This document shows, one piece after another, positions 1 through 64,000 of a stretch of 64,000 bases of DNA. The position numbers and the translations under genes were made by a program. Source of the stretch: Flavobacterium limnosediminis JC2902 (GTDB lineage: Bacteria; Bacteroidota; Bacteroidia; Flavobacteriales; Flavobacteriaceae); the NCBI RefSeq assembly GCF_000498535.1, contig NZ_AVGG01000001.1:124001-188000 (forward strand), written 5' to 3'. A model generated the notes under the pieces. It did not search any database. It was not told the DNA's origin and saw only the letters and a program-made list of their open reading frames with translations. The stretch's first letter is position 1. Each line of letters starts with the position of its first letter.

Positions 1-2
1 GG

Positions 3-104
3 GGAGGTGATTTTGTACTGGTAGTTTCAGATGAAGACCCAACACCCTATTTTGAAAAAAGAGGCTATTCTATTATTGTACGATTCAACGATATGATAAA
101 ATAA
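3..104 (+). CDS. 3' end of an unidentified protein (partial)
   Basis: An open frame enters from the left edge and stops at TAA 102-104. It encodes 33 residues, with VVSDEDPTPYFEKRGYSIIV in the middle and ending FNDMIK. An intrinsic terminator follows directly, as expected at the end of a real gene. The fragment is too short for me to recognise a family. It converges with the ppiD-like gene on the minus strand. Confidence 0.6.
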   Translation, partial: GGDFVLVVSDEDPTPYFEKRGYSIIVRFNDMIK

Positions 105-130
105 AAAACGCTCCTATTTGGAGCGTTTTT
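105..130. terminator. Bidirectional intrinsic terminator
   Basis: AACGCTCC (107-114) pairs with GGAGCGTT (120-127) around the loop TATTT. There is a T-run on the right and an A-run on the left, so it can work on both strands. It lies between the partial gene and the convergent ppiD-like gene. Confidence 0.85.
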
Positions 131-155
131 TATTATAATTCATCAGAATTAATTC

Positions 156-2258
156 CTATTGAAATTCAACTCTGTTATCTTCGATTTCAGCTCCACTCTT
201 AAGTGCAGTAACAATTCTGCCTGAAGCTGAACCTTGGTTTTGTGCCTTAACTTTCGTTACATACATACCATAATCCGGTAAAGCAGGAGCTTTTACCATA
301 GTTTTTGTTCTCACCATGTAAACACCCATTTCACCATCAATTAATTTTGATGTTTTACCTGCAGCTAAACCAAATGCCTTACCTACAACTTTAGGCTCGT
401 AACCTACATTTGGAACTGAAGGATTGGAAAGTGTTACAGCAGTAGCATTCATAACACTTGCTCCTGATTTTTGAGCAACTGCTTCCAAAGTGGCACCAGC
501 CATTTTAGCTCTGATTAATTCTGCTTTCTTTTTATTTCTTAAGATAGGCTCCACAGCTGATCTACCTTGCTCCAAAGACATTAAACCCGTTTCATTTTTA
601 GCTTTTACCCTTGCAACGATATGTCCCTGTAAATTGTCGAATTTCTTAACATCACCTTCTTTAGTGTCTTTATTAAATGCCCACGAAACAACCGCTCTTT
701 GGCTTCCCACTACAGGCAGATACTCATCAGTACCTTTTACGCTTGCAGGGTTGATCGTTAACTTAGCCTCTTTTGCTACAGTTGCAAAATCTTTCTCGTT
801 AGCATCCGCTTCAAATTTGGTAGCTTTTGTATAGATCTGATCTGCTGTAGTTTCAGACGGCTCAATTTTTCTGGCAACAGTAGCCAAACGAACTGCATCG
901 TATTTAGCGTCTACCTTCATCACGTGGTACCCGAATTCCGTTTCAACAACTCCCATAGTTCCCACCGGGCTATTGAATACGAAATCGTTAAACGGTTTCA
1001 CCATTTGGCCTTTTGTAATATTATCATAAACACCACCGTTTTGTTTAGACCCGGTATCATCCGTGTTCATCATTGCTAACATTGGGAAACTTCCCGGATT
1101 AGCCTTAACCTGTGCCAACAATTCGTCAGCTTTTGCTTTAGCTTCCTCTTTAGTACGTTTCACTGCGGCAGGAGCTTTACTTCCTTCATAAGAAAGTAAA
1201 ATATGACTTGCTTTTGCAGTTCCCCCTGATTGTCTTCCCATCATTTTAGACAAACAGTAGTAACCATTGTAAATGTATGGTCCGAAAACTTCACCTTGAG
1301 GCAAATTGAATAACTGCTCCTGATTTTCTAATGGTAAATCTTTTTTAGCAACATACGAAGAATCGTATTTGATGTCTGAATTTGAATTCACAAACTCTTC
1401 CGCATTAATTGCAGCCTTAAATCCAGGCAATGTATCATTTTTACCCGTTTTTTCATTGTAAACCACTCTTCCGGACAACAATCCGTTGATAGTAGTTTTC
1501 ATTTCTGTTTCATCTGCCGCAGATGGTTTGTTCTCAATAAAAACAAACTCGATATCTCTTGAATTTTCAGATTTGTATTTCTTCTCGTTCTTTTTCATGT
1601 AATCCATGATTTCAGAATCGGAAACTTTAACCTGATCGTCTTTGATTGTGGAATAAGCAACAGTCACATAATCAAAATCAACTTTATCATTTTCGACAGC
1701 ATAAGCCGCTTTCGCTTCAATTTTTGTAGCCACCAATCCAGATTTGATCATGGTAGTGTACATTTGCTCGGTAGCCATCTGCTCAACCTGTTTTTCAAAA
1801 TCCAACCAAGCTTTCCATTGCTCCGGCTGGGAACTTTTGATGGTTGCCAAATATTCATTGAATTTATTTACATCGAAAATACCGGCAGTATTTAAAAACT
1901 GAGGATTTTGTGCAAAATTTGGATTTTGCTTCATTACGTCCAACAATTGGTCTTTCCCAATTTTCAAACCTAATTTCTCATATTCTCCCTCTAAAAGGAT
2001 TCTTTTCACTTCCTGTTCCCAAACTCCGTTCGCAGCCTGAGTGTTACTTACTCCCTGACCGTTTTTCTCTGCCATGGAAACTTTCTGCAAAAATTCCTGA
2101 GCTGAAATATCCTCACCGTTTACGCTTCCTATATTTCTTGAAGTCTGACTAAACCCACCATTTTGGATAACATCGCCAACAACGAATGCCAATAAACAAA
2201 ATCCAATCACTCCGATAAGCAATATTGAACGTTGTCTGATTTTTGATAAAACTGCCAT
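156..2258 (-). CDS. ppiD: PpiD/SurA-type peptidylprolyl isomerase
   Basis: This 700-residue protein has a short cytoplasmic start (MAVLSKIRQR), one transmembrane anchor at about residues 11-30, then a SurA-like N-terminal region and a parvulin (rotamase) domain at about 345-455. The parvulin domain is marked by KASHILLSYEG and a later GYHVMKV. Such proteins are membrane-anchored periplasmic chaperones that help newly exported proteins fold. It is the last gene of a minus-strand envelope operon (coaX, outer-membrane protein, lptC, small membrane protein), which fits a job in outer-membrane biogenesis. The length is near the Bacteroidota norm of about 700 residues. Whether it is a functional PpiD or SurA equivalent cannot be told from sequence. 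Confidence 0.9.
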   Translation of the reverse strand: MAVLSKIRQRSILLIGVIGFCLLAFVVGDVIQNGGFSQTSRNIGSVNGEDISAQEFLQKVSMAEKNGQGVSNTQAANGVWEQEVKRILLEGEYEKLGLKIGKDQLLDVMKQNPNFAQNPQFLNTAGIFDVNKFNEYLATIKSSQPEQWKAWLDFEKQVEQMATEQMYTTMIKSGLVATKIEAKAAYAVENDKVDFDYVTVAYSTIKDDQVKVSDSEIMDYMKKNEKKYKSENSRDIEFVFIENKPSAADETEMKTTINGLLSGRVVYNEKTGKNDTLPGFKAAINAEEFVNSNSDIKYDSSYVAKKDLPLENQEQLFNLPQGEVFGPYIYNGYYCLSKMMGRQSGGTAKASHILLSYEGSKAPAAVKRTKEEAKAKADELLAQVKANPGSFPMLAMMNTDDTGSKQNGGVYDNITKGQMVKPFNDFVFNSPVGTMGVVETEFGYHVMKVDAKYDAVRLATVARKIEPSETTADQIYTKATKFEADANEKDFATVAKEAKLTINPASVKGTDEYLPVVGSQRAVVSWAFNKDTKEGDVKKFDNLQGHIVARVKAKNETGLMSLEQGRSAVEPILRNKKKAELIRAKMAGATLEAVAQKSGASVMNATAVTLSNPSVPNVGYEPKVVGKAFGLAAGKTSKLIDGEMGVYMVRTKTMVKAPALPDYGMYVTKVKAQNQGSASGRIVTALKSGAEIEDNRVEFQ

Positions 2259-2354
2259 TTTTAATTTAGTTAAATTTTTTATTCTGTGGGCGAAAATACA
2301 ATTATCTATTTAATAATAAAATAGTATCTAAAGTTTTTTAGCCTTTACTGAAAA

Positions 2355-2540
2355 TTATTTACTGTTACTTTTAATTTTATTGGAAAAATGTCTTCTGAAG
2401 AAAAACATAAAAACCGCTCCTGCCGCGAAAAGAAAACTCAAAAGTGCATTTTCCCCGTTTTGCAGTCTGACAATGCCATCATAAGCGAACAAAACCGCCA
2501 TCACCAGATACACATAATGTACATATTGTAAAATCTTCAT
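2355..2540 (-). CDS. Small two-helix membrane protein
   Basis: This 61-residue protein has two hydrophobic segments, at about residues 5-22 and 32-48, separated by a short polar loop (YDGIVRLQNGEN), and a basic C-terminus. It starts 2 nt after the lptC stop, so it is almost certainly cotranscribed with lptC and ppiD. I recognise no named family. Its fixed place in an envelope operon suggests an accessory membrane role, but no function can be assigned. Confidence 0.7.
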   Translation of the reverse strand: MKILQYVHYVYLVMAVLFAYDGIVRLQNGENALLSFLFAAGAVFMFFFRRHFSNKIKSNSK

Positions 2541-2542
2541 TC

Positions 2543-3100
2543 TTATTCTAATTTAGTTACTTCCCCTCTGCTTTGCTGCATGTTAAAAACCTTGAAATCC
2601 CGACTAAAATCCACTCCGGGTCCTTCTAAATACCCTCCGGCCTCATCAGTGTACTTAAAATGCTTTTCCGTAAAAAACCATTCGTTTTTCTGATCGTAAT
2701 ACAACTGTTCCGTTTGCAACAACTTACCGTCGCTTGACGTAATCCTTACATTCCCTTGTAAATCTATAATATCTGTTCTGGCGTAGGTAATCGCATAATC
2801 CGCATCAACAAAACTTTGCCTCTGACTGTCATCATAAAGGGTAACATGAACGCCTTTCGGAAATTCGGTAAACGGATATTTTGCATTGGAATAATCCAAC
2901 ATTTTCGGACTCACCAGAATCGCTTTGATCTTTCCGGAATCTGTATATTTCAAATCAACGTGATCTGCTTCTCCGGAAGGTGAAAAGGCAACCGAATTTA
3001 TTCGCTGCACCTCCTTAAAATTACTTTCGCACGAAAACAACACAGTCACGGCAAATACCGTGACCATTGCTATCATACTATTTTTAAGAAAAATTCTCAC
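2543..3100 (-). CDS. lptC: LptC-like LPS export protein
   Basis: The 185-residue product starts with a hydrophobic segment ending in a lipobox-like LFSC (Cys24) and continues as a LptC/OstA-type beta-jellyroll. Typical segments include SGKIKAILVSPKM, a TDIIDLQGNVRITSSDG strand pair and EQLYYDQKNEWFFTE. LptC is the periplasmic part of the LptBFGC complex that hands lipopolysaccharide to LptA. Bacteroidota versions are often lipoproteins, and Cys24 here suggests the same. It lies 15 nt after the outer-membrane protein gene and 2 nt before the small membrane protein gene. No lptA or lptB is in the window. Confidence 0.88.
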   Translation of the reverse strand: MRIFLKNSMIAMVTVFAVTVLFSCESNFKEVQRINSVAFSPSGEADHVDLKYTDSGKIKAILVSPKMLDYSNAKYPFTEFPKGVHVTLYDDSQRQSFVDADYAITYARTDIIDLQGNVRITSSDGKLLQTEQLYYDQKNEWFFTEKHFKYTDEAGGYLEGPGVDFSRDFKVFNMQQSRGEVTKLE

Positions 3101-3115
3101 TATCCGTAAATTTGA

Positions 3116-4387
3116 TTAATCGTATTTCGGCTTAACAAACCAACGGTCGCTTAACGACAAACCGACATTAATGGCAAAATAATTCTCCTGAATCAGGCCA
3201 TTACTCGTTGTTCCTTTTTTTCCGTATTCCAATCCGATATTAATATTCGAAATACTGGCCCCTACCGGCAAACCAAGTCCGAAACTTACACCTGTGTCAC
3301 GGATAGACTTGCCATTAAGAATCAAACCGGTGTTTTCATATCGGAAACCCGCACGATAAACCACTCGTTCAAAATAACTTCTGAATGAATTGTACTTCGG
3401 AATATAAAAACCTCCGACTGCAAATCGGGTTCCCCCCTGAAAATCAACACCCTCCAAACTCCCCTGACCTTCAACATCATTACTGCCCGTAAACGTCATC
3501 TCTGATCCTACAGACCATTTTTTGCTTCTTCCCAAAGCTGCTCCGAAAGACACTTTCGAAGGCATTTTCACTTTTGAATCCGGCACCTCAACATCCACAT
3601 CCTCACTGATATATTCAGCACCCGTAAACGGATCGTAAGTTACGGTAGCCACATTTCTCGTATTATCAGCATCTAGGTTATTTGAAGGCATATACGTTAA
3701 ACTACCCGACAATTCCATTTTATTTTTAAGTTTGGTCTGATAGAACAATCCCGTCGCAATACCAAAACCTCCGTAAACCGATTTGTTTTTAGTTCTTGAT
3801 CCCAACGGCACTTCCGGCTCCGTTATAGACACCAATGTTGTCTTTTCGATACTTCCGAAATTGTACTGAAAATCCACACCAAAACTTAATTTGGGCGTTA
3901 TTTTATAAGCTCCCCCCAAGAAAACCTTATTAAGCCCGCCTTCGCCCTGATAGGTATTCACTCTCGTCTCAGCAACTCCTCCGGAAGTTGGTGGCGTAAC
4001 ACTCTGTATATTATATCCAACCGAAGTATGTGGAACTAAACCAAAACCAAATCCCGCTTTACCTAAAGGTATACCAAAAGCTATATAGTCGATTGAAGTT
4101 CTGTTTGCCGATTCCTCCTGGGAATCCGTTTTGAAAGTCGTTCTGGCATTGGTCCCGCCTATCGCAAATGATGTGTACTTTAAAAAAGAATAAGATGCCG
4201 GATTTTGCAGATTAACATGAATACTGTCAACAAATACCCCAACACTCCCCATGGCTCTGTTTTCATTTGTCCCTTTAAACTTTACATCTCCGAGTCCGTA
4301 AAAGGAATTGGGTGAAGCCGTACTTTGCTGGGCTAAAAGCGCAGTAGAAAAAAGCAAACTAACGCCTAAAATTATCTTTTTGATCAT
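3116..4387 (-). CDS. Putative outer-membrane beta-barrel protein
   Basis: The 423 residues begin with a signal peptide (MIKKIILGVSLLFSTALLAQ, cleavage near Ala19). The rest is rich in alternating aromatic and small residues and glycine-rich turns (AFGIPLGKAGFGFGLVPHTS), and it ends on an aromatic strand (WFVKPKYD). This matches the FadL/PorV-like barrels of Bacteroidota. The start codon overlaps the 3' end of coaX by 29 nt, so translation may be coupled. It precedes lptC in the same operon. The substrate is unknown, and the call rests on barrel character, not on specific residues. Confidence 0.75.
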   Translation of the reverse strand: MIKKIILGVSLLFSTALLAQQSTASPNSFYGLGDVKFKGTNENRAMGSVGVFVDSIHVNLQNPASYSFLKYTSFAIGGTNARTTFKTDSQEESANRTSIDYIAFGIPLGKAGFGFGLVPHTSVGYNIQSVTPPTSGGVAETRVNTYQGEGGLNKVFLGGAYKITPKLSFGVDFQYNFGSIEKTTLVSITEPEVPLGSRTKNKSVYGGFGIATGLFYQTKLKNKMELSGSLTYMPSNNLDADNTRNVATVTYDPFTGAEYISEDVDVEVPDSKVKMPSKVSFGAALGRSKKWSVGSEMTFTGSNDVEGQGSLEGVDFQGGTRFAVGGFYIPKYNSFRSYFERVVYRAGFRYENTGLILNGKSIRDTGVSFGLGLPVGASISNINIGLEYGKKGTTSNGLIQENYFAINVGLSLSDRWFVKPKYD

Positions 4388-5114
4388 TTTCGATTTTATA
4401 ATGGTGTATATGGCTCAAACTTTCCAAAAGAAAATTTGAATTGGCAAATATGGTGTTTTTTATGTTTTTAGCCAAAAATTCAGCATCTCCTCCTGTTAAA
4501 ATTATTGTTAAAACTTGATATTCCTGACGATACTGATTCACAAACCCGTCAATTTCATTTAAAATTCCATTCACCACTCCCGAATGAATAGCTGATTTTG
4601 TCGAATTACCGATATAATGCAGTGGTTGTTCCAATTCCAATAACGGTAATTTAGCCGTATAATTATGTAAGGCCTCATAACGCAAACGCAATCCGGGAGA
4701 AATGGCTCCTCCGAGATACACATCATTGGCATCGACAAAATCATAGGTAACGCAAGTTCCCGCATCTATAATTAGCCTGTTCTGATTAGGATACATCAAA
4801 GTGGCCCCTGAGGCAAGAACCATTCTGTCGACCCCCAAAGTTTTAGGAGTTTCATATTTATTCAGAAAAGGAAAATGGGTTTCGGAAGAAATAATATTCA
4901 GATCGGAATGTTTTTTAAGCAGATCGATTACCGTTTCATCCAATTTTCCGACCGAAGAAAGTACCGATTCTTTGACTTTTGGATTTTTTTTAAAAATATT
5001 TTCAATTTTTTTTTGCGCCTCTTCTTTCGGAAAAAAATCCTGAAACAAAATAGTATGTTTCTCAAAGACAGCAACTTTAATTCGGGTGTTCCCCACATCA
5101 ACGGCTAAAAGCAT
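4359..5114 (-). CDS. coaX: Type III pantothenate kinase
   Basis: CoaX phosphorylates pantothenate in the first step of coenzyme A synthesis. The 251-residue protein starts MLLAVDVGNTRIK, the N-terminal phosphate-binding loop of the ASKHA fold. It also has DAGTCVTYDFVD (the second phosphate/metal motif), GGAISPGLRLRYEAL and a late TGGDAEFL. I place the start at ATG 5112-5114. The frame stays open further upstream, but that extension would run through tRNA-Phe on the other strand and adds residues foreign to the family. It heads the operon with the outer-membrane protein, lptC and ppiD. Type III enzymes are insensitive to CoA feedback. Confidence 0.93.
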   Translation of the reverse strand: MLLAVDVGNTRIKVAVFEKHTILFQDFFPKEEAQKKIENIFKKNPKVKESVLSSVGKLDETVIDLLKKHSDLNIISSETHFPFLNKYETPKTLGVDRMVLASGATLMYPNQNRLIIDAGTCVTYDFVDANDVYLGGAISPGLRLRYEALHNYTAKLPLLELEQPLHYIGNSTKSAIHSGVVNGILNEIDGFVNQYRQEYQVLTIILTGGDAEFLAKNIKNTIFANSNFLLESLSHIHHYKIENDQKDNFRR

Positions 5115-5166
5115 AGTATCTGGATTGTGCAAACAAAGATACAAATTGATTTTTTTAAAAATTTGT

Positions 5167-5197
5167 TTTGGATAAATGAAAAATCGCTCTATATTTG
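5167..5197 (+). promoter_or_regulatory. Bacteroidota-type promoter of tRNA-Phe
   Basis: TTTG (5167-5170), a 19-bp spacer, then TATATTTG (5190-5197) match the Bacteroidota -33/-7 consensus TTTG and TAnnTTTG. The tRNA begins about 52 nt after the -7 element. Confidence 0.75.
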
Positions 5198-5248
5198 CAC
5201 TCGCAATCAGCAAGCAATACACGCTTAACGAGAGCAGACATAATGAAT

Positions 5249-5321
5249 GGTGCCTTAGCTCAGTTGGTAGAGCAATGGACTGAAAATCCATGTGTCCCTG
5301 GTTCGATTCCTGGAGGCACCA
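5249..5321 (+). tRNA. tRNA-Phe (GAA)
   Basis: Acceptor arms GGTGCCT and AGGCACC pair, followed by discriminator A. The D-arm, the anticodon stem ATGGA/TCCAT with loop CTGAAAA (anticodon GAA) and the T-arm GGTTCGATTCC are all present. CCA is not encoded. A promoter and a terminator flank it. Confidence 0.97.
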
Positions 5322-5327
5322 CAAAAA

Positions 5328-5356
5328 AACCCGAATAGATCATATTCGGGTTTTTT
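5328..5356 (+). terminator. Intrinsic terminator after tRNA-Phe
   Basis: AACCCGAATA (5328-5337) pairs with TATTCGGGTT (5343-5352), followed by a T-run. Confidence 0.88.
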
Positions 5357-5388
5357 GTTTTTATTGTATTCCGAACAAAAACCTTCTT

Positions 5389-8166
5389 TTAACGCCTCAC
5401 CACAACGGTATCATTAACAACACCCTCATATTCTTTTTCCTCCAGATCTTCTGTGTTTTTACCGATTTTTATCTTCGGATCCTCTTGTGTTCCCGTAACT
5501 TTTATAGGAATCCCGATAATCCCGAAAGGTGGTAATCCCAAACGCATTTTTAAATTCAATTTTCCGTCAAGAGAAACCTGCCCCTCTATTCTAGGACGGA
5601 AACCAGCTACCTTGAATTTGAAGCGCTCAATAGTCATGATGTTATTTTTCACCGTTGTTTTAATGTCGATTTGAGAAAGTTTCGGATCCTTAATCGCATC
5701 GTGATTGGTTTTCTTACTCACCACGTTGAACAGCTTAAAGCCTTTCATCTGAACATCTTTAACCGATAAAGTTCCGCCACCCACCAATGACGGATAAATA
5801 GGCATCATATTCCCATCCAAATGCCCACCGATTTTATAATCGACAGAAACAATTCCTTCGGCACTTTCTGCAGCAGAAGCCATATCGCGGAACATTTTTA
5901 TCTCATTGTACGCTTTCTTAACATCAAAATCTTTTGCCTTAATCTGATAATCAAAAACCGCTTTTTGGGTCGTCAGCGCCGAATAAGAAGCATTCATGTC
6001 AAACGGACTATCAATCATGGTAAACCGGGTGTTTTTCAACTGAATTGTTCCGTTTTTCATCGCCAGAGCGCCATTCAGGTTATCAATACTCAATCCTTCA
6101 AAACTGACTTTTTTAGCCCGGGCCGTCAGATTAAAATCGAAATTCGACGGAATAACCACTACACCACTTCCCTCCACTTCCTTTTTCGGAGTCTCATCCG
6201 CAGCAGAAACCACAGCGGTAGAATCCACGGCAGAAAACGCCATAAATTCATCCACATTGATATAATCAGAGTCAACAGCAAATTCACCCCTTAAAACCGC
6301 ATTATCCGACATCACAAAATTAATCACATTCTGCATTTTTCCGTTCATCCTGAAATCAGACTGTCCGTAAGTAGCGCGAAAATCCTTAAAATCCATATCA
6401 TTCTGATTGAACGAAAACAAACCTTCTTGTATCACAAATGGTTTTGGAAAGTATTCCGATGTAGTACGAATATCGCGAAGGAGCAAAGTCCCTTTGTTGT
6501 TCAGTTTATTATAATTTCCGCTTACCGCATCACTTTGTCGTCCCTGCAGACTCAAATCGGCTTTCACATAACCTTTCACATCCAGATCTTTTCTGGAGAA
6601 CACCTTATAAATACGACCTAAATCCAATTCGCCTTTTGCCTTGACATCATATGTAACATCATCAAAGTTCACCAGACTGGCATCAATGAAAATCGGCTTT
6701 CCTTCAAAATCAAATCGTCCGGGTTTAACACTAACCGCCAGATCGTTATATTTTCCGGTTTTATTCAGAACACTGGCTGTCAGATTTATATTCTCAATAG
6801 GACTCGGATAATAATCCGTTTTGATTGCCGCATTCTGCAACACCAGATTTCCTTTGGTTACCGGAAAAAGATGCGCTTTCTGATCAAACTTACCGTTTGC
6901 CTTAATATCTGCTTTCAGGATTCCTTTGAAACTCATGTTCTGAATACCGACAGCGCGGTGCAATTTTCCCAAATCGAGTTGGGATTTAATTTTAGCATTA
7001 ATGTCCGGCGTTACCATTCCTTTCACTTCGGCAATCCCGCTCAGATAGTCTTTCCCCAGATTAAAAAACAGCGAATCCACTTTTACATATAAATTATCCA
7101 TATTCAGCGCCGGAAGCTTTGTATCAAAATTGAGATAAATGTTCGAGGCCGGAATAGCGGCTTCCTGATACGAAACAAAACCGTCGCGAACTTTCATATT
7201 GAATGACAGATCCGGTTTTTTGTTTTCAGCTACATTATACACCCCTTTAAAGGTCAGCAGAAAATCCGTTTTACCTTTAATTTCAGTTTTTTCGAGCCAT
7301 TTCACATAATGAGGAGGCAGTGCTGTAAAGAAATCATGTAAATTACTTTTCTCCGACTTGACACTTATATCGATATCGTAACCGCTTTTAAGAAAGTTCA
7401 TTTTTCCTTTAAAATCGATAGGAAGTTTATTCACAATCAGATTGTTCTGTTCAAAAACAAAGGCCAATGAATTGGTATTGATCTGCGTAAGTAATTCTGC
7501 ATTTACTGTTTTGTTTTTCAGGTATTCCTCCCCTTCAAGCGTAAGATCGAAAGAGGCGATGTCAGCATCCGTTTCCAATTCAAAAATCGCTTCATGTAAA
7601 TCGCCTTTTCCGTTGTAATTAAACCCTTTTGCATCGATAAGAATGTCGGCCGATTTGTCATCGTAAACCAAACGGCTGTGTTCTATCACAATTCTCTCCA
7701 GTTGTAAAGAAGCAGACGATTCATCTTTTTTGGATTCTTTATCCTCAGAAACATAGACATTATAATTCGCTTCCCCTTTCTCGTTTACCTTAATACTTAT
7801 ATCGGCATTGGAAATGAAAATCTCATCAATCTCGACTTCCCCCTTAAAAATAAGCGATGTAAGATTTATTCCGAAGGAAACTTCTTTGGAAAAAACCAGA
7901 TTCTGCTTGGCATAAGGAGCTGATCCTTTTAAAGAAAAATCAGAAACGGTAAGTGTCAGTGATGGGAAATGATGAAAAAAGGAAAGATCAGCTTCTTTAA
8001 AATTCAACTCTCCTTCAAGTCTTTTATTGGCCAGCGTTTTAACTTCCCGACCGATTCTTCCGGGGAACAGTATTGGCAATACAAACATAAGCAGCAGCAG
8101 CGAAGCAATTATCATCACCGCAATCTTTAAAAATTTGATTACTATACTTTTACGATTCGAATCCAT
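5389..8166 (-). CDS. AsmA-like protein (large envelope protein)
   Basis: This 925-residue protein has one N-terminal transmembrane helix (about residues 9-32) and a long periplasmic part. That part is made of repeated beta segments of the form 'ADISIKVNEKGEANYNVYV', with an AsmA-type C-terminal region (for example GNMMPIYPSLVGGGTLSVKD). AsmA/TamB-like proteins form long grooves thought to carry phospholipids or assist outer-membrane assembly. The gene is monocistronic on the minus strand, between tRNA-Phe and a gap of about 280 bp. Length and architecture fit the family well; the transported ligand is not visible from sequence. Confidence 0.87.
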   Translation of the reverse strand: MDSNRKSIVIKFLKIAVMIIASLLLLMFVLPILFPGRIGREVKTLANKRLEGELNFKEADLSFFHHFPSLTLTVSDFSLKGSAPYAKQNLVFSKEVSFGINLTSLIFKGEVEIDEIFISNADISIKVNEKGEANYNVYVSEDKESKKDESSASLQLERIVIEHSRLVYDDKSADILIDAKGFNYNGKGDLHEAIFELETDADIASFDLTLEGEEYLKNKTVNAELLTQINTNSLAFVFEQNNLIVNKLPIDFKGKMNFLKSGYDIDISVKSEKSNLHDFFTALPPHYVKWLEKTEIKGKTDFLLTFKGVYNVAENKKPDLSFNMKVRDGFVSYQEAAIPASNIYLNFDTKLPALNMDNLYVKVDSLFFNLGKDYLSGIAEVKGMVTPDINAKIKSQLDLGKLHRAVGIQNMSFKGILKADIKANGKFDQKAHLFPVTKGNLVLQNAAIKTDYYPSPIENINLTASVLNKTGKYNDLAVSVKPGRFDFEGKPIFIDASLVNFDDVTYDVKAKGELDLGRIYKVFSRKDLDVKGYVKADLSLQGRQSDAVSGNYNKLNNKGTLLLRDIRTTSEYFPKPFVIQEGLFSFNQNDMDFKDFRATYGQSDFRMNGKMQNVINFVMSDNAVLRGEFAVDSDYINVDEFMAFSAVDSTAVVSAADETPKKEVEGSGVVVIPSNFDFNLTARAKKVSFEGLSIDNLNGALAMKNGTIQLKNTRFTMIDSPFDMNASYSALTTQKAVFDYQIKAKDFDVKKAYNEIKMFRDMASAAESAEGIVSVDYKIGGHLDGNMMPIYPSLVGGGTLSVKDVQMKGFKLFNVVSKKTNHDAIKDPKLSQIDIKTTVKNNIMTIERFKFKVAGFRPRIEGQVSLDGKLNLKMRLGLPPFGIIGIPIKVTGTQEDPKIKIGKNTEDLEEKEYEGVVNDTVVVRR

Positions 8167-8260
8167 AACTACAAAATTACGAAGTCATTCGGATTTTATA
8201 ACGTATTCGCCTACTTAATTTTGACTGACAACTGTTAAAAATAAGTCACAATAAGACATA

Positions 8261-8284
8261 AAAAAAGGAGACTAATCCCCTTTT
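8261..8284 (-). terminator. Probable minus-strand terminator
   Basis: Read on the minus strand, AAAGGGGA pairs with TCTCCTTT (one G-U pair) and is followed by a T-run. It may end transcription from the NTF2-like gene, although it lies about 160 nt past that stop. The rest of 8167-8444 holds no gene I can support. Confidence 0.4.
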
Positions 8285-8444
8285 CTATCCAATCGTTTAC
8301 TTTTTTATCAAACAACATTAACAACAGCACTCCTATCTCAATACTTTCCAACAAAAAAAACTTTGCAGCAAAGCTGAATTCCTCTTTTTTAACACAAAAG
8401 AAACCCTATTTTGTCTGTTTCATTCGACTGAAAACCCACTGAAT

Positions 8445-8807
8445 TTATCCGTGATACACTCTTGAAGCAATAATCTTTCCTTCACGAACTTCCAACACCT
8501 CAGCCACCAACACATCTTCTTCCCCATCCACCTGACGGATATATTCCATGAAAATCCGGTCGGTATTAGCGGTTAGCGAAGTTACTTTATAGTGCAGGCT
8601 CGGCAATCGGTCAAACGCATCCTGCCACCAGGCACGCATGGCTTCTTTTCCAACCACCAGACCTTTCGTTTCAGGTTGGCGGATTTTTAATTTCGGACTA
8701 AAATGCTGCGCCTCATCATCATAAAGGGCCAATAGTTTTTCAAGCTGTTTGGTATTGAATGCCTCGAACCAACGAAAGGCAATGGATTGTAATGTTTCCG
8801 GACTCAT
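8445..8807 (-). CDS. NTF2-like (SnoaL-type) protein
   Basis: The 120-residue protein starts MSPETLQSIAFRWFEAFNTK and has the NTF2-like order: helix, YDDEAQHFSP, a second helix (GKEAMRAWWQDAFDRLPSLHY), then beta strands ending GKIIASRVYHG. The fold serves as a small catalytic or binding cup, and the substrate cannot be predicted. I chose ATG 8805-8807 because the 15 residues before it in the open frame (MNFISNICSLFIKLK) do not belong to the fold. It is divergent from the DUF58 gene, with 80 nt between them. Confidence 0.78.
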   Translation of the reverse strand: MSPETLQSIAFRWFEAFNTKQLEKLLALYDDEAQHFSPKLKIRQPETKGLVVGKEAMRAWWQDAFDRLPSLHYKVTSLTANTDRIFMEYIRQVDGEEDVLVAEVLEVREGKIIASRVYHG

Positions 8808-8887
8808 CTTTAATTTTATAAATAATGAGCAAATATTGGAAATAAAATTCAAAACCGCATCACTCCTTTTTTCATATCTTTGAATTT

Positions 8888-9814
8888 ATGAAGATAGAAA
8901 GCCAAATAGAGAAAATATCCCGTTTTGAACATCTGGAATTGCTGGCCAACCAGATCGTGGAAGGTTTTATTTCCGGAATGCATAAGAGTCCGTTTCATGG
9001 TTTTTCTGCCGAATTTGCCGAACATAAAATCTATAATGCCGGTGAAAGCACCAAACACATCGACTGGAAACTGTTTGCCAAAACCGATCGACTGTACACC
9101 AAGCGCTTTGAAGAAGAAACCAATCTTCGTTGCCATTTGATTATCGACAATTCGTCTTCGATGCATTATCCGAAACTGAAAGAAAATCAGTTATTTTATG
9201 AAAATAAGATTGGTTTTTCCGTATTGGCTTCTGCCGTTTTAATGAACTTACTGAAAAAACAGCGGGATGCCGTCGGACTGAGTATTTATTCTGATACTTA
9301 TGATTATTACGCCCCTGAAAAAGGAAGCGATCGTCATCACCGCATGCTTTTAAACCAACTCGAAACAATTTTACAGACACCTAAAGAATCCAAAACCACT
9401 GACACCGTTACTTATCTGCATCATATCGCCGAAAAAATGCACCGTCGTTCGATGATCATTTTATTTACGGATATGTTTCAGGGTGAAGATGACGAACGGC
9501 TTTTTAAGGCACTGCAACATTTGAAACACAACAAACACAAGGTGGTACTGTTTCATGTTATCGACAAGAAAACCGAATTTAATTTTGATTTTGACAATGC
9601 TCCGCGGAAATTCATCGATCTGGAAACAGGCGAGCACGTGAATCTCTTTGCCGAAAACATCAAAAACGACTACGAAAAACTGGTTGAAGCCTATTTTGAA
9701 AAAGTCGCCAATACCTGTTCACAGTACAAAATAAAGTATGTTCCGGTTTCCGTAGACGAAAAATTCGAAAAAATACTAACCACCTATCTAGCTGAAAAAC
9801 AAAAGTTTGGATAA
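8888..9814 (+). CDS. DUF58 domain protein
   Basis: This 308-residue protein matches the DUF58 family (vWA-related), with HIDWKLFAKTDRLYTKRFEEE at about 58-78 and LIIDNSSSMHYPK at about 85-97. The DxSxSM-like segment is the metal-site motif of the vWA fold. DUF58 proteins usually sit with a MoxR AAA+ ATPase and are thought to act in protein-complex maturation. No MoxR gene is near, so this is a solitary member. There is no signal peptide, so it is probably cytoplasmic. Confidence 0.88.
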   Translation: MKIESQIEKISRFEHLELLANQIVEGFISGMHKSPFHGFSAEFAEHKIYNAGESTKHIDWKLFAKTDRLYTKRFEEETNLRCHLIIDNSSSMHYPKLKENQLFYENKIGFSVLASAVLMNLLKKQRDAVGLSIYSDTYDYYAPEKGSDRHHRMLLNQLETILQTPKESKTTDTVTYLHHIAEKMHRRSMIILFTDMFQGEDDERLFKALQHLKHNKHKVVLFHVIDKKTEFNFDFDNAPRKFIDLETGEHVNLFAENIKNDYEKLVEAYFEKVANTCSQYKIKYVPVSVDEKFEKILTTYLAEKQKFG

Positions 9815-9851
9815 ATTCACCGAAAATAATTCGAAAATTTACAGCAAAAGA

Positions 9852-9882
9852 TTTGGAGGAGTTGAAAATGGTTGTATATTTG
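9852..9882 (+). promoter_or_regulatory. Promoter of tRNA-Asp copy 1
   Basis: TTTG (9852-9855), a 19-bp spacer and TATATTTG (9875-9882), the same arrangement as upstream of tRNA-Phe. Confidence 0.7.
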
Positions 9883-9900
9883 CATCCGCAATAAAGCACT

Positions 9901-9977
9901 GGTTTGGTAGTTCAGTTGGTTAGAATACATGCCTGTCACGCATGGGGTCGCGGGTTCGAGTCCCGTCCAGACCGCCA
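9901..9977 (+). tRNA. tRNA-Asp (GTC), copy 1
   Basis: Acceptor GGTTTGG pairs with CCAGACC with one G-U pair. The anticodon stem CATGC/GCATG encloses CTGTCAC (anticodon GTC). Discriminator G is at 9974, and CCA is encoded at 9975-9977. The sequence is identical to the copy at 10256. Confidence 0.97.
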
Positions 9978-9990
9978 GTAAAGAGTAAAG

Positions 9991-10018
9991 AAAGCCTTTC
10001 GAAAAGAAAGGCTTTTTT
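9991..10018 (+). terminator. Terminator after tRNA-Asp copy 1
   Basis: AAAGCCTTTC (9991-10000) pairs perfectly with GAAAGGCTTT (10006-10015), then a T-run. Confidence 0.88.
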
Positions 10019-10055
10019 GCCCTCTTAAAAATCTTTAAAACAGTTGTGTTGTTTA

Positions 10056-10128
10056 TCTCGTTGGCAACAACGAGAAGGTTTAGTAGTTAGACCAATGAGA
10101 AGCTTTCCATTTTATGGAGAGCTTTTTT
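10056..10128 (+). other. Three-hairpin stretch between the tRNA-Asp copies
   Basis: Three hairpins follow one another: TCTCGTTG/CAACGAGA (10056-10075), GGTTTA/TAGACC (10077-10093), and AAGCTTTCC/GGAGAGCTT (10100-10124) with a T-run to 10128. The third is an intrinsic terminator, yet no gene lies before it. The middle hairpin begins GGTTTAGTAGTT, close to the tRNA-Asp start GGTTTGGTAGTT. It could be the remnant of a third tRNA-Asp unit or a small untranslated RNA; I cannot decide. Confidence 0.4.
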
Positions 10129-10207
10129 GATTTACTGTGAACATCACCTTCTTTAAAATTGAAATTCAGGCGTTTATAAATTTTATTGAATTTTCTTTGC
10201 AAAAACA

Positions 10208-10238
10208 TTGCATAAACACAAAATTCAACTTACTTTTG
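10208..10238 (+). promoter_or_regulatory. Promoter of tRNA-Asp copy 2
   Basis: TACTTTTG (10231-10238) fits the -7 consensus, with TTG 20 bp upstream. It differs from the promoter of copy 1, so the duplication did not carry the whole promoter or it has since diverged. Confidence 0.55.
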
Positions 10239-10255
10239 CAACGCAATAAAGCACT

Positions 10256-10332
10256 GGTTTGGTAGTTCAGTTGGTTAGAATACATGCCTGTCACGCATGG
10301 GGTCGCGGGTTCGAGTCCCGTCCAGACCGCCA
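10256..10332 (+). tRNA. tRNA-Asp (GTC), copy 2
   Basis: Identical to the copy at 9901 across the 77-nt gene including CCA. The 13 bp before it (GCAATAAAGCACT) are also the same. Confidence 0.97.
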
Positions 10333-10340
10333 GTAAAGAA

Positions 10341-10367
10341 AAAGCTTCGAGAAATCGGAGCTTTTTT
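10341..10367 (+). terminator. Terminator after tRNA-Asp copy 2
   Basis: AAAGCTTCGA (10341-10350) pairs with TCGGAGCTTT (10355-10364) with one G-U pair, then Ts. The stem sequence differs from that after copy 1. Confidence 0.82.
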
Positions 10368-10570
10368 TATTTCTAAAATCTTCACTTTCCCCCTCTCAAT
10401 CAAAAACGTAACATCTTCAGAGGCAAACCAATACCACCTTTTTATTATCCAAAAATTATTCTTATTTTTTTATCATTTTCTTAAAACTTTACATAAAATT
10501 CGTACATTGCACACTTCAATTGAAAAATTGATCACACAAAACCATTAAGAATAAAAACAACAATCACTTT

Positions 10571-13132
10571 ATGAAAAAACATTACTTTCTTCTTGTTCTT
10601 TTTGCTCTACTCGTTTTACCAGCAACATTTATTTCAGCACAAACCCCGGTTTGTGGTGGAACATTCACAGATCCAGCAGGCCCAAGTGCTAATTATGCAA
10701 ATAATTCTGATTACACTGTAACAATTTTTCCAACCAATCCCGGGGAAGCCGTTACGGTTACTTTTACCTCCTTTTCCACAGAGGTGAATTACGATGGTTT
10801 ATATGTTTTTAACGGAAATACTACAAGTTCTCCACAAATTAGCAGCGGAAACCTTTCAGGAAATGTTCCTGGCGGATTAGCCGGTGCTTTTTGAGGCGCT
10901 ACAATACCCGGTCCGTTTACCTCTACCAGTCCGGACGGCAGTTTAACTTTTCGTTTTAGAAGTGATTCATCAAGCACACGTGCGGGCTGGACAGCAAATG
11001 TAAGCTGTATACCCCCGCCAACATGTATACCTCCGACGGCTCTTTCGATAAGCAATATAACATTGAATTCTTCCGTTTTGGGCTGGGCAAACACTGGGGC
11101 AACACAATGGGAAGTACTATTACTTCCCGGAGGCAGTACACCAACAGCCAACCAGACAGGAATTACAACCACAGTAAATCCGTTTATTTTTACAGGTTTA
11201 AGTTGCGGAACATCCTATAGCGCTTATGTAAAAAAGATATGCAGTTCTTCCGATTCCAGTTCATGGGCGGGACCCGTAAATTTCACTACTACCAACGGCT
11301 GTCCCCCAACAGGATCTGCCACATGTGCCGGAGCCAATTCTTTATGCGGTGCATTTGGAGTGCCATTCAGAAATACTACAGGAGTTACTAATCAAGGAGC
11401 AATGGGATGCCTGGCCACCACCCCAAATGCGACATGGTTTTATTTCTCAGTAGATATGCCGGGACTTATTAATTTAGAAATCGAACAAAGAACACAAGGA
11501 AGCCCCACTCCGAATCTTGATGCCGATTATGTTGTTTACGGACCTTATTCTGAACCCGTTACCCCTTGCAACGGGCAATTAACTCCCGACAAAATGGTTA
11601 GCTGCAGCTATTCAGCCTCCCCAATTGAACATCCTTCTTTTAGCACTACTCAATCAGGACAATATTATTATTTGATGGTAACTAACTTTAGTAATCAGCC
11701 AGGAAATATCACGATTACAGAATTACCTACAGCAACGGCTTCTTTAGAATGCACAGGCTTCCGCTTAAACGCATTTTTTGATGCTAATTCCAACGGTTTG
11801 AAAGATGCCGGCGAACAAGGTTTTCCGCAAGGGCAATTTCAATATGAAAAGAACGATAACGGAAGTATCCATAATGTTCTTTCCTCAAACGGAGTATTAA
11901 ACATATACGACAGCAATGCTTCCAATTCGTATGATTTCGCTTTTCAATTCAATCCGGATTATGCGGCCTATTACAACCTTACCTCTTCATCTTACAGCAA
12001 TGCTTCGATTGCAGCAGCTGGAATGAGTGTTTACAATTTCCCGGTAACAATTTCCAACCCTTATAAAGATATTTCGGTAAGTCTTGTTGCAACGCAACAG
12101 CCACGACCCGGATTTACATATAAAAACAAAATTGTTTATACTAACAACGGAAATCAAACCATAACTAACGGAACAATTTCATTTACCAAAGCCAATACTT
12201 TTACCATCACGAATATCACGCAAACAGGAACCGTTGCCACTTCAAATGGTTTTAATTATGATTTTACTAATTTAATGCCTTTTGAAACCCGAACAATCGA
12301 GGTTACAATGCAGGTCCCAACCATCCCAACCGTTCAGCTTGGCAATCTAGTAAGCAATTCAGTATCGGCATCGATTACTTCAGGAGGCGATATGATTCCC
12401 GAAAACAACAGTTTTACCTTAACACAACAAGTTGTTGGTTCTTATGATCCGAATGACGTCATGGAGTCACATGGTGGAGAAATTGTTCACGCCAGTTTCA
12501 CTTCAGACAAATACTTGTACTACACGATTCGTTTTGAAAATACAGGGACTACCTCGGCTTTAAACGTGAGAGTCAACAACCTATTAAATACTATGCTGGA
12601 CGAAACCTCTTTGAAAATGGTAAATGCGAGCCATAACTATGTAATGGATCGTGTTAACAATAACATCAATTGGGAATTTAAAAATATAGACCTGTCAGCA
12701 ACAAGCCAAGACCCGAATACCAACAAAGGATATGTCATTTACAAAATAAAGCCTAAACCGGGTTATGCCGTTGGGGATATTATTCCAAATACAGCCTCTA
12801 TTTATTTTGATTTCAATCCGGCTATTATAACCAATATTTTCAATACCGAGTTTGTTTCACAATTATCTGTAAGCGAATTTGAAAACAACAATTTCATCTT
12901 TTATCCGAATCCTGCAAAAGACCTGATTACGGTTTCGGTTAAAAACAATCAGGAAGAAATTTCAAATATCACTATTTATGATATTTCCGGAAAAATTGTT
13001 CTGAGCAAAAAATTCTCTGCTTTGATAACATCCGAAACAATAGATTTATCCCGAGTATCCAAGGGAATGTATTTAATAGAAGTCACCTCCAAATCAAATT
13101 TAAAAACAATTAAGAAACTAATAGTTGAATAG
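10571..13132 (+). pseudogene. CUB-domain protein secreted by the type IX system, interrupted by an in-frame TGA
   Basis: One reading frame runs from ATG 10571 to TAG 13130-13132 with a single TGA at 10892-10894. Residues 1-24 are a signal peptide (ending FISAQ). A CUB-like domain follows (YDGLYVFNGNTT), then a fibronectin-III-like region (about residues 150-240), repeat-like domains (AASIYFDFNPAI is typical of DUF7619) and a C-terminal type IX sorting domain (FIFYPNPAKDLITV to LIVE). The TGA falls in GLAGAF-stop-GATIPGPFTS, where related CUB domains usually have Trp, so one base change (TGG to TGA) explains it. The frame is otherwise intact over about 850 codons, which points to a recent mutation, a sequencing error or readthrough. 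Without readthrough only a 107-residue fragment is made; a distal start at 11063 would lack the signal peptide. Confidence 0.82.
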
Positions 13133-13136
13133 TGAT

Positions 13137-13161
13137 AGCCCCGATATATCGGGGCTTTTTT
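13137..13161 (+). terminator. Intrinsic terminator
   Basis: A perfect palindrome, AGCCCCGATATATCGGGGCT (13137-13156), followed by Ts, just after the type IX cargo gene. Confidence 0.9.
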
Positions 13162-13197
13162 ATTTTTAATCCTATATTTGCTTTTTATCTGAATCGC

Positions 13198-14055
13198 ATG
13201 AAAAACCCGCGCCTGGCATTACTGATCGGTATTTTCTGTATTTCCGTTTTTCCGATTCTGGTGAAATGGACCCCGGTTTCCGGTTTAAGCTCGGCGTTCT
13301 ACAGAATGACCATTGCTGCCGCTGTAGCTTTACCCATTGTTTTACTTCGAAAGAAACTGGAAATGCCAAATCGCAAAACCGCATTGATTATACTGTTGTG
13401 CGGCATCTGTTTTGGCTCCGACATTGCCGTTTGGAACATCGCCATTCAACAATCCTCTGCCACACAAGCAACTTTACTTACCAATTTAGCGCCTGTTTGG
13501 GTCGGACTCGGAATGTATTTCTTTCTTCCGAACAAACCTAACCGAAATTTCTGGATTGGCGCATGTGTTGCCGTGATCGGGATGATCGTCTTAATCGGTT
13601 ATGAAACTTTTTATCAGTTAAAATTCGACATAGGCTTTATATTCGGAATTCTTTCCGGAGTTTTTTACGCCACTTACATACTTTTAAGCAAATATGTCCT
13701 CAACCAGATGCCGCCTATAAGCTTCATGACTTACAGCATGCTTGTTTCCAGTGTTTTCCTGGCGATTATTTGTTTGATTTTCGAACAGCCTTTTTACGGG
13801 TTTTCAACCACTGTCTGGAGTGTATTATTCGTTCAGGGAATTCTTTGCCAGTTGATTGCATGGACATTAATCAGTTTTGCCACTCAGAAAATGGAAGCCA
13901 ACCGGGTTTCCCTCAGCCTGCTCAGTCAGGTATTGATCACTTCAGTAATCGCATGGCTTTTTCTGAAAGAAACTATAACACTTCAAATGATCATTGGCGG
14001 CATAATCATTTTATTTGGAATCAGAATTACTTTTTACAAAAGTGAACGAACCTAA
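13198..14055 (+). CDS. EamA/DMT-family transporter
   Basis: The 285-residue protein has about ten hydrophobic helices arranged as two EamA repeats of about 140 residues, the drug/metabolite transporter fold. Motifs include FPILVKWTPVSGLSSAFYR in repeat 1 and LLSQVLITSVIAWLFLKE in repeat 2. I chose ATG 13198-13200. An in-frame GTG at 13132 would place the previous gene's terminator inside this gene. TATATTTG at 13173-13180 fits a -7 promoter element. It overlaps the convergent DUF456 gene by 4 nt. The substrate is unknown. Confidence 0.87.
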   Translation: MKNPRLALLIGIFCISVFPILVKWTPVSGLSSAFYRMTIAAAVALPIVLLRKKLEMPNRKTALIILLCGICFGSDIAVWNIAIQQSSATQATLLTNLAPVWVGLGMYFFLPNKPNRNFWIGACVAVIGMIVLIGYETFYQLKFDIGFIFGILSGVFYATYILLSKYVLNQMPPISFMTYSMLVSSVFLAIICLIFEQPFYGFSTTVWSVLFVQGILCQLIAWTLISFATQKMEANRVSLSLLSQVLITSVIAWLFLKETITLQMIIGGIIILFGIRITFYKSERT

Positions 14056-14552
14056 AACCATGAATTTCGGTATTCCCATGCTTTCATCAGAAACAATCCG
14101 AAGTAAATCACACAAACCACAAATTTCATGAAAGTCGACGCCAGGAAACCTACAAAAGAACCCGCAGCCGCTTTCACAGCACGTTTATGATCCCGACTGT
14201 TATAAATCAACTCACCAATCAAAGCACCAACGAACGGACCTATAATTACACCTAAAGGAATCGGCGCAATCAGTCCGACAACCAGTCCGATATTTGTCCC
14301 CCAGATACCATACGAACTTCCGCCAAACCGTTTCGTGCCTTTGGCAGGAATCACATAATCCAAAACAGCAACAATTGCGGCAATTATCAATGTAATCCCT
14401 AAAATCCAATAGTCATTCGGAATCGCCTTGGTGAGGTACAACAACAGTAAACCCGCCCAACTGAGCGGCGGTCCGGGCAATACCGGAAGAAAACTCCCCA
14501 GGATACCGACAATCATAAATACAAAACCGGTGATTAATAAAAAGTATTCCAT
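14052..14552 (-). CDS. DUF456 membrane protein
   Basis: The 166-residue protein starts MEYFLLITGFVFMIVGILGSFLPVLPGPPLSWAG, the hallmark of DUF456. The family has glycine-zipper-like repeats (GLIAPIPLGVIIGPFVGALIGEL) and about four or five membrane segments. Function is unknown; the glycine zippers suggest oligomerisation in the membrane. It is divergent from the lipoprotein gene at 14595 and convergent with the EamA transporter. Confidence 0.87.
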   Translation of the reverse strand: MEYFLLITGFVFMIVGILGSFLPVLPGPPLSWAGLLLLYLTKAIPNDYWILGITLIIAAIVAVLDYVIPAKGTKRFGGSSYGIWGTNIGLVVGLIAPIPLGVIIGPFVGALIGELIYNSRDHKRAVKAAAGSFVGFLASTFMKFVVCVIYFGLFLMKAWEYRNSWF

Positions 14553-14594
14553 CTTTTTTTTACTATTTTTGGAACTTAAAATTACACTTTTACG

Positions 14595-15077
14595 ATGTCG
14601 AAAAATCTTTTTGTATTCTTTTTCTTTTCATTAGCGGTTTCTTCCTGTCAGCTTTTTGACAAGAAAGCACCGTCTGAAGACGAATTATTACAGAAAGAAC
14701 TCAAGAAAATCGACTGGAAAAAAGTGGATGCCTTTCCATCCATTGATGCCTGCGATGTACTTACCGACGAAGCACAACGCAAACAATGCTTCTTCGAATA
14801 TTTAACACAAACCATTCAGGAGAAATTAAGTGTTGACACCCTGGCGATTTTATACCCTGACATTGATACCATTGAAGTAAAAGTAACGGTGTTTCCGGAT
14901 TCCAGTTTACAATTCGAACCGCAATTCCCTAAAGACAGTGTCGCTTACGATAAAATTAAAATCGACAGTATTCTGCACGCCAAACTAATTGATTTACCAA
15001 AAGTCAATCCGGCTATAAAACGCGGGATTCCGGTAAAAACGCAATTTGTGTTGCCGGTTATCCTGAAAACCGAATAG
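14595..15077 (+). CDS. Conserved lipoprotein with TonB-C-like end
   Basis: The 160-residue protein starts with a lipoprotein signal, SLAVSSC (Cys18 as lipidation site). It ends with NPAIKRGIPVKTQFVLPVIL, which resembles the C-terminal TonB-like fold (for example RGIPV.T.F.LP). The middle contains a Cys pair (DACDVLTDEAQRKQC). Family identity beyond this is not clear. It converges with the glycosyltransferase gene, only 1 nt away. Confidence 0.65.
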   Translation: MSKNLFVFFFFSLAVSSCQLFDKKAPSEDELLQKELKKIDWKKVDAFPSIDACDVLTDEAQRKQCFFEYLTQTIQEKLSVDTLAILYPDIDTIEVKVTVFPDSSLQFEPQFPKDSVAYDKIKIDSILHAKLIDLPKVNPAIKRGIPVKTQFVLPVILKTE

Positions 15078-15078
15078 G

Positions 15079-16206
15079 TTATTTAATATTTTCGCGCTTC
15101 CATTCAAAACCGCCAACCAGCGAATACAACGCCACAAGCGAACTGAAAAAAGGATAAATCAGACTGCTTATGAGTACCGAATACATTCGCATTTTCAGAA
15201 ATCTATTTGTCTGATACATTAAAGTAAAATCGACGATAAACTTCACCGAAAATAAAGCTAAAAGAAATTGCCAGCTCATCATATTAAAAGCCAGAAGCAA
15301 CAAACCAAAAAGCAACGTAAAATTCGCCAGAAAAACCAAAATCGCCAGTCCTTTAGCAAAATCACTTTGGTATGCCGTCGCTTTTGAAGCCCAACGCACC
15401 CTTTGTTTAAATAATTTAAACCAACTTTTCTCGGGTTTAGTCGTTACGATCGCGTCCTGATTTTTCAGGTAATGTACTTTTTCGGGACAATTGGCAATCG
15501 CTTTCTGCAACAGAAAAACGTCATCACCACTGGCAATGTGATTGTTCCCGTGAAACCCTTTCAAATCTGAGAAAAACGTTTTGGTGTAGGCGAAATTCGC
15601 TCCGTTGCACATAAAGGCTTCGTTAAGACCGAAACTTCCGATGCTTGCGCCTTGCAGACTCAGCATGTCCATCTGCTGAAAATGCGATAGTAAAAAACCT
15701 TTGGTCGGGAAATTTACCGCCCCGGCAATCATTTCCGCATCATTATTCTGAATATATACATCGTAAACAGAAAGCCAATCGGACTTTACCATACAATCGG
15801 CATCAGTCGTAATAATCCACGGATGTTTAGCAATCATCACCGCTCGTGTTATCGCGTCTTTTTTAGGTGATTTGGAAACACGTACATTATCCAGTATCGT
15901 CAGATGAATCCACGGATTTTCCATTCGCCATTGATTGATAACGCGAACCGAATTGTCTTTCGAGTTGTCATCAACAAATATGAGTTCGAATTGTTCCTTC
16001 GAGTAGTTCAGCTGCGCGAGTGATTGCAATAAATCGGGAAGATTATGTTCTTCATTGCGAAACGGAATCACGATTGAAAATCCGGTTTTGTTATCGGAAT
16101 TCGTCTTTTGGAATAATTTCACTTTGGAAAAACCCCAAATCAGCAATCCGATAAAAAACACATAGTTGATAAAAATCAATACGAAAAGCAAGTTTACGAT
16201 TTCCAT
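15079..16206 (-). CDS. Family 2 glycosyltransferase
   Basis: The 375-residue protein has an N-terminal transmembrane helix (about residues 5-25), then a GT-A domain. Its motifs are FSIVIPFRNEEHNL, the DDN acceptor of IFVDDNSKDNS, the metal motif TTDADCMV, GDDVFLLQ, and a QRVRW-type motif (KQRVRWASKAT). At least two or three helices close the protein. This is the architecture of processive or membrane GT2 enzymes acting on lipid-linked or exported glycans. Its start overlaps the end of the flippase-like gene upstream by 13 nt, so the two are coupled. The sugar is unknown. Confidence 0.88.
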   Translation of the reverse strand: MEIVNLLFVLIFINYVFFIGLLIWGFSKVKLFQKTNSDNKTGFSIVIPFRNEEHNLPDLLQSLAQLNYSKEQFELIFVDDNSKDNSVRVINQWRMENPWIHLTILDNVRVSKSPKKDAITRAVMIAKHPWIITTDADCMVKSDWLSVYDVYIQNNDAEMIAGAVNFPTKGFLLSHFQQMDMLSLQGASIGSFGLNEAFMCNGANFAYTKTFFSDLKGFHGNNHIASGDDVFLLQKAIANCPEKVHYLKNQDAIVTTKPEKSWFKLFKQRVRWASKATAYQSDFAKGLAILVFLANFTLLFGLLLLAFNMMSWQFLLALFSVKFIVDFTLMYQTNRFLKMRMYSVLISSLIYPFFSSLVALYSLVGGFEWKRENIK

Positions 16207-17138
16207 TGCGCTTTAAAATTTAAGACAAAATAACTTCCGATTACCACCGGGATAACCACATTCAAAAACCACATCAGTGTACTGATAAACACCACGATCC
16301 ATTCATTCACGCCCAACAATCCGAAGAAATAAACCGCCACACTTCCTTTTACCGCAAAATCCAAAAACTGAACCGTAGGTAAAGACGACGCTAAGAAATA
16401 AACACTTGCGATGGTCGCCATTAACAAAAAGTACGGGATTTCCACATCGAAAATTAAAAATAGGAAATAATACTGATGCGAGAAAACCAAATACCGTCCG
16501 ATCGCTAACAAAATGTTTTTCTGATGGATCTGTTTCGGAATTTCGTTGATTTTATGAATGAGTTTTTCGAGTGAATAACCTTTAATTGTAACTTTTTTTA
16601 GAAATAGAGAAACAAGAAACAAGAAACAAGAAATGACGAAAATCACAATGACCATTTTAGTCGTAATCACATTGAACTTCACATTGAAATACAACAAACC
16701 GAAAATCCCGAAAACAATTGTGAGTATCATCTGAATTCCGTTGCAGATCAGGTTCAGAAAAATGATTTTTTTGGCCTGTGTTTTGTCAAAAAACAAAGCT
16801 TTACCGGCATATTCCCCGATTCCGTTTGGCGTAAACAATCCGGCCGTCAGCGCTCCTAAAACCTGCTTTGATGCTTCTTTTAGTTTTATTTCATTAATAA
16901 CTTTAACCAGATTCTGCCATTTTAAAATTTCCAGAAAACGGTTGAGAAATGTCAGGAACAAAATGAAGAAAATATTTCCGAAAGATTGTTTTTCGAGCAC
17001 GAGTTTCCGAAACTTCATCCAATCCAATTTATCATTATTAGCCAATTGGGTATAAATAAAATAAAATGCACCGCCCACAACCAAAAGTTTGATCAGAAGA
17101 ACGAGGAATTGTTTAGCTTTGTGGGGTATGGAAATCAT
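16194..17138 (-). CDS. Flippase-like (LPG synthase TM / UPF0104) membrane protein
   Basis: This 314-residue polytopic protein (about eight helices) starts MISIPHKAKQFLVLL. Its FTPNGIGEYAGKALFF and FLASSLPTVQFLDFAVKGSV segments are typical of the lysylphosphatidylglycerol synthase TM (AglD/UPF0104) family. Such proteins accompany glycosyltransferases and may move lipid-linked sugars across the membrane; the partner GT2 gene overlaps it by 13 nt. I take ATG 17136-17138; a longer start at 17168 would run over the ruvC start. A heptanucleotide repeat lies inside the gene (16610-16630). Confidence 0.83.
   Translation of the reverse strand: MISIPHKAKQFLVLLIKLLVVGGAFYFIYTQLANNDKLDWMKFRKLVLEKQSFGNIFFILFLTFLNRFLEILKWQNLVKVINEIKLKEASKQVLGALTAGLFTPNGIGEYAGKALFFDKTQAKKIIFLNLICNGIQMILTIVFGIFGLLYFNVKFNVITTKMVIVIFVISCFLFLVSLFLKKVTIKGYSLEKLIHKINEIPKQIHQKNILLAIGRYLVFSHQYYFLFLIFDVEIPYFLLMATIASVYFLASSLPTVQFLDFAVKGSVAVYFFGLLGVNEWIVVFISTLMWFLNVVIPVVIGSYFVLNFKAQWKS
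16610..16630. repeat. Heptanucleotide tandem repeat inside a membrane-protein gene
   Basis: Three perfect copies of AAACAAG stand end to end and are followed by a near-copy (AAATGAC). They lie in the flippase-like gene within a transmembrane stretch (CFLFLVSLF). Gain or loss of one 7-bp unit would shift the frame. Confidence 0.75.
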
Positions 17139-17161
17139 CTGTGCAAAATAACAAATTAAAA

Positions 17162-17716
17162 TTGGCAAACGAGCGCATCATATTAGGAATTGACCCCGGA
17201 ACAACCATTATGGGTTTCGGTCTGATAAAAGTCGTCAACAAGAAAATGGAATTTTTGCAACTGAACGAACTGCAATTGTCCAAATACGACAACCATTATC
17301 AGAAACTGAAAATCATTTTTGAACGCACCATCGAGTTAATCGAAACCCACAATCCGGACGAAATTGCGATTGAAGCACCGTTCTTCGGCAAAAACGTTCA
17401 GTCGATGTTAAAACTGGGGCGTGCCCAGGGCGTGGCTATGGCAGCCGGCTTATCACGCGGCATTCCGATAACCGAATACGAACCAAAAAAAATAAAAATG
17501 GCCATCACGGGAAACGGAAATGCCAGCAAAGAACAAGTTGCCAAAATGCTGCAACAATTGTTAGGACTTAAAGAATTACCCAAGAATTTAGACTCTACAG
17601 ACGGCCTGGCAGCGGCGGTTTGTCACTTTTTCAATTCGGGAAGAGTTGAAGTTGGAAAAAGTTATTCCGGCTGGGATGCTTTTGTAAAACAAAATGAAAG
17701 CCGAATAAAAAAATAA
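17162..17716 (+). CDS. ruvC: Holliday junction endonuclease RuvC
   Basis: RuvC resolves Holliday junctions with RuvAB. The protein begins (M)ANERIILGIDPGTTIMGFGLI, with the first catalytic Asp in GIDPGTT. Further motifs are AIEAPFFGKNVQSMLKLGRAQG (catalytic Glu) and DSTDGLAAAVCHF (last catalytic Asp pair). I prefer the TTG start at 17162 because it gives the family's usual N-terminus and about 184 residues; a GTG at 17141 would add seven residues. There is no ATG in reach. It is divergent from the flippase-like gene with only 23 nt between the two starts. Confidence 0.93.
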   Translation: MANERIILGIDPGTTIMGFGLIKVVNKKMEFLQLNELQLSKYDNHYQKLKIIFERTIELIETHNPDEIAIEAPFFGKNVQSMLKLGRAQGVAMAAGLSRGIPITEYEPKKIKMAITGNGNASKEQVAKMLQQLLGLKELPKNLDSTDGLAAAVCHFFNSGRVEVGKSYSGWDAFVKQNESRIKK

Positions 17717-17749
17717 GAATATATTTGCGAAAACCAAAATTATATTTTT

Positions 17750-18625
17750 ATGAAAATCTTTAAATTCTTAGCAGCAGTAGTACTATCGACTGCGTTGTTT
17801 TCATGTTCATCAGACAGCAGTGATTCTAATCCTACCGAAAGTGAATATTTTAATTTCAAACAAGACAATCAAACTATTCCGGTTACAGCGTGGACAGCTC
17901 AAAGAAGTGAAAAAACAATTGCTGTCACGGGCACCAGTGCAAATGGAATGAATATTTCGTTTGAATTCAACATTTACGGGAACCTGGGTAAAGCCCACAC
18001 GTACTCAACAACAGATTTTGGAGTACCGTTAAGAACTGCCCAAGAGTACTATGCTCAGGAATCTTTTACTTTTGAATTGGTTACTTTGGACGAAACCAAC
18101 AAAACGGTAAAAGTAAACTATTCCGGAAAGGTTTACGAAGACGGGCATGATTTAACATCAAACTTTGTTGCTGTAGAAGGAAGTTTCCTTGTTAAATATA
18201 CCGATATCGCCCCTATAACAACAGGTTTGGGTGCTTATGCAAAAATAGACGGTGCGGATTGGTACAATTCAAAATCCGATCAGGAAGGCGGGTATTTTTC
18301 CGGTGAAGATATTAGTTTAAACTTCTATAACGGGGATAAAAATCAGATTTCAGTAATAACAAATGATGACGACACACCTGTTGGGGTTTACAACTTTACT
18401 TCAGCATCGTCAAATAACAAAGTGGTTTTATCGAAATACAACACCACTACTGATCAATTTGAAAATTTCAATTGTTCCGGAACATTAAACGTTACCGAAA
18501 AAGTTGTGGGATTCCAATACACTGTAATTTCAGGAACCTATAGCTTTACTGCGATAAATCCAAATGACAGCAGTGAGGTTCAAGTAACAAACGGAACTTT
18601 TAAAACCGCTTACGAAAACTATTAA
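17750..18625 (+). CDS. Two-domain DUF6252-like lipoprotein
   Basis: The 291-residue protein has a lipoprotein signal ending ALFSC (Cys19) followed by an Asp/Ser-rich tether. It contains two similar domains, about 30-150 and 155-290, each ending in the pattern 'VTGTF/SGTYSFTA...VTNGTF'. The same pattern occurs once in the lipoproteins at 18685 and 42540. DUF6252-like proteins are surface or periplasmic lipoproteins of unknown function common in flavobacteria. It follows ruvC by 33 nt but may have its own promoter. The family name is a recall from pattern, not a search. Confidence 0.72.
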   Translation: MKIFKFLAAVVLSTALFSCSSDSSDSNPTESEYFNFKQDNQTIPVTAWTAQRSEKTIAVTGTSANGMNISFEFNIYGNLGKAHTYSTTDFGVPLRTAQEYYAQESFTFELVTLDETNKTVKVNYSGKVYEDGHDLTSNFVAVEGSFLVKYTDIAPITTGLGAYAKIDGADWYNSKSDQEGGYFSGEDISLNFYNGDKNQISVITNDDDTPVGVYNFTSASSNNKVVLSKYNTTTDQFENFNCSGTLNVTEKVVGFQYTVISGTYSFTAINPNDSSEVQVTNGTFKTAYENY

Positions 18626-18651
18626 TTTACAAATACATTGTAAAACAAATA

Positions 18652-18681
18652 AAAAAGCCGGATTTGAAATCCGGCTTTTTT
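18652..18681. terminator. Bidirectional terminator
   Basis: AAAAAGCCGGAT (18652-18663) pairs with ATCCGGCTTTTT (18669-18680) around TTGAA. It separates the two convergent lipoprotein genes. Confidence 0.9.
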
Positions 18682-18684
18682 GAT

Positions 18685-19221
18685 CTATTCCTCATATTTA
18701 TAATTGAATGTCCCGTTAGTTATGGTTCTGGTCACAGGAGCAGTGGGTTCATTCGGATCAGCTACGGTTCTGAATGTAAATGTGCCGGTTACCATTTTTG
18801 TCGTAGTATTAACCGCAGTAATCACAATTGTACCGTCTTTGGTATACTCAAATTCATTATCGCTATTATCTGTCAGATCAATCGCATGCGTTGAAGGAGT
18901 GCTGAATGTTTCCGGCTCAAGAGCGTAGGTTCCAACCTCAATGTCTGATCTTTTCAACCAAATATTGATCTCAGGATTCCCTAAAACCCCACCAGATCTT
19001 CCCTGAAGCATAACAAAATCTTCCTCCGGAAAATAGTCCCAAATATTGGTCGAGGAAAACATGTTATTCCCAAATGGATTATTTGCTCTGAAATCGGCAC
19101 CGTCAATCGATGCGGTCATCGCATAGGCTGGAGTTTGGTTGTTATCATCAGAACTGCTGTCATCCGATGAGCAGGACACAAATAGCAACGAAGAAAATAA
19201 TAGTAACGATAATTTTTTCAT
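18685..19221 (-). CDS. DUF6252-like lipoprotein
   Basis: The 178-residue protein has a lipoprotein signal (LLFVSC, Cys17), an Asp/Ser-rich linker and one domain ending TGTFTFRT...RTITNGTFNYKYEE. That ending is the same as in the second domain of the neighbouring 291-residue protein. It probably arose with its convergent neighbour by local duplication and inversion. It has no catalytic motif; an adhesin or binding role is possible but unproven. Upstream 19222-19502 (281 bp) holds no gene I can support. Confidence 0.72.
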   Translation of the reverse strand: MKKLSLLLFSSLLFVSCSSDDSSSDDNNQTPAYAMTASIDGADFRANNPFGNNMFSSTNIWDYFPEEDFVMLQGRSGGVLGNPEINIWLKRSDIEVGTYALEPETFSTPSTHAIDLTDNSDNEFEYTKDGTIVITAVNTTTKMVTGTFTFRTVADPNEPTAPVTRTITNGTFNYKYEE

Positions 19222-19502
19222 TTTTGTTTTTTTTATAGTTTAACACAAAACTAACCAAATAGCTTAAATATGCTATTTTTTTGTGCAAAAAAAATTACAA
19301 TATGTTGATTTTATTTTTTTTAAAATTGATAATCCCGCATCAAACTCATTTAGATTCGATCCCAGATTTGTATGTTTACCATATCCAACCGCCAATAACG
19401 AAAAAGCTGGAAAAAAGTTTACTGCCTATTTTAACAGCAATGGCGTTATATTCCATAATTTTGTCAAAAACTAATTATTTTTTTTTGGTAATTCCCTTCT
19501 AA

Positions 19503-20639
19503 ATGTCAGGCATCTATATCCATATTCCTTTTTGCAAACAAGCGTGCCATTACTGCGATTTCCATTTTTCGACTTCACTGAAGAAGAAAGACGAGATGGT
19601 GTTGGCTTTAGCCAAAGAAATCCGCCTGCGCAAAGAAGAATTCACGGACGAAATCGTGGAAACTATTTATTTCGGAGGCGGAACACCGAGTATTTTGGCT
19701 GTTGCCGATTTACGGATGCTGATTGATGAAGTGTATAAAAACTACAATGTTACCGAAAATCCTGAAATCACCGTTGAAGCTAACCCCGATGATTTATCGG
19801 AAGAACGCATCATCGAATTATCAAATAACCAAATAAACAGACTGTCAATAGGTGTTCAGTCGTTTTTTGAAGCCGATTTAAAACTGATGAACCGCGCTCA
19901 TAATTCCGCGGAAGCGAAAAAATGTCTGGAAATTGCCACGAAATATTTCGACAACATTTCCGTCGATTTGATTTACGGTATTCCGGGACTAACCAACGAA
20001 CATTGGCTGCAGAACATTCAGACCGTACTGGATCTGAACATTCCGCACATTTCGAGTTATGCCTTAACGGTCGAGCCGAAAACCGCCTTACAGAAATTCA
20101 TCAAACAGGGCATTGTTCCGCAACCCGATGACGCTGTAGCTCATGAACAGTTTCTGCTGTTGGTGGACAAACTCGAAGCCAACGGATTCATTCACTATGA
20201 ATTGTCGAATTTCGGAAAGGAAAATTATTTTTCACGGAATAATTCGGCCTACTGGCTGGGTAAAAAATATCTTGGCATCGGTCCGTCAGCACACAGTTAT
20301 GACGGCACCAACCGAAGCTGGAATATAGCCAACAATTCTATTTACATAAAATCCCTTGCCGAAAACAAATTGCCCAGCGAAACCGAAACCTTAACCGAAA
20401 CCGATCGTTACAACGAATACATCATGACGGGTTTGCGCACCATTTGGGGTGTTTCCCTGGACAAAATCAAAACGGAATTCGGGGAAAACATGCTGCATTA
20501 TCTGCTTGAGAATGCGCAACGTTATCTCGATGATGAAAAACTGATTCTGGAAAATAACATCCTTCGAACCACAAAAAAAGGAAAATTCTTTTGTGACGGA
20601 ATTGCATCTGATTTGTTTTGGTTAAATTTGGAGGTATAA
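19503..20639 (+). CDS. hemW: HemW-type radical SAM protein
   Basis: The 378-residue protein starts MSGIYIHIPFCKQACHYCDF, with the radical SAM cluster motif CxxxCxxC. It has YFGGGTPSIL and a C-terminal HemN-like region (NNSAYWLGKKYLGIGPSAHS). HemW proteins are haem chaperones, earlier named oxygen-independent coproporphyrinogen III oxidase-like. HemW members have the shorter N-terminus seen here; true HemN is longer. It is followed 14 nt later by the cyclase gene, then YjbR and PH-domain genes on the same strand. Confidence 0.9.
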   Translation: MSGIYIHIPFCKQACHYCDFHFSTSLKKKDEMVLALAKEIRLRKEEFTDEIVETIYFGGGTPSILAVADLRMLIDEVYKNYNVTENPEITVEANPDDLSEERIIELSNNQINRLSIGVQSFFEADLKLMNRAHNSAEAKKCLEIATKYFDNISVDLIYGIPGLTNEHWLQNIQTVLDLNIPHISSYALTVEPKTALQKFIKQGIVPQPDDAVAHEQFLLLVDKLEANGFIHYELSNFGKENYFSRNNSAYWLGKKYLGIGPSAHSYDGTNRSWNIANNSIYIKSLAENKLPSETETLTETDRYNEYIMTGLRTIWGVSLDKIKTEFGENMLHYLLENAQRYLDDEKLILENNILRTTKKGKFFCDGIASDLFWLNLEV

Positions 20640-20653
20640 ATACTTCCAATTTA

Positions 20654-21421
20654 ATGTTAGCTACGATTTCCCATAACAACAACGAATTCAAAATCGACTT
20701 ATCAAAACCGATTGATATTTCCCTACCCCTATCCAATACAGATCAAAATCCGATTGCCTGGTACATCGAAAAACCGGAAATTGAACCCGTCCGTTTCGGG
20801 GATTGGGTCGGTAAAGTATCCGAAGGAAGTTCGTCTACGAATTTCAACAACATTTTTTTCAACCCGCACGGACACGGTACGCACACCGAATGTTTGGGAC
20901 ACATCACACGTGATTTTTACAGCATTAATCAATGTCTGAAGCAATTCTTTTTTACTGCGGAAGTGATTTCCGTATTACCACAATCGGATGGTGAAGATTA
21001 CGTAATCGTCAAAGCACAGATTGAAAAGGCATTACAAGAGAAATCTCCCGAGGCCATCATTATCAGAACATTGCCAAATTCTGCTGAAAAAACCTCTAAA
21101 AAATATTCGAATACAAACTGGGCTTATCTGTTGGAAGAGGCGGCAACTTTCATCCGCGAAAGCGAAATCAAACATCTGTTAATCGATTTGCCCAGTGTCG
21201 ACAAAGAACACGACGAAGGCAAATTATTGGCGCACAAAGCTTTCTGGAACGTAAAAGATGTAAACAATCTGAATAGTGATGCCCGAATGAATTGCACCAT
21301 CACCGAGCTGATTTATGTGGAAGATCAAATTGTTGACGGCAGCTACATACTAAACCTGCAAATTGCTTCGTTTGAAAACGATGCGAGTCCTAGTAAGCCG
21401 ATTTTGTATAAAATAATGTAG
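20654..21421 (+). CDS. Cyclase-family (kynurenine formamidase-like) hydrolase
   Basis: The 255-residue protein has the metal-binding motif of the cyclase/KynB superfamily in FFNPHGHGTHTECLGH (HxGTHxE) at about 66-81, and LLIDLPSVDKEHD later in place of the usual D.PS.D. The superfamily hydrolyses formamides, lactones or related bonds. I chose ATG 20654; an upstream in-frame start at 20618 would overlap hemW and add 12 atypical residues. The substrate is uncertain, and no other kynurenine gene is in the window. Confidence 0.83.
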   Translation: MLATISHNNNEFKIDLSKPIDISLPLSNTDQNPIAWYIEKPEIEPVRFGDWVGKVSEGSSSTNFNNIFFNPHGHGTHTECLGHITRDFYSINQCLKQFFFTAEVISVLPQSDGEDYVIVKAQIEKALQEKSPEAIIIRTLPNSAEKTSKKYSNTNWAYLLEEAATFIRESEIKHLLIDLPSVDKEHDEGKLLAHKAFWNVKDVNNLNSDARMNCTITELIYVEDQIVDGSYILNLQIASFENDASPSKPILYKIM

Positions 21422-21422
21422 T

Positions 21423-21788
21423 ATGACCATAGACGTTTATTATGATTATTGCCTTACCAAGAAAGGTGTCACCGAACATTTCCCCTTCGATGAAGACACC
21501 TTGGTCTTTAAAGTGGGCGGAAAAATGTTTGCCCTATCCTCGTTACAGGAATGGGAAAACGGAACGCCCTCGGTAAACCTGAAATGCGATCCGGATTGGG
21601 CTTTGGAACTGCGCGGACAATACGACGACATCCAGGCAGGCTATCACATGAGCAAGGTTCATTGGAATACCGTAAAAATAAACGGTTCGGTTCCCGATAA
21701 TTTTGTCAAAGAACTCATTGACCATTCTTATGATTTGGTTTTTAAGTCTTTAACAAAAAAACAACAACAGGAAATCACCGAATCTTAA
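21423..21788 (+). CDS. MmcQ/YjbR-family protein
   Basis: The 121-residue protein has the family pattern from start to end: 'YYDYCLTKKGVTEHFPFDEDTLVFKVGGKMFAL', 'NLKCDPDWALELRGQYDDIQAGYHMSKVHWNTV' and a short C-terminal helix. YjbR has a double-wing fold resembling MotA-type DNA-binding domains, but its role is unproven. It starts 1 nt after the cyclase stop, so the genes are translationally close. Confidence 0.87.
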   Translation: MTIDVYYDYCLTKKGVTEHFPFDEDTLVFKVGGKMFALSSLQEWENGTPSVNLKCDPDWALELRGQYDDIQAGYHMSKVHWNTVKINGSVPDNFVKELIDHSYDLVFKSLTKKQQQEITES

Positions 21789-21842
21789 AAATAGGCATTA
21801 CTTTTGCTGCCAATTTCACGACTAAATTATTTACAAAATATC

Positions 21843-22559
21843 ATGATTGACAATTTAAAGAAAATATTAAACGAAGACCAGGATCCGAAAGCGATTGAAA
21901 AAATCACTTCCAAACTGGAAAATTTATTAATGAATAACGAAGAAGTGGGGTATATCGCCGTACAGAAAAAACCGGCGGTAACTATTCTTCCGGACAGTAT
22001 CGTGGTAACCAACAAAAGAATCATTCTTTGCAAACCCAAAAATTTAGGCTTGTCGATGGAATTCGTGGATTACGATTGGGATGACATTGCGGCTTCGTTT
22101 GTAAAAGAAGGTATTTTAGGTGCCGATTTCACGTTTACCACTAAATCCGAACTAACACATACCGTTGATTATCTTCCAAAAAATCAGGCACGAAAATTAT
22201 ACACCTTCGCAAAAGAACAATTGGATTTGCTGAAGAATCCGACAGCTGCGGCTCCAATTGCATCAATTCCGGTTGCTGAAGAAATAAAAGCCGAAATTCC
22301 GGCTGAAGAAATAGTTGAAGAAGTGGAAACCGAAGAAGTGACTTCCTTTGCCGAAATCATGCCTTCAACACCTGCGGTTCAGGAAACGTATGCGGAACCG
22401 ATTTCTCAGACTCAGCCAACAGGTGAGAAAAAGTTAAGCGAAATGAACCACGAGGAACTGTTTGCAAAACTTCAGAATTACAAAAAATTACTGGACAACG
22501 GACTGATTCTTCAGGGCGAATACGACAAACTGAAAGCGGAAGTTTTACAGTACATGTAA
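21843..22559 (+). CDS. PH-domain protein with SHOCT-like tail
   Basis: The 238-residue protein has a bacterial PH domain at about 25-130 (DSIVVTNKRIILCKPK, YDWDDIAASFVKEGILGADF). A low-complexity linker rich in Glu, Ala, Pro and Val follows (about 135-195). The tail, LFAKLQNYKKLLDNGLILQGEYDKLKAEVL, is a typical SHOCT short C-terminal helical pair. Such proteins are thought to be oligomerisation or membrane-associated scaffolds. Start at ATG 21843 is preferred over an upstream in-frame start at 21804. Confidence 0.8.
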   Translation: MIDNLKKILNEDQDPKAIEKITSKLENLLMNNEEVGYIAVQKKPAVTILPDSIVVTNKRIILCKPKNLGLSMEFVDYDWDDIAASFVKEGILGADFTFTTKSELTHTVDYLPKNQARKLYTFAKEQLDLLKNPTAAAPIASIPVAEEIKAEIPAEEIVEEVETEEVTSFAEIMPSTPAVQETYAEPISQTQPTGEKKLSEMNHEELFAKLQNYKKLLDNGLILQGEYDKLKAEVLQYM

Positions 22560-22574
22560 AAAGGAGTGATAAGT

Positions 22575-22650
22575 GATAAGAGAAAAGGGATAAGTGTTAT
22601 GAAACCGCTTATCCCTTTTCTCTTATCCCTTGTCTCTTATCCCTTGTCAC
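22575..22650. repeat. Inverted and tandem low-complexity repeat at a convergent gene junction
   Basis: GATAAGAGAAAAGGGATAAG (22575-22594) is the exact reverse complement of 22608-22627. After it the unit CTCTTATCCCTTGT occurs twice more. The 20-bp stem with a 13-nt loop would form a strong hairpin in RNA from either strand. It lies between the PH/SHOCT gene and the convergent DUF4407 gene and may act as a terminator, though no strong T-run follows. Confidence 0.85.
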
Positions 22651-22656
22651 TAAAAA

Positions 22657-23757
22657 TCACATCACTCCCTTCTGTTTCTCAACATACGCATCGGATTGCA
22701 TTTTTAACAGTTCTGTGGCCGCTTTTCTTTTGTAATCGTAAATTTCCTTATCTCCCCGAATGTCTTCATAAACCTTATCGTAAATGGATGCATCGGTTTG
22801 TTTCTGAAGATTTCTTTGGTAATTGTTCTGTTCGATATGGGTTCTCAAAGCCGTTTCGGTGTCTTCGAGTTTGAAATCGTATTCCCCTTTCGGTGATAAT
22901 AATTTGGCTATAATCGGCGAGGTTTCGATTGCCAAAAACAACAACATAATGAAGAGCGATGGCAGCGATGGTAATTTTCCCAAGGCATTGATTCTGGCCA
23001 TCAGTCCGTCGAAACTGTCGATAATCGGTTTACTGTCCGCAACTTTTTTATCCAGATCGGCTTGTAATGTTTTGGATCTTGCTTCTTTTTCAGTAATGGT
23101 TTTGGAGGATGTGGCTTTTAAGGAATCCAGTTGTCTCAGCGCCAAATCATGGGCTTCCCTTTTTTCCTTGTAAATTGGGCCTTTCCCCATTTTTTTCGTT
23201 CCGGCAGTTCCTTCTGCTTCGGTGATATAGGATTGGTACAAATCGGCAACTTCCTTTTCTTTGGCTTTAATGTTTGACTTGATGCTGTCGATTTCCGATT
23301 GGTTTTTCGTCACATCGCCTTTGAAATAATTGCTTACCTGATTTTTGTTGGCAATGGCCATTTCGTTCTTTTCTTTCAGCAAAACGGTATTGATTTCCTT
23401 TTCGAAAATTTTGATTTCCAACGGTTTTGAAATTACGATAGCAATAATCATAGCCAAAACGATACGCGGAGATGCCTGAAGCAATTCGCTTAGGAATTTT
23501 TCACGCTTGCGGATGGTGGAAACGATAAACCGGTCTAAGTTAAAAATCAACAGTCCCCAAACAACTCCGAAAAGTAAGGCGGGATACACGCTGTCGAAAA
23601 CCGTAAAAAGCGCATACGCACTGGCAATAAAGGCCATGATTGCCGTAAAAAACACCGTGGCTCCGATACCGGCATATTTGTTTTGTTCCCCATTGGAACA
23701 GGAGTAAATCAGGTCTTTGTCTGCGCCGGAGCACAGAATAAAAAAGCGTTTTAACAT
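22657..23757 (-). CDS. DUF4407 membrane protein with coiled coil
   Basis: The 366-residue protein starts MLKRFFILCSGADKDLIYSCS, typical of DUF4407. It has two hydrophobic pairs (about 28-80), another helix near 95-115, a long charged coiled coil (about 130-240, many Lys/Glu/Asp) and a helix near 270-295 (LPSLFIMLLFLAIETSPIIAKLL). The C-terminus is charged and helical. Function is unknown. I use ATG 23755-23757; a longer frame adds 15 residues that do not fit. Confidence 0.84.
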   Translation of the reverse strand: MLKRFFILCSGADKDLIYSCSNGEQNKYAGIGATVFFTAIMAFIASAYALFTVFDSVYPALLFGVVWGLLIFNLDRFIVSTIRKREKFLSELLQASPRIVLAMIIAIVISKPLEIKIFEKEINTVLLKEKNEMAIANKNQVSNYFKGDVTKNQSEIDSIKSNIKAKEKEVADLYQSYITEAEGTAGTKKMGKGPIYKEKREAHDLALRQLDSLKATSSKTITEKEARSKTLQADLDKKVADSKPIIDSFDGLMARINALGKLPSLPSLFIMLLFLAIETSPIIAKLLSPKGEYDFKLEDTETALRTHIEQNNYQRNLQKQTDASIYDKVYEDIRGDKEIYDYKRKAATELLKMQSDAYVEKQKGVM

Positions 23758-24015
23758 GATGATGATTTTTGATTGATGATGATTATACAAATTTAACGCC
23801 AAAATTTTTATTTTGTTGCAAACCAGTTATTTATTTTAACCCAACTTAAAACTCATCATTCCGTAAACCATTTACCTATATATTTTAATAAAAATCAGTA
23901 AATTATGTTAAAATAATCGTAATTTTGTATCCAATACCGCGCGATTTAAAATTCCACACCGCCTCAGATTTCAAAGTTGAATTATCACTGATTCACCAAC
24001 ATAAATTTTGAAATT

Positions 24016-24846
24016 ATGAAAACTGTCCATTACAAATTTTACGTCCTTATTTTGTTTTTCCTCACGCAACACTTTTCTCTTTTGGCTCAGGAAAAAATGT
24101 ATTATTTAACGGTTACCACCACGTACAGAAATTTTGAACACAAAGAAGGCAAAATGGAAGACTGGTTGGCACTGGAAAAAGAATATCTCGAAAAGGTTAT
24201 CAAAAAAAACGAATTCATTTTGGGGTATAACGTTCTCAACCACTATTATACCGCACACAACGGTGAGATTATCTTTGTTCATGTGTATGAAAGCTGGGAT
24301 GCGATTGAAAAAGCCTGGAATAAAAACGAGGAACTTGCCAAAGCCGCATGGCCCGATGAAAAAGCCAGAAAAGCGTATTACGAAAAAAGAAGCAAGTACT
24401 ATAAACCAAGACATTCCGATGAAATTTACGTAACCTATGGCGATCGAAAACGCATGGCAAAAGCTCCCGATAAACCCATGGTGTACTATGTACGTAAAAG
24501 TATTTTCGACACGCCAAAAGACGGCACCGACAAAGAATTCAACGACCTAAGCAAACAGTTGTTTGACAATGTTACCATGAAGAATGATGTAGTGAAAGCG
24601 TATTATGCCTACAATCACGCGTGGGGCTCCAACAACATGGAATTTGTGGAAGTTTTCGTGGTGGACAATTTAGGAGACATTGAAAATGCCTGGAAAAAAG
24701 ATGATGAGTTATTCAAAGCCAAATGGAAAGACGAAAAAGGCCGCGAAGAATTTGATAAAAAAATGGGCAAGTATTTTACCGGTCAGCATGGGGATTTTAT
24801 TTATCAGTCCGTTCCCGAATTGTATAAACAGGTGGTACCTAAATAA
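24016..24846 (+). CDS. Secreted protein with internal duplication
   Basis: The 276-residue protein has a signal peptide (ends LLAQ, about residue 25). Two related halves follow, about 26-150 and 155-270. Each has a strand such as 'MYYLTVTTTYR' or 'MVYYVRKSIF', a helix, 'NHYYTAHNGEIIFVHVYESWDAIEKAW' or 'NHAWGSNNMEFVEVFVVDNLGDIENAW', and a final GD(F/E)IY. The layout resembles dimeric alpha/beta-barrel (ferredoxin-like) domains. I do not recognise a named family. Downstream, 24847-25215 (369 bp) has a terminator, a dispersed repeat and a second terminator but no gene. Confidence 0.72.
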   Translation: MKTVHYKFYVLILFFLTQHFSLLAQEKMYYLTVTTTYRNFEHKEGKMEDWLALEKEYLEKVIKKNEFILGYNVLNHYYTAHNGEIIFVHVYESWDAIEKAWNKNEELAKAAWPDEKARKAYYEKRSKYYKPRHSDEIYVTYGDRKRMAKAPDKPMVYYVRKSIFDTPKDGTDKEFNDLSKQLFDNVTMKNDVVKAYYAYNHAWGSNNMEFVEVFVVDNLGDIENAWKKDDELFKAKWKDEKGREEFDKKMGKYFTGQHGDFIYQSVPELYKQVVPK

Positions 24847-24946
24847 AGGTATTTCCTTAAACTGCCCAAAAAGCAGCTCAATAAGAAAAAAAAATAAAGA
24901 TGTCTTTTCCTTTTATTATTTCGAAATTTCAGCAATGCTGAAAACA

Positions 24947-24977
24947 GAAAGCCACAACTCTTACAGTTGTGGCTTTC
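24947..24977 (+). terminator. Hairpin terminator, possibly for the secreted-protein gene
   Basis: GAAAGCCACAACT (24947-24959) pairs with AGTTGTGGCTTTC (24965-24977). A smaller hairpin (TTTCAGCA/TGCTGAAA) precedes it. The T-run is weak. Confidence 0.6.
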
Positions 24978-25025
24978 GTCTAAAATTCAGATTCCGTTTA
25001 ACGGTAGTGCCTCTGTGGTGAGCCG

Positions 25026-25100
25026 ATCGCGTTAGGGATTGGAGTGGAAATCCTTTTTCTTTTTTCTTTAAAAAGGAAAAGATTGCAACGGAAAGCCCGA
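25026..25100 (+). repeat. Flavobacterial dispersed intergenic repeat, copy A
   Basis: GTGGAAATCCTTTT (25044-25057) and AAAAGATTGCAACGGA (25077-25092) flank a variable centre that forms a hairpin (CCTTTTT/AAAAAGG). The same two end blocks occur inverted at 37190-37248. Repeats of this look are common in Flavobacterium intergenic regions; whether they are RNAs or REP-like elements is not settled here. Confidence 0.7.
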
Positions 25101-25161
25101 CCTCGTTGCCCTATAAAAGTTCCTGCTTAGTAGGTACATCGTTCTGCAACGGGGGAACGCC

Positions 25162-25196
25162 AAAAAAAAATCCGCCACTTTTAAGATGACGGATTT
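25162..25196 (-). terminator. Terminator after the M20 dipeptidase
   Basis: On the minus strand AAATCCGTCA pairs with TGGCGGATTT (one G-U pair) and is followed by a run of Ts. It lies about 20 bp after the dipeptidase stop. Confidence 0.8.
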
Positions 25197-25215
25197 TGTA
25201 TTCATATATAAAATC

Positions 25216-26604
25216 TTATTTCGAAAGTTCCACAAAATATTTATAGAATAGCGGAATCGTTTCAATCCCTTTCAGATAATTGAATACACCGAAATGCTCA
25301 TTTGGCGAGTGAATCGCATCGCTGTCCAAACCGAAGCCCATCATGATGGTTTTCGATTTCAGTTCCTTTTCGAACAGCGCCACAATCGGAATACTTCCTC
25401 CGGAACGTACCGGAATCGGCTGTACACCAAAAGTATCCGCATAAGCTTTGGAAGCGGCCATATACCCGATAGAATCGATGGGCGTTACATAACCCTGCCC
25501 GCCGTGGTGTGGTGTCACTTTTACTTTAACTGCTTTAGGTGCAATGCTTTCGAAGTGGTTTGTGAACAACTTGGTAATTGCTTCCCAATCCTGATTCGGC
25601 ACCAAACGCATGGAAATTTTAGCGAATGCTTTGCTTGCGATAACGGTTTTCGCACCTTCTCCGGTATAACCGCCCCAGATTCCGTTTACGTCAAGCGTTG
25701 GACGGATGGAGTTTCTTTCGTTGGTGGTATATCCTTTCTCTCCGTATACTTCTTCGATTTCCAATGCCTTTCTATAGGCCTCTTCCGAGAACGGACGTTT
25801 ACCCATTTCGGCTCTTTCCTCGGTGGAAAGTTCTTCCACGTTGTCATAGAAGCCCGGAATCGTAATGTGATTGTTTTCATCGTGCAGCGAAGCGATCATT
25901 TTCGTCAATACGTTGATCGGGTTGGCTACGGCGCCACCATACAATCCGGAATGCAAATCTCTATTTGGACCGGTCACTTCCACTTCCACATAACTTAAGC
26001 CGCGAAGACCGGTTGTAATGGACGGTTGCTGATTGGAAATCATTCCCGTATCGGAAATAAGAATCACGTCGTTTTTCAGTTTTTCCTGATTGCGTTCCAC
26101 GAACCAGCCCAAACTTGCCGAACCCACTTCTTCCTCTCCTTCAATCATGAATTTCACGTTACAAGGAAGGCAATTGTTCTGAATCATGTATTCAAACGCT
26201 TTCACGTGCATGTACATCTGACCTTTGTCGTCACAGGCTCCACGGGCGAAAATAGCCCCTTCCGGATGCAGTTCGGTCGTTTTGATAACGGGTTCAAACG
26301 GCGGTGATGTCCATAATTCAATTGGGTCTGCCGGTTGTACGTCATAATGTCCGTAAACCAAAACAGTTGGTAAATTTGCGTCGATTATTTTTTCTCCGTA
26401 AACGATGGGATAGCCCGGTGTTTCACAAAGCTCCACTAAATCACAACCCGCTTTTTCCAAGCTCGCCTTTACGGCATTGGCAGTGTCGATCACATCTTGA
26501 GAATAAGCGCTGTCGGCACTTACGGAAGGTATTTTTAATAATTCAATTAACTCATTAAGAAAACGTTCTTTGTTTTGCTGAACGTACTGTTTGATATTGT
26601 CCAT
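25216..26604 (-). CDS. M20-family dipeptidase
   Basis: The 462-residue metallopeptidase has LVYGHYDVQPADP (first metal His), ARGACDDKGQMY (bridging Asp and the D of the pair), MIEGEEEVGSASL (Glu base), then a dimerisation/lid domain and the late HSPNEHFG. This order matches M20 Xaa-dipeptidases of the PepV/CNDP type. These are two-zinc cytoplasmic enzymes, and no signal peptide is visible here. I chose ATG 26602-26604 (MDNIKQYVQQ); the 14 residues before it in the frame are hydrophobic noise. Confidence 0.9.
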   Translation of the reverse strand: MDNIKQYVQQNKERFLNELIELLKIPSVSADSAYSQDVIDTANAVKASLEKAGCDLVELCETPGYPIVYGEKIIDANLPTVLVYGHYDVQPADPIELWTSPPFEPVIKTTELHPEGAIFARGACDDKGQMYMHVKAFEYMIQNNCLPCNVKFMIEGEEEVGSASLGWFVERNQEKLKNDVILISDTGMISNQQPSITTGLRGLSYVEVEVTGPNRDLHSGLYGGAVANPINVLTKMIASLHDENNHITIPGFYDNVEELSTEERAEMGKRPFSEEAYRKALEIEEVYGEKGYTTNERNSIRPTLDVNGIWGGYTGEGAKTVIASKAFAKISMRLVPNQDWEAITKLFTNHFESIAPKAVKVKVTPHHGGQGYVTPIDSIGYMAASKAYADTFGVQPIPVRSGGSIPIVALFEKELKSKTIMMGFGLDSDAIHSPNEHFGVFNYLKGIETIPLFYKYFVELSK

Positions 26605-26778
26605 TATGTTGTTAAAATGATGAAAGCCAAATATACAAAAAAACAAATTCCAATTCTAAAATTCCAAATTTTGAAATTAAATTGGCTGCACTTGAATCAT
26701 AATCTAAAAAAATATTTTTCTTATTTTTTTAAAAATGAATGACTTACCAAAAAGTTTTTTGGAATTTACTTATTTGGC

Positions 26779-26808
26779 TTTGGAATTTAAAAAATATGTA
26801 TATCTTTG
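26779..26808 (+). promoter_or_regulatory. Promoter of tRNA-Leu
   Basis: TTTG (26779-26782), an 18-bp spacer and TATCTTTG (26801-26808). Confidence 0.7.
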
Positions 26809-26845
26809 CACCACTTACTGAAACAACTACTTGTTTTATAAGCCT

Positions 26846-26927
26846 GCGGGTGTGGTGAAATTGGTAGACACGCCAGACTTAGGATCTGGTGCCTCACGGT
26901 GTGTAGGTTCGAGTCCTATCACCCGCA
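26846..26927 (+). tRNA. tRNA-Leu (TAG)
   Basis: Acceptor GCGGGTG/CACCCGC, discriminator A, anticodon stem CCAGA/TCTGG with loop CTTAGGA (anticodon TAG), and a long variable arm (class II tRNA). CCA is not encoded. Confidence 0.97.
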
Positions 26928-26930
26928 CAA

Positions 26931-26959
26931 AAAGCTTCTCAAATCGGGAAGCTTTTTTT
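26931..26959 (+). terminator. Terminator after tRNA-Leu
   Basis: AAAGCTTCTC (26931-26940) pairs with GGGAAGCTTT (26946-26955) with one G-U pair, then Ts. Confidence 0.87.
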
Positions 26960-27219
26960 ATTTCCGCACGTTTCAATCCCAGTCCAGAACCTCACCTTTG
27001 ATGTTTTTCAAAAAATATTAATCCTACAAAACGACACCCGAAAAGAAAATTTAAATTAACTTTAAACTTAATAAACAATCGGAGAGAAAACAGCAGTAAA
27101 ACCAGCCGGGTTTCTTTCGACTAATAAAAGGCTCAATGAGAACTTACCACTGAATCTAAAAATATTGGATTACAGCATTCTTTCAGAAAAAGTTAAGTTG
27201 AAAATAAAAGCGTAAAAAC

Positions 27220-28062
27220 ATGCGAAAACTAATTTCACTTTTTGGACTGCAGGACTCGGACTTTAGCGACAGGAGATCAATCCTGATCAAAATAATCCTG
27301 ATTTTTCTTTTCATCCTATCGGTTTCACTCTTCATAGCAATGTTCTTTCAGGACCAATACATTTTTCGCTATGCTTCAATCCTGTCAATAGTCTGGACCA
27401 TAAGTTTAATTTTAGCGATAGTTGCAAAAAAGGGCAATGTCCGAATAGTAGCATCCCTTTACATCTCATTTTTATTGATAGCGATCATCTTTTTCTCCTG
27501 GAGTGGCGGAGGAATTAAGGCGCATGGCATAAAACTTTTACCAATTATCGTATTATTTGCCGGCTTAACAATGGGAAAAAAGGAAATTTGGATCTTCGGA
27601 ATCATTGCCTCCTTGGGAGGCCTCCTACTCGTTGTAGCCGAGCACTTTAATTTACTTTCCAGAAAAGAACCACTCGGACTTACACCCATAATACATTGGA
27701 TTTTCACGATAACCAGCATTTTTTTACTCTGCTTTCTTGAGAACTTATCTGTAGAAAAGTTACGGAAAGCCCTTCTAAAATCTCAGGAAGAACTGGAACT
27801 GAGAAAAAAATCGGAAGAAGCCTTAAAACAAAAAAACGAAAAATTAACCGAAATAGCTCAATTTCAATCACATATGGTCCGAGGACCGGTAGCCAGCATA
27901 CAGGGACTAATCAGCCTGATTAATTTTGACGACCCGAATGACGCCATAAATTCTGAAATTATCCCAAATCTGAAATCCGCCACAGAAGAACTGGATGTTG
28001 TGATCCGTCAGATTGTTCAAAAGACGAATGAAATAGACGAGGCAACAAAAAATGAAGATTAA
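27220..28062 (+). CDS. Membrane sensor with histidine-kinase-like H-box but no ATPase domain
   Basis: The 280-residue protein has about six to seven transmembrane helices (residues 21-172) and a charged coiled coil (about 178-212). A dimerisation helix follows with FQSHMVRGPVASIQGL, like the H-box FQSHEVRAPL of flavobacterial kinases; the candidate phospho-His is H218. The protein ends after the second helix of this domain at residue 280. The N, G1 and G2 boxes of the ATPase domain are absent, and the stretch up to the next gene holds no continuation. It could be a natural phosphotransfer protein or a truncated kinase. The usual Glu after the His is Met here. Confidence 0.7.
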   Translation: MRKLISLFGLQDSDFSDRRSILIKIILIFLFILSVSLFIAMFFQDQYIFRYASILSIVWTISLILAIVAKKGNVRIVASLYISFLLIAIIFFSWSGGGIKAHGIKLLPIIVLFAGLTMGKKEIWIFGIIASLGGLLLVVAEHFNLLSRKEPLGLTPIIHWIFTITSIFLLCFLENLSVEKLRKALLKSQEELELRKKSEEALKQKNEKLTEIAQFQSHMVRGPVASIQGLISLINFDDPNDAINSEIIPNLKSATEELDVVIRQIVQKTNEIDEATKNED

Positions 28063-28115
28063 AAAACAAAAAAGACATCCATAAAAGCCAGATTGCAAGA
28101 CGTACTGACAGCCTT

Positions 28116-28589
28116 TTATTTCAACGGACGAAGCGTATTGCTATAGGTTATCACATAAGGATTTCCCAGTCGCGAAGCATCTTTCATCACATAAATAAAT
28201 TTGTACTTATTCGCGTTTGCCGCATCAATTACAACTTCCACTTTACTTATATCATCGGTGATTTTTGTATCAACCGTATTATTAATAGTGATATACCCCG
28301 CAATTCCCGTACTCAGATTACTGATCGGAATTCCAGAATACAGCGATTTCTTTTCATTGGCAACTGTAACCTTTCCGCCTTTAAAGCCTTTGGTCAGAAT
28401 TAAAACCGATGCCGATGCGTCATTCGCTTTCATTTCCGACAGGAACTTCTTTTTAGCCGTAGCGGATACCGATCTAAAATCATCACGATACTGAACAGCA
28501 GGTTCATTTTTCTCTTCCGCAACACGTTTTTTAGACGAACAACCCACCGTAAAAAGCACCATCATTAATATAACAAACACATTTTTCAT
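28116..28589 (-). CDS. Uncharacterised lipoprotein
   Basis: The 157-residue protein has a lipoprotein signal (MMVLFTVGC, Cys17), a charged tether (SSKKRVAEEKNEP) and a beta-rich domain (ASVLILTKGFKGGKVTVAN, DISKVEVVIDAANANKYKFIYVM). No catalytic motif or named family is recognised. It is convergent with the kinase-like gene. Confidence 0.65.
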   Translation of the reverse strand: MKNVFVILMMVLFTVGCSSKKRVAEEKNEPAVQYRDDFRSVSATAKKKFLSEMKANDASASVLILTKGFKGGKVTVANEKKSLYSGIPISNLSTGIAGYITINNTVDTKITDDISKVEVVIDAANANKYKFIYVMKDASRLGNPYVITYSNTLRPLK

Positions 28590-28677
28590 ATTCTCTCAGC
28601 ATTAATCCTATTCTATTTAACGAACCACTGCCCAATCTATTATATCTTTGCATAGTTAAATAAACGTCAAAGTTTTT

Positions 28678-29358
28678 ATGGTGCAGAAAATCGGACATCG
28701 CGGGGCAAAAGGATACATACCTGAAAACACGTTGGAATCTTTCCAGAAAGCACTGGATTTGGGCGTTGACGGAATCGAACTTGATGTTCACGTATGCGCT
28801 TCGGGCGAATTGGTGGTTTTTCACGATTTTACTGTTGACCGTGTAACCAATGGTTCCGGAGAAGTTGACAAACTGACATTATCCGAACTGAAAACACTAA
28901 AAATTGCCGGCGAATTACAAATTCCCACATTAGCTGAAGTTTTCGATTTAATCAACCGGAAATGCTGGATTAATGTCGAATTAAAAGGGCACGATACCGC
29001 ACAACCCACGTGCGAACTGATTGAAAAATACGTTACCAAAAAAGGCTGGACATATGAAGACTTCATCGTTTCCAGTTTCCAGAAAGACGAATTGGAAAAA
29101 ACCCGGGCACACAATCCTAAAATCCGATTAGCAACGTTGTCTCAAGCCAGTGTGGAACAAGCTTTGGAATGGGCCGACGAACTTTCCGCCTACGCCATAC
29201 ATCCGCATTTTTCCCTGCTTACCGACGACAATATTCACGAAGCAAAAAAGAAAGGCTACAAAATCAACGTGTGGACCGTGAATCATTACGAAGACATTCA
29301 GCGGTTGGAAGCGCACATCATAGACGGAATTATTTCCGATTTTCCCGACAGATTATGA
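28678..29358 (+). CDS. Glycerophosphodiester phosphodiesterase
   Basis: The 226-residue enzyme begins MVQKIGHRGAKGYIPENTLESF and has GIELDVHVCASGELVVFHDFTVDR. His, Glu and Asp in these segments form the GDPD active site. It hydrolyses glycerophosphodiesters to glycerol-3-phosphate and an alcohol. It lacks a signal peptide, so a cytoplasmic UgpQ-like role is likely. TATCTTTG at 28643-28650 fits the -7 promoter element. The stop overlaps the next gene's start as ATGA (29355-29358), so translation of the flavoprotein is probably coupled. Confidence 0.93.
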   Translation: MVQKIGHRGAKGYIPENTLESFQKALDLGVDGIELDVHVCASGELVVFHDFTVDRVTNGSGEVDKLTLSELKTLKIAGELQIPTLAEVFDLINRKCWINVELKGHDTAQPTCELIEKYVTKKGWTYEDFIVSSFQKDELEKTRAHNPKIRLATLSQASVEQALEWADELSAYAIHPHFSLLTDDNIHEAKKKGYKINVWTVNHYEDIQRLEAHIIDGIISDFPDRL

Positions 29359-30572
29359 TCTCAAATTACGACATACTTATTATAGGCGGTGGTGCGGCCG
29401 GGTTTTTCACTGCCATAAATATCGCGGAAACCAATCCGAAATTAAAAATCGTCATTCTCGAACGCGGAAAGGAAGTCCTTACCAAGGTGAAAATTTCCGG
29501 TGGCGGACGCTGTAATGTTACTCACGCCTGTTTCATTCCGAATGATCTGGTGAAGTTTTATCCGAGAGGCGAAAAAGAACTGAAAGGTCCGTTTCATCAG
29601 TTTTGTTCCGGCGACACAATCGAGTGGTTTGAAAAACACGGTGTGGAACTCAAAATCGAAGAAGACGGAAGAATGTTTCCGGTATCCGATAGTTCACAAA
29701 CCATTATTGACTGTTTTTTATCGGCTACAAAGAAATCAGGAATTGACATCCTAACGGGCCAAAGCGTACAATCACTTTTTAAAGGCGACGGATATTGGAA
29801 AGTGGACACCAACCAGCAATCGTTCAAATGTGACACTCTGGTAATGGCGACAGGAAGCAATCCAAAAATATGGGAACTGATGGAATCGTTAGGACACACC
29901 ATCGAAGCACCGGTTCCGTCGTTATTCACCTTCAACATAAAAGATGCCCGAATTAAAGATCTGATGGGACTATCTGCCATTACCTCCGTAAAGGTAAAAG
30001 ATTCCAAACTGAAAGCCTCCGGACCTCTGTTGATAACCCATTGGGGAATGAGCGGACCCGGAATCTTACGACTTTCAGCATGGGGAGCCCGTGAATTGGC
30101 CGCCAAAAACTATCAATTCACCCTTCAGGTTAACTGGCTTAACGATACCGATTTTGAAGAAACATTGGACATCCTAAAAAACCTGAAGGAAGAAAACGCT
30201 AAGAAACTAATCATGAAATTCTGCCCGTTCGAGTTTCCGAAACGTCTTTGGGAAAGCCTGGTTTTCGCATCGGGAATTTCCGCCGAAACCAAATGGACCG
30301 ATCTTTCCAAAAAACAACTGACCGCTTTAGCGAATCAGCTCACCAACGGACAGTTTCAGGTAAACGGAAAAAGCACTTTTAAGGAAGAGTTCGTTACCGC
30401 GGGAGGCATTAATCTGAAAGAAATCGACTTTAAAACCATGCAAAGCAAATTACACGACAACCTGTACTTTGCCGGAGAAATTTTGAATATTGATGCCATT
30501 ACAGGCGGTTTCAATTTTCAGAACGCGTGGACCGGAGGTTTTTTGGCAGCAAGAGCTATTACTGAAAAATAA
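29355..30572 (+). CDS. BaiN-type NAD(P)/FAD-dependent oxidoreductase
   Basis: The 405-residue protein begins MISNYDILIIGGGAAGFFTAIN, a Rossmann GxGxxG for FAD. It continues with KVKISGGGRCNVTHA, a hallmark of the BaiN/HI0933 (YhiN) family, and ends with FAGEILNIDAITGGFNFQNAWTGG. Members are flavoproteins of uncertain substrate; BaiN itself takes part in bile-acid dehydroxylation. I take ATG 29355 because it overlaps the GDPD stop and gives the family's usual start. The long open stretch upstream is only a shadow of GDPD. Confidence 0.9.
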   Translation: MISNYDILIIGGGAAGFFTAINIAETNPKLKIVILERGKEVLTKVKISGGGRCNVTHACFIPNDLVKFYPRGEKELKGPFHQFCSGDTIEWFEKHGVELKIEEDGRMFPVSDSSQTIIDCFLSATKKSGIDILTGQSVQSLFKGDGYWKVDTNQQSFKCDTLVMATGSNPKIWELMESLGHTIEAPVPSLFTFNIKDARIKDLMGLSAITSVKVKDSKLKASGPLLITHWGMSGPGILRLSAWGARELAAKNYQFTLQVNWLNDTDFEETLDILKNLKEENAKKLIMKFCPFEFPKRLWESLVFASGISAETKWTDLSKKQLTALANQLTNGQFQVNGKSTFKEEFVTAGGINLKEIDFKTMQSKLHDNLYFAGEILNIDAITGGFNFQNAWTGGFLAARAITEK

Positions 30573-30580
30573 ATCATGCG

Positions 30581-31105
30581 TCATTCCAGCTCCAAGCCAC
30601 CCTGAAGCGATTCCTGCCATACTTTTAAGTCACGCCATTTTCCTTCGTAAGCCAATCGAGCCTGGCGTGGCCAAGTCGAAGGGTTATGCAGCGCAAATTG
30701 TCCTCCCGCCTTATTTAGAATTTCATTACAGCGGTCTACCGACATTTCGGCGAAACTTTTCCAGGTCTGAATACCGGAGGTTTTAAACAACTGCTCGATT
30801 TTCGGGCCGATGCCTTCAATTACTTTCAGGTCATTTTCCTCCACTTCCCTGCCTAAAACCGACGACGCCAAATCATGATCGAATTCATGATATTCGGGAG
30901 GCTCCGCAGTGAATCCCAAAACATGACTGCCCGAAGCGATCTTGGCTTTCAGGACTTCCATCTCCGAAGAAAGTACGGCTATTTTTCTTTTGTATTTTTC
31001 AACTTCGGAAGTCTTTTCCAAATTTGAACCTGATGACGATTTCCCAATGATGTAGCCTAACAAAACCCCTATTAAGCCTACAACCAGAACAACTACTGAA
31101 CCCAT
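30581..31105 (-). CDS. Membrane-anchored helix-hairpin-helix protein
   Basis: The 174-residue protein has an N-terminal transmembrane helix (VVVLVVGLIGVLLGYIIGK) and a short coiled coil (about 32-57). An HhH-like domain follows with NDLKVIEGIGPKIEQLFKTSGIQTWKSFAEM at about 92-122, the 'LxxIxGIGPxxxxxLxxxGI' pattern of DNA-binding or protein-binding hairpins. The tail QFALHNPSTWPRQARLAYEGKWRDL recurs in this family. It may tether DNA or another partner to the membrane; the function is not known. Confidence 0.77.
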   Translation of the reverse strand: MGSVVVLVVGLIGVLLGYIIGKSSSGSNLEKTSEVEKYKRKIAVLSSEMEVLKAKIASGSHVLGFTAEPPEYHEFDHDLASSVLGREVEENDLKVIEGIGPKIEQLFKTSGIQTWKSFAEMSVDRCNEILNKAGGQFALHNPSTWPRQARLAYEGKWRDLKVWQESLQGGLELE

Positions 31106-31296
31106 ATCTCCACATTTTTAAGTTGACCACAAAGCTTTTTTTACCATATATCAGGCACAAAAAAGAATCCTGAAACCACAGATAACCTAAGTTTAAGAAG
31201 CTATTTTGGGTAACCGTAAAGTTAACCATAAAAGGAATTACCGAATGTTTAAAAACGGTGGTAATAGATGAAAAGTAAAAAAAAACGATGAAAAAA

Positions 31297-31773
31297 CTAA
31301 CGGTTTAACCAGAAGATGGCGGCATTCAGCACCGTTGCAAAACCAACCCATGCAAGGTAGGGCAGCAGTAGCATACCGGCAATTTTATCCACTTTTTTAA
31401 AAACCACATACGTTTCGAAAATCATCAGCAACAAAACGACAATTTCGACCAGAGCCAACAACGGATTGTGCAATCCAAAGAACAGATACGACCATAAAAA
31501 ATTCAGCACCAACTGTATGGCAAAAAACTGTAATCCCTTGCGGACATTGATCCGATCCGACTCAATTCGGTTCCAAACCAAACCGGCCGCCACGCCCATC
31601 ATGACAAAAAGGGTTGACCAGACCGGAGCAAAAACCCAATTGGGCGGATTAAAACCCGGTTTTACTAAGGTAGGATACCAAACCTCAATACTGTTGCGTG
31701 TTATGATTCCTGAGAAATAACCAATACACAAACAGGTAACAACAACGGTAAGGATTCGGGTAATTTTTTGCAT
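31297..31773 (-). CDS. tspO: TspO/MBR family protein
   Basis: The 158-residue protein has five hydrophobic helices and the family signatures WYPTLVKPGFNPPNWVFAPVWSTLF and LVLNFLWSYLFFG. TspO proteins bind porphyrins and sterols and act in stress response or tetrapyrrole homeostasis. It is minus-strand, with 105 nt between its start and the divergent isoprenoid cluster. Whether the two are coregulated is not visible. Confidence 0.93.
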   Translation of the reverse strand: MQKITRILTVVVTCLCIGYFSGIITRNSIEVWYPTLVKPGFNPPNWVFAPVWSTLFVMMGVAAGLVWNRIESDRINVRKGLQFFAIQLVLNFLWSYLFFGLHNPLLALVEIVVLLLMIFETYVVFKKVDKIAGMLLLPYLAWVGFATVLNAAIFWLNR

Positions 31774-31878
31774 CTGATTAATTTATAGTTTCCAAAAATA
31801 GGAAAAAACCACAGAATCCAAAGCACTTTAGCAACGAACTAACTAAAAATGTATCTTTGCTTAAATTTTTCTAGTTTT

Positions 31879-32964
31879 ATGGTTTCCGAAAAGGATTTTA
31901 TCCAAAATAATTATACGATTTCCGTTGAAGGCGGCAATTTCGAATGGAGTGCACCCAGCAACATCGCCCTGGTAAAATATTGGGGTAAAAAAGACAACCA
32001 GATTCCGGCGAATCCTTCCATCAGTTTTACACTGAACAATTGCAAGACGATCACCAAAATGGCTTTTACCAAAAAAGAAAACAATGGTCATTTTTCGTTC
32101 GATTTACTGTTTGAAGGACAGCCCAAAGAAGATTTCAAACCGAAAATCCAAAAATTTTTCGAACGCATTTTCGACTATTGCCCCTATCTGAAAGATTTTC
32201 ATTTTACGATTGATACGCAAAATACTTTTCCGCACAGTTCGGGCATAGCCTCTTCCGCCTCGGGAATGGCTGCTTTGGCGATGAACATCATGAGTATGGA
32301 AAAGCTGTTGAATCCGACAATTTCAGAAGACTACTTCAACAAAAAAGCTTCTTTTCTGGCCCGATTGGGGTCCGGTAGCGCTTGCCGAAGCGTAAAAGGA
32401 AGCGTAGTGGTTTGGGGAAATCATACTGAAATTCCAGAAAGTTCCGATTTGTTCGGAGTGGAATTCCCATCCACAATTCACGAAAATTTCAGAAACTATC
32501 AGGACACGATTTTATTGGTGGACAAAGGCGAAAAACAGGTTTCCAGCACGGTCGGACACGATCTGATGTTCGGACATCCGTTTGCGGAACAGCGTTTTTC
32601 TCAGGCACATCACAATTTATCGGCCATAAAAAACGTTCTGGAACGCGGTGATGTGGAACAATTCATCAAAATCGTGGAAAGTGAAGCCTTGACGCTGCAC
32701 GCCATGATGATGACTTCGATGCCGTATTTCATCTTAATGAAACCGAACACATTGGAAATCATCAATAAAATCTGGAAATTCAGATCCGAAACACAAACAC
32801 CGGTATGCTTTACGCTTGACGCCGGGGCGAATGTTCACGTACTGTATCCGGAAAACGTTAAAGAACAAGTTTTGCAATTTATTAAGAACGAATTGATTGG
32901 CTATTGTCAAAATGGTCAGTACATTTGTGACGAAATTGGCAAAGGCGCCGTGAATCGTAATTGA
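31879..32964 (+). CDS. mvaD: Diphosphomevalonate decarboxylase
   Basis: This 361-residue GHMP enzyme converts mevalonate diphosphate to isopentenyl diphosphate with ATP. It has SAPSNIALVKYWGKKDNQIPANPSISFTL, PHSSGIASSASGMAALA (ATP loop) and RLGSGSACRSVKGS, then LDAGANVHVLY near the end. I chose ATG 31879; an upstream start at 31849 would lie inside the likely promoter TATCTTTG (31852-31859). Mevalonate kinase and a UbiA prenyltransferase follow on the same strand. Confidence 0.93.
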   Translation: MVSEKDFIQNNYTISVEGGNFEWSAPSNIALVKYWGKKDNQIPANPSISFTLNNCKTITKMAFTKKENNGHFSFDLLFEGQPKEDFKPKIQKFFERIFDYCPYLKDFHFTIDTQNTFPHSSGIASSASGMAALAMNIMSMEKLLNPTISEDYFNKKASFLARLGSGSACRSVKGSVVVWGNHTEIPESSDLFGVEFPSTIHENFRNYQDTILLVDKGEKQVSSTVGHDLMFGHPFAEQRFSQAHHNLSAIKNVLERGDVEQFIKIVESEALTLHAMMMTSMPYFILMKPNTLEIINKIWKFRSETQTPVCFTLDAGANVHVLYPENVKEQVLQFIKNELIGYCQNGQYICDEIGKGAVNRN

Positions 32965-33016
32965 TTTTTCACTACATTTACTTCGCTTTAATTGAAGTTA
33001 AAACAAAAAGCAGCAT

Positions 33017-33955
33017 ATGAAAGGACCGCTTTTCTACTCAAAAATATTACTCTTCGGAGAATACGGAATTATCAAAGATTCCAAAGGCTTATCTATCCCT
33101 TATAATTTTTACAATGGCGCTTTGAAAGTGGATGAAAACCCATCGGAAGAAGCTGTAAAATCCAATGCAAGTTTAAAGCGATTTGTATCCCATCTGGAAA
33201 ACCTGCAAACCGAACAGCCTGAGTTGGTGACTTTCAATTTAGAAGTTTTAAAAACCGATGTGGAGCGTGGCATGTATTTCGACTCCAGTATTCCGCAAGG
33301 GTACGGCGTGGGAAGCAGCGGTGCTTTGGTTGCGGCGATTTACGATAAATACGCGAACAACAAAATCACGGTTCTGGAAAACCTGACCCGTGAAAAATTA
33401 TTGCAGTTAAAAGCCATTTTTTCGCAGATGGAATCGTTTTTCCACGGAAAAAGCTCCGGTCTGGATCCGCTAAACAGCTATTTGAGTTTACCGATTTTAA
33501 TCAATTCCAAAGACAATATCGAACCGACAGGCATTCCTTCACAGAGTACGGAAGGGAAAGGCGCGGTTTTCTTAATTGACTCAGGCATTGTAGGCGAAAC
33601 GGCTCCGATGGTAAGTATCTTCATGGAGAATTTAAAAGAAGAAGGATTCCGAAAAATGCTGAAGTCCCAATTCATCAAACATACCGACGCCTGCGTGGAA
33701 AACTTCCTGCATGGCGACATGAAATCCCTTTTTGAAAACACCAAAAAGCTTTCCAAAGTGGTTTTGAATAATTTCAAACCGATGATTCCGGAACAATTCC
33801 ACCAGGTTTGGCAAAAAGGAATCGACACTAACGATTATTACCTGAAACTTTGCGGTTCCGGTGGTGGCGGTTATATCTTAGGATTTACCCAGGATCTGGA
33901 AAAAGCAAAAAATGCGTTGAAAGACTATAAATTGGAAGTGGTGTATCAGTTTTAG
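33017..33955 (+). CDS. Mevalonate kinase-like GHMP kinase
   Basis: The 312-residue protein begins MKGPLFYSKILLFGEYGII and has IPQGYGVGSSGALVAAIYD, the GHMP ATP-binding loop, and KLCGSGGGGYILGFTQD near the C-terminus. In Bacteroidota this gene between mvaD and ubiA is annotated mevalonate kinase. It may also cover phosphomevalonate kinase, which I do not see here. It follows mvaD by 52 nt, so an operon is likely. Confidence 0.87.
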   Translation: MKGPLFYSKILLFGEYGIIKDSKGLSIPYNFYNGALKVDENPSEEAVKSNASLKRFVSHLENLQTEQPELVTFNLEVLKTDVERGMYFDSSIPQGYGVGSSGALVAAIYDKYANNKITVLENLTREKLLQLKAIFSQMESFFHGKSSGLDPLNSYLSLPILINSKDNIEPTGIPSQSTEGKGAVFLIDSGIVGETAPMVSIFMENLKEEGFRKMLKSQFIKHTDACVENFLHGDMKSLFENTKKLSKVVLNNFKPMIPEQFHQVWQKGIDTNDYYLKLCGSGGGGYILGFTQDLEKAKNALKDYKLEVVYQF

Positions 33956-34014
33956 GTTTTCTTACGACAACTTAAGACTTTCGATTTTACGACTTTCAAC
34001 TTCAGCCTATAATC

Positions 34015-34932
34015 ATGCTCACACGAAAAACAAAAATACTACTGATGAAAGTCCTCAGTCTGTTTTCTGTGGTGCGTGGCTATAACATTCCCATTATTGT
34101 CATAGCGCAGTACTTATCGTCAATTTTCATCTTGGCTCCCGAAAAAAGAGCTTTGGATGTCATACTCGATTGGCGCCTTTTCATTATCGTATTCGTTTCA
34201 ACCCTAACGATTGCCTCCGGGTACATCATCAATAATTTTTACGATTCCGAAAAAGATTTAATCAACCGACCGAACAAATCGATGTTGGATCGTTTGGTGA
34301 GCCAGAAAACAAAACTCAACGTATATTTCGGACTGAACTTTCTGGCAACAGCTCTCGCCTTTATCATTTCATGGCGCGCTGCCTTGTTTTTTTCGGCCTA
34401 TATTTTCCTGATTTGGTTCTATTCCCACAAACTCAAAAAATACCCCATCATCGGAAATCTGACGGCTTCATTGCTTGCTGTACTTCCTTTCTTCGGTATT
34501 TTGCTGTATTTCAAGAATTTTTATCATGTGATTTTCGCTCACGCCACATTTTTGTTCCTGCTGATTTTAATACGCGAAATGATCAAAGATCTGGAAAACA
34601 TAAAAGGGGACGTAGCCAACGATTACCAAACCATTCCGGTGCGTTTCGGCGAAAAAACCTCCAAACAGATTATCACTTTTCTGACCGTTTCAACAGTACT
34701 TCCGGTCTATATTCTGATTGACAGATACGACGTGGGCTACATGGACATTTACTTTTACATCAGCCTGATTGTCCTGATCTTTTTCCTGCTAAAACTCTGG
34801 AAATCAAAAACACACAGCGAATACATTCAGTTGCATAACTCATTGAAATTACTCATTGTGGCCGGTGTCTTTTCCATTGTTTTAATCGACCCATCGGTTT
34901 TGGTGAACGGGAGAGCCCTTTTAAAAATATAA
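34015..34932 (+). CDS. UbiA-family prenyltransferase (GGGP geranylgeranyltransferase-like)
   Basis: The 305-residue protein has about eight transmembrane helices and the two Asp-rich UbiA motifs: INNFYDSEKDLINRPNK (residues about 77-93, NxxDxxxD) and MIKDLENIKGD. These bind Mg and prenyl diphosphate. Its place after mevalonate kinase fits use of geranylgeranyl diphosphate, and flavobacterial proteins of this type are annotated as geranylgeranylglycerol-phosphate geranylgeranyltransferase. The true acceptor in bacteria is uncertain. The 59 nt before it hold imperfect repeats of a GACTTTC-like unit. Confidence 0.83.
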   Translation: MLTRKTKILLMKVLSLFSVVRGYNIPIIVIAQYLSSIFILAPEKRALDVILDWRLFIIVFVSTLTIASGYIINNFYDSEKDLINRPNKSMLDRLVSQKTKLNVYFGLNFLATALAFIISWRAALFFSAYIFLIWFYSHKLKKYPIIGNLTASLLAVLPFFGILLYFKNFYHVIFAHATFLFLLILIREMIKDLENIKGDVANDYQTIPVRFGEKTSKQIITFLTVSTVLPVYILIDRYDVGYMDIYFYISLIVLIFFLLKLWKSKTHSEYIQLHNSLKLLIVAGVFSIVLIDPSVLVNGRALLKI

Positions 34933-34934
34933 CC

Positions 34935-35747
34935 ATGAAACACTTTTACTGCTTAATTTTACTGCTGTCTGTTTCCGTCAATTACGCACAACAGGACAAA
35001 TCCGCTATGGATAAAAAAAAGGCACAGGAAGCAATCATCAAAGAGCATTTAACCGATTGTGCAGTAAAATACAATTACACCTTTCAGATGGCCGAATGGC
35101 AAGCCTGCCTGGACGCCGGTTTAAAAAAAGACAGTACGATTGCCTACTTATGGCAGCAAAAAGCGATGCCGTATTTCAAAGCCAGAAAATATGAAGTGGG
35201 AATGGTCTTTATAGACAAAGCAGTTACCTATGATGCAGAACGATGGCAACCCTACAGGGCTTTCATCAAGTGTATTTTCGCCAAAACCTACAAAGACGCC
35301 ATTGCTGATTTTGAAGACTGCAAGAAAAAATTCGGTAACAATTATGTTATGGATCACACCTACGATTTTTACATCGCATTGTGTTATCTGCAACTGAACG
35401 AATTTAAAAAAGCAGAAATACTGCTTCAAAACTACGTAGATACCACCTTGAAAAAAAATGGCGAAGATTGGGTACACCACACCGCATTGTTTTATTTAGG
35501 GATTTCGATGTACGAGCAACAACGATGGTCGGATGCCATAACCGTATTTGACCGCTCTTTAGCCAAGTACAAGAACTACTCCGACGTTAAATATTATAAA
35601 GGAATTTGCCTTTACAGATTAGGAAAAACAGAAGAATCCGACGCAATTATGAAGGAATCCAAAGCCGATTACGAGCTGGGTTACAAAATCAACGAAGACA
35701 ATGTGGTTTATGAAATGTACCCTTATCAGGTAAGGCGAAAAAAATAA
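34935..35747 (+). CDS. Periplasmic tetratricopeptide-repeat protein
   Basis: The 270-residue protein has a signal peptide (MKHFYCLILLLSVSVNYAQ) and TPR-like helical pairs. Examples are AWQACLDAGLKKDSTIAYLWQQKAMPYFKARKYEVGMVFIDKAV and ALFYLGISMYEQQRWSDAITVFDRSL. It begins 2 nt after the UbiA stop, so it belongs to the isoprenoid operon. Its partner is unknown. Confidence 0.82.
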   Translation: MKHFYCLILLLSVSVNYAQQDKSAMDKKKAQEAIIKEHLTDCAVKYNYTFQMAEWQACLDAGLKKDSTIAYLWQQKAMPYFKARKYEVGMVFIDKAVTYDAERWQPYRAFIKCIFAKTYKDAIADFEDCKKKFGNNYVMDHTYDFYIALCYLQLNEFKKAEILLQNYVDTTLKKNGEDWVHHTALFYLGISMYEQQRWSDAITVFDRSLAKYKNYSDVKYYKGICLYRLGKTEESDAIMKESKADYELGYKINEDNVVYEMYPYQVRRKK

Positions 35748-35809
35748 CTAACAACTCCCTCATCCAATATCAATTAAAGAAACACTATCTTTGCAGAAAT
35801 TACAATGAA

Positions 35810-36700
35810 ATGAATAACGGAAAAGGAAATAATAAAAAAGGTTCTACGTCGAAAAAACCAAGCACCGGTTCGAAAAAACCAAGCGGCCCGGCTAAAGCAA
35901 CGTTTAAGAAAAACGACACGAAAACTGGTTTCCCAAAAGCAAAACCTGCTTTCGATAAAAAACCTAAAGCACCTAAAAAACCTGCCAATCCAGACGAAAT
36001 GCGTCTGAACAAATACATCGCCAATTCTGGCGTTTGCTCACGTCGTGATGCGGATATTTACATCCAATCCGGAAACGTGAAAGTAAACGGCGAAGTGGTT
36101 ACCGAAATGGGCTACAAAGTGCAACTGAACGATGTGGTAAACTTTGACGGTAGCTTAATCACTCCGGAGAAAAAAGAATACGTTTTATTAAACAAACCGA
36201 AAGGATTCACGACTTCCAAAGACGAAGACATGAACGCCAATAATGTTTTGGACTTGGTTCGTGGCGCTACAAAAGCCAAATTACAGGCCGTGGGAAGAAT
36301 GGACAAAACCACTACCGGTTTATTATTGTTCACCAACGATACCGATATGGTTCGTAAGTTTACCATTCCAAACCAACGTTCGTCTAAAGTGTATCAGGTT
36401 TCTATAGATAAAAATCTGAAATACGAAGATTTGGAGAAAATCGCAGGCGGATTAACCATCGACGGACACCGCGTTTTCGTAGAGGAAATATCCTATATCG
36501 AAGACCAGCCGAAAAGCGAAATCGGCATAAAAATGAAAACCTCCAACGTAAAAGTGGTGCGTTCCATTTTCGAACATTTCAAATACGACGTTTTAAGAGT
36601 GGACCGCGTAGTTTTCGCCGGCTTAACCAAAAAGAATCTACCAAGAGGAAACTGGAGATTCCTTACGGAACAGGAAATCATCAATCTGAAGAATTCATAA
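35810..36700 (+). CDS. RluB/RsuA-family pseudouridine synthase with basic N-terminal tail
   Basis: The 296-residue protein has a Lys/Pro/Gly-rich tail of about 60 residues, an S4 RNA-binding domain (MRLNKYIANSGVCSRRDADIYI, about 64-110), and a pseudouridine synthase domain with VGRMDKTTTGLLLFTND (catalytic Asp). It isomerises uridine in 23S or 16S rRNA. The tail is longer than in E. coli RluB and probably aids RNA binding. TATCTTTG at 35786-35793 is a probable -7 element. Confidence 0.9.
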   Translation: MNNGKGNNKKGSTSKKPSTGSKKPSGPAKATFKKNDTKTGFPKAKPAFDKKPKAPKKPANPDEMRLNKYIANSGVCSRRDADIYIQSGNVKVNGEVVTEMGYKVQLNDVVNFDGSLITPEKKEYVLLNKPKGFTTSKDEDMNANNVLDLVRGATKAKLQAVGRMDKTTTGLLLFTNDTDMVRKFTIPNQRSSKVYQVSIDKNLKYEDLEKIAGGLTIDGHRVFVEEISYIEDQPKSEIGIKMKTSNVKVVRSIFEHFKYDVLRVDRVVFAGLTKKNLPRGNWRFLTEQEIINLKNS

Positions 36701-36703
36701 ATA

Positions 36704-36734
36704 AAAAAGGCTAACATTTCGTTAGCCTTTTTTT
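36704..36734. terminator. Bidirectional terminator
   Basis: AAAAAGGCTAAC pairs with GTTAGCCTTTTT around ATTTC. It lies between the pseudouridine synthase and the convergent thioredoxin gene. Confidence 0.9.
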
Positions 36735-36752
36735 ATACTTTGATGCCGTCGA

Positions 36753-37070
36753 TTATAATAATGCGTCGATTGCTTCTGTGTATGTATTTTTAGGAGCAAC
36801 TCCTACCTGACGTCCTACCACTTCTCCGTTTTGGAAAACCAATACGGTTGGAATATTACGAACACCATATTTCGCTGCAAACTCCTGATTCGCATCTACA
36901 TCTACTTTCCCGATTACCGCTTTTCCGGCGTACTCTTCACTGATCTGATCAATGATTGGAGCCACCATACGACAAGGTCCGCACCAAGCTGCCCAAAAAT
37001 CTACCAATACCGGTTTCTCTGATTTTAATACTACTTCATCAAAAGTTGCATCTGTTATTGCTAAAGCCAT
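36753..37070 (-). CDS. trxA: Thioredoxin
   Basis: The 105-residue protein has the classical fold with WAAWCGPCRMVAP (active-site CGPC at about residues 29-32) and the cis-Pro loop RNIPTVLVFQNGE. There is no signal peptide, so it is the cytoplasmic disulfide reductant. I use ATG 37068-37070; a longer start would add nine residues (MSDNLKNEI) that are not typical. It lies upstream of dnaE on the left but is transcribed away from it. Confidence 0.95.
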   Translation of the reverse strand: MALAITDATFDEVVLKSEKPVLVDFWAAWCGPCRMVAPIIDQISEEYAGKAVIGKVDVDANQEFAAKYGVRNIPTVLVFQNGEVVGRQVGVAPKNTYTEAIDALL

Positions 37071-37175
37071 AATTTCATTTTTTAAATTGTCTGACAAAAG
37101 TAGGATATTATTTTGAATTGTTTACCTGTTGAAAATCAGTTTTGATTATGATTAAATTGATATTTTTTATCAGGA

Positions 37176-37262
37176 GCTTTTTCCCGCTATCCGTTGCAAT
37201 CTTTTACAGCAAATTTGCGATGCAAATTCGCTGCAAAAGGATTTCCACTGCTATCGGGGCTA
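37176..37262 (-). repeat. Flavobacterial dispersed intergenic repeat, copy B
   Basis: On the minus strand it has the same end blocks as copy A, GTGGAAATCCTTTT (37235-37248) and AAAAGATTGCAACGGA (37190-37205). The centre is a strong hairpin, GCAGCGAATTTGC/GCAAATTTGCTG. It lies between trxA and the 3' end of dnaE. Confidence 0.72.
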
Positions 37263-37274
37263 GGCGTCAGGCTG

Positions 37275-40200
37275 TTAATTCAACCGGAAGTTAATCTGAA
37301 GACGTTCCAACTCGGCCAACATCGCATTCGAAACCCCAATTTTAAGCTTTCGGCTCGGCATGCTGAGTTTGGTTACCACTTTTATTTCTTCTTTCTCTTC
37401 CGGAATTACAATTTCCACTTCCTCCGCAATTTCATCGGTATCCGAAACTTCATCGGTATCATTCATTTCACTGATAACCGGCACTTCCACTATTTTCTTC
37501 ACACGTTCCAGTTCCATCACTTCAAAAGTTACGGAAGCCTCACCCGGATTGTCTTTGAACAGTTCGTTGAGCTCCATGATTAATTGTTCACGCAAATCGG
37601 TAATCGAAAAATGCAATATGAGTTTTTTTCCGAATTTCGGCAACACATCCTGCAACTGTAACACATCGACAAACTGCAAACGCGGGTCGGATTTCTTGCC
37701 GGTTTCCTTGTTCGTCCAACCTTCTTTTACATTCAGTCGAATATACACAAAGTGATTTTGTCCAAGATAATGGCGGAATTTCAAATACTCCTCATCAAAT
37801 ATCCTAAACTCATAACTTTCGTCGTACCCTTCTAAATTAAAAGTCGCCCAACCTTTACCGTTTTTAGCGACGCGGTGTTGCACATTGGTTACAATTCCAC
37901 CCACGGCAATGTTTTTCCCAACATGCGGTGTCAAATCCTTTAAAGCATCCAGACGTGTTGGGCAGAAATATTTCATTTCAAACTTATAATCATCAAGCGG
38001 ATGTCCTGAGATATAAATTCCAACCACTTCCTTCTCTTTGGCAAGTTTTTCCATGGTATGCCATTCCTCACACGGCGGCACGGTTGGTTCCGGAATCTGT
38101 ACTTCGGAAGCATCCCCAAATAAACTGACCTGAGATGAGTTTTCATTTTCCTGCGTTTTTGAACCGTAGCGCATCGCTTTTTCCAAAAACGTAATATTAT
38201 CGCCATCGTGATGGAAATATTGTGCACGGTGCGTATTATCAAAACAATCGAAACCACCAGCCAAAGCTAAGTTTTCGAAGGCTTTTTTATTGGCGGCACG
38301 CAAATCCACTCGTTTAGCCAAATCGAATATGGATTTGTATTTCCCGTCTTTTCGGGTTTCGACTATCGTTTTTACGGCACCCTCTCCCACTCCTTTAATC
38401 GCTCCCATTCCGAAGCGAACGGCGTAGTTTTCATTTACCGTAAACTTATAGAAGGACTCATTCACATCAGGGCCTAATACGTCCAAGCCCATGCGTTTAC
38501 ATTCCTCCATGAAGAAGGAAACCTGTTTGATATCGTTCATGTTATTGGAAAGTACCGCCGCCATGTACTCTGCCGGATAATGCGCTTTTAAATAAGCGGT
38601 CTGATAAGCAATCCAGGCATAACAGGTCGAGTGGGATTTATTGAAGGCATAACTCGCAAACGCCTCCCAGTCGGTCCATATCTTATCCAGTTTTTTTGCA
38701 TCGTGCCCGTTGGCCATTGCCTGATCGATAAATTTGGATTTCATTTTATCCAAAACATCTTTCTGCTTTTTACCCATCGCCTTACGAAGTACGTCAGCAT
38801 CACCCTTGGAGAAATTCGCAAGCTTCTGCGACAAAAGCATTACCTGCTCCTGATACACCGTAATCCCGTATGTTTCTCCTAAATATTCTTCGCAGGCATC
38901 CAAATCATAGGTAATCTCTTCCAATCCGTTTTTTCGGCGAACGAAAGAAGGAATATATTCCAAAGGTCCCGGACGGTACAACGCATTCATCGCGATAAGA
39001 TCACCAAAAACCGTAGGCTTAAGGTCCTTCATGTACTTTTGCATCCCGGCCGACTCGTATTGGAAAACCCCAACCGTTTCACCTCTTTGGAACAACTCAT
39101 ATGTTTTTTGGTCATCGATTGGGAAAGTATCAGGATCGAGTTCGATTCCCAAACGGTATTTCACCAATTTAACCGTGTCTTTAATCAATGTTAGGGTCTT
39201 CAGACCCAGGAAGTCCATTTTCAGCAAACCGGCACTTTCTGCTACCGAGTTATCGAACTGTGTTACATACAAATCCGAATCTTTTGCCGTGGTCACCGGG
39301 ACGAAATTCGTAATATCACTTGGTGTAATAATCACCCCGCAGGCGTGGATTCCAGTATTTCGGAGCGAGCCTTCCAGAACTTTTGCCTGCTGAATGGTTT
39401 CACCGGCAAGGTCTTCTTCTCTGGCAATTCCTATCAGTTCTTTTACCTTGTCAAATTCTTCCGAAGATTTCAGCGCTTTTTTCACTTCGCTTTCATCTTC
39501 CGCTAAGAAACGTGCCAGATTCCATTTTGATGGCATCATGGCAGGAATTAGTTTGGCAATTCTGTCAGCTTCAAACAACGGTAAATCCAATACACGCGCC
39601 GTATCACGAATAGCTGATTTCGTCGCCATCTTACCATAGGTGATAATCTGCGCCACCTGATTGGCTCCGTATTTATTGATTACGTAATCCATAACCAGTC
39701 CACGGCCTTCGTCATCAAAATCGATATCGATATCGGGCATGGACACACGATCCGGATTCAGGAAACGCTCAAAAAGCAAATCGTATTTAATCGGGTCGAT
39801 GTTGGTGATTCCCAAACAATACGCAACAGCTGAACCCGCCGCCGAACCACGACCCGGTCCCACCGAAACACCCATTTTTCGGGCTTCCGCAATGAAATCC
39901 TGTACGATCAAAAAGTAACCAGGGTAACCTGAATTCGAAATGGTCAGCAATTCAAAATCCAATCGTTCCTGAATCGCCGGAGTGATTTCCTCATAGCGTC
40001 TTTCAGCACCATTCATCGTCAGATGCCTTAAATAGGCATTTTCACCTCTAACTCCGCCATCGGCTTTATCTTCAGGCACCACAAATTCTTCGGGAATGTC
40101 AAATTTCGGAAGTAATACGTCACGGTACAGCGAATACGCCTCTACTTTGTCAACGATTTCCTGAATATTGATGATGGCTTCCGGTAAATCGGAGAACAGC

Positions 40201-41798
40201 TTTTTCATCTCGGCCTCCGATTTGAAATAGTATTCCTGATTGGGCAAACCGTAACGATACCCTCGGCCACGGCCAATTGGTGTTGCCTGTTTTTCACCGT
40301 CTTTTACACACAATAAAATATCGTGCGCATTGGCGTCTTCTTTGGCAACATAATAGGTATTGTTCGTCGCAATCAGTTTTACATCGTGTTTTCGGGCGAA
40401 AGCGATGAGTGTTTTGTTCACCCGGTTTTCATCCTCCTGATTGTGGCGCATGACTTCGATATAAAAATCATCGCCAAATTGTGATTTCCACCAAAGCAAA
40501 GCATCCTCAGCCTGGTTTTCACCAATATTTAAAATTTTTGATGGGATTTCTCCATAGAGATTCCCCGACAAAACAATAATGTCTTCTTTGTATTTTTCTA
40601 TTACATTACGGTCAATTCTCGGAACGTAATAAAATCCGTCGGTATAGGCGATCGACGCCATTTTTGCCAGATTGTGATAGCCTTTTTTATTTTTGGCAAG
40701 CAACACAATCTGATAACCGTTGTCTTTTTTGGTTTTATCCTTATGATCGTCACAGACATTAAACGTACAACCAACTATAGGTTTTACTATGGTTTCCGTT
40801 GGGGTTTCACCGTTTTCTTCGGCGGCTTTATTTTTGGCTTCGGCGCCTTTATTATGATTGAATACCGCGCTAACGAAGTGAAATGCACCCATCATGTTCC
40901 CCACATCAGTCATCGCCACGGCAGGCATTTTGTTTTTTACTGCCGCACTAACCAAAGCATTGATTGAAATGGTAGACTGCAATACCGAAAACTGTGAGTG
41001 ATTGTGCAAATGCGCAAAAGCGGCGTGCTCTAAATCCTTTATTACTTCTTCTGAAACCGACGTGACAACCTCTTCCTGATGAATTTGCTGCAGACGCTTT
41101 CTGATTTCTTCGGAAGCCGATTTAAGATTGATATGTCTTAATCCGATGAGTTGAATTTCCTGCGGATTGTTTTCGCGGAAATTGCGGAAATAATCTTCGG
41201 TTACGTCGAGCTCTTCTTTGGTGAAAACCTCGCGTTTGATTAATTCGAGGAAACATCTTGTGGTCGCTTCCACGTCGGCAGTTGCGTTGTGTGCTTCTCC
41301 GAAAGGTTCTCCGAAAAGGTATTGGTGTAATTCGGTTAGCGTTGGCAATTTGAATTTACCGCCACGACCTCCGGGAAGTTTCAGCAAACTGGCAGTCACT
41401 TCGGTACAGGTATCCAAGACCGGCATTTTCACCATATCGGAACCTACGTTCATTCGGTGGAATTCACAACCCATGATGTTTACGTCGAAGCCTACATTCT
41501 GACCGACGATGTATTTCGCTTTCGATAAGGCAATATTGAATTTTTCAAGCACCTCCAATAACGGAACACCCTGCTCCATCGCCAATTCGGTGGAGATTCC
41601 GTGGATACGTTCTGCATCATAGGGAATGTTGAAACCTTCCGGTTTAACCAGATAGTCCTGATGTTCGATAAGATTTCCCATTTCGTCGTGCAACTGCCAG
41701 GCAATCTGAATACATCTCGGCCAGTTATCGGTATCGGTGATGGGCGCCGACCAACTGCGTGGTAAGCCTGTGGTTTCGGTATCGAAAATTAGATACAT
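37275..41798 (-). CDS. dnaE: DNA polymerase III alpha subunit fused to a DnaQ-like exonuclease
   Basis: The 1507-residue protein starts MYLIFDTETTGLP, a DEDDh 3'-5' exonuclease domain (residues 1-200, with the second Asp in GQNVGFDVN and the last His-Asp in EAHNATADVEA). A PHP domain follows from about residue 265 (FAHLHNHSQFSVLQS), then the C-family polymerase with the palm triad in SMPDIDIDFDDEG (about 690), GVFQYESAGMQKYMK and NKSHSTCYAWIAYQTAYLK, plus an OB-like region near the C-terminus. Fusion of proofreading and polymerase in one chain is the usual Bacteroidota form. It is the replicative polymerase. Confidence 0.96.
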   Translation of the reverse strand: MYLIFDTETTGLPRSWSAPITDTDNWPRCIQIAWQLHDEMGNLIEHQDYLVKPEGFNIPYDAERIHGISTELAMEQGVPLLEVLEKFNIALSKAKYIVGQNVGFDVNIMGCEFHRMNVGSDMVKMPVLDTCTEVTASLLKLPGGRGGKFKLPTLTELHQYLFGEPFGEAHNATADVEATTRCFLELIKREVFTKEELDVTEDYFRNFRENNPQEIQLIGLRHINLKSASEEIRKRLQQIHQEEVVTSVSEEVIKDLEHAAFAHLHNHSQFSVLQSTISINALVSAAVKNKMPAVAMTDVGNMMGAFHFVSAVFNHNKGAEAKNKAAEENGETPTETIVKPIVGCTFNVCDDHKDKTKKDNGYQIVLLAKNKKGYHNLAKMASIAYTDGFYYVPRIDRNVIEKYKEDIIVLSGNLYGEIPSKILNIGENQAEDALLWWKSQFGDDFYIEVMRHNQEDENRVNKTLIAFARKHDVKLIATNNTYYVAKEDANAHDILLCVKDGEKQATPIGRGRGYRYGLPNQEYYFKSEAEMKKLFSDLPEAIINIQEIVDKVEAYSLYRDVLLPKFDIPEEFVVPEDKADGGVRGENAYLRHLTMNGAERRYEEITPAIQERLDFELLTISNSGYPGYFLIVQDFIAEARKMGVSVGPGRGSAAGSAVAYCLGITNIDPIKYDLLFERFLNPDRVSMPDIDIDFDDEGRGLVMDYVINKYGANQVAQIITYGKMATKSAIRDTARVLDLPLFEADRIAKLIPAMMPSKWNLARFLAEDESEVKKALKSSEEFDKVKELIGIAREEDLAGETIQQAKVLEGSLRNTGIHACGVIITPSDITNFVPVTTAKDSDLYVTQFDNSVAESAGLLKMDFLGLKTLTLIKDTVKLVKYRLGIELDPDTFPIDDQKTYELFQRGETVGVFQYESAGMQKYMKDLKPTVFGDLIAMNALYRPGPLEYIPSFVRRKNGLEEITYDLDACEEYLGETYGITVYQEQVMLLSQKLANFSKGDADVLRKAMGKKQKDVLDKMKSKFIDQAMANGHDAKKLDKIWTDWEAFASYAFNKSHSTCYAWIAYQTAYLKAHYPAEYMAAVLSNNMNDIKQVSFFMEECKRMGLDVLGPDVNESFYKFTVNENYAVRFGMGAIKGVGEGAVKTIVETRKDGKYKSIFDLAKRVDLRAANKKAFENLALAGGFDCFDNTHRAQYFHHDGDNITFLEKAMRYGSKTQENENSSQVSLFGDASEVQIPEPTVPPCEEWHTMEKLAKEKEVVGIYISGHPLDDYKFEMKYFCPTRLDALKDLTPHVGKNIAVGGIVTNVQHRVAKNGKGWATFNLEGYDESYEFRIFDEEYLKFRHYLGQNHFVYIRLNVKEGWTNKETGKKSDPRLQFVDVLQLQDVLPKFGKKLILHFSITDLREQLIMELNELFKDNPGEASVTFEVMELERVKKIVEVPVISEMNDTDEVSDTDEIAEEVEIVIPEEKEEIKVVTKLSMPSRKLKIGVSNAMLAELERLQINFRLN

Positions 41799-41981
41799 AT
41801 CTTATAATGAAGGTTTTACTACTCTCCTTTTTATAAAAAAGGAATTGTTCAAAAGTACATTTTCAGCAGATAGAAATCAATTTTAGTTATCAACAAAAGT
41901 CAATTTTAACTCCCTGTCAACACTTCTGAAAAAACCATTTAAGCCATCCCGTCTTATGGACACTACCAAATGTAGGGAAAT

Positions 41982-42009
41982 AAAAAAGCCGTCTCAAATG
42001 AGACGGCTT
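41982..42009 (-). terminator. Terminator after the RRM gene
   Basis: AAGCCGTCTCA pairs with TGAGACGGCTT, and the T-run lies on the minus strand. Confidence 0.85.
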
Positions 42010-42034
42010 ATATGTATCTATCAATAAAAGAGAT

Positions 42035-42397
42035 TTAGTATCTTCCTCCACGACTGTTTCCACCACCACCGTAGTTTCCACCACCGCGGTTATTGTTTCC
42101 ACCATAACCACCTCCCGCAGGACGGTTGCTATTGAAACTTCTTCTTTCACCTTCCGGTTTCGGCTCTGATTTGTTAACCACGATAGTACGACCGCCAACT
42201 GTGGCACCGTTTAACTCTTCAATGGCTTTCTGAGCTTCCGCATCGTTTTCCATTTCAACAAAACCAAACCCTTTACTTCTTCCGGTAAATTTATCGGTGA
42301 TAATTTTAACTGAATTCACCTCACCGTATACCGCGAAAGAATCTCTTAAATCTGCTTCGTCAATTGAAAACGGAAGACTTCCTACAAAAATGTTCAT
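42035..42397 (-). CDS. RNA-binding protein (RRM, Gly-rich tail)
   Basis: The 120-residue protein has one RNA-recognition motif: RNP2-like NIFVGSLPF at residues 2-10 and RNP1 KGFGFVEM at about 43-50. A basic Gly/Arg/Asn-rich tail follows (GGGYGGNNNRGGGNYGGGGN). Such single-RRM proteins in bacteria often respond to cold. The tail is low-complexity and probably disordered. It is monocistronic with its own terminator. Confidence 0.92.
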   Translation of the reverse strand: MNIFVGSLPFSIDEADLRDSFAVYGEVNSVKIITDKFTGRSKGFGFVEMENDAEAQKAIEELNGATVGGRTIVVNKSEPKPEGERRSFNSNRPAGGGYGGNNNRGGGNYGGGGNSRGGRY

Positions 42398-42539
42398 ATA
42401 TATTATTTAAATAATTTTGGTAAAGATATAGTTTTAATTCCGTAAATCACTCACTATTAAGGTTTTCTTTTGAAATAAATTTTACTACCGCAAAAAAACA
42501 CTGCTTTAGAAGAAACTAATATTCAATGTTTTAAGCACT

Positions 42540-42980
42540 TTATTGAGGCACTTTGTAAAAATTACCGTCCGTGAAATTTACTTCGTTACCCTCTTCGTCT
42601 TCTGCAATAAACTGGAATGTCCCGGTTATTGTTCCGGCAGTTTGTCCCGGAGAAATCACTATTTTTCCTGATCCTACTTCGTCTCCGGTAGCATACGAAG
42701 ACCCTTCTCCATCAACAGACTCATAGGTTGCAGTATTAATCAAACCCGTTCCCAGCGTATATGTTCCCGGGGCAGCCGAACTGGTATGCAGTATCACCAT
42801 GTCGGTTCCGACAGCAGCCATTATCGTCAATCCGCCAGCATCCGAAAAAGCATGCATCTCATTAGCCTTCCAGGTAACACCGTTTTTGTATGCCTGAAAA
42901 GCAGGGCTGTTAAACTTAATATCCTCACTACAAGAAGCAAAGGTCACTATCAAAACAAATAAGGAAGCTATTTTTTTCAT
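42540..42980 (-). CDS. DUF6252-like lipoprotein
   Basis: The 146-residue protein has a lipoprotein signal (VTFASC, Cys17) and one domain with VTWKANEMHAFSDAGGLTIMA and the closing GTITGTFQFIAEDEEGNEVNFTDGNFYKV. The closing pattern is the same as in the lipoproteins at 17750 and 18685. No enzyme motif is seen. It is separated from the RRM gene by about 140 bp without clear features. Confidence 0.75.
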   Translation of the reverse strand: MKKIASLFVLIVTFASCSEDIKFNSPAFQAYKNGVTWKANEMHAFSDAGGLTIMAAVGTDMVILHTSSAAPGTYTLGTGLINTATYESVDGEGSSYATGDEVGSGKIVISPGQTAGTITGTFQFIAEDEEGNEVNFTDGNFYKVPQ

Positions 42981-43139
42981 TTTATAAATTTAATATTTTA
43001 AGATTAGGTATATTACCACAAAAATAGTTTTTAATTGAATATTGGCAAGTTTTTTCATTTGAATCTTCAAACACCAAACAATCAAAAGGATAAGATACAG
43101 AAAAAAGACATTAATTTTATTTTGTATTGCAAAACTCCT

Positions 43140-43177
43140 TATATTTGCACCCTTAAATAACCGAGGTCGAGAACCTC
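43140..43177 (+). promoter_or_regulatory. Promoter and leader hairpin of rpsP
   Basis: TATATTTG (43140-43147) is a -7 element. The leader then holds a hairpin GAGGT/ACCTC (43163-43177), 18 nt before the rpsP start. The hairpin might serve autoregulation or mRNA stability; this is inference. Confidence 0.55.
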
Positions 43178-43194
43178 AAATTAATCACAAGATT

Positions 43195-43740
43195 ATGTCA
43201 GTAAAAATCAGATTACAAAGACATGGTAAAAAAGGGAAACCTTTTTACTGGATCGTAGCGGCAGATGCTCGCGCGAAAAGAGATGGTAAATTCTTAGAGA
43301 AAATCGGAACTTACAATCCAAACACTAACCCTGCAACTATCGACTTAAACCTTGATAGCGCTGTACAATGGTTATTCAACGGTGCTCAGCCAACTGACAC
43401 TGCAAGAGCTATCCTTTCTTACAAAGGTGCTTTATTAAAACACCACTTGGAAGGCGGAGTACGTAAAGGTGCTTTGACTGCTGAGCAAGCTGAAGCTAAA
43501 TTAGCGGCTTGGTTAGAATCTAAAGCTGGTAAAGTTGATGCTAAAAAAGCAGGTTTATCAAAAGCAGAAGCAGATGCTAAAGCGAAAGCTTTAAAAGCAG
43601 AAAAAGAAGCGAACGAAAAACGTGTTGCTGCACAGGCAGAAGCTGCTAAAGTTGAAGAAGCTACAGAAGAAGTTACTGAAGAAGTAGCAACTGAAGAAGC
43701 TCCGGCTACTGAAGAAAACAACGAAGAAACTCAAGCATAA
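43195..43740 (+). CDS. rpsP: 30S ribosomal protein S16 with Ala/Glu-rich tail
   Basis: The 181-residue protein begins MSVKIRLQRHGKKGKPFYWIVAADAR, the S16 signature, with LDLDSAV-type strands and PTDTAR. It is about twice the length of E. coli S16 (82 residues). The added C-terminal tail (about 95-181) is rich in Ala, Lys and Glu, as in other Bacteroidota. rimM follows 15 nt later in the conserved rpsP-rimM arrangement. Confidence 0.96.
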   Translation: MSVKIRLQRHGKKGKPFYWIVAADARAKRDGKFLEKIGTYNPNTNPATIDLNLDSAVQWLFNGAQPTDTARAILSYKGALLKHHLEGGVRKGALTAEQAEAKLAAWLESKAGKVDAKKAGLSKAEADAKAKALKAEKEANEKRVAAQAEAAKVEEATEEVTEEVATEEAPATEENNEETQA

Positions 43741-43755
43741 TTTTATAGCGATTCC

Positions 43756-44283
43756 ATGCGTAAAGACGAATGTTTCTATTTAGGTAAAATCGCTAAAAAG
43801 TTTAGTTTCAAAGGGGAAGTTCTTATCTATCTGGATACGGACGAACCTGAAATGTATGAAGATTTGGAATCAGTTTTTGTTGAATTCAACAAAAATCTGA
43901 TTCCATTTTTTATTGAAAAAGGCGGGCTTCACAAAGGCGACTTCCTCAGGGTTAAATTTGAAGAAGTGGACAGCGAAGAAGATGCCGACCGTTTAATTAA
44001 CTGCGAAGTCTATCTTCCGTTAAGCACGTTGCCAAAACTTGAAGGCAACAAATTCTATTTCCACGAAGTGATTGGTTTTGATGTCGAAGACGTACGTTTG
44101 GGCAATATCGGGAAAATTGTTTCCATTAACGATTCCAGTGCACAACCGCTTTTCGAAATCATGAAAGACGATACGGAAATCCTGATTCCGATGATCGACG
44201 CGTTCATCGTTCAGATTGACAGAGCTAACAAAAAAGTGGTTCTGGATACACCGGAAGGCTTGGTGGATCTTTACTTAGGTTAG
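43756..44283 (+). CDS. rimM: 16S rRNA processing protein RimM
   Basis: The 175-residue protein matches RimM: N-terminal YLGKIAKKFSFKGEVLIYLDTDEPE, a PRC-barrel half with KFYFHEVIGFDVED and a C-terminal TEILIPMIDAFIVQID. RimM binds S19 and assists 30S head maturation. It is cotranscribed with rpsP. Confidence 0.94.
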   Translation: MRKDECFYLGKIAKKFSFKGEVLIYLDTDEPEMYEDLESVFVEFNKNLIPFFIEKGGLHKGDFLRVKFEEVDSEEDADRLINCEVYLPLSTLPKLEGNKFYFHEVIGFDVEDVRLGNIGKIVSINDSSAQPLFEIMKDDTEILIPMIDAFIVQIDRANKKVVLDTPEGLVDLYLG

Positions 44284-44323
44284 TTTACAGTCACAGTCAC
44301 CGTAAACAGAAATTCATAAAATC

Positions 44324-45028
44324 GTGTTTCAATTCAAACAATTCTCCATTGCACAAGACCGCTGCGCCATGAAAGTGGGCACCGATGGGGTTTTACTTGG
44401 TGCCTGGACTCCGCTTATCAACAATCCATACAACATTTTGGATATTGGTACCGGAACCGGACTAATTGCACTGATGCTGGCACAACGCAGCCATGCCGAA
44501 CAAATAGACGCGATTGAAATTGACGACGACGCTTACGAGCAAGCCACCGAAAACTTCGAAAACTCTCCTTGGAACGATCGATTGTATTGTTACCATGCCG
44601 GATTGGATGAATTTGTGGATGAAGTTGAAGAAGAATTTGATTTGATTGTTTCCAATCCTCCTTTTTATACGGATGAATACAAATCCAATAACGAGCAACG
44701 CGATGCTGCCCGATTTGAAGACTCATTACCTTTTGAAGAATTAGTAGAGGCCGCTGATTTTTTTCTGTCGGAAAACGGTATTTTTTCCTTAATCATTCCC
44801 TACAAAGAGGAAGAGCAGTTAAAAAATCTTTGCGCCGAAAGAGGTTTGTTTCCTTTAAAAATTACCCGTGTTAAAGGCACACCAACTGCCGAAATCAAAC
44901 GCAGTTTACTGGCGTTCAGCCGCATTGAACAGCAGCCCCTTATTGACGAATTGGTTATAGAAACCGCGCGTCATCAATATACTCCGGAATACATTGCACT
45001 TACGAAGGATTTTTATCTGAAACTTTAA
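44324..45028 (+). CDS. trmN6: tRNA1(Val) adenine-N6-methyltransferase
   Basis: The 234-residue SAM methyltransferase has ILDIGTGTGLIALMLAQRS (SAM loop) and LIVSNPPFYTDEY (the NPPF amine-methyl motif), the pattern of TrmN6/YfiC. It methylates A37 of tRNA-Val. Translation appears to start at GTG 44324; no ATG fits the conserved MFQFKQFSIAQDRCAMKVGTD start. It follows rimM by 40 nt and ends 4 nt inside the convergent HlyD gene. Confidence 0.9.
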   Translation: MFQFKQFSIAQDRCAMKVGTDGVLLGAWTPLINNPYNILDIGTGTGLIALMLAQRSHAEQIDAIEIDDDAYEQATENFENSPWNDRLYCYHAGLDEFVDEVEEEFDLIVSNPPFYTDEYKSNNEQRDAARFEDSLPFEELVEAADFFLSENGIFSLIIPYKEEEQLKNLCAERGLFPLKITRVKGTPTAEIKRSLLAFSRIEQQPLIDELVIETARHQYTPEYIALTKDFYLKL

Positions 45029-46326
45029 TTCGGCTTAAAAACATCCCGGAACTGATACAGAATTCGTTCTATCAGACGTAAATCTTCGGTGATAATTTCT
45101 GCCGAACCTTTCATCTCCTGCTGAAACGGGATTTCTTTTTTGTAATTTGTTTTCAGGTTTTGCGGTAAGGCAACATCCATCATGATATTTCCTTCTTTGT
45201 CCGGAACCAAAGATATGTTTTTCACTTCGCCTTTCAGTACGCCGAATTCTCGGTCCGGATAATTAGCCAGACGGATATTTACCTGCTGACCCACTTTTAT
45301 TTTTCCCGAATTGTGCGCCGGTGCTTTTGCTTTTCCGATGTAGCCTTTTTCGGTCTTCGGAACTATTGAAAACACGTTATCGCCCGCATTTATCGTTTGA
45401 TTTTCCACCCAAATCTGAGCAAAAGCCACTTCCCCTTCTATGGACGATTTTAAAACATAATTAAGCTCCCAGTCTTTAATGGCTTTCTTCAGCTGATAAA
45501 AGGACTGTGTAACATTGCGACTCAATGTCACCTCTTCTTTTGTACCGCTGATTTCGGTTCCTTTCACCGCTCTTTTATTTTCGATCAAGGACGATTTCAA
45601 TTGCGAAATGGAAGCCAACAGGTTCTTATAATTTTTTTCCGACTGGAGGTAATTCAGTTTTTTGGTTTCGAATTCCTGATCGGATATCACGCCTTTATTG
45701 TGCAATGCGGTATAACGGCTGATTTCGTTTTTCTGCAATTTCAACTCCTGTTCGTTGATGTTTTTCTGCTGCAACAACAATCGTAATCGCTCCTCAATTT
45801 GGGCACTTTCCGATTTTTTCGCACTGTTTTCCACCTGAAACGGCTGCAAATCGGTATTTAAACCTTCGGCAACATAATCTTTCTGAAACACCGCAAAAGC
45901 ATTTTCTATTTCGCCTAATTGCGCATTGTTTAGTTTTTCAAATGGGAATTCATCTCCTGCATTTGAATTATTAATCAGCTTGTTCAGCAGAAAAACATCT
46001 CTGTAATTCGCTGAGTTTTCAATGACTGCCAAAGGCGTATTTTCCTGAACTACCGATTTATCCTTTACCAGAATGGCTTCAATGCGCCCGGAAACTTTTG
46101 CCACCAGTTTTTCCGGCGGAATGTTGGTTGTAATTACGATTTCGGTCGTTACCACATCCGGATATTTTAAAAACCAGGACATAAAAAACAGCATAATGAT
46201 GATACCGAAAATCAACACCGTTCCCCAGCGGATCATCCAATGTGGGACTTTCGTTAATATATCCTGTACCTCTTCGCTTCTAAGCTGGAAGTCATCCGTT
46301 TGTTTTTTCATTGACTGTTCGGGCAT
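45025..46326 (-). CDS. HlyD-type adaptor of a peptide exporter
   Basis: The 433-residue protein has a cytoplasmic start, one transmembrane helix (about 33-53), then a periplasmic part. That part has a lipoyl-like half (PEKLVAKVSGRIEAILVKDKSVVQENTPL), a long coiled coil (about 175-270) and beta-barrel segments (IKVGQQVNIRLANYPDREFGV). It would link the C39 ABC exporter at 47407 with an outer-membrane channel. A TolC-like channel gene is not in the window. It is the last gene of the unit A operon, after the carboxypeptidase-regulatory-domain gene. Confidence 0.88.
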   Translation of the reverse strand: MPEQSMKKQTDDFQLRSEEVQDILTKVPHWMIRWGTVLIFGIIIMLFFMSWFLKYPDVVTTEIVITTNIPPEKLVAKVSGRIEAILVKDKSVVQENTPLAVIENSANYRDVFLLNKLINNSNAGDEFPFEKLNNAQLGEIENAFAVFQKDYVAEGLNTDLQPFQVENSAKKSESAQIEERLRLLLQQKNINEQELKLQKNEISRYTALHNKGVISDQEFETKKLNYLQSEKNYKNLLASISQLKSSLIENKRAVKGTEISGTKEEVTLSRNVTQSFYQLKKAIKDWELNYVLKSSIEGEVAFAQIWVENQTINAGDNVFSIVPKTEKGYIGKAKAPAHNSGKIKVGQQVNIRLANYPDREFGVLKGEVKNISLVPDKEGNIMMDVALPQNLKTNYKKEIPFQQEMKGSAEIITEDLRLIERILYQFRDVFKPN

Positions 46327-46461
46327 TTTTTTGTTTTTTTTATTGACTGGCAGATAATGCAGACTGACACATTTTACTCTTCACTTTTAACTATTGTCTA
46401 ATCACTCGTTCTTTTAATTCCCTGATTGTAATATCCCGCCAACACAACCTTAATAAATTTA

Positions 46462-47367
46462 CTATTCTATATCGATCATGTAATGTAACTTTTCAAGAGT
46501 CCAAGCATCACTTTTATTTAATAATGCATAATTATATGGTCGGCATAAATATGATTTTCTTATATAATTTTTATTGTACTTATAAGCTTTCAATGCGGGA
46601 ACCGCTGCTATTGAACCATGTTTTGACCAAACAAAATCTGTTTTATAATCTTTTCCATCTAAAATTATAAAAACAACAAAAAAACCCTCGTCCGGAATCG
46701 CTACTTTAAATTTTGAAACATCAACTGTTGTCCATTTTTCAGTATCCGTTTTCGTTACCAAAATATCTTTTTCCAGAATAGGTTTATATGGAAACCCTAA
46801 ACTATCAACAGTATACAGATTCACTTTAAACGGTAAATATTTTAAATTTTTAACTCCTCCAAAATCAGAGACAGCAAATAAAAGATTTTTCACATATTTG
46901 TTATCGTTACTTTTTGGAATATAAACGGCTGCTTTGGCATTCCAGCTGAAATTAGTTTCAAAACTTTTTAGTTTTTCAAAAAAGGAAAGCTCGTCCTTAA
47001 TTTTAGATTTTGAATTAACTATCACTTCAGATAACTGATTTGAGTAGTCATCCAAAAAAATAGTATCTGAAACTATCTTACTTACTTTTTTTTCAAACCC
47101 GATTGAAGAAACCTCAACATAATCAATATTATTCACATATTCATTGGGCATTTCAAACTTCCCGTTTTCATCTGCTATAAAAGTCTTGTGACCGTTCGCT
47201 AAATATATTTTAACCGTTGCCTTTTCGGCTGGAATTTTATAATTTTTTGAATAAATATATCCGAAAAATGATGTTTTACCATTATCATTTTGAGCTTCTT
47301 GAGAAGACATACTATGAAAAACCAATAACAAAATAAAAAATACTCTATGCGCTATTTTTGTTATCAT
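46462..47367 (-). CDS. Carboxypeptidase-regulatory-domain protein in the exporter operon
   Basis: The 301-residue protein has a signal peptide (ends HSMSSQ). A CarboxypepD_reg-like beta domain follows at about 32-100 (GYIYSKNYKIPAEKATVKIYLANGHKTFIADENGKFEMP), then a C-terminal region of unknown fold (about 115-301). It sits between the exporter and the HlyD gene, 39 nt after the exporter. It is more AT-rich than the flanking housekeeping genes. It could be an immunity, surface or accessory factor; nothing in it decides this. Confidence 0.7.
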   Translation of the reverse strand: MITKIAHRVFFILLLVFHSMSSQEAQNDNGKTSFFGYIYSKNYKIPAEKATVKIYLANGHKTFIADENGKFEMPNEYVNNIDYVEVSSIGFEKKVSKIVSDTIFLDDYSNQLSEVIVNSKSKIKDELSFFEKLKSFETNFSWNAKAAVYIPKSNDNKYVKNLLFAVSDFGGVKNLKYLPFKVNLYTVDSLGFPYKPILEKDILVTKTDTEKWTTVDVSKFKVAIPDEGFFVVFIILDGKDYKTDFVWSKHGSIAAVPALKAYKYNKNYIRKSYLCRPYNYALLNKSDAWTLEKLHYMIDIE

Positions 47368-47406
47368 ATTAATGTTTTAACCTTTTCCCTTCTTCTAACG
47401 TCCTTC

Positions 47407-49605
47407 CTAATTCCCTAATTGCAACTGATTCCTAACCAATTCGAAATAATTCCCTTTTTGTTCCACCAAAGCTGAGTGGTTCCCCATTTCTACTATTCGT
47501 CCTTTGTCCAATACTACAATCTGATCTGCGTTCATCACGGTACTCAAACGGTGTGCGATTACTACAACGGTTTTGTCTTTGAAGAACAAATCCAGTTTTT
47601 GCATGATTTCCTTTTCGTTGTTGGCATCGAGGGCCGAAGTCGCTTCATCAAAAAGCAACATTTCCGGATTTTTGTAAACCGCTCTTGCAATTAACAAGCG
47701 CTGTTTCTGACCGGTACTCATCCCCACGCCTTCCGAACCGATTTTGGTATTGTAGCCCAAAGGCAATCCCGAAATATATTCTTTAATATTGGCCACATCG
47801 GCGGCGTAAACTAACCGTTGCTTGTCGATTATATCTACACCAACGGCAATATTGTTGGCAATCGTATCGTTAAAAATAAATCCTTCCTGCATTACGGCGC
47901 CTACATTGTTTCGCCATGCTTTTTGGGAAATGTTTTTTAATTGCGTGTTCCCTATATTGATTTCTCCGTTATTAGGCTCGTAGAATTTAAGCAGCAGTTT
48001 CATCAAGGTTGTCTTTCCGCTTCCGCTGACACCTACAATCGCAGTCACTTTATTGGCCGGAATCGTCATATTCAGATTTTCCAAAACCGGAATATCCGAC
48101 CCTAGATAACGATAGGAAAGATCTTTTATATGAATAGCTTCGTTTTGCGGTACGTCATGCATCTGATGCTCTTCCTGTTGGATTTCATCTTCTTTTTCAT
48201 GAATTTCAGACAATCGGGCCAAGGAGATTTTGGCGTCCTGCACTTCCCTGACAAAGCCGATGAGCTGCGTAACAGGTCCGTTTAAACTGCCTACTATGGA
48301 ACTTATCGCCATCATCATACCGAGTGTGATTTCGCCGTCGATGACCAGTTTGGCCGATAAAAACAGTATGAAAATATTTTTCAGTTCGTTGATTACCGAA
48401 GAACCGATGGTTTGTGTCTGTTCCAACACCAGTCCTTTTATGGAAACCCGAAACAATCGTGCCTGAACGTATTCCCAACCCCAGCGTTTTTGCTTTTCGG
48501 CGTTGTGAAGTTTGATTTCCTGCATGCCGTTGATGAGTTCCATCACTTTGCTTTGTTCCTGACTCACTTCTGAAAAACGCTTGTAATCCAAAGCCTCTCT
48601 TCGCTTTAAGAATAGGGTTATCCATCCGAAATACAAGATGCTCCCGGCAAAAAATACCAAGAAAATCTGCAGGTTATAATACGCTAGAACGCCGCCCATG
48701 ATTACCATATTGATTACGGAAAACAACACGTTTAACGAAGAGGTGGTAAGGATTCGTTCGATACGGCGATGATCATTAATTCGTTGCATAATGTCTCCGG
48801 TCATTCTCACATCAAAAAAGGAAATCGGGAGATTCATCAGCTTGATGAAAAAATCGGAGATCAGCGAAATATTAATTCTTGTGGAAAGATGCAGCGTTAT
48901 CCAACTCCGAATCAATTCCAAACCCGTTCTTCCCGCAAACAGGAACAACTGGGCAAACAAAATCAGATAAATGAAATTGATGTTTTGGTTTTGGATTCCG
49001 ACATCCACGATGCTTTGGGTAAGAAACGGAAAAATCAGTTGCAACAAACTGCTGGCCAATAAACCGATGCTTAACTGCATCAAAAAGGATTTGTAGCGCC
49101 ACAGGTATTGGTACAACATTCCGAATCCCAAACCTTTTTTCTCCTCCTTATCAAAATCCGACTGGTGGAATTTGGGTGTGGGTTCCAATAATAAAGCAAT
49201 GCCTTCCTTAGTAGTTTCGTCAGCATTGTTTCCTATCCAGAATTTGATGAAATCCTGTTGATTGTATTCAATCAATCCGAAAGCCGGATCGGAAATGCAA
49301 TACTTCCCTTTTTTAATATCGTACAGTACAACATAATGCTCCTTATTCCAATGCAAAACACATGGCAAAGGGGCCTCCTCCAACCGTTCCAGATTTAATT
49401 TTACACCCAAGGTCCGGAAACCTATTTTTTCCGCAGCATCACTTAAAAACAAAAGATTACTACCCTCCCGTGTGGTTTCGCTTAAGTTGCGTAACTCTTG
49501 GATATTAATGGTTTTGCCGTAATGTTTGGATACGATTTTTAAACAGGTGGGGCCGCAGTCTTTGGAATCCGCTTGTATGTAGTTGGGGAAATTTTTCAAG
49601 GACAT
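47407..49605 (-). CDS. C39-peptidase ABC exporter (PCAT)
   Basis: The 732-residue protein has an N-terminal C39 protease domain with SKDCGPTCLKIV (catalytic Cys17), NKEHYVVLY (His90) and ISDPAFG (Asp106). Six transmembrane helices (about 165-440) and an ABC ATPase follow: GVSGSGKTTLMK, GVGMSTGQKQRLLIARAV, MLLFDEATSALD, VIAHRLST. PCATs cut leader peptides after double glycine and export the core. Its own substrates are probably the peptides at 49659 and 49990, just upstream. The signature motif reads STGQ instead of SGGQ. All three C39 residues are present, so it should be active. Confidence 0.94.
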   Translation of the reverse strand: MSLKNFPNYIQADSKDCGPTCLKIVSKHYGKTINIQELRNLSETTREGSNLLFLSDAAEKIGFRTLGVKLNLERLEEAPLPCVLHWNKEHYVVLYDIKKGKYCISDPAFGLIEYNQQDFIKFWIGNNADETTKEGIALLLEPTPKFHQSDFDKEEKKGLGFGMLYQYLWRYKSFLMQLSIGLLASSLLQLIFPFLTQSIVDVGIQNQNINFIYLILFAQLFLFAGRTGLELIRSWITLHLSTRINISLISDFFIKLMNLPISFFDVRMTGDIMQRINDHRRIERILTTSSLNVLFSVINMVIMGGVLAYYNLQIFLVFFAGSILYFGWITLFLKRREALDYKRFSEVSQEQSKVMELINGMQEIKLHNAEKQKRWGWEYVQARLFRVSIKGLVLEQTQTIGSSVINELKNIFILFLSAKLVIDGEITLGMMMAISSIVGSLNGPVTQLIGFVREVQDAKISLARLSEIHEKEDEIQQEEHQMHDVPQNEAIHIKDLSYRYLGSDIPVLENLNMTIPANKVTAIVGVSGSGKTTLMKLLLKFYEPNNGEINIGNTQLKNISQKAWRNNVGAVMQEGFIFNDTIANNIAVGVDIIDKQRLVYAADVANIKEYISGLPLGYNTKIGSEGVGMSTGQKQRLLIARAVYKNPEMLLFDEATSALDANNEKEIMQKLDLFFKDKTVVVIAHRLSTVMNADQIVVLDKGRIVEMGNHSALVEQKGNYFELVRNQLQLGN

Positions 49606-49620
49606 TTATTTAATAGTAGC

Positions 49621-49654
49621 AAAAGTAAGGAAAACATGCTTTCCTCCCACTTTT
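49621..49654 (-). terminator. Attenuator-like hairpin between peptide gene and exporter
   Basis: AAAAGT/ACTTTT and AGGAAA/TTTCCT form an imperfect hairpin with a weak T-run on the minus strand. It would lower exporter expression relative to peptide mRNA. Confidence 0.45.
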
Positions 49655-49658
49655 CAAT

Positions 49659-49826
49659 TTACATTTCAAAAGCAGGCATTTCCTGACAGGCCATTTCGAC
49701 GCATTGCCCTCCATATTGGGCGCACATTCCGTTTTCTTTACAGAAAACCTCACCCCCTTTAATTGTTTTTTGCTCTTCTGCTGATATTGTTTGGACTCCA
49801 AATAAGTCTAAAATATTTTTTAACAT
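49659..49826 (-). CDS. Double-glycine leader, four-Cys peptide precursor P1
   Basis: The 55-residue peptide starts MLKNILDLFGVQTISAEEQK and has leader end TIKGG (residues 21-25). The core from residue 26 is EVFCKENGMCAQYGGQ... with Cys at 29, 35, 42 and 47 (spacing CX5CX6CX4C). The MLKNIL...LS..EQK.I.GG pattern is that of bacteriocin-like peptides of Bacteroidota. It starts at ATG 49824-49826 and ends 53 nt before the PCAT gene. The core is related to P3 (54419), with which it shares CAQYG-QC. P1 is too short for many gene finders. Confidence 0.87.
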   Translation of the reverse strand: MLKNILDLFGVQTISAEEQKTIKGGEVFCKENGMCAQYGGQCVEMACQEMPAFEM

Positions 49827-49851
49827 ACTTACTATTTTAAGTTGATTATTT

Positions 49852-49884
49852 AAAAACTGCCTGAAAAATAATTCTCAGGCAGTT
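49852..49884 (-). terminator. Intrinsic terminator/attenuator after peptide P2
   Basis: On the minus strand AACTGCCTGA pairs with TCAGGCAGTT and is followed by Ts. It lies between P2 and P1, so P2 mRNA may end here with partial readthrough into P1 and the exporter. Confidence 0.75.
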
Positions 49885-49989
49885 ATGTGAAAATACATTC
49901 ACATGAAATGCATTTGCCAAAAAAAATTTCAACGTTATTTAAGATGTTCAACTTAACGACAAAATCAAAAATGCATTCTTTAGCCTTTA

Positions 49990-50157
49990 TTAAATTATTT
50001 CACAGCATTGCTGAAAACAAACACCTCCAAGACAGTCAGCATCAACCCTACACCAAAGACCACCATTACAATAATGTTTTAATCCCCCATTGATTTCTTT
50101 TTGCTCATTTTTAGTTAATTCCTGAGTACCTTCTAGGTTTAAAATGTTTTTTAACAT
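49990..50157 (-). CDS. Double-glycine leader, six-Cys peptide precursor P2
   Basis: The 55-residue peptide starts MLKNILNLEGTQELTKNEQK with leader end EINGG (21-25). The core LKHYCNGGLWCRVDADCLGG... has six Cys at 30, 36, 42, 47, 51 and 52 (spacing CX5CX5CX4CX3CC). This density and the closing CC recall small disulfide-knotted peptides, but no specific fold is recognised. It starts 92 nt after the end of the C39-like/VKOR/thioredoxin gene. A conserved leader element (50177-50220) precedes it. Confidence 0.87.
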   Translation of the reverse strand: MLKNILNLEGTQELTKNEQKEINGGLKHYCNGGLWCRVDADCLGGVCFQQCCEII

Positions 50158-50176
50158 GATTTAAAATTTATAAAAT

Positions 50177-50220
50177 TGTTTATTATCTCAATCATTTTAG
50201 GACATTTGAGATTTCTGTCC
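50177..50220 (-). promoter_or_regulatory. Conserved element upstream of peptide P2
   Basis: The 29-bp block at 50192-50220 matches 54633-54661 in 27 of 29 positions; the flank TTATTATC is also shared. On the minus strand it can form a small hairpin, GGACA/TGTCC. The same position 20-22 nt before a peptide start in both units suggests a shared promoter or mRNA leader. Confidence 0.65.
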
Positions 50221-50249
50221 CTTCTTGCGCAAGAATATTTTATAGCTTT

Positions 50250-51818
50250 TTATGCCTGAATTAAAATAATGTTCTCCATTGCTCTTTTTTCTTCTGAAAA
50301 GTCATTGAGAAAATATTTTAAATCACTTATCTCGTATTCGTTTGGAAACTGCTTGTTGTTAATGATTTTTACGGGGGTATAATTGAATCCGTTTTCCAGA
50401 CACCAATCGTATTGTTGGTATAACTGATGGGTCGTTTTCATGTCTATGAATTCCACAATCCATTTTTTCTTCCAAGTTTCCAGTTCCATTTTTTTAATAT
50501 GCCAGTCGATGATTGCTTCTTCCGTCTTTTCCGGAATAAGTTTATCAATGGCCAACAAACTTTCAGCTACTATTCTATAAGGATTCTTTTCATTGTCGGG
50601 ATTGATATTAAACAAAACATTTAAAAACATTTTTTTAGGAAATTTTGAGACCATTTCAAATGCCTCTTCGAATGCTTTGTGGCAATGTCCGCAACTCGGA
50701 CTGATGATTATTGTGAGTTGAGCGTCTGCCTCTTTGTTCCCGAAAGACAAACCTTCTAACTGATCAAAACCGCTCAACACCGGAATTTCTTTTGTTAAAG
50801 AATTAAAAACACTGTAATTTCTTTTAAGTTTTTTCAAATCGAGTACATCCTTCTCTGCTTTAATTTTTCCTTGCAAAATTGGCTTGCCAAACAACCATAC
50901 GAATGTACACAGTAAAAAAGAAAATAGGAATCCGTAAAAGTTAACCGATAAAATATCTGATACTGTTTCATTTGCAAAACCAAAAAGAAAAGCCTGCAGA
51001 ATAACCACAAAGGATACGGCCAAACACAACACGCACCATTTTTTCAAACTGAACTTTTGCAACCAAAAAGAATATAGAATTACCGGAATCGAAAGCAAAC
51101 ACAGCAATCCCACTATTAAACCGGAATCTTTTGGCTGCAGTAGTAGTGACAAAGTACTTATGCTAAAAAAAAGGAGCGGTAAATCTGAAAAATGCATCCA
51201 TTTGGTAATTGCGCTTTTTCCGGAATTAATCACCGAAGAACATGAAGTGTTACTGTTGGCATTACAGAATTTCGAAACTATTTCGTTCTTCAACCCCAGC
51301 TCTTCACGAACAATAAAAACACTGATAAATAATCCGGTTAATGATGTCAACAGTAATACAATAGTATTTAAATTGTAGTTATTGTAAAGCAAAGACATTA
51401 TGATTATCGCGATAATCGGCAGACTGTACAGCATCCATTTTACACTTGCAGTTTCATTCTTTGCAATAATCGCATTATTGGGTTCAACCGCTATGATAAT
51501 TTCATCCCAATCTGTTAGAAACTCATCAAACGTTAACTTTTCTTTCTTTCCCGCCTCCGTTTCAATGCTTATGGAATTTTCATTTTTTGAAACCAACACC
51601 AAGTCGCGTCTGAAAATGGCCAAAAAGAAATCCGGCAATTCCACAAACTGCTCTTTTGGAATTTTTATGGCTATGTTTTCTACAGACAACATATTCAATG
51701 AATCTGTAATGGCAAATACACTCGGATAATTGGGATGGGATAAAAAGAGATCTTCAAAATCTGCTGTCTGGTTGGCGTATTGGCTTTTTTCTAAATACTT
51801 CTTAACTACGTTTATCAT
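50250..51818 (-). CDS. C39-like/VKOR/thioredoxin fusion (peptide disulfide oxidase), unit A
   Basis: The 522-residue protein has three parts. Residues 1-115 resemble a C39 domain (FLSHPNYPSVFAITDSL, LTFDEFLTDWDEIIIAVEP) but lack the catalytic Cys, His and Asp. Residues 128-310 are a VKOR membrane domain with loop Cys185 and Cys193 and WCVLC (Cys262, Cys265). Residues 325-522 are a DsbA-like domain with SPSCGHCH (Cys376, Cys379) and cis-Pro482 in YTPV. VKOR passes electrons from the thioredoxin domain to quinone, which drives disulfide formation. The degenerate C39 part may bind GG leaders. I chose ATG 51816-51818 to match the paralogue at 54687. Cys-rich peptide genes follow directly. Confidence 0.9.
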   Translation of the reverse strand: MINVVKKYLEKSQYANQTADFEDLFLSHPNYPSVFAITDSLNMLSVENIAIKIPKEQFVELPDFFLAIFRRDLVLVSKNENSISIETEAGKKEKLTFDEFLTDWDEIIIAVEPNNAIIAKNETASVKWMLYSLPIIAIIIMSLLYNNYNLNTIVLLLTSLTGLFISVFIVREELGLKNEIVSKFCNANSNTSCSSVINSGKSAITKWMHFSDLPLLFFSISTLSLLLQPKDSGLIVGLLCLLSIPVILYSFWLQKFSLKKWCVLCLAVSFVVILQAFLFGFANETVSDILSVNFYGFLFSFLLCTFVWLFGKPILQGKIKAEKDVLDLKKLKRNYSVFNSLTKEIPVLSGFDQLEGLSFGNKEADAQLTIIISPSCGHCHKAFEEAFEMVSKFPKKMFLNVLFNINPDNEKNPYRIVAESLLAIDKLIPEKTEEAIIDWHIKKMELETWKKKWIVEFIDMKTTHQLYQQYDWCLENGFNYTPVKIINNKQFPNEYEISDLKYFLNDFSEEKRAMENIILIQA

Positions 51819-51941
51819 AATCACTTTTTTCTTTAAAAAATCATCGTGAATAATTTCATTCAACAAATAATTCTGGAGCAAAAGTGTGTCAAAAAAAGAC
51901 CTTAAAAAAGCCCATCCAAATAGAATTTATAAAAAATCGGA

Positions 51942-51961
51942 CTATAATTTATAAATTATAG
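51942..51961. promoter_or_regulatory. Palindrome in the divergent region, unit A
   Basis: CTATAATTTATAAATTATAG is a perfect 20-bp palindrome. Its 16-bp core ATAATTTATAAATTAT occurs exactly at 56362-56377 in unit B. It lies between the VKOR fusion (minus) and the short peptide gene (plus), as expected for an operator of the AraC-type regulator. Confidence 0.6.
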
Positions 51962-52102
51962 CCTATAATTGAACCATTCAACTTTTTGAATTACAACTAC
52001 TTAAAAACAGAAAACAAAATCACTTAATTCAATATTCGGAAAACCCTTATAAGACATCGTAATTTGGATAAATTTGGAAAATAAAAATAAACAATAATAA
52101 AT

Positions 52103-52303
52103 ATGAAAAACTCCAAATTGAAAATTGAAGATTTCTTAAGTGATTCGCTTAATACAAAACAAACTCTAAATGTGTTAGGAGGAGGTGAGGATTTTATACT
52201 ATCCCACCCTCCAAAAGGTACCGGTACAATTTCAAGTGGCGGAACAGGATCGGGACCGACAGATCCAAATCCTATACACTTTGATCCGACAGCGGGAGTT
52301 TAA
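52103..52303 (+). CDS. Short GG-leader peptide without Cys, unit A
   Basis: The 66-residue peptide starts MKNSKLKIEDFLSDSL and has NVLGGGED, a glycine-leader end near residues 24-28. The core is rich in Gly, Pro, Thr and Ser (GTGTISSGGTGSGPTDPNP) and has no Cys. The leader resembles that of the 56522 peptide (M K - - K - - - - - F - S - - L ... VLG.G). Unlike P1-P3 it does not begin MLKNIL, so it forms a second precursor family. It is convergent with the TPR/AraC gene; a shared terminator separates them. Confidence 0.72.
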   Translation: MKNSKLKIEDFLSDSLNTKQTLNVLGGGEDFILSHPPKGTGTISSGGTGSGPTDPNPIHFDPTAGV

Positions 52304-52309
52304 AAAAAC

Positions 52310-52342
52310 AAAAGAGGGAATTAACACAATTCCCTCTTTTTT
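52310..52342. terminator. Bidirectional terminator in unit A
   Basis: AAAAGAGGGAATT pairs with AATTCCCTCTTTT around AACAC. It overlaps the end of the regulator gene. Confidence 0.9.
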
Positions 52343-54078
52343 ATTTCATTAATAAACTGGTAAGGCGTAACCCCTGTTTTTTTCTTAAAGGAGCTGGCGA
52401 AAGAATCGGCGTTTTTAAACCCTACGCTTTCCGCAATGGCTTGTGTAGTATATTCTCTGTATTTCAGATTATTAATGATTTCATTCACAGCATAATTAAT
52501 CCTTAATTCGTTATAATAAACACTAAACGATTTGTTGTAATTTTTATTCACTACATAAGATAAATAGGTGGTGTTTGTTTTTATTTTCTTAGCCACTTCC
52601 TGTTGGGTAAACTCTGGCCTGAGGTAAAACATTTTCTCCTCCAGAGATTTCAACTTTTGCAACAACTCTTTTTCATTGTCAAGACTTATTGAAGAGACTT
52701 CTCTCGTAACTTTATCCGCTTCATTAAGGACGGCTATACTGGAAATCAAAGATTTATGATTCTGAGCCGCATCATTTAATTCGTGCTCCTTGAGTATGGT
52801 TGTTATTTTTTGTTCGGCTGCCTTTCGTCTTTTATAATTTATGATAAAAAGAACGGAAAGTGTTATGAAAAGAAACGTGAAAAATCCGATCATACTGTTT
52901 TTAAAAAAAACTTCATTTTTATGCTCTTTCTGTATGGTATTCATTTCCTTTTCCAAATCCTGATTCCCAATCTTATAATTGACATCCAATACATTCTGAT
53001 AATTTTTGAATTCATTTTTCTCGAAATTATCCAAATAAATCCTCGAATACTCCAGAGCTTTTTCCGGTTCTCCAAGGGTGTCATAAATCTTAGCCAGATA
53101 ATAGTTCGAATGAATATATTCAATATAATTCGAGCCAGATGATTTATAAATCGAATCGACTTTTTGAAAATAAACCAGGGCAGCTTCAAATTGTTTAGCC
53201 CTATACTTCAAAAACCCCAGATTATAGTTGGCATTGCAATATTCCTTTTCAAAATTGGCACTTTTCGCCTGGGTAAGAACACTGACATATGCTTTCTCTG
53301 CTTCAACAATCCTGTTTTTTAAAAAATAAATAATACCCATCTCTTTTTGGGCTTTTAATTTATTTTCCATTATATCATCAGAATACTTCAGTGTTTTATT
53401 GAAATAATAAAATGCCGAATCACACAAATGAGTTTTTGTTATATTTTTTAAAAATAAACTCTCATAATAAACTCCTAGATTAATATTTACATTACTCTTG
53501 TTAATATTGTATTGACTTTCCGAAAACAAGTGACTGTTTGCTTCAATAATTCTGTCGGATTCTTTGGTAGTGGCAATGGCTTTGCTGTAATTCCCCGCAT
53601 CACCGTCAATAAGCGCAATGTTATTATTTATCTTAACAATCTGAACGATATCATTTATGCTTTCCGATAATTTTTTAGCTGCAAAATAGTTATCCAATGC
53701 ATTGGGAAATTTTCCATTCAACCAATCGATAAGACCGCCGTAATTGTAGATATACGATTCGTTTTGGGTTTTTGAATACGATTTCGGAGCGTTTTTGATA
53801 AATTTTACGGCGTTTTTATAATACTTTTCAGCATTTGTAAAATCTCCTTTCATAGCATACAGATAGCCTTTCGCCCCGGAAGAAAATGCTTTATGGATGG
53901 CATTATCCGATTTTTCAATTTTAGTGGCATAAAAAAAAGAGCTGTCCTTATTAGAATTAAAATATGCCCTTGTTTTATCCTGTAAGGTAAGATACTCCTC
54001 ATTCGACAACACACTTTTATCTTGAGAAAGCACTATCAGTGAATTCAGAAAACAAATAAAAAAAATAATTCGACTCAT
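52321..54078 (-). CDS. Membrane-spanning TPR/AraC-type regulator, unit A
   Basis: The 585-residue protein has a signal sequence (MSRIIFFICFLNSLIVLSQ) and a TPR-like periplasmic region (about 30-380, e.g. KALEYSRIYLDNFEK). One transmembrane helix follows (FFKNSMIGFFTFLFITLSVLFII), then a charged linker and a C-terminal AraC helix-turn-helix pair (QEVAKKIKTNTTYLSYVVNK and TTQAIAESVGFKNADSFASS). The layout lets a periplasmic signal be passed to DNA binding. A 28-bp motif at 54161, about 83 bp upstream, recurs in unit B. I use ATG 54076-54078; the frame has an earlier ATG at 54099. Confidence 0.88.
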   Translation of the reverse strand: MSRIIFFICFLNSLIVLSQDKSVLSNEEYLTLQDKTRAYFNSNKDSSFFYATKIEKSDNAIHKAFSSGAKGYLYAMKGDFTNAEKYYKNAVKFIKNAPKSYSKTQNESYIYNYGGLIDWLNGKFPNALDNYFAAKKLSESINDIVQIVKINNNIALIDGDAGNYSKAIATTKESDRIIEANSHLFSESQYNINKSNVNINLGVYYESLFLKNITKTHLCDSAFYYFNKTLKYSDDIMENKLKAQKEMGIIYFLKNRIVEAEKAYVSVLTQAKSANFEKEYCNANYNLGFLKYRAKQFEAALVYFQKVDSIYKSSGSNYIEYIHSNYYLAKIYDTLGEPEKALEYSRIYLDNFEKNEFKNYQNVLDVNYKIGNQDLEKEMNTIQKEHKNEVFFKNSMIGFFTFLFITLSVLFIINYKRRKAAEQKITTILKEHELNDAAQNHKSLISSIAVLNEADKVTREVSSISLDNEKELLQKLKSLEEKMFYLRPEFTQQEVAKKIKTNTTYLSYVVNKNYNKSFSVYYNELRINYAVNEIINNLKYREYTTQAIAESVGFKNADSFASSFKKKTGVTPYQFINEIKKRELC

Positions 54079-54160
54079 TTCTATTATATTACCCCGCAAA
54101 AGTAATCTTTACCTCACGCATAACCAAACGAATCACACAAAGTAAAATTTTTACCTCATA

Positions 54161-54188
54161 AAATTATAACAATCTAAAATCGAATAGT
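54161..54188. promoter_or_regulatory. Recurrent upstream motif, copy 1 (regulator A)
   Basis: AAATTATAAC begins a 28-bp block about 83 bp upstream of the unit A regulator. Related copies are at 58582 and 59250. It is a candidate autoregulatory site. Confidence 0.5.
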
Positions 54189-54257
54189 GTTTTTTTTGCG
54201 CTATTAAAACGTACAAAAACCTATCTATTACCAAGCTACAGTTGGTTCAGTCCAATT

Positions 54258-54308
54258 TAAAAAAAACAGCCATAGATTACTTCTCAATGTTTAGTAATCT
54301 ATAGCTGT
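54258..54308 (-). terminator. Terminator after peptide P3 (end of unit B)
   Basis: ATAGATTACT (54272-54281) pairs with AGTAATCTAT (54293-54302). The stem is extended by ACAGC/GCTGT, and the T-run is on the minus strand. The 54100-54418 gap otherwise holds the regulator A promoter region and spacer. Confidence 0.85.
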
Positions 54309-54418
54309 TGGCTATCGAAATTATTTCACAAGGCTAATTCCTAACTCTTTTAAATCAGCCTGTTGATAGTTTGGGGTTTCCGAAGATTTTTATCAATAAG
54401 GAAAACGTCCCAAACGGT

Positions 54419-54595
54419 TTAAACCAAATTAATATCAAAAAGGGGCACTTCTTTACAAGCAAGTTCCTCACACTGATTTCCGTATTGAGCACACATTCTG
54501 TCTTGTTTGCAAAGTGTCTTTTCGTTTTTAATACTTTTTTGCAGATTTTTGGATAATTTTTCAACCCCCGTGATACTTAAAATGTTTTTCAGCAT
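54419..54595 (-). CDS. Four-Cys peptide precursor P3 without a GG site, unit B
   Basis: The 58-residue peptide starts MLKNILSITGVEKLSKNLQK and has SIKNEK where P1 has TIKGGE. The core is LCKQDRMCAQYGNQCEELACKE... with Cys at 29, 35, 42 and 47, the same spacing as P1, plus a short tail (PLFDINLV). It is clearly a paralogue of P1. The missing double glycine means either that the exporter cannot cut it or that it is processed elsewhere. It starts 91 nt after the unit B VKOR fusion. Confidence 0.85.
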   Translation of the reverse strand: MLKNILSITGVEKLSKNLQKSIKNEKTLCKQDRMCAQYGNQCEELACKEVPLFDINLV

Positions 54596-54616
54596 AATTA
54601 AAGTTTTTTTGGTATT

Positions 54617-54661
54617 GGATTATTATCCCAGTCATTTTAGGACATCTGAGACTTCTGTCCG
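54617..54661 (-). promoter_or_regulatory. Conserved element upstream of peptide P3
   Basis: Positions 54633-54661 match the P2 element at 50192-50220 in 27 of 29 bases, with the flank TTATTATC also shared. It starts 22 nt before the P3 start. Confidence 0.65.
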
Positions 54662-54686
54662 TTTATGTATGAATTTAAATGGATTC

Positions 54687-56249
54687 TTATGCCTGGGCTA
54701 AACGGCCGCTTCCAACCGCTTCCCTTTCCTCTGAAAAGTCATTAAGGAAATATTTCAGATCAGTGATTTCATATCCCTCCGGAAACATTCGTCCGTTTAT
54801 GATTTTAACGGGAGTATAATTGAATCCGTTTTTCTGGCTCCAGTTATACTGCTGACGGATCTGATGGCTGGTCTTCATATCCACAATGTTGCTTGCCCAT
54901 TTTGCTCTCCACTGGTCAAGTTCCATATTTCTGATGTGCCAATCGCTGACTGCTTCAACCGTTTTTTCCGGAAATGAATTGTGTATGGCCATCAGTTGTT
55001 CCACAACCACCTTATAAGGATTGTCATTGTTTTCGGTATTGATATTAAACAACACGTTTAAAAACACACGTTCCGGAAATTTTGTAACAAGATTAAAGGC
55101 TTCCGCGAATACTGTATGACAATGCCCACAACTCGGACTGATAATTACCGTTAATTTGACATCGGCATTTTTATTCCCGAAAAACAATCCTTCCAGTTGG
55201 TTAAAACCGCGTTTTGAAGGTACGTCTTTGGTCAGGAAATTAAAAAGTGCATAATTCCTTTTGAATTTTATCGCTTGAAGCACCTCTTTGTCTGAACTGC
55301 TTTTGGCTTCGAAAACCGGTTTTACCAACAACCATGTGGAAGTGAAAAAGAAAACGGAAAACAAAAACTCAAAAAACTGGATTGAAAAAACAGCGGGAAA
55401 AGATTCGGTTTCCAATCCGAAAATCAGCACCTGAACTACCACTATAAAAGATACTGCCAGGCATAAAACGCACCATCTTTTCAATTCTACCTTTTGTATC
55501 CAAACCGAATACAGCAGTATCGGAAGCGAAAACACACTAAGAAACCCAACAATTATTGCTGAATCTTTAGGTTGAATTGCTATCGCCATCACACTGATAC
55601 CGAAAAAAAGGAAAGGAAGATCCGAAAACGGAATCCCTTTTTTACCGTAATCGGATGTAATTACTGAATTACAGGAAGTCTTTGGCGTTATGGCGCAGAT
55701 TTTAGAAACCATCGCATTAGCATATCCGAATTTTTCCTGAAGGATTAAAACACCTGCAATCAAACCCACAAGTGAAGTTGCCAACAGCATCATGCTTCCT
55801 GCGTTGTAATCATTATAAATAAGTGAAAGCAAGATTAACACAAGTACCGGAAGCGAATAACCGATTCCTTTAACAGTAAACCGATCCTTCTTGATATCGA
55901 TTACTTCATTAGGTTCAACAGCAATAACGACCTGATCCCAATCCGTAAGGAATTCATTAAAGGACAGTTTTCTTTTCTTTCCATTTTCGAATTCGATTTT
56001 CACATAAGAATCCCTTTTCTGAACCAAAACCATATCTTGATTAACAATGGCAAGGAAAGATTCAGGAAGTTCCACAAACTGTTCTTTCGGGACTTTAATT
56101 GCTACATTAGGTATAGACAACGAATCTAATGAATCGGTAATCGCAAACACACTCGGATAATTGGGATGAGATAAGAAATAAGATTCAAAGTCATCTTTTT
56201 GATAAGTGTAATTACTTTTCTCTAAATACCTTTTGACAATGTTTATCAT
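54687..56249 (-). CDS. C39-like/VKOR/thioredoxin fusion, unit B
   Basis: The 520-residue paralogue of the unit A protein keeps all its key cysteines: loop Cys185 and Cys193, WCVLC (Cys260, Cys263) and SPSCGHCH in the thioredoxin domain. The N-terminal C39-like part again lacks the catalytic triad (FLSHPNYPSVFAITDSLDSL). The central membrane domain starts GYSLPVLVLIL. The end reads AVGSGRLAQA. It lies directly before P3 and is divergent from the peptide gene at 56522. No exporter follows in unit B, so this unit must borrow one, possibly that of unit A. Confidence 0.9.
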   Translation of the reverse strand: MINIVKRYLEKSNYTYQKDDFESYFLSHPNYPSVFAITDSLDSLSIPNVAIKVPKEQFVELPESFLAIVNQDMVLVQKRDSYVKIEFENGKKRKLSFNEFLTDWDQVVIAVEPNEVIDIKKDRFTVKGIGYSLPVLVLILLSLIYNDYNAGSMMLLATSLVGLIAGVLILQEKFGYANAMVSKICAITPKTSCNSVITSDYGKKGIPFSDLPFLFFGISVMAIAIQPKDSAIIVGFLSVFSLPILLYSVWIQKVELKRWCVLCLAVSFIVVVQVLIFGLETESFPAVFSIQFFEFLFSVFFFTSTWLLVKPVFEAKSSSDKEVLQAIKFKRNYALFNFLTKDVPSKRGFNQLEGLFFGNKNADVKLTVIISPSCGHCHTVFAEAFNLVTKFPERVFLNVLFNINTENNDNPYKVVVEQLMAIHNSFPEKTVEAVSDWHIRNMELDQWRAKWASNIVDMKTSHQIRQQYNWSQKNGFNYTPVKIINGRMFPEGYEITDLKYFLNDFSEEREAVGSGRLAQA

Positions 56250-56360
56250 GACACTTTTTTTATTTTATACGCAGTGAGATACTTTAATACTTGTACAAAT
56301 ATTTAGCTATTTCAGCAATAAAAAAAGGTGTTGTTTTTACAATTTGCAAATTATAACATG

Positions 56361-56378
56361 CATAATTTATAAATTATG
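56361..56378. promoter_or_regulatory. Palindrome in the divergent region, unit B
   Basis: CATAATTTATAAATTATG is a perfect 18-bp palindrome. Its 16-bp core equals that at 51944-51959. AAATTATAAC also occurs just before it (56348-56357). This is the probable operator region between the VKOR fusion and the peptide gene. Confidence 0.6.
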
Positions 56379-56521
56379 AATGCAAACAATTTATATAATA
56401 ATTTGATTTACAACTTATTATGAATAAACAATAAAAGAACAGCTTCCAATTGAACAAATCCTGAGTTTACTAATTTGTTTCTCTTTAAATTTGGAATGTT
56501 AACAATAAAACCTCACTCACT

Positions 56522-56746
56522 ATGAAATCAAAAAAATTTAACCTGGACAATTTCGCTTCGAATGAATTATCAAGAAATCAGAAAATAACAGTTCTGGGCA
56601 AAGGGGATCCGACAGCGATTCTGACGCCGGTTGATGCAACCATTATTTTAACGACAACCGAAGTTATAGTAACTACTACTACACCACTTCCGGGACCGGG
56701 TGACGGAACAGGAATTGGTAATGGTGAAGGTAGAAAAGCCAGATAA
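56522..56746 (+). CDS. Short GKG-leader peptide without Cys, unit B
   Basis: The 74-residue peptide starts MKSKKFNLDNFASNEL and has ITVLGKGDP near residues 22-30, aligned with NVLGGGED of the unit A peptide. Here the GG is replaced by GKG. The core is rich in Thr, Pro and Gly (TTTTPLPGPGDGTGIGNGEG) and has no Cys. It ends 2 nt before the convergent regulator gene, without a terminator between. It could be a signal peptide for the regulator; this is inference from position. Confidence 0.7.
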   Translation: MKSKKFNLDNFASNELSRNQKITVLGKGDPTAILTPVDATIILTTTEVIVTTTTPLPGPGDGTGIGNGEGRKAR

Positions 56747-56748
56747 AT

Positions 56749-58515
56749 TTATACCGTACTATCTAATTTTTTAGCAAACTGAACAGGGGTCACCCCTGTT
56801 CTTTTGCTGAAAGATTTCGTGAATGAAACCGCGTTTTTAAACCCTACGCTTTCGGCAATGGCTTGTGTGGAGTATTTTCTGTAAGTAGGATTTGAAATCA
56901 TTTCATTAATCACGTAATTAATCTTCAGCTCATTTGAGTACTCACTGAATGATTTTCCAAATCTTTTATTCACCACATATGACAGGTAAGTGGTATTGGT
57001 CTTAATCTTTTTGGCGACAAACTGCTGTGTAAAATCGGGGTTCAGATATAATAATTTATCCTCAAGATTTTTTAGCTTTTCAACAATTTCTTCCTCCTTC
57101 TCTTCATCAATACTGAATATCGGACTTTCCTTCTTAATTTGATTTTCCGCTTCCATTATCTCAGGCTGCAGGTCCGGAATCATTTCGACAACTGCATTCT
57201 TTTTTTCGATATTCTCTTTATACTGAACAATAAGTTCGTTTAACTTTTGATCTGTTTTACGTTTGTCCCTACGGTTTTTTATTAAACTAACAACAAGAAT
57301 AACAAACAAACCCATTAGAAAAATATATCCTGATTTTTTCAACAAAGTTCTGTTTTTAAGATCCTGTTGCAAATCATCCATCTCTTTTTTCAGATCATTA
57401 CTGCTCAGGTTGTAATTTACCCCAATAATTTCCTCGTTTAATTTGATTTCTTTCTTTTCGAAGTTTTCCAAATACTCCTTTGAATGACTCAACGCCTTAT
57501 CATAATCCTTCTTAAAAGACCAGATTTTCGCCTGATAATAGTTTGAATAAATATAATCAGAAGCGTTGCCTTCATTTATATCGTAGATCGAATCCACCTT
57601 TTTAAAATAAACCAAAGCTTTGTCATATTCTTTTAACGCGAAGTATAACTCCCCAAGATTTCGGTTTGTCAAACTGAATTCATTTACATAATTCCCGTTT
57701 TTGGTGCGGACAAACAATTTGTGATGAAGTTTTTCTGCGTTGTTGAAGTCTTTTTTCAGCAAATACACATTTGCTAAATTCATTTCCGAATTAATCCTGT
57801 TGATTTCCGAATTTTTGGAAAACATTATGGCTTTTTTAAAATAATATTCCGCAGAATCCAGCATAAACGTATTAGCCCTGTTCTCCGAATAAAATTTCTT
57901 GTAAAAAATTCCCAAATTGGAGTAAATACTGCATTTTCCATTGGCAAATTGTTCCTCGCTGTACAAATATTCAATCTTATTTGTGAATCGGTCCGATTCT
58001 TTTGCAGCTTCAATTGCCAATCTGCAATTACCCACTTCCAGGTTTATTATTGATATGTTGTTATTTAATTTAACCACCTGCATCAGATCGTTGGCTTTTT
58101 CAGCAAACTTTTTGCCCTCCTGATAATATCCAAGTGCTTTACTGAAATTCCCTCTTTTCCATTCAGCCAAACCTCCATAATTCAAAAGATAGGCATTCAA
58201 CTTATCCTTTTCAGCTCCCGACGGGACCTTATTGAACAGTTCAAAGGCTTCTTTGTAAAGTTTACGGGATTTAATACTGTCTCCTTTAATCTGGTACAGG
58301 TATGATTTTAATCCTACAGCAAAGGACTGGTGGAGGTTATCTTTGGATTTCGCTATTCTGTTTGCATAGATGAAAGAACTGTCAACGTCAGAATTTATAA
58401 ATCCCCGTGCTTTTGCCTGCAAATTTTGATATTCCTCGTTGCTCAAAACGGATTTGTCTTGAGCAAAAAGTGAATTGGTTAACACGAAAATTGAAAAGTA
58501 TAAAAACAGTCTCAT
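56749..58515 (-). CDS. Membrane-spanning TPR/AraC-type regulator, unit B
   Basis: The 588-residue paralogue of the unit A regulator has a signal sequence (MRLFLYFSIFVLTNSLFAQ), TPR-like periplasmic repeats, one transmembrane helix (SGYIFLMGLFVILVVSLI), a coiled linker and an AraC-type pair of helix-turn-helices (QFVAKKIKTNTTYLSYVVNKR, STQAIAESVGFKNAVSFTKS). The second helix-turn-helix is nearly the same as in unit A, so both may bind similar sites. The start is ATG 58513-58515. The recurrent motif lies about 70 bp upstream. Confidence 0.88.
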   Translation of the reverse strand: MRLFLYFSIFVLTNSLFAQDKSVLSNEEYQNLQAKARGFINSDVDSSFIYANRIAKSKDNLHQSFAVGLKSYLYQIKGDSIKSRKLYKEAFELFNKVPSGAEKDKLNAYLLNYGGLAEWKRGNFSKALGYYQEGKKFAEKANDLMQVVKLNNNISIINLEVGNCRLAIEAAKESDRFTNKIEYLYSEEQFANGKCSIYSNLGIFYKKFYSENRANTFMLDSAEYYFKKAIMFSKNSEINRINSEMNLANVYLLKKDFNNAEKLHHKLFVRTKNGNYVNEFSLTNRNLGELYFALKEYDKALVYFKKVDSIYDINEGNASDYIYSNYYQAKIWSFKKDYDKALSHSKEYLENFEKKEIKLNEEIIGVNYNLSSNDLKKEMDDLQQDLKNRTLLKKSGYIFLMGLFVILVVSLIKNRRDKRKTDQKLNELIVQYKENIEKKNAVVEMIPDLQPEIMEAENQIKKESPIFSIDEEKEEEIVEKLKNLEDKLLYLNPDFTQQFVAKKIKTNTTYLSYVVNKRFGKSFSEYSNELKINYVINEMISNPTYRKYSTQAIAESVGFKNAVSFTKSFSKRTGVTPVQFAKKLDSTV

Positions 58516-58581
58516 TTCAAAAATTTTGACAAAAGTAACCATTATGAATTAAATTCCGCTTCATCATGCTTTAGTAAATTG

Positions 58582-58605
58582 AAATTATAACACTAACAAA
58601 TTGAG
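58582..58605. promoter_or_regulatory. Recurrent upstream motif, copy 2 (regulator B)
   Basis: AAATTATAAC followed by ACTAACAAATTGAG, about 70 bp upstream of the unit B regulator start. It corresponds to copy 1 in position and sequence. Confidence 0.5.
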
Positions 58606-58750
58606 CTGTGCAATTTATTGGTTTTCGCTTGTTCATCATAAAAAAAATCGTATCAAAACTTCCTTTTAGAAACCTATTCATCACAATCAATGTAAATATA
58701 AATAATCACAAGGAAACCAAAAGATGTTCATCAAACAAAAATATAAAAGT

Positions 58751-58876
58751 CTAAAGTTTTCTTTTGGCAAACGTTTTTATTTGCTCTAAATTATTCAGAT
58801 TACAAATCATCACCTGATCGAAATCTTTGGCAATCTTACTTATGCCTGACTCCACAACATCATTTCCCGTCTTTTT
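58751..58876 (-). pseudogene. Possible gene fragment
   Basis: A 41-residue open stretch ending TAG reads KKTGNDVVESGISKIAKDFD then QVMICNLNNLEQIKTFAKRK and a final Leu. It has normal-looking amino-acid use but no start codon of its own except an internal GTG, and a TAA stands upstream at a T-homopolymer. I do not recognise the family. The wider 58516-59405 gap (890 bp) holds no other gene I can support. Confidence 0.3.
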
Positions 58877-59249
58877 TTACAACTCAAAAGGGAAAAAATA
58901 CACTTAACACAAACAAAGTCACGCTCATTTTATGCCTCAGCTTTAAAAATTCTCATCAACAACACTCCTTAAGACAGTAAATCCGTCCCATCCTGTCGCA
59001 CGGTAATCGTAACACGACTATGCAGAATAGGAATTTACTGCAATATAGCTTAATCGACAAGACTTCCCAATCTTTTTTTAGCCTATTTGTAAAAAAAAGG
59101 AGCAAATGCCAAATTTTCAACCTGGTAAATATTAAAAAAGCAGTAAAAAAGCAAATCCATTCAAAAAATGCAGACAAACCATCAATAACAGCACCTTGTT
59201 TTTTGCTAATCTTCCGATTCATTTTAGCATATTTCATCAAAAAACTAGC

Positions 59250-59277
59250 AAATTATAACACCCTCAAATTGAATAGT
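59250..59277. promoter_or_regulatory. Recurrent upstream motif, copy 3 (orphan)
   Basis: AAATTATAAC then ACCCTCAAATTGAATAGT; close to copy 1 (about 23 of 28 positions). No regulator gene follows on the minus strand. The nearest plus-strand gene is the acyl-CoA dehydrogenase at 59406. Confidence 0.45.
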
Positions 59278-59405
59278 TAAATTTCTTTGTTTACTTTTGT
59301 GAACCAAAATTTCATTCAGATTGAAACGAGCACTGAATCAGATGTCCATTAAAAAAACACTGTTTGTTTGCGAGTTACATTTTACAAAAAAATAAAAAGC
59401 TACAT

Positions 59406-60584
59406 ATGAAACCAGATTTATTTCAAGCTCCTGATTATTATCTGTTAGACGATTTATTAACAGACGAACATAAATTAGTACGTGATTCGGCCCGCGCATG
59501 GGTAAAGAAAGAAGTATCCCCGATTATTGAAGAATACGCCCAAAAAGCAGAATTCCCTAAACAGATTGTAAAAGGTTTAGGTGAAATTGGCGGTTTTGGA
59601 CCTTATATCCCTGTAGAATATGGTGGAGCCGGTTTGGATCAGATCTCATACGGTTTAATCATGCAGGAAATCGAGCGTGGTGATTCCGGTGTACGTTCCA
59701 CTTCATCGGTTCAATCTTCCTTAGTAATGTATCCGATCTGGAAATACGGAAACGAGGAACAACGCATGAAATATTTACCAAAACTGGCTACAGGAGAATG
59801 GATCGGTTGTTTCGGATTAACAGAACCGGATCATGGTTCTAACCCGGGCGGAATGACTACCAACTTTAAAGACATGGGCGACCATTATTTACTGAACGGT
59901 GCCAAAATGTGGATTTCCAATGCTCCGTTTGCTGATATCGCCGTAGTTTGGGCAAAAGATGAAACCGGAAGAATTCACGGTTTAATCGTAGAAAGAGGCA
60001 TGGAAGGATTTACCACTCCGGAAACCCACAATAAATGGTCTTTACGAGCTTCGGCTACCGGAGAATTGATTTTCGACAACGTAAAAGTACCGAAAGAAAA
60101 CCTTCTACCTAACAAATCAGGTCTTGGCGCACCGCTTGGCTGCTTGGATTCAGCGCGTTACGGAATTGCCTGGGGTGCTATCGGAGCCGCAATGGATTGT
60201 TACGATACCGCTTTGAGATATTCAAAAGAGCGTATCCAGTTTGACAAACCGATTGGGGCCACACAATTACAGCAAAAGAAATTAGCCGAAATGATTACCG
60301 AAATCACCAAAGCACAATTGCTGACCTGGAGATTAGGTGTTTTAAGAAATGAAGGAAGAGCCACTTCGGCACAAATCTCCATGGCGAAAAGAAACAACGT
60401 GAACATGGCTATTGAAATCGCTCGTGAAGCACGTCAGATGTTAGGCGGAATGGGTATTACCGGAGAATATTCGATCATGCGTCACATGATGAATTTGGAA
60501 TCGGTAATCACTTATGAGGGAACTCACGATATTCACCTGTTAATCACAGGTATGGACGTTACCGGTTTCTCTGCCTTCAAATAA
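59406..60584 (+). CDS. Acyl-CoA dehydrogenase, glutaryl-CoA dehydrogenase type
   Basis: The 392-residue flavoenzyme has the ACAD fold: FGPYIPVEYGGAGLDQISYG, GCFGLTEPDHGSNPGGM (FAD/substrate loop), MWISNAPFADIAVVWAKDE, YSKERIQFDKPIG and catalytic Glu in ESVITYEGTHDIHLL. The E-GTHDIH ending and EPDHGS pattern fit glutaryl-CoA dehydrogenase (lysine and tryptophan breakdown), which also decarboxylates. I use ATG 59406; the in-frame start at 59364 adds 14 odd residues. It is monocistronic, with a terminator after it. Confidence 0.87.
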   Translation: MKPDLFQAPDYYLLDDLLTDEHKLVRDSARAWVKKEVSPIIEEYAQKAEFPKQIVKGLGEIGGFGPYIPVEYGGAGLDQISYGLIMQEIERGDSGVRSTSSVQSSLVMYPIWKYGNEEQRMKYLPKLATGEWIGCFGLTEPDHGSNPGGMTTNFKDMGDHYLLNGAKMWISNAPFADIAVVWAKDETGRIHGLIVERGMEGFTTPETHNKWSLRASATGELIFDNVKVPKENLLPNKSGLGAPLGCLDSARYGIAWGAIGAAMDCYDTALRYSKERIQFDKPIGATQLQQKKLAEMITEITKAQLLTWRLGVLRNEGRATSAQISMAKRNNVNMAIEIAREARQMLGGMGITGEYSIMRHMMNLESVITYEGTHDIHLLITGMDVTGFSAFK

Positions 60585-60620
60585 TATTTTTCAATTCATC
60601 TATTGATAAAAACAATATTA

Positions 60621-60649
60621 AAAGCTTCCCTGAAACGGGGAGCTTTTTT
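60621..60649 (+). terminator. Terminator after the acyl-CoA dehydrogenase
   Basis: AAAGCTTCCC pairs with GGGGAGCTTT (one G-U pair), then Ts. The T-run overlaps TAATTTTG (60649-60656), a probable -7 element for the next gene. Confidence 0.85.
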
Positions 60650-60673
60650 AATTTTGCACTATAAACTAATGCT

Positions 60674-61456
60674 ATGAACATACAGACCATCAATAAGAGC
60701 ATCCAAACCCAGAGGGATCTTTTATTAAATCATTCGCTATACAAGCAAATCCAAACCGTTGATGATTTACGCCATTTTCTGGAAGGACATGTATATGCGG
60801 TTTGGGATTTTATGTCATTATTAAAAGCCCTTCAGCAAAAACTGACGTGTACCACCACACCTTGGTTCGCCTCGCCAAATGCCGAAATGCGTTATCTGAT
60901 CAACGAAATCGTTTTGGCCGAAGAATCCGACCTAGCGTTGGACGGAAAAAGACAGAGCCATTTCGAAATGTATCTGGATGCGATGAAAGCAAGTGGCGCC
61001 AACACGGTAACCATTGAAAGTTTTCTAGAAAGCGTAATCTCGATGCAGAATATTTTCGTTTCGATAAAAATCAGTGATTTGCACCCGAAGATTAAGGACT
61101 TTCTTGATTTTACGTTTCAGGTAATCGAACACGGGAAACCGCATGAAATTGCAGCGGCATTTACTTTCGGAAGAGAAGACCTGATTCCGGACATGTTTTC
61201 TGAAATCCTGAAAAACTTCCAGGCGAATTTCCCGGAAACCGATTTGTCCAAACTGATTTATTATTTCGAACGACATATTGAACTGGATGCGGACGACCAC
61301 GGACCGATGGCGATGCAGATGATAACCGAACTGTGCGGGGAAGACAATCAAAAATGGAAAGAAGTGGAAACCATTTCGATTCAGGCACTGGAAAAACGCA
61401 TCGGTTTATGGGATGCGATTGAAGAGCACATTAACGAAACACATTTAGCTGTCTAA
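60674..61456 (+). CDS. DUF3050 protein (haem-oxygenase-like fold)
   Basis: The 260-residue protein is mostly helical and matches DUF3050: LEGHVYAVWDFMSLLKALQQ at about 37-56, EIVLAEESD...SHFEMYLDAM at about 80-107, and FERHIELDADDHGPMAMQM at about 200-218. The repeated His and Glu/Asp in these helices resemble metal-binding haem-oxygenase-like diiron oxidases. The substrate is unknown. It stands alone between two terminators. Confidence 0.82.
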   Translation: MNIQTINKSIQTQRDLLLNHSLYKQIQTVDDLRHFLEGHVYAVWDFMSLLKALQQKLTCTTTPWFASPNAEMRYLINEIVLAEESDLALDGKRQSHFEMYLDAMKASGANTVTIESFLESVISMQNIFVSIKISDLHPKIKDFLDFTFQVIEHGKPHEIAAAFTFGREDLIPDMFSEILKNFQANFPETDLSKLIYYFERHIELDADDHGPMAMQMITELCGEDNQKWKEVETISIQALEKRIGLWDAIEEHINETHLAV

Positions 61457-61457
61457 T

Positions 61458-61487
61458 AAAAAGTCCCGATTTGATATCGGGCCTTTT
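61458..61487. terminator. Terminator between DUF3050 and the convergent operon
   Basis: AAAAAGTCCCGAT pairs with ATCGGGCCTTTTT with one mismatch. A-run and T-run flank it. Confidence 0.75.
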
Positions 61488-62503
61488 TATTTTGATTTCC
61501 AAATAAACCCGTCGAGAAGATAATGTGTAAACTGCGGCACTGTGAGCAGCGGAACAACCAAAAATTGCCAATTGGAAAAACTGTCAACATGCAGGAAAAA
61601 CTGCTCCTTCCAAACCAATATTTCCCATAAATATTCTTCGGAAAATGCAATTAAAAGCAAAATGCCTACATAAAGCAAAATACCTTTAAATTCTTTCAGA
61701 TGGTGTAAAACACCTAATTCAGAAACCTCTTTCTGATCAATTTCCTTCAAATAAATCAATGCCATATACGGAATTCCGTGTGAAACAACATTCAGCAACG
61801 TAAAGACCAAATCATTGTTAAAATACACAATCCCAAAATACCAAGACAAAGCGGTCCCTGTAATGATTGTGTTTTTTGGAATATTAAAATAGTTTTCTTT
61901 TATCGATTTATAACTTGTTCTCAAAATATAAAAAACCATTACAGCAGCATAAATCCAAGTCAGCACTTCGATTAGCATTTCATTTTCAAACCGGAAGAAT
62001 TCCTCTTCCACAAACCAGTTGAATGCACGTGGGGAAGAAAAAAACCAATACAACATCGGAAAACCGGTTGCCGTATAAATCACAAAAGCATCAAACCATC
62101 TGTTCACCTTTGTTTTTTCTTCCTTCCTTGCATAAAGTCTCATAAAGCCATATTGTTGACGGATAAAATGAAACACTGCCACATAAGCCAGCACAGACCA
62201 GAAAACCTTACTTCCGAAAGAAAAAAGCAATAATCCGATACTAAAACAGAGTATGGGCAATGCAATCAACATCTTTTTTCTTTTCCGGTATTCCGAAGGC
62301 ACAAAATATGTTTTGAATAAGGTTGCATAAACGTGTGCCACGTCAATAAAAACAATCAGGAACAGCCAAGTATAAAACGAGTGATTCTCTTCAACCGACT
62401 GTAGCCAATTTTGACATAAAAACACGATCGCCACCACAACAAAAGAAGGTGCGAGAATAAAAACACTGTCGGTTTTCGCTTTATGAATCCAAGGTTGTTC
62501 CAT
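61487..62503 (-). CDS. Polytopic membrane protein with conserved-looking histidines
   Basis: The 338-residue protein has about eight or nine transmembrane helices. His residues lie in membrane or near-membrane positions: H57 (DVAHVYATLFKTYF), H112 (FHFIRQQYGFMRLY), H242 (VSHGIPYMALIYL) and H327 with D331 (PQFTHYLLDGFIWK). This spread resembles membrane metalloenzymes, but I recognise no named family. The start lies 23 nt inside the end of the FAD oxidoreductase gene, so the two are translationally coupled and probably act together. Confidence 0.75.
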   Translation of the reverse strand: MEQPWIHKAKTDSVFILAPSFVVVAIVFLCQNWLQSVEENHSFYTWLFLIVFIDVAHVYATLFKTYFVPSEYRKRKKMLIALPILCFSIGLLLFSFGSKVFWSVLAYVAVFHFIRQQYGFMRLYARKEEKTKVNRWFDAFVIYTATGFPMLYWFFSSPRAFNWFVEEEFFRFENEMLIEVLTWIYAAVMVFYILRTSYKSIKENYFNIPKNTIITGTALSWYFGIVYFNNDLVFTLLNVVSHGIPYMALIYLKEIDQKEVSELGVLHHLKEFKGILLYVGILLLIAFSEEYLWEILVWKEQFFLHVDSFSNWQFLVVPLLTVPQFTHYLLDGFIWKSK

Positions 62504-64000
62504 CCAAGATTGTATTTACGACATTTATTCCCTGATGAAAGGCTTCCTCGAAAATGGAAATCCCTGCCAAATCCGAATGGGCGAAGAAAATCTTATTTTC
62601 AATACTTTTTGCGGCCTCTTTCTTAGCGGCACCAAACAGAAATCCCGGAACAGGACTTATCATTCCATGTCCCAATAAGTGAATGGAAATTTCTTCTGTT
62701 TTACCCTCAATATCCGGATGTGCCATTTTTAAATCGTCAAAAACCATTTGCTTCCAATGTTCCTTTTTCTGCTTATACAGCGTCCTTCGGCTCTTTCTGA
62801 TATCAGAAGAAGAAAAACTGTAATAATAGGTTATCACTTTTTTAGATTGCACTTGTCGTACCGACTGATGCTGGTCGTAAATATACCCCAAACCTTTCGA
62901 TCCGTGAATCACATTATCCCAACACAAAGGGTAACTGTAATTATCGGTTAAATCGGAAACGGTTAATGTCGCCAAAAGCCACGGTGCATAATGGAATTCA
63001 CGGGCGATATGTTTTCTGTTTTCCAACAAATGCTGATTGATGAACTGTGGAGTGGCCAAAACGACCTTATCCGCAATTATTTCCACCGATTCTTTCTTCA
63101 TATCATCAAAAGCATGAACAACAGTTTTATCCCCTTCAATCTTTACTTCATAAGCCAAATGACTTTTCAGTGTTTTCCCATTGGAATATTTTTTCAGATG
63201 CGTGGCTAATCTTGCATTGCCTTCCGGCCAGGTAAGAACATTTTCTTTTCCGTCGGAAGTTACATTATGTTTTCTTCCTGCGAAATAATGAATTCCCGCC
63301 CAGGCAGAAACGTAATCAACGCCCAAACCAAAATCGTCACGGCAACAATAATCTACATAAGCAATCAACGGCCCCGATGTAAGCTGATTTTCATCAAGCC
63401 ATTGCTTCATTGTGATACTGTCCAACTTTATGGTTTCAACATCTCTTGAGGAATTCGCCAACGGAATATCGAAAAGATACTTACCATCAGCTCCTTTCGT
63501 TTCACGGAAATAATCCATTTTTGAGAAGAAAACCTGAAACTCTCTTTCATCAGTAATTGAATTCCCGTATTTCGGAACCAAGCCTTCCTGCCAGTCATTT
63601 TTGTAAAACAACCTTTCCTGAGGTGTGAATGTAAGTTGGGCTTCATCGAATTCCGGAAAACCTTTAGTATCATAACCAAGTATTACTTTTTCTTCTTCCA
63701 AAAACTGTAGCAATGCTTTATCATGAAAATTAGGCAATGGCAGGTAATGTGCCCCTAAAGGAAATTTGGAAAATTGGTTTTCACCGTTGGAAGAATTCCC
63801 TCCCAAATGGTTTTCCAGTTCCAAAACTAAAAAATCGGAAATTCCTTTTTTTCTAAACTGACGGGCAGCACTTAAACCGGAAATTCCACCACCAATAATC
63901 AGATAGGGAATATGAATCTGACGTGTCGGCTTTGGGAAATTTTTTACCCACAACCGATGTCCGAGAATATGATTGGTTCCCGAAAGACGAATAAGTAAGG
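62481..64000 (-). CDS. FAD/NAD(P)-dependent amine oxidase-like oxidoreductase (5' end beyond window)
   Basis: The frame starts beyond the right edge: upstream codons read ..SGTNHILGHRLWVKNFPKPT without a stop, and the only in-frame start nearby is TTG 63953. The protein has the Rossmann dinucleotide motif LIIGGGISGLSAARQF and a body like protoporphyrinogen or amine oxidases (LELENHLGGNSSNG, VVLATPQFINQHLL). Its 3' end reads FAHSDLAGISIFEEAFHQGI, the usual FAD-tail segment. It is coupled to the following membrane-protein gene. The substrate is unknown. Confidence 0.86.
   Translation of the reverse strand, partial: LLIRLSGTNHILGHRLWVKNFPKPTRQIHIPYLIIGGGISGLSAARQFRKKGISDFLVLELENHLGGNSSNGENQFSKFPLGAHYLPLPNFHDKALLQFLEEEKVILGYDTKGFPEFDEAQLTFTPQERLFYKNDWQEGLVPKYGNSITDEREFQVFFSKMDYFRETKGADGKYLFDIPLANSSRDVETIKLDSITMKQWLDENQLTSGPLIAYVDYCCRDDFGLGVDYVSAWAGIHYFAGRKHNVTSDGKENVLTWPEGNARLATHLKKYSNGKTLKSHLAYEVKIEGDKTVVHAFDDMKKESVEIIADKVVLATPQFINQHLLENRKHIAREFHYAPWLLATLTVSDLTDNYSYPLCWDNVIHGSKGLGYIYDQHQSVRQVQSKKVITYYYSFSSSDIRKSRRTLYKQKKEHWKQMVFDDLKMAHPDIEGKTEEISIHLLGHGMISPVPGFLFGAAKKEAAKSIENKIFFAHSDLAGISIFEEAFHQGINVVNTILDGTTLDS

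Follow-up and report, generated by a model that had tools for sequence, protein, structure and literature searches.

Which task unites two neighbouring gene units that repeat the same parts in the same order beside a single exporter? The units lie in a 64,000-nucleotide stretch of Flavobacterium limnosediminis JC2902 (contig NZ_AVGG01000001.1, positions 124,001 to 188,000; hereafter the window), in which an earlier note had seen a duplicated system for the export and oxidative folding of cysteine-rich peptides.

Two units of like gene order lie beside one exporter

All parts named in the earlier note are present in the window. Gene order and orientation are alike in the two units, and the one exporter/adaptor pair lies downstream of unit A only. 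In window coordinates, the features are:

56749-58515, minus strand: regulator B (behind a predicted signal sequence, a periplasmic TPR domain, a single TM helix, a coiled coil and an AraC-type HTH)
56522-56746, plus strand: pepB, cysteine-free short peptide of class P, convergent to regulator B, its leader ending in GK
56362-56377, no strand: palindrome of unit B, 16 bp, putative operator
54687-56249, minus strand: fusion B (degenerate C39-like domain, VKOR, thioredoxin/DsbA-like domain)
54419-54595, minus strand: MLKNIL peptide B, 58 aa, four cysteines, leader without GG
52321-54078, minus strand: regulator A, architecture as regulator B
52103-52303, plus strand: pepA, cysteine-free short peptide of class P, GG leader, convergent to regulator A
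51944-51959, no strand: palindrome of unit A, 16 bp, putative operator
50250-51818, minus strand: fusion A (degenerate C39-like domain, VKOR, thioredoxin/DsbA-like domain)
49990-50157, minus strand: MLKNIL peptide A1, GG leader, six cysteines
49659-49826, minus strand: MLKNIL peptide A2, GG leader, four cysteines
47407-49605, minus strand: PCAT (C39 peptidase, ABC membrane and ATPase domains)
46462-47367, minus strand: CarboxypepD_reg-like accessory protein, between PCAT and HlyD
45025-46326, minus strand: HlyD-type adaptor

Regulator B would begin at 58542 if the first ATG were taken; the ATG at 58515 encodes M10, which is invariant across 30 aligned homologues.

In its particulars the earlier description needs adjusting. 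Each unit does contain an MLKNIL peptide, two in unit A and one in unit B, and the leaders of unit B depart from GG (KNE in MLKNIL peptide B, GK in pepB). Exporter and adaptor are both present, with an extra gene (46462-47367) between them whose product has a homologue in 4 of 143 loci, the window's own included. Fusions A and B are 58% identical and regulators A and B 43%. A recent duplication as the origin of the two units is not supported by the fusion relationships: fusion B is closer to those of loci L106 and L107, and fusion A to those of L009 and L106, than A and B are to one another.

The layout is standard for Flavobacterium

The window layout is a standard one for the genus. The C39-like/VKOR/thioredoxin fusion occurs in 92 of 299 Flavobacterium genomes, and its neighbours are those that the earlier note had expected: among units with at least 6 kb of downstream sequence, cysteine-rich MLKNIL-type peptides are found in 75 of 82, PCAT in 77 and HlyD in 69, and the TPR/AraC-type regulator is found in 71 of the 89 units whose upstream sequence spans 4 kb or more. 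Outside the genus the association is weaker. Where enough downstream sequence is available, at least 27 of 54 units have a cysteine-rich peptide, a lower bound because the leader model was built on Flavobacterium, and 35 of 54 have a PCAT, but a regulator of the window type is found in 0 of 57 units. Tandem duplication, which had been taken for the essence of the system, is not that: only 9 of 84 genus loci have two long fusion genes.

The cluster usually occupies one chromosomal site in Flavobacterium. With the duplicate L108 excluded, at least one flanking gene is common in 69 of 83 genus loci, on both sides in 54 and on neither side in 14, so that a mobile element as the setting is not supported for most of the genus. 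Distant relatives of the cluster are found on plasmids. A contig scan with strict peptide patterns reached two loci only.

A putative fused oxidase with a degenerate C39-like domain

The central part of the fusion matches the VKOR profile PF07884 with 48.9 and 50.9 bits against a curated cut-off of 27.5. Among solved structures this part alone gave no match in a single-sequence search and weak matches in a profile search, and structural alignment was used instead. The VKOR CxxC and loop cysteine pair (C185, C193, C260 and C263) are invariant in all 37 aligned fusions, and the invariant redox cysteines number six across the same 37. The thioredoxin part is likened by structural alignment to periplasmic ScsC and DsbA.

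A C39 fold is present in the N-terminal part of the fusion. In the alignment of 37 fusions none of the columns conserved within residues 1-120 is a cysteine, and a comparison by eye found no counterpart of the catalytic histidine in fusions A and B. The structural alignments of this domain start at chain residues 22, 28 and 18, one of which falls past what we take to be the number of the catalytic cysteine. Judged by its residues, the C39-like domain is degenerate, without catalytic cysteine and histidine.

The distribution of lysine and arginine runs in the same sense in 37/37 fusions and puts the C39-like domain, the VKOR active site and the thioredoxin domain on the cytoplasmic side, a call by the positive-inside rule, which is predictive and no proof. 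This bias is opposite to that of five of seven stand-alone VKORs; the remaining two are biased like the fusion. Because the bias would place the oxidase domains on the cytoplasmic side, disulfide oxidation may occur earlier than export, and oxidation outside the cell membrane, as the earlier note had it, is put in doubt. The side on which the C39-like domain lies hangs on an extra N-terminal TM helix, itself predicted.

Cysteine-rich peptides with even cysteine counts

The MLKNIL-type peptides (class M) of the genus have leaders of about 25 aa, and up to 19 of their genes stand between fusion and PCAT (locus L115). GG is present in 242 of 298, and a regular GG is absent from the other 56. The cores contain an even number of cysteines in 290/298 cases, a mark of disulfides, and this parity and the invariant redox cysteines together fit oxidative folding. 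M peptides are predicted to be small disulfide-bonded peptides, likely with a bacteriocin role. That they are oxidatively folded and exported here, as first proposed, finds partial support in the cysteine parity, the invariant redox cysteines and the co-occurrence with PCAT.

A second peptide class travels with regulator and palindrome

The convergent short peptide, which the earlier note left uninterpreted, belongs to a separate class (P) tied to the regulator. P peptides form a second double-glycine class that shares its leader code with class M, are mostly cysteine-free, are encoded convergently to the regulator, and often stand in tandem, with up to eight gene copies. Between pep and fusion, unit A and unit B alike contain the palindrome ATAATTTATAAATTAT. 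Across the whole 3.47-Mb genome, AYAATTTATAAATTRT is matched exactly at the two unit sites alone, and with one mismatch at three further sites. Chance is rejected as an explanation, since 0.01 copies are expected in the window against the two present, the exact matches are confined to the units, and the palindrome co-occurs with the other two elements.

Regulator, P and palindrome come nearly as a set: all three are found in 68 of 89 genus units, none in 20, and the regulator alone in one. P without the regulator was seen in 0 of 89. Units that lack both P and regulator retain the cysteine-rich peptides, the fusion and the exporter. Two loci go against this pattern: L185 has distant regulators with neither P nor palindrome, and in L112 a regulator lies 4.6 kb upstream with no P. 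In other genera, the candidates for P without a regulator were two P calls in L098, which on inspection are cysteine-rich peptides and hence were misfiled by the leader model.

The regulator model has an N-terminal hydrophobic helix (residues 2-26) and the HTH at the C-terminus, with a TM stretch near 403-424 when the sequence is read by eye. The predicted periplasmic TPR domain has a fold like that of the Rap/NprR pheromone receptors and also like that of other TPR proteins, eukaryotic ones scoring equal to or above Rap. TPR solenoids in general have many possible binding partners.

Variation in the P core tracks the TPR domain but does not track the HTH. P leaders likewise track the distances between TPR domains, with a partial r of 0.31 (p 0.0005), so part of this signal may reflect a faster pace of the TPR domain, and the permutation leaves some common ancestry, most loci being syntenic. 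Within a locus, paired P peptides hardly differ in the identity of their C-terminal eight residues (0.80) and leaders (0.79; 143 pairs); where leader identity falls below 0.75, the C-terminal eight residues are the more alike in 29 of 50 pairs. We infer that P is a pheromone and the regulator its one-component receptor.

A model of induced folding and export

Gene order, the two leader classes with their common code, the co-occurrence of the palindrome with regulator and P, and the intact redox cysteines are established at the level of sequence. From them we propose the following. PCAT would cut both P and M classes after GG and export them together with HlyD. The cysteine-free P core would accumulate outside the inner membrane and bind the TPR solenoid of the regulator, which, through its single TM helix, would set the AraC domain acting at the palindrome. 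Lying between the divergent promoters of P and fusion, the palindrome would mediate self-induction of P and expression of fusion, M peptides, PCAT and HlyD. In the fusion, the catalytically dead C39-like domain would grip an M precursor by its leader during oxidation of the precursor's cysteines by the DsbA-like domain, which in turn would be re-oxidised by the VKOR domain, with the electrons passing to menaquinone. From the charge bias, M oxidation would take place on the cytoplasmic face prior to export, a placement that agrees with the leader existing only in the cytoplasm.

Taken broadly, as two tandem cassettes that fold and export disulfide peptides and are induced by their own cysteine-free peptide through the TPR/AraC regulator, this picture is the one we lean towards, by a modest degree. 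Its most specific form is doubtful as a conjunction: a PCAT-exported P pheromone read by a periplasmic Rap-like TPR/AraC protein, together with an inverted oxidase that forms disulfides in the cytoplasm before export. The peptides of unit B and the M peptides lacking a regular GG speak against the mechanism, as do the half of the units outside the genus in which the leader model finds no cysteine-rich peptide.

The same cassette could instead oxidise its peptides in the periplasm, with PCAT exporting reduced cores, the VKOR and thioredoxin domains facing the periplasm, and the C39-like domain serving as a relic or a holder of the exporter. To our knowledge, those VKOR/DsbA pairs of bacteria that have been characterised act beyond the inner membrane, which favours this arrangement, as does the resemblance of the thioredoxin part to periplasmic proteins. 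Disulfides made in the cytoplasm would, moreover, have to persist in a reducing compartment, and the bacteroidetocin thiol oxidoreductase adjoins its PCAT in the parts of the source at hand (PMC6671954). The charge bias, uniform across the fusions and opposite to most stand-alone VKORs, argues for the cytoplasmic side, and a leader-binding fold would be useless where the leader has already been removed. We give periplasmic oxidation a serious chance, if one short of even.

P, for its part, might be a second exported product (a cysteine-free antimicrobial, immunity or partner peptide), with a regulator that responds to a nutrient or to stress of the envelope and governs P together with the fusion. 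Such a role would suit the high P copy numbers, which weapon genes may have, the diversity of TPR ligands, and the names given to P relatives, 'bacteriocin' for one in one source and 'rSAM-modified peptide' for three in another. It sits poorly with the absence of P from every one of the 89 genus units that lacks the regulator, although cysteine-rich peptides, fusion and exporter are kept where both are missing, with P cores that vary along with the TPR domain but not with the HTH, and with P cores that within a locus are more alike than predicted from their leaders; we consider it unlikely. Taken at its word, the database name 'rSAM-modified peptide' of three close P relatives would make P a radical-SAM-modified RiPP. 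None of the genome's 12 radical SAM matches falls inside the cluster, the one in the window lying about 25 kb away (G000:C1:143515), so that radical-SAM modification is very improbable for the P peptides of this cluster.

If the pheromone circuit holds, Bacteroidota would possess peptide quorum sensing of a kind not known from Gram-negative bacteria, with a periplasmic TPR receptor acting directly on DNA. The 68 units that combine regulator and P with a near-invariant operator-like palindrome are natural test material, and the pairing of P core and TPR domain could be used for predicting signal specificity. If the proposed topology is true, the fusion would be a natural cytoplasmic disulfide-folding machine whose substrates are chosen by their leader, which bears on how PCAT substrates gain their disulfides and would be useful for the production of disulfide peptides. 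The model also supplies a meaning for the functionally uninformative names 'bacteriocin' and 'rSAM-modified peptide'.

Comparison with known systems

The nearest described relatives are the bacteroidetocins (class IIf; Coyne et al. 2019), in which, in the parts of the source at hand, a cysteine-bearing GG-leader peptide is coupled to a thiol oxidoreductase and a PCAT; the oxidoreductase is present in most regions and a TM protein adjoins the peptide gene (PMC6671954). The host phylum, Bacteroidota, is shared, and the functional set is equal, which raises the question of whether the window holds a plain bacteroidetocin-type cluster with an ordinary regulator. We think this rather improbable. 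Bacteroidetocin leaders are 15-16 aa long, as against about 25 here, and their TM protein and thiol oxidoreductase have separate genes where the window has C39-like, VKOR and DsbA-like domains on one chain. The window system further adds HlyD, the P peptides and the TPR/AraC regulator with its operator-like palindrome, none of which is mentioned for bacteroidetocins in the same parts of that source; among the loci, the M genes reach the long run of L115. The two are set apart by description.

A GG leader beside a PCAT, as in class II bacteriocins, is the rule in the genus, with GG in 242 of 298 M peptides and PCAT in 77 of 82 units. Class II bacteriocin clusters such as plantaricin and Blp use a GG-leader pheromone with a histidine kinase and a response regulator. 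A GG-leader pheromone that is exported by the bacteriocin PCAT and induces the bacteriocin operon would be common to them and, as we infer, to the window system, in which one membrane-bound protein with a TPR sensor replaces kinase and response regulator in a Gram-negative host. The RRNPPA receptors (Rap, NprR, AimR) are intracellular receptors of Gram-positive Firmicutes, as given in the excerpts of PMC10075063. The regulator shares the Rap/NprR type of TPR solenoid; by contrast, theirs is cytoplasmic, whereas that of the window regulator follows a predicted signal sequence and precedes a TM helix, with an AraC HTH at the C-terminus as its output. Two putative Bacteroidales RiPP clusters contain TPR-domain genes, and TPR domains elsewhere in bacteria have been suggested to regulate genes upon pheromone binding, as far as the available portion of PMC10352776 goes; the available portion of PMC4555120 makes no mention of Bacteroidetes or C39. 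In titles and abstract starts of the open-licence literature, neither a TPR/AraC pheromone receptor in Bacteroidota nor a C39-like/VKOR/thioredoxin fusion with peptides is described among the matches listed, which leaves the novelty of both unproven.

The Synechococcus VKOR (4nv2) shares with the fusion the VKOR fold, the CxxC and loop cysteine pair, and a covalently joined thioredoxin-like domain; unlike such VKOR-thioredoxin fusions, the window protein has a C39-like fold and one more TM helix, predicted at the N-terminus. Hibender, in 2017, is said to have found the VKOR of Aeropyrum pernix acting in two compartments. In type I exporters, HlyB among them, the C39-like domain (CLD) has a C39 fold without the proteolytic residues and is considered necessary for substrate recruitment, according to the sections of PMC6363468 at hand; there it is joined to the ABC transporter, here to an oxidase. 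The earlier view that this is not a described system needs narrowing: the coupling of a GG-leader disulfide peptide, an oxidoreductase and a PCAT is already known from the bacteroidetocins (as far as PMC6671954 was available), and the control circuit and the oxidase architecture are the new parts.

Two units with one exporter set

Across 45025-58542 the gene map resolves two units. Each contains a TPR/AraC regulator (predicted periplasmic TPR part, one TM helix, AraC-type HTH), a fusion of C39-like, VKOR and thioredoxin/DsbA-like domains, and one or more Cys-rich MLKNIL peptides (M peptides). A single PCAT exporter, a CarboxypepD_reg-like protein and an HlyD adaptor lie downstream of unit A. 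The map thereby bears out the earlier note, which had described two like-ordered units with one exporter/adaptor set after unit A.

45025-58542, minus strand: two units, each of regulator, fusion and MLKNIL peptide(s)
within each unit, plus strand: short gene, convergent to its own regulator and divergent from its own fusion
46462-47367: CarboxypepD_reg-like protein, between PCAT and HlyD
54419-54595: unit-B peptide, leader ending in KNE, without GG
56522-56746: unit-B peptide, leader ending in GK, without GG

Fusions A and B are 57-58% identical and the two regulators 43%, their HTH parts visibly more alike than their TPR parts. The missing GG in the unit-B peptides looks like a lineage trait rather than decay, because a relative, L106, carries RNE and GK at the matching positions. 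Homologues of the CarboxypepD_reg-like protein occur at four of 143 mapped loci (window, L048, L106 and L168). We also noticed four copies of AAATTATAACA in the window (0.18 expected; 54161-54171, 56348-56358, 58582-58592 and 59250-59260), upstream of each regulator, of fusion B and of an acyl-CoA dehydrogenase gene; this is possibly a further regulator site. The system of two units is real, conserved and functionally coherent.

A locus fixed in most of the genus, with a usual gene order

At E <= 1e-20, the fusion is found in 55 of 397 family genomes and 92 of 299 genus genomes. The 143 mapped loci comprise 140 stretches (each up to 20 kb), L008, L009 and the window; 20 further genus stretches and the remaining fusion matches lie outside every count, and L108, the same locus as L008 (F. 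sinopsychrotolerans), was dropped as a duplicate. The recurrent flanking genes of genus loci are acyl-CoA dehydrogenase/TenA-like on one side and trmN6/rimM/rpsP on the other. With L108 removed, 69 of 83 share these housekeeping flanks on at least one side, 54 on both, and 14 have none. Judging by these neighbors, the locus is old and fixed in most of the genus, not a recent island. Two long fusion genes, mostly with one exporter, are present in 9 of 84 genus loci (window, L107, L121, L165, L166, L170, L172, L175 and L178).

In the genus, the regulator is usually followed by one to eight P peptide genes (a second, mostly Cys-free double-glycine class) in reverse orientation, then by fusion, one or more M genes (up to 19), PCAT and HlyD, all in the direction of the regulator. 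Where 6 kb or more of downstream sequence was available (82 genus units), we found M in 75, PCAT in 77, HlyD in 69, and M together with PCAT in 70; at a single locus, L115, nineteen M-type genes stretch from fusion to PCAT. Nearly all M cores contain 2, 4, 6 or 8 cysteines, and the number is even in 290 of 298 (141 of 147 once the set was reduced greedily at 60% similarity), which points to cysteines that would pair with one another. M and P leaders differ at their N-termini and share L/I at -12, Q at -7, K at -6, I/V at -4 and GG. The GG ends 242 of 298 M leaders and 156 of 166 P leaders, the P set omitting MLEK peptides and any with at least two cysteines. Given the shared positions, one PCAT could serve both classes. 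We consider it likely that the cassette exports disulfide peptides.

Regulator, P peptide and palindrome occur together

Co-occurrence was scored in the 89 genus units for which 4 kb or more of upstream sequence was available (L108 excluded). The first count gave regulator with P in 69, regulator only in 2, P only in 0 and neither in 18 (Fisher p 6e-17). Inspection of L172, one of the two regulator-only units, revealed a P gene that the leader model had overlooked. For the final count this P was added, and the second fusions L107_6683 and L121_10417, each separated from the regulator by another fusion, were recoded as without regulator and P. The result is regulator, P and palindrome (the 16-bp putative operator) in 68 units, none of the three in 20, and regulator alone in one, L185, which has two regulators, both distant. 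At L112, P is absent and the regulator is 4.6 kb upstream, beyond the 4.5-kb limit; the unit was scored as lacking and would otherwise be a second exception.

Among the 69 units that carry a regulator, the best match to the palindrome, AYAATTTATAAATTRT, has 0-2 mismatches in 68; in the remaining 20 units it has 3-6. Shuffled sequences gave two or fewer in 1 of 89. In 67 of 68 units the distance from the site to the fusion downstream of it is 102-144 nt, and the core is near invariant across the 68 aligned sites. About 23 nt further on (counted by eye) the left half recurs in a less conserved form, a half-site spacing as in AraC-type operators. In the window's genome, exact matches occur at the two unit sites only. 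Mapped on the fusion tree, the three traits undergo 8-9 changes; seven of eight independent pairs agree, one shows no difference and none is opposite (p 0.016). We lean toward the proposal that P is a pheromone with the regulator's TPR domain as its receptor.

Which way the fusion oxidase faces

The fusion model (mean pLDDT 85.9) displays a C39 fold (1-120), VKOR (145-286) and a ScsC/DsbA-like domain (340-509). C185, C193, C260, C263, C374 and C377 are invariant in 37/37 aligned relatives. The C39-like domain has lost its peptidase cysteine and, as judged by eye, its histidine; some distant fusions (L097, L103) begin (M/I)DNC, whose cysteine may be a remnant of the catalytic one. In HlyB-type exporters, dead C39 domains are needed for substrate recruitment, according to PMC6363468. 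A search of the genome for PF07884 and DsbB returned no PF07884 match besides the fusions and no DsbB match.

Hydropathy across the family favors six TM segments, one N-terminal segment more than a VKOR-Trx fusion needs, with borders that we set from hydropathy and the model. This layout places the C39-like domain, Cys loop, CxxC and thioredoxin domain all on one side. That side carries a mean of 14.5 K+R in 80 positions versus 0.73 in 22 on the other; by density, all 37 aligned fusions are biased in the same direction. The operon's own PCAT, used as a check, has no K+R in two expected-periplasmic loops and 2 to 14 in cytosolic loops. By this bias the oxidase would face the cytoplasm, where leaders still exist. 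Among seven stand-alone VKORs of the phylum, chosen as controls for their short open frames, five (L190-L194) have an active-site side free of K and R, and two resemble the fusion. That these two share its bias lowers our confidence a little, and we take the cytoplasm-facing reading to be about evenly balanced. The two, L195 and L196, carry K/R on the active-site side and are themselves possibly turned inward. An inward-facing VKOR would not be unheard of, since an archaeal VKOR was reportedly found by Hibender in 2017 to act in two compartments.

Relatives elsewhere and known systems

Fusion relatives with small ORFs and PCAT lie on plasmids of Parabacteroides distasonis and of Aureibacter (the latter with HlyD), and by these relatives the core cassette is spread over the phylum. 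On the P. distasonis plasmid (NZ_OY725766.1; L188, 4587-14721), a TPR protein is encoded upstream of the fusion relative, together with a Cys-rich small ORF, a LanC-like gene, glycosyltransferases and PCAT. A regulator of the present type accompanies none of 57 units from other genera, and the TPR/AraC-P circuit was seen in the genus Flavobacterium only. TPR/AraC matches occur in 22 of 299 family genomes, and we examined three loci of other genera (L040-L042). At one, L041 (172-3405), several small ORFs with GG leaders lie on either side of the gene, and the contig has three TPR/AraC genes close together. L041 is possibly another peptide-receptor set, and its setting hints that TPR/AraC genes with GG-leader peptides are a wider theme.

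The earlier note regarded the coupling of peptide, oxidase and membrane-spanning regulator in a tandem repeat as, to its knowledge, undescribed, which is only partly so, because bacteroidetocins already couple peptides, oxidoreductase and PCAT. As described in PMC6671954, these are GG-leader peptides, disulfide-bonded according to its authors, and their coupled partners are a thiol oxidoreductase, a TM protein and a PCAT. They resemble the present cassette in bringing together a GG-leader disulfide peptide, a thiol oxidoreductase and a PCAT.
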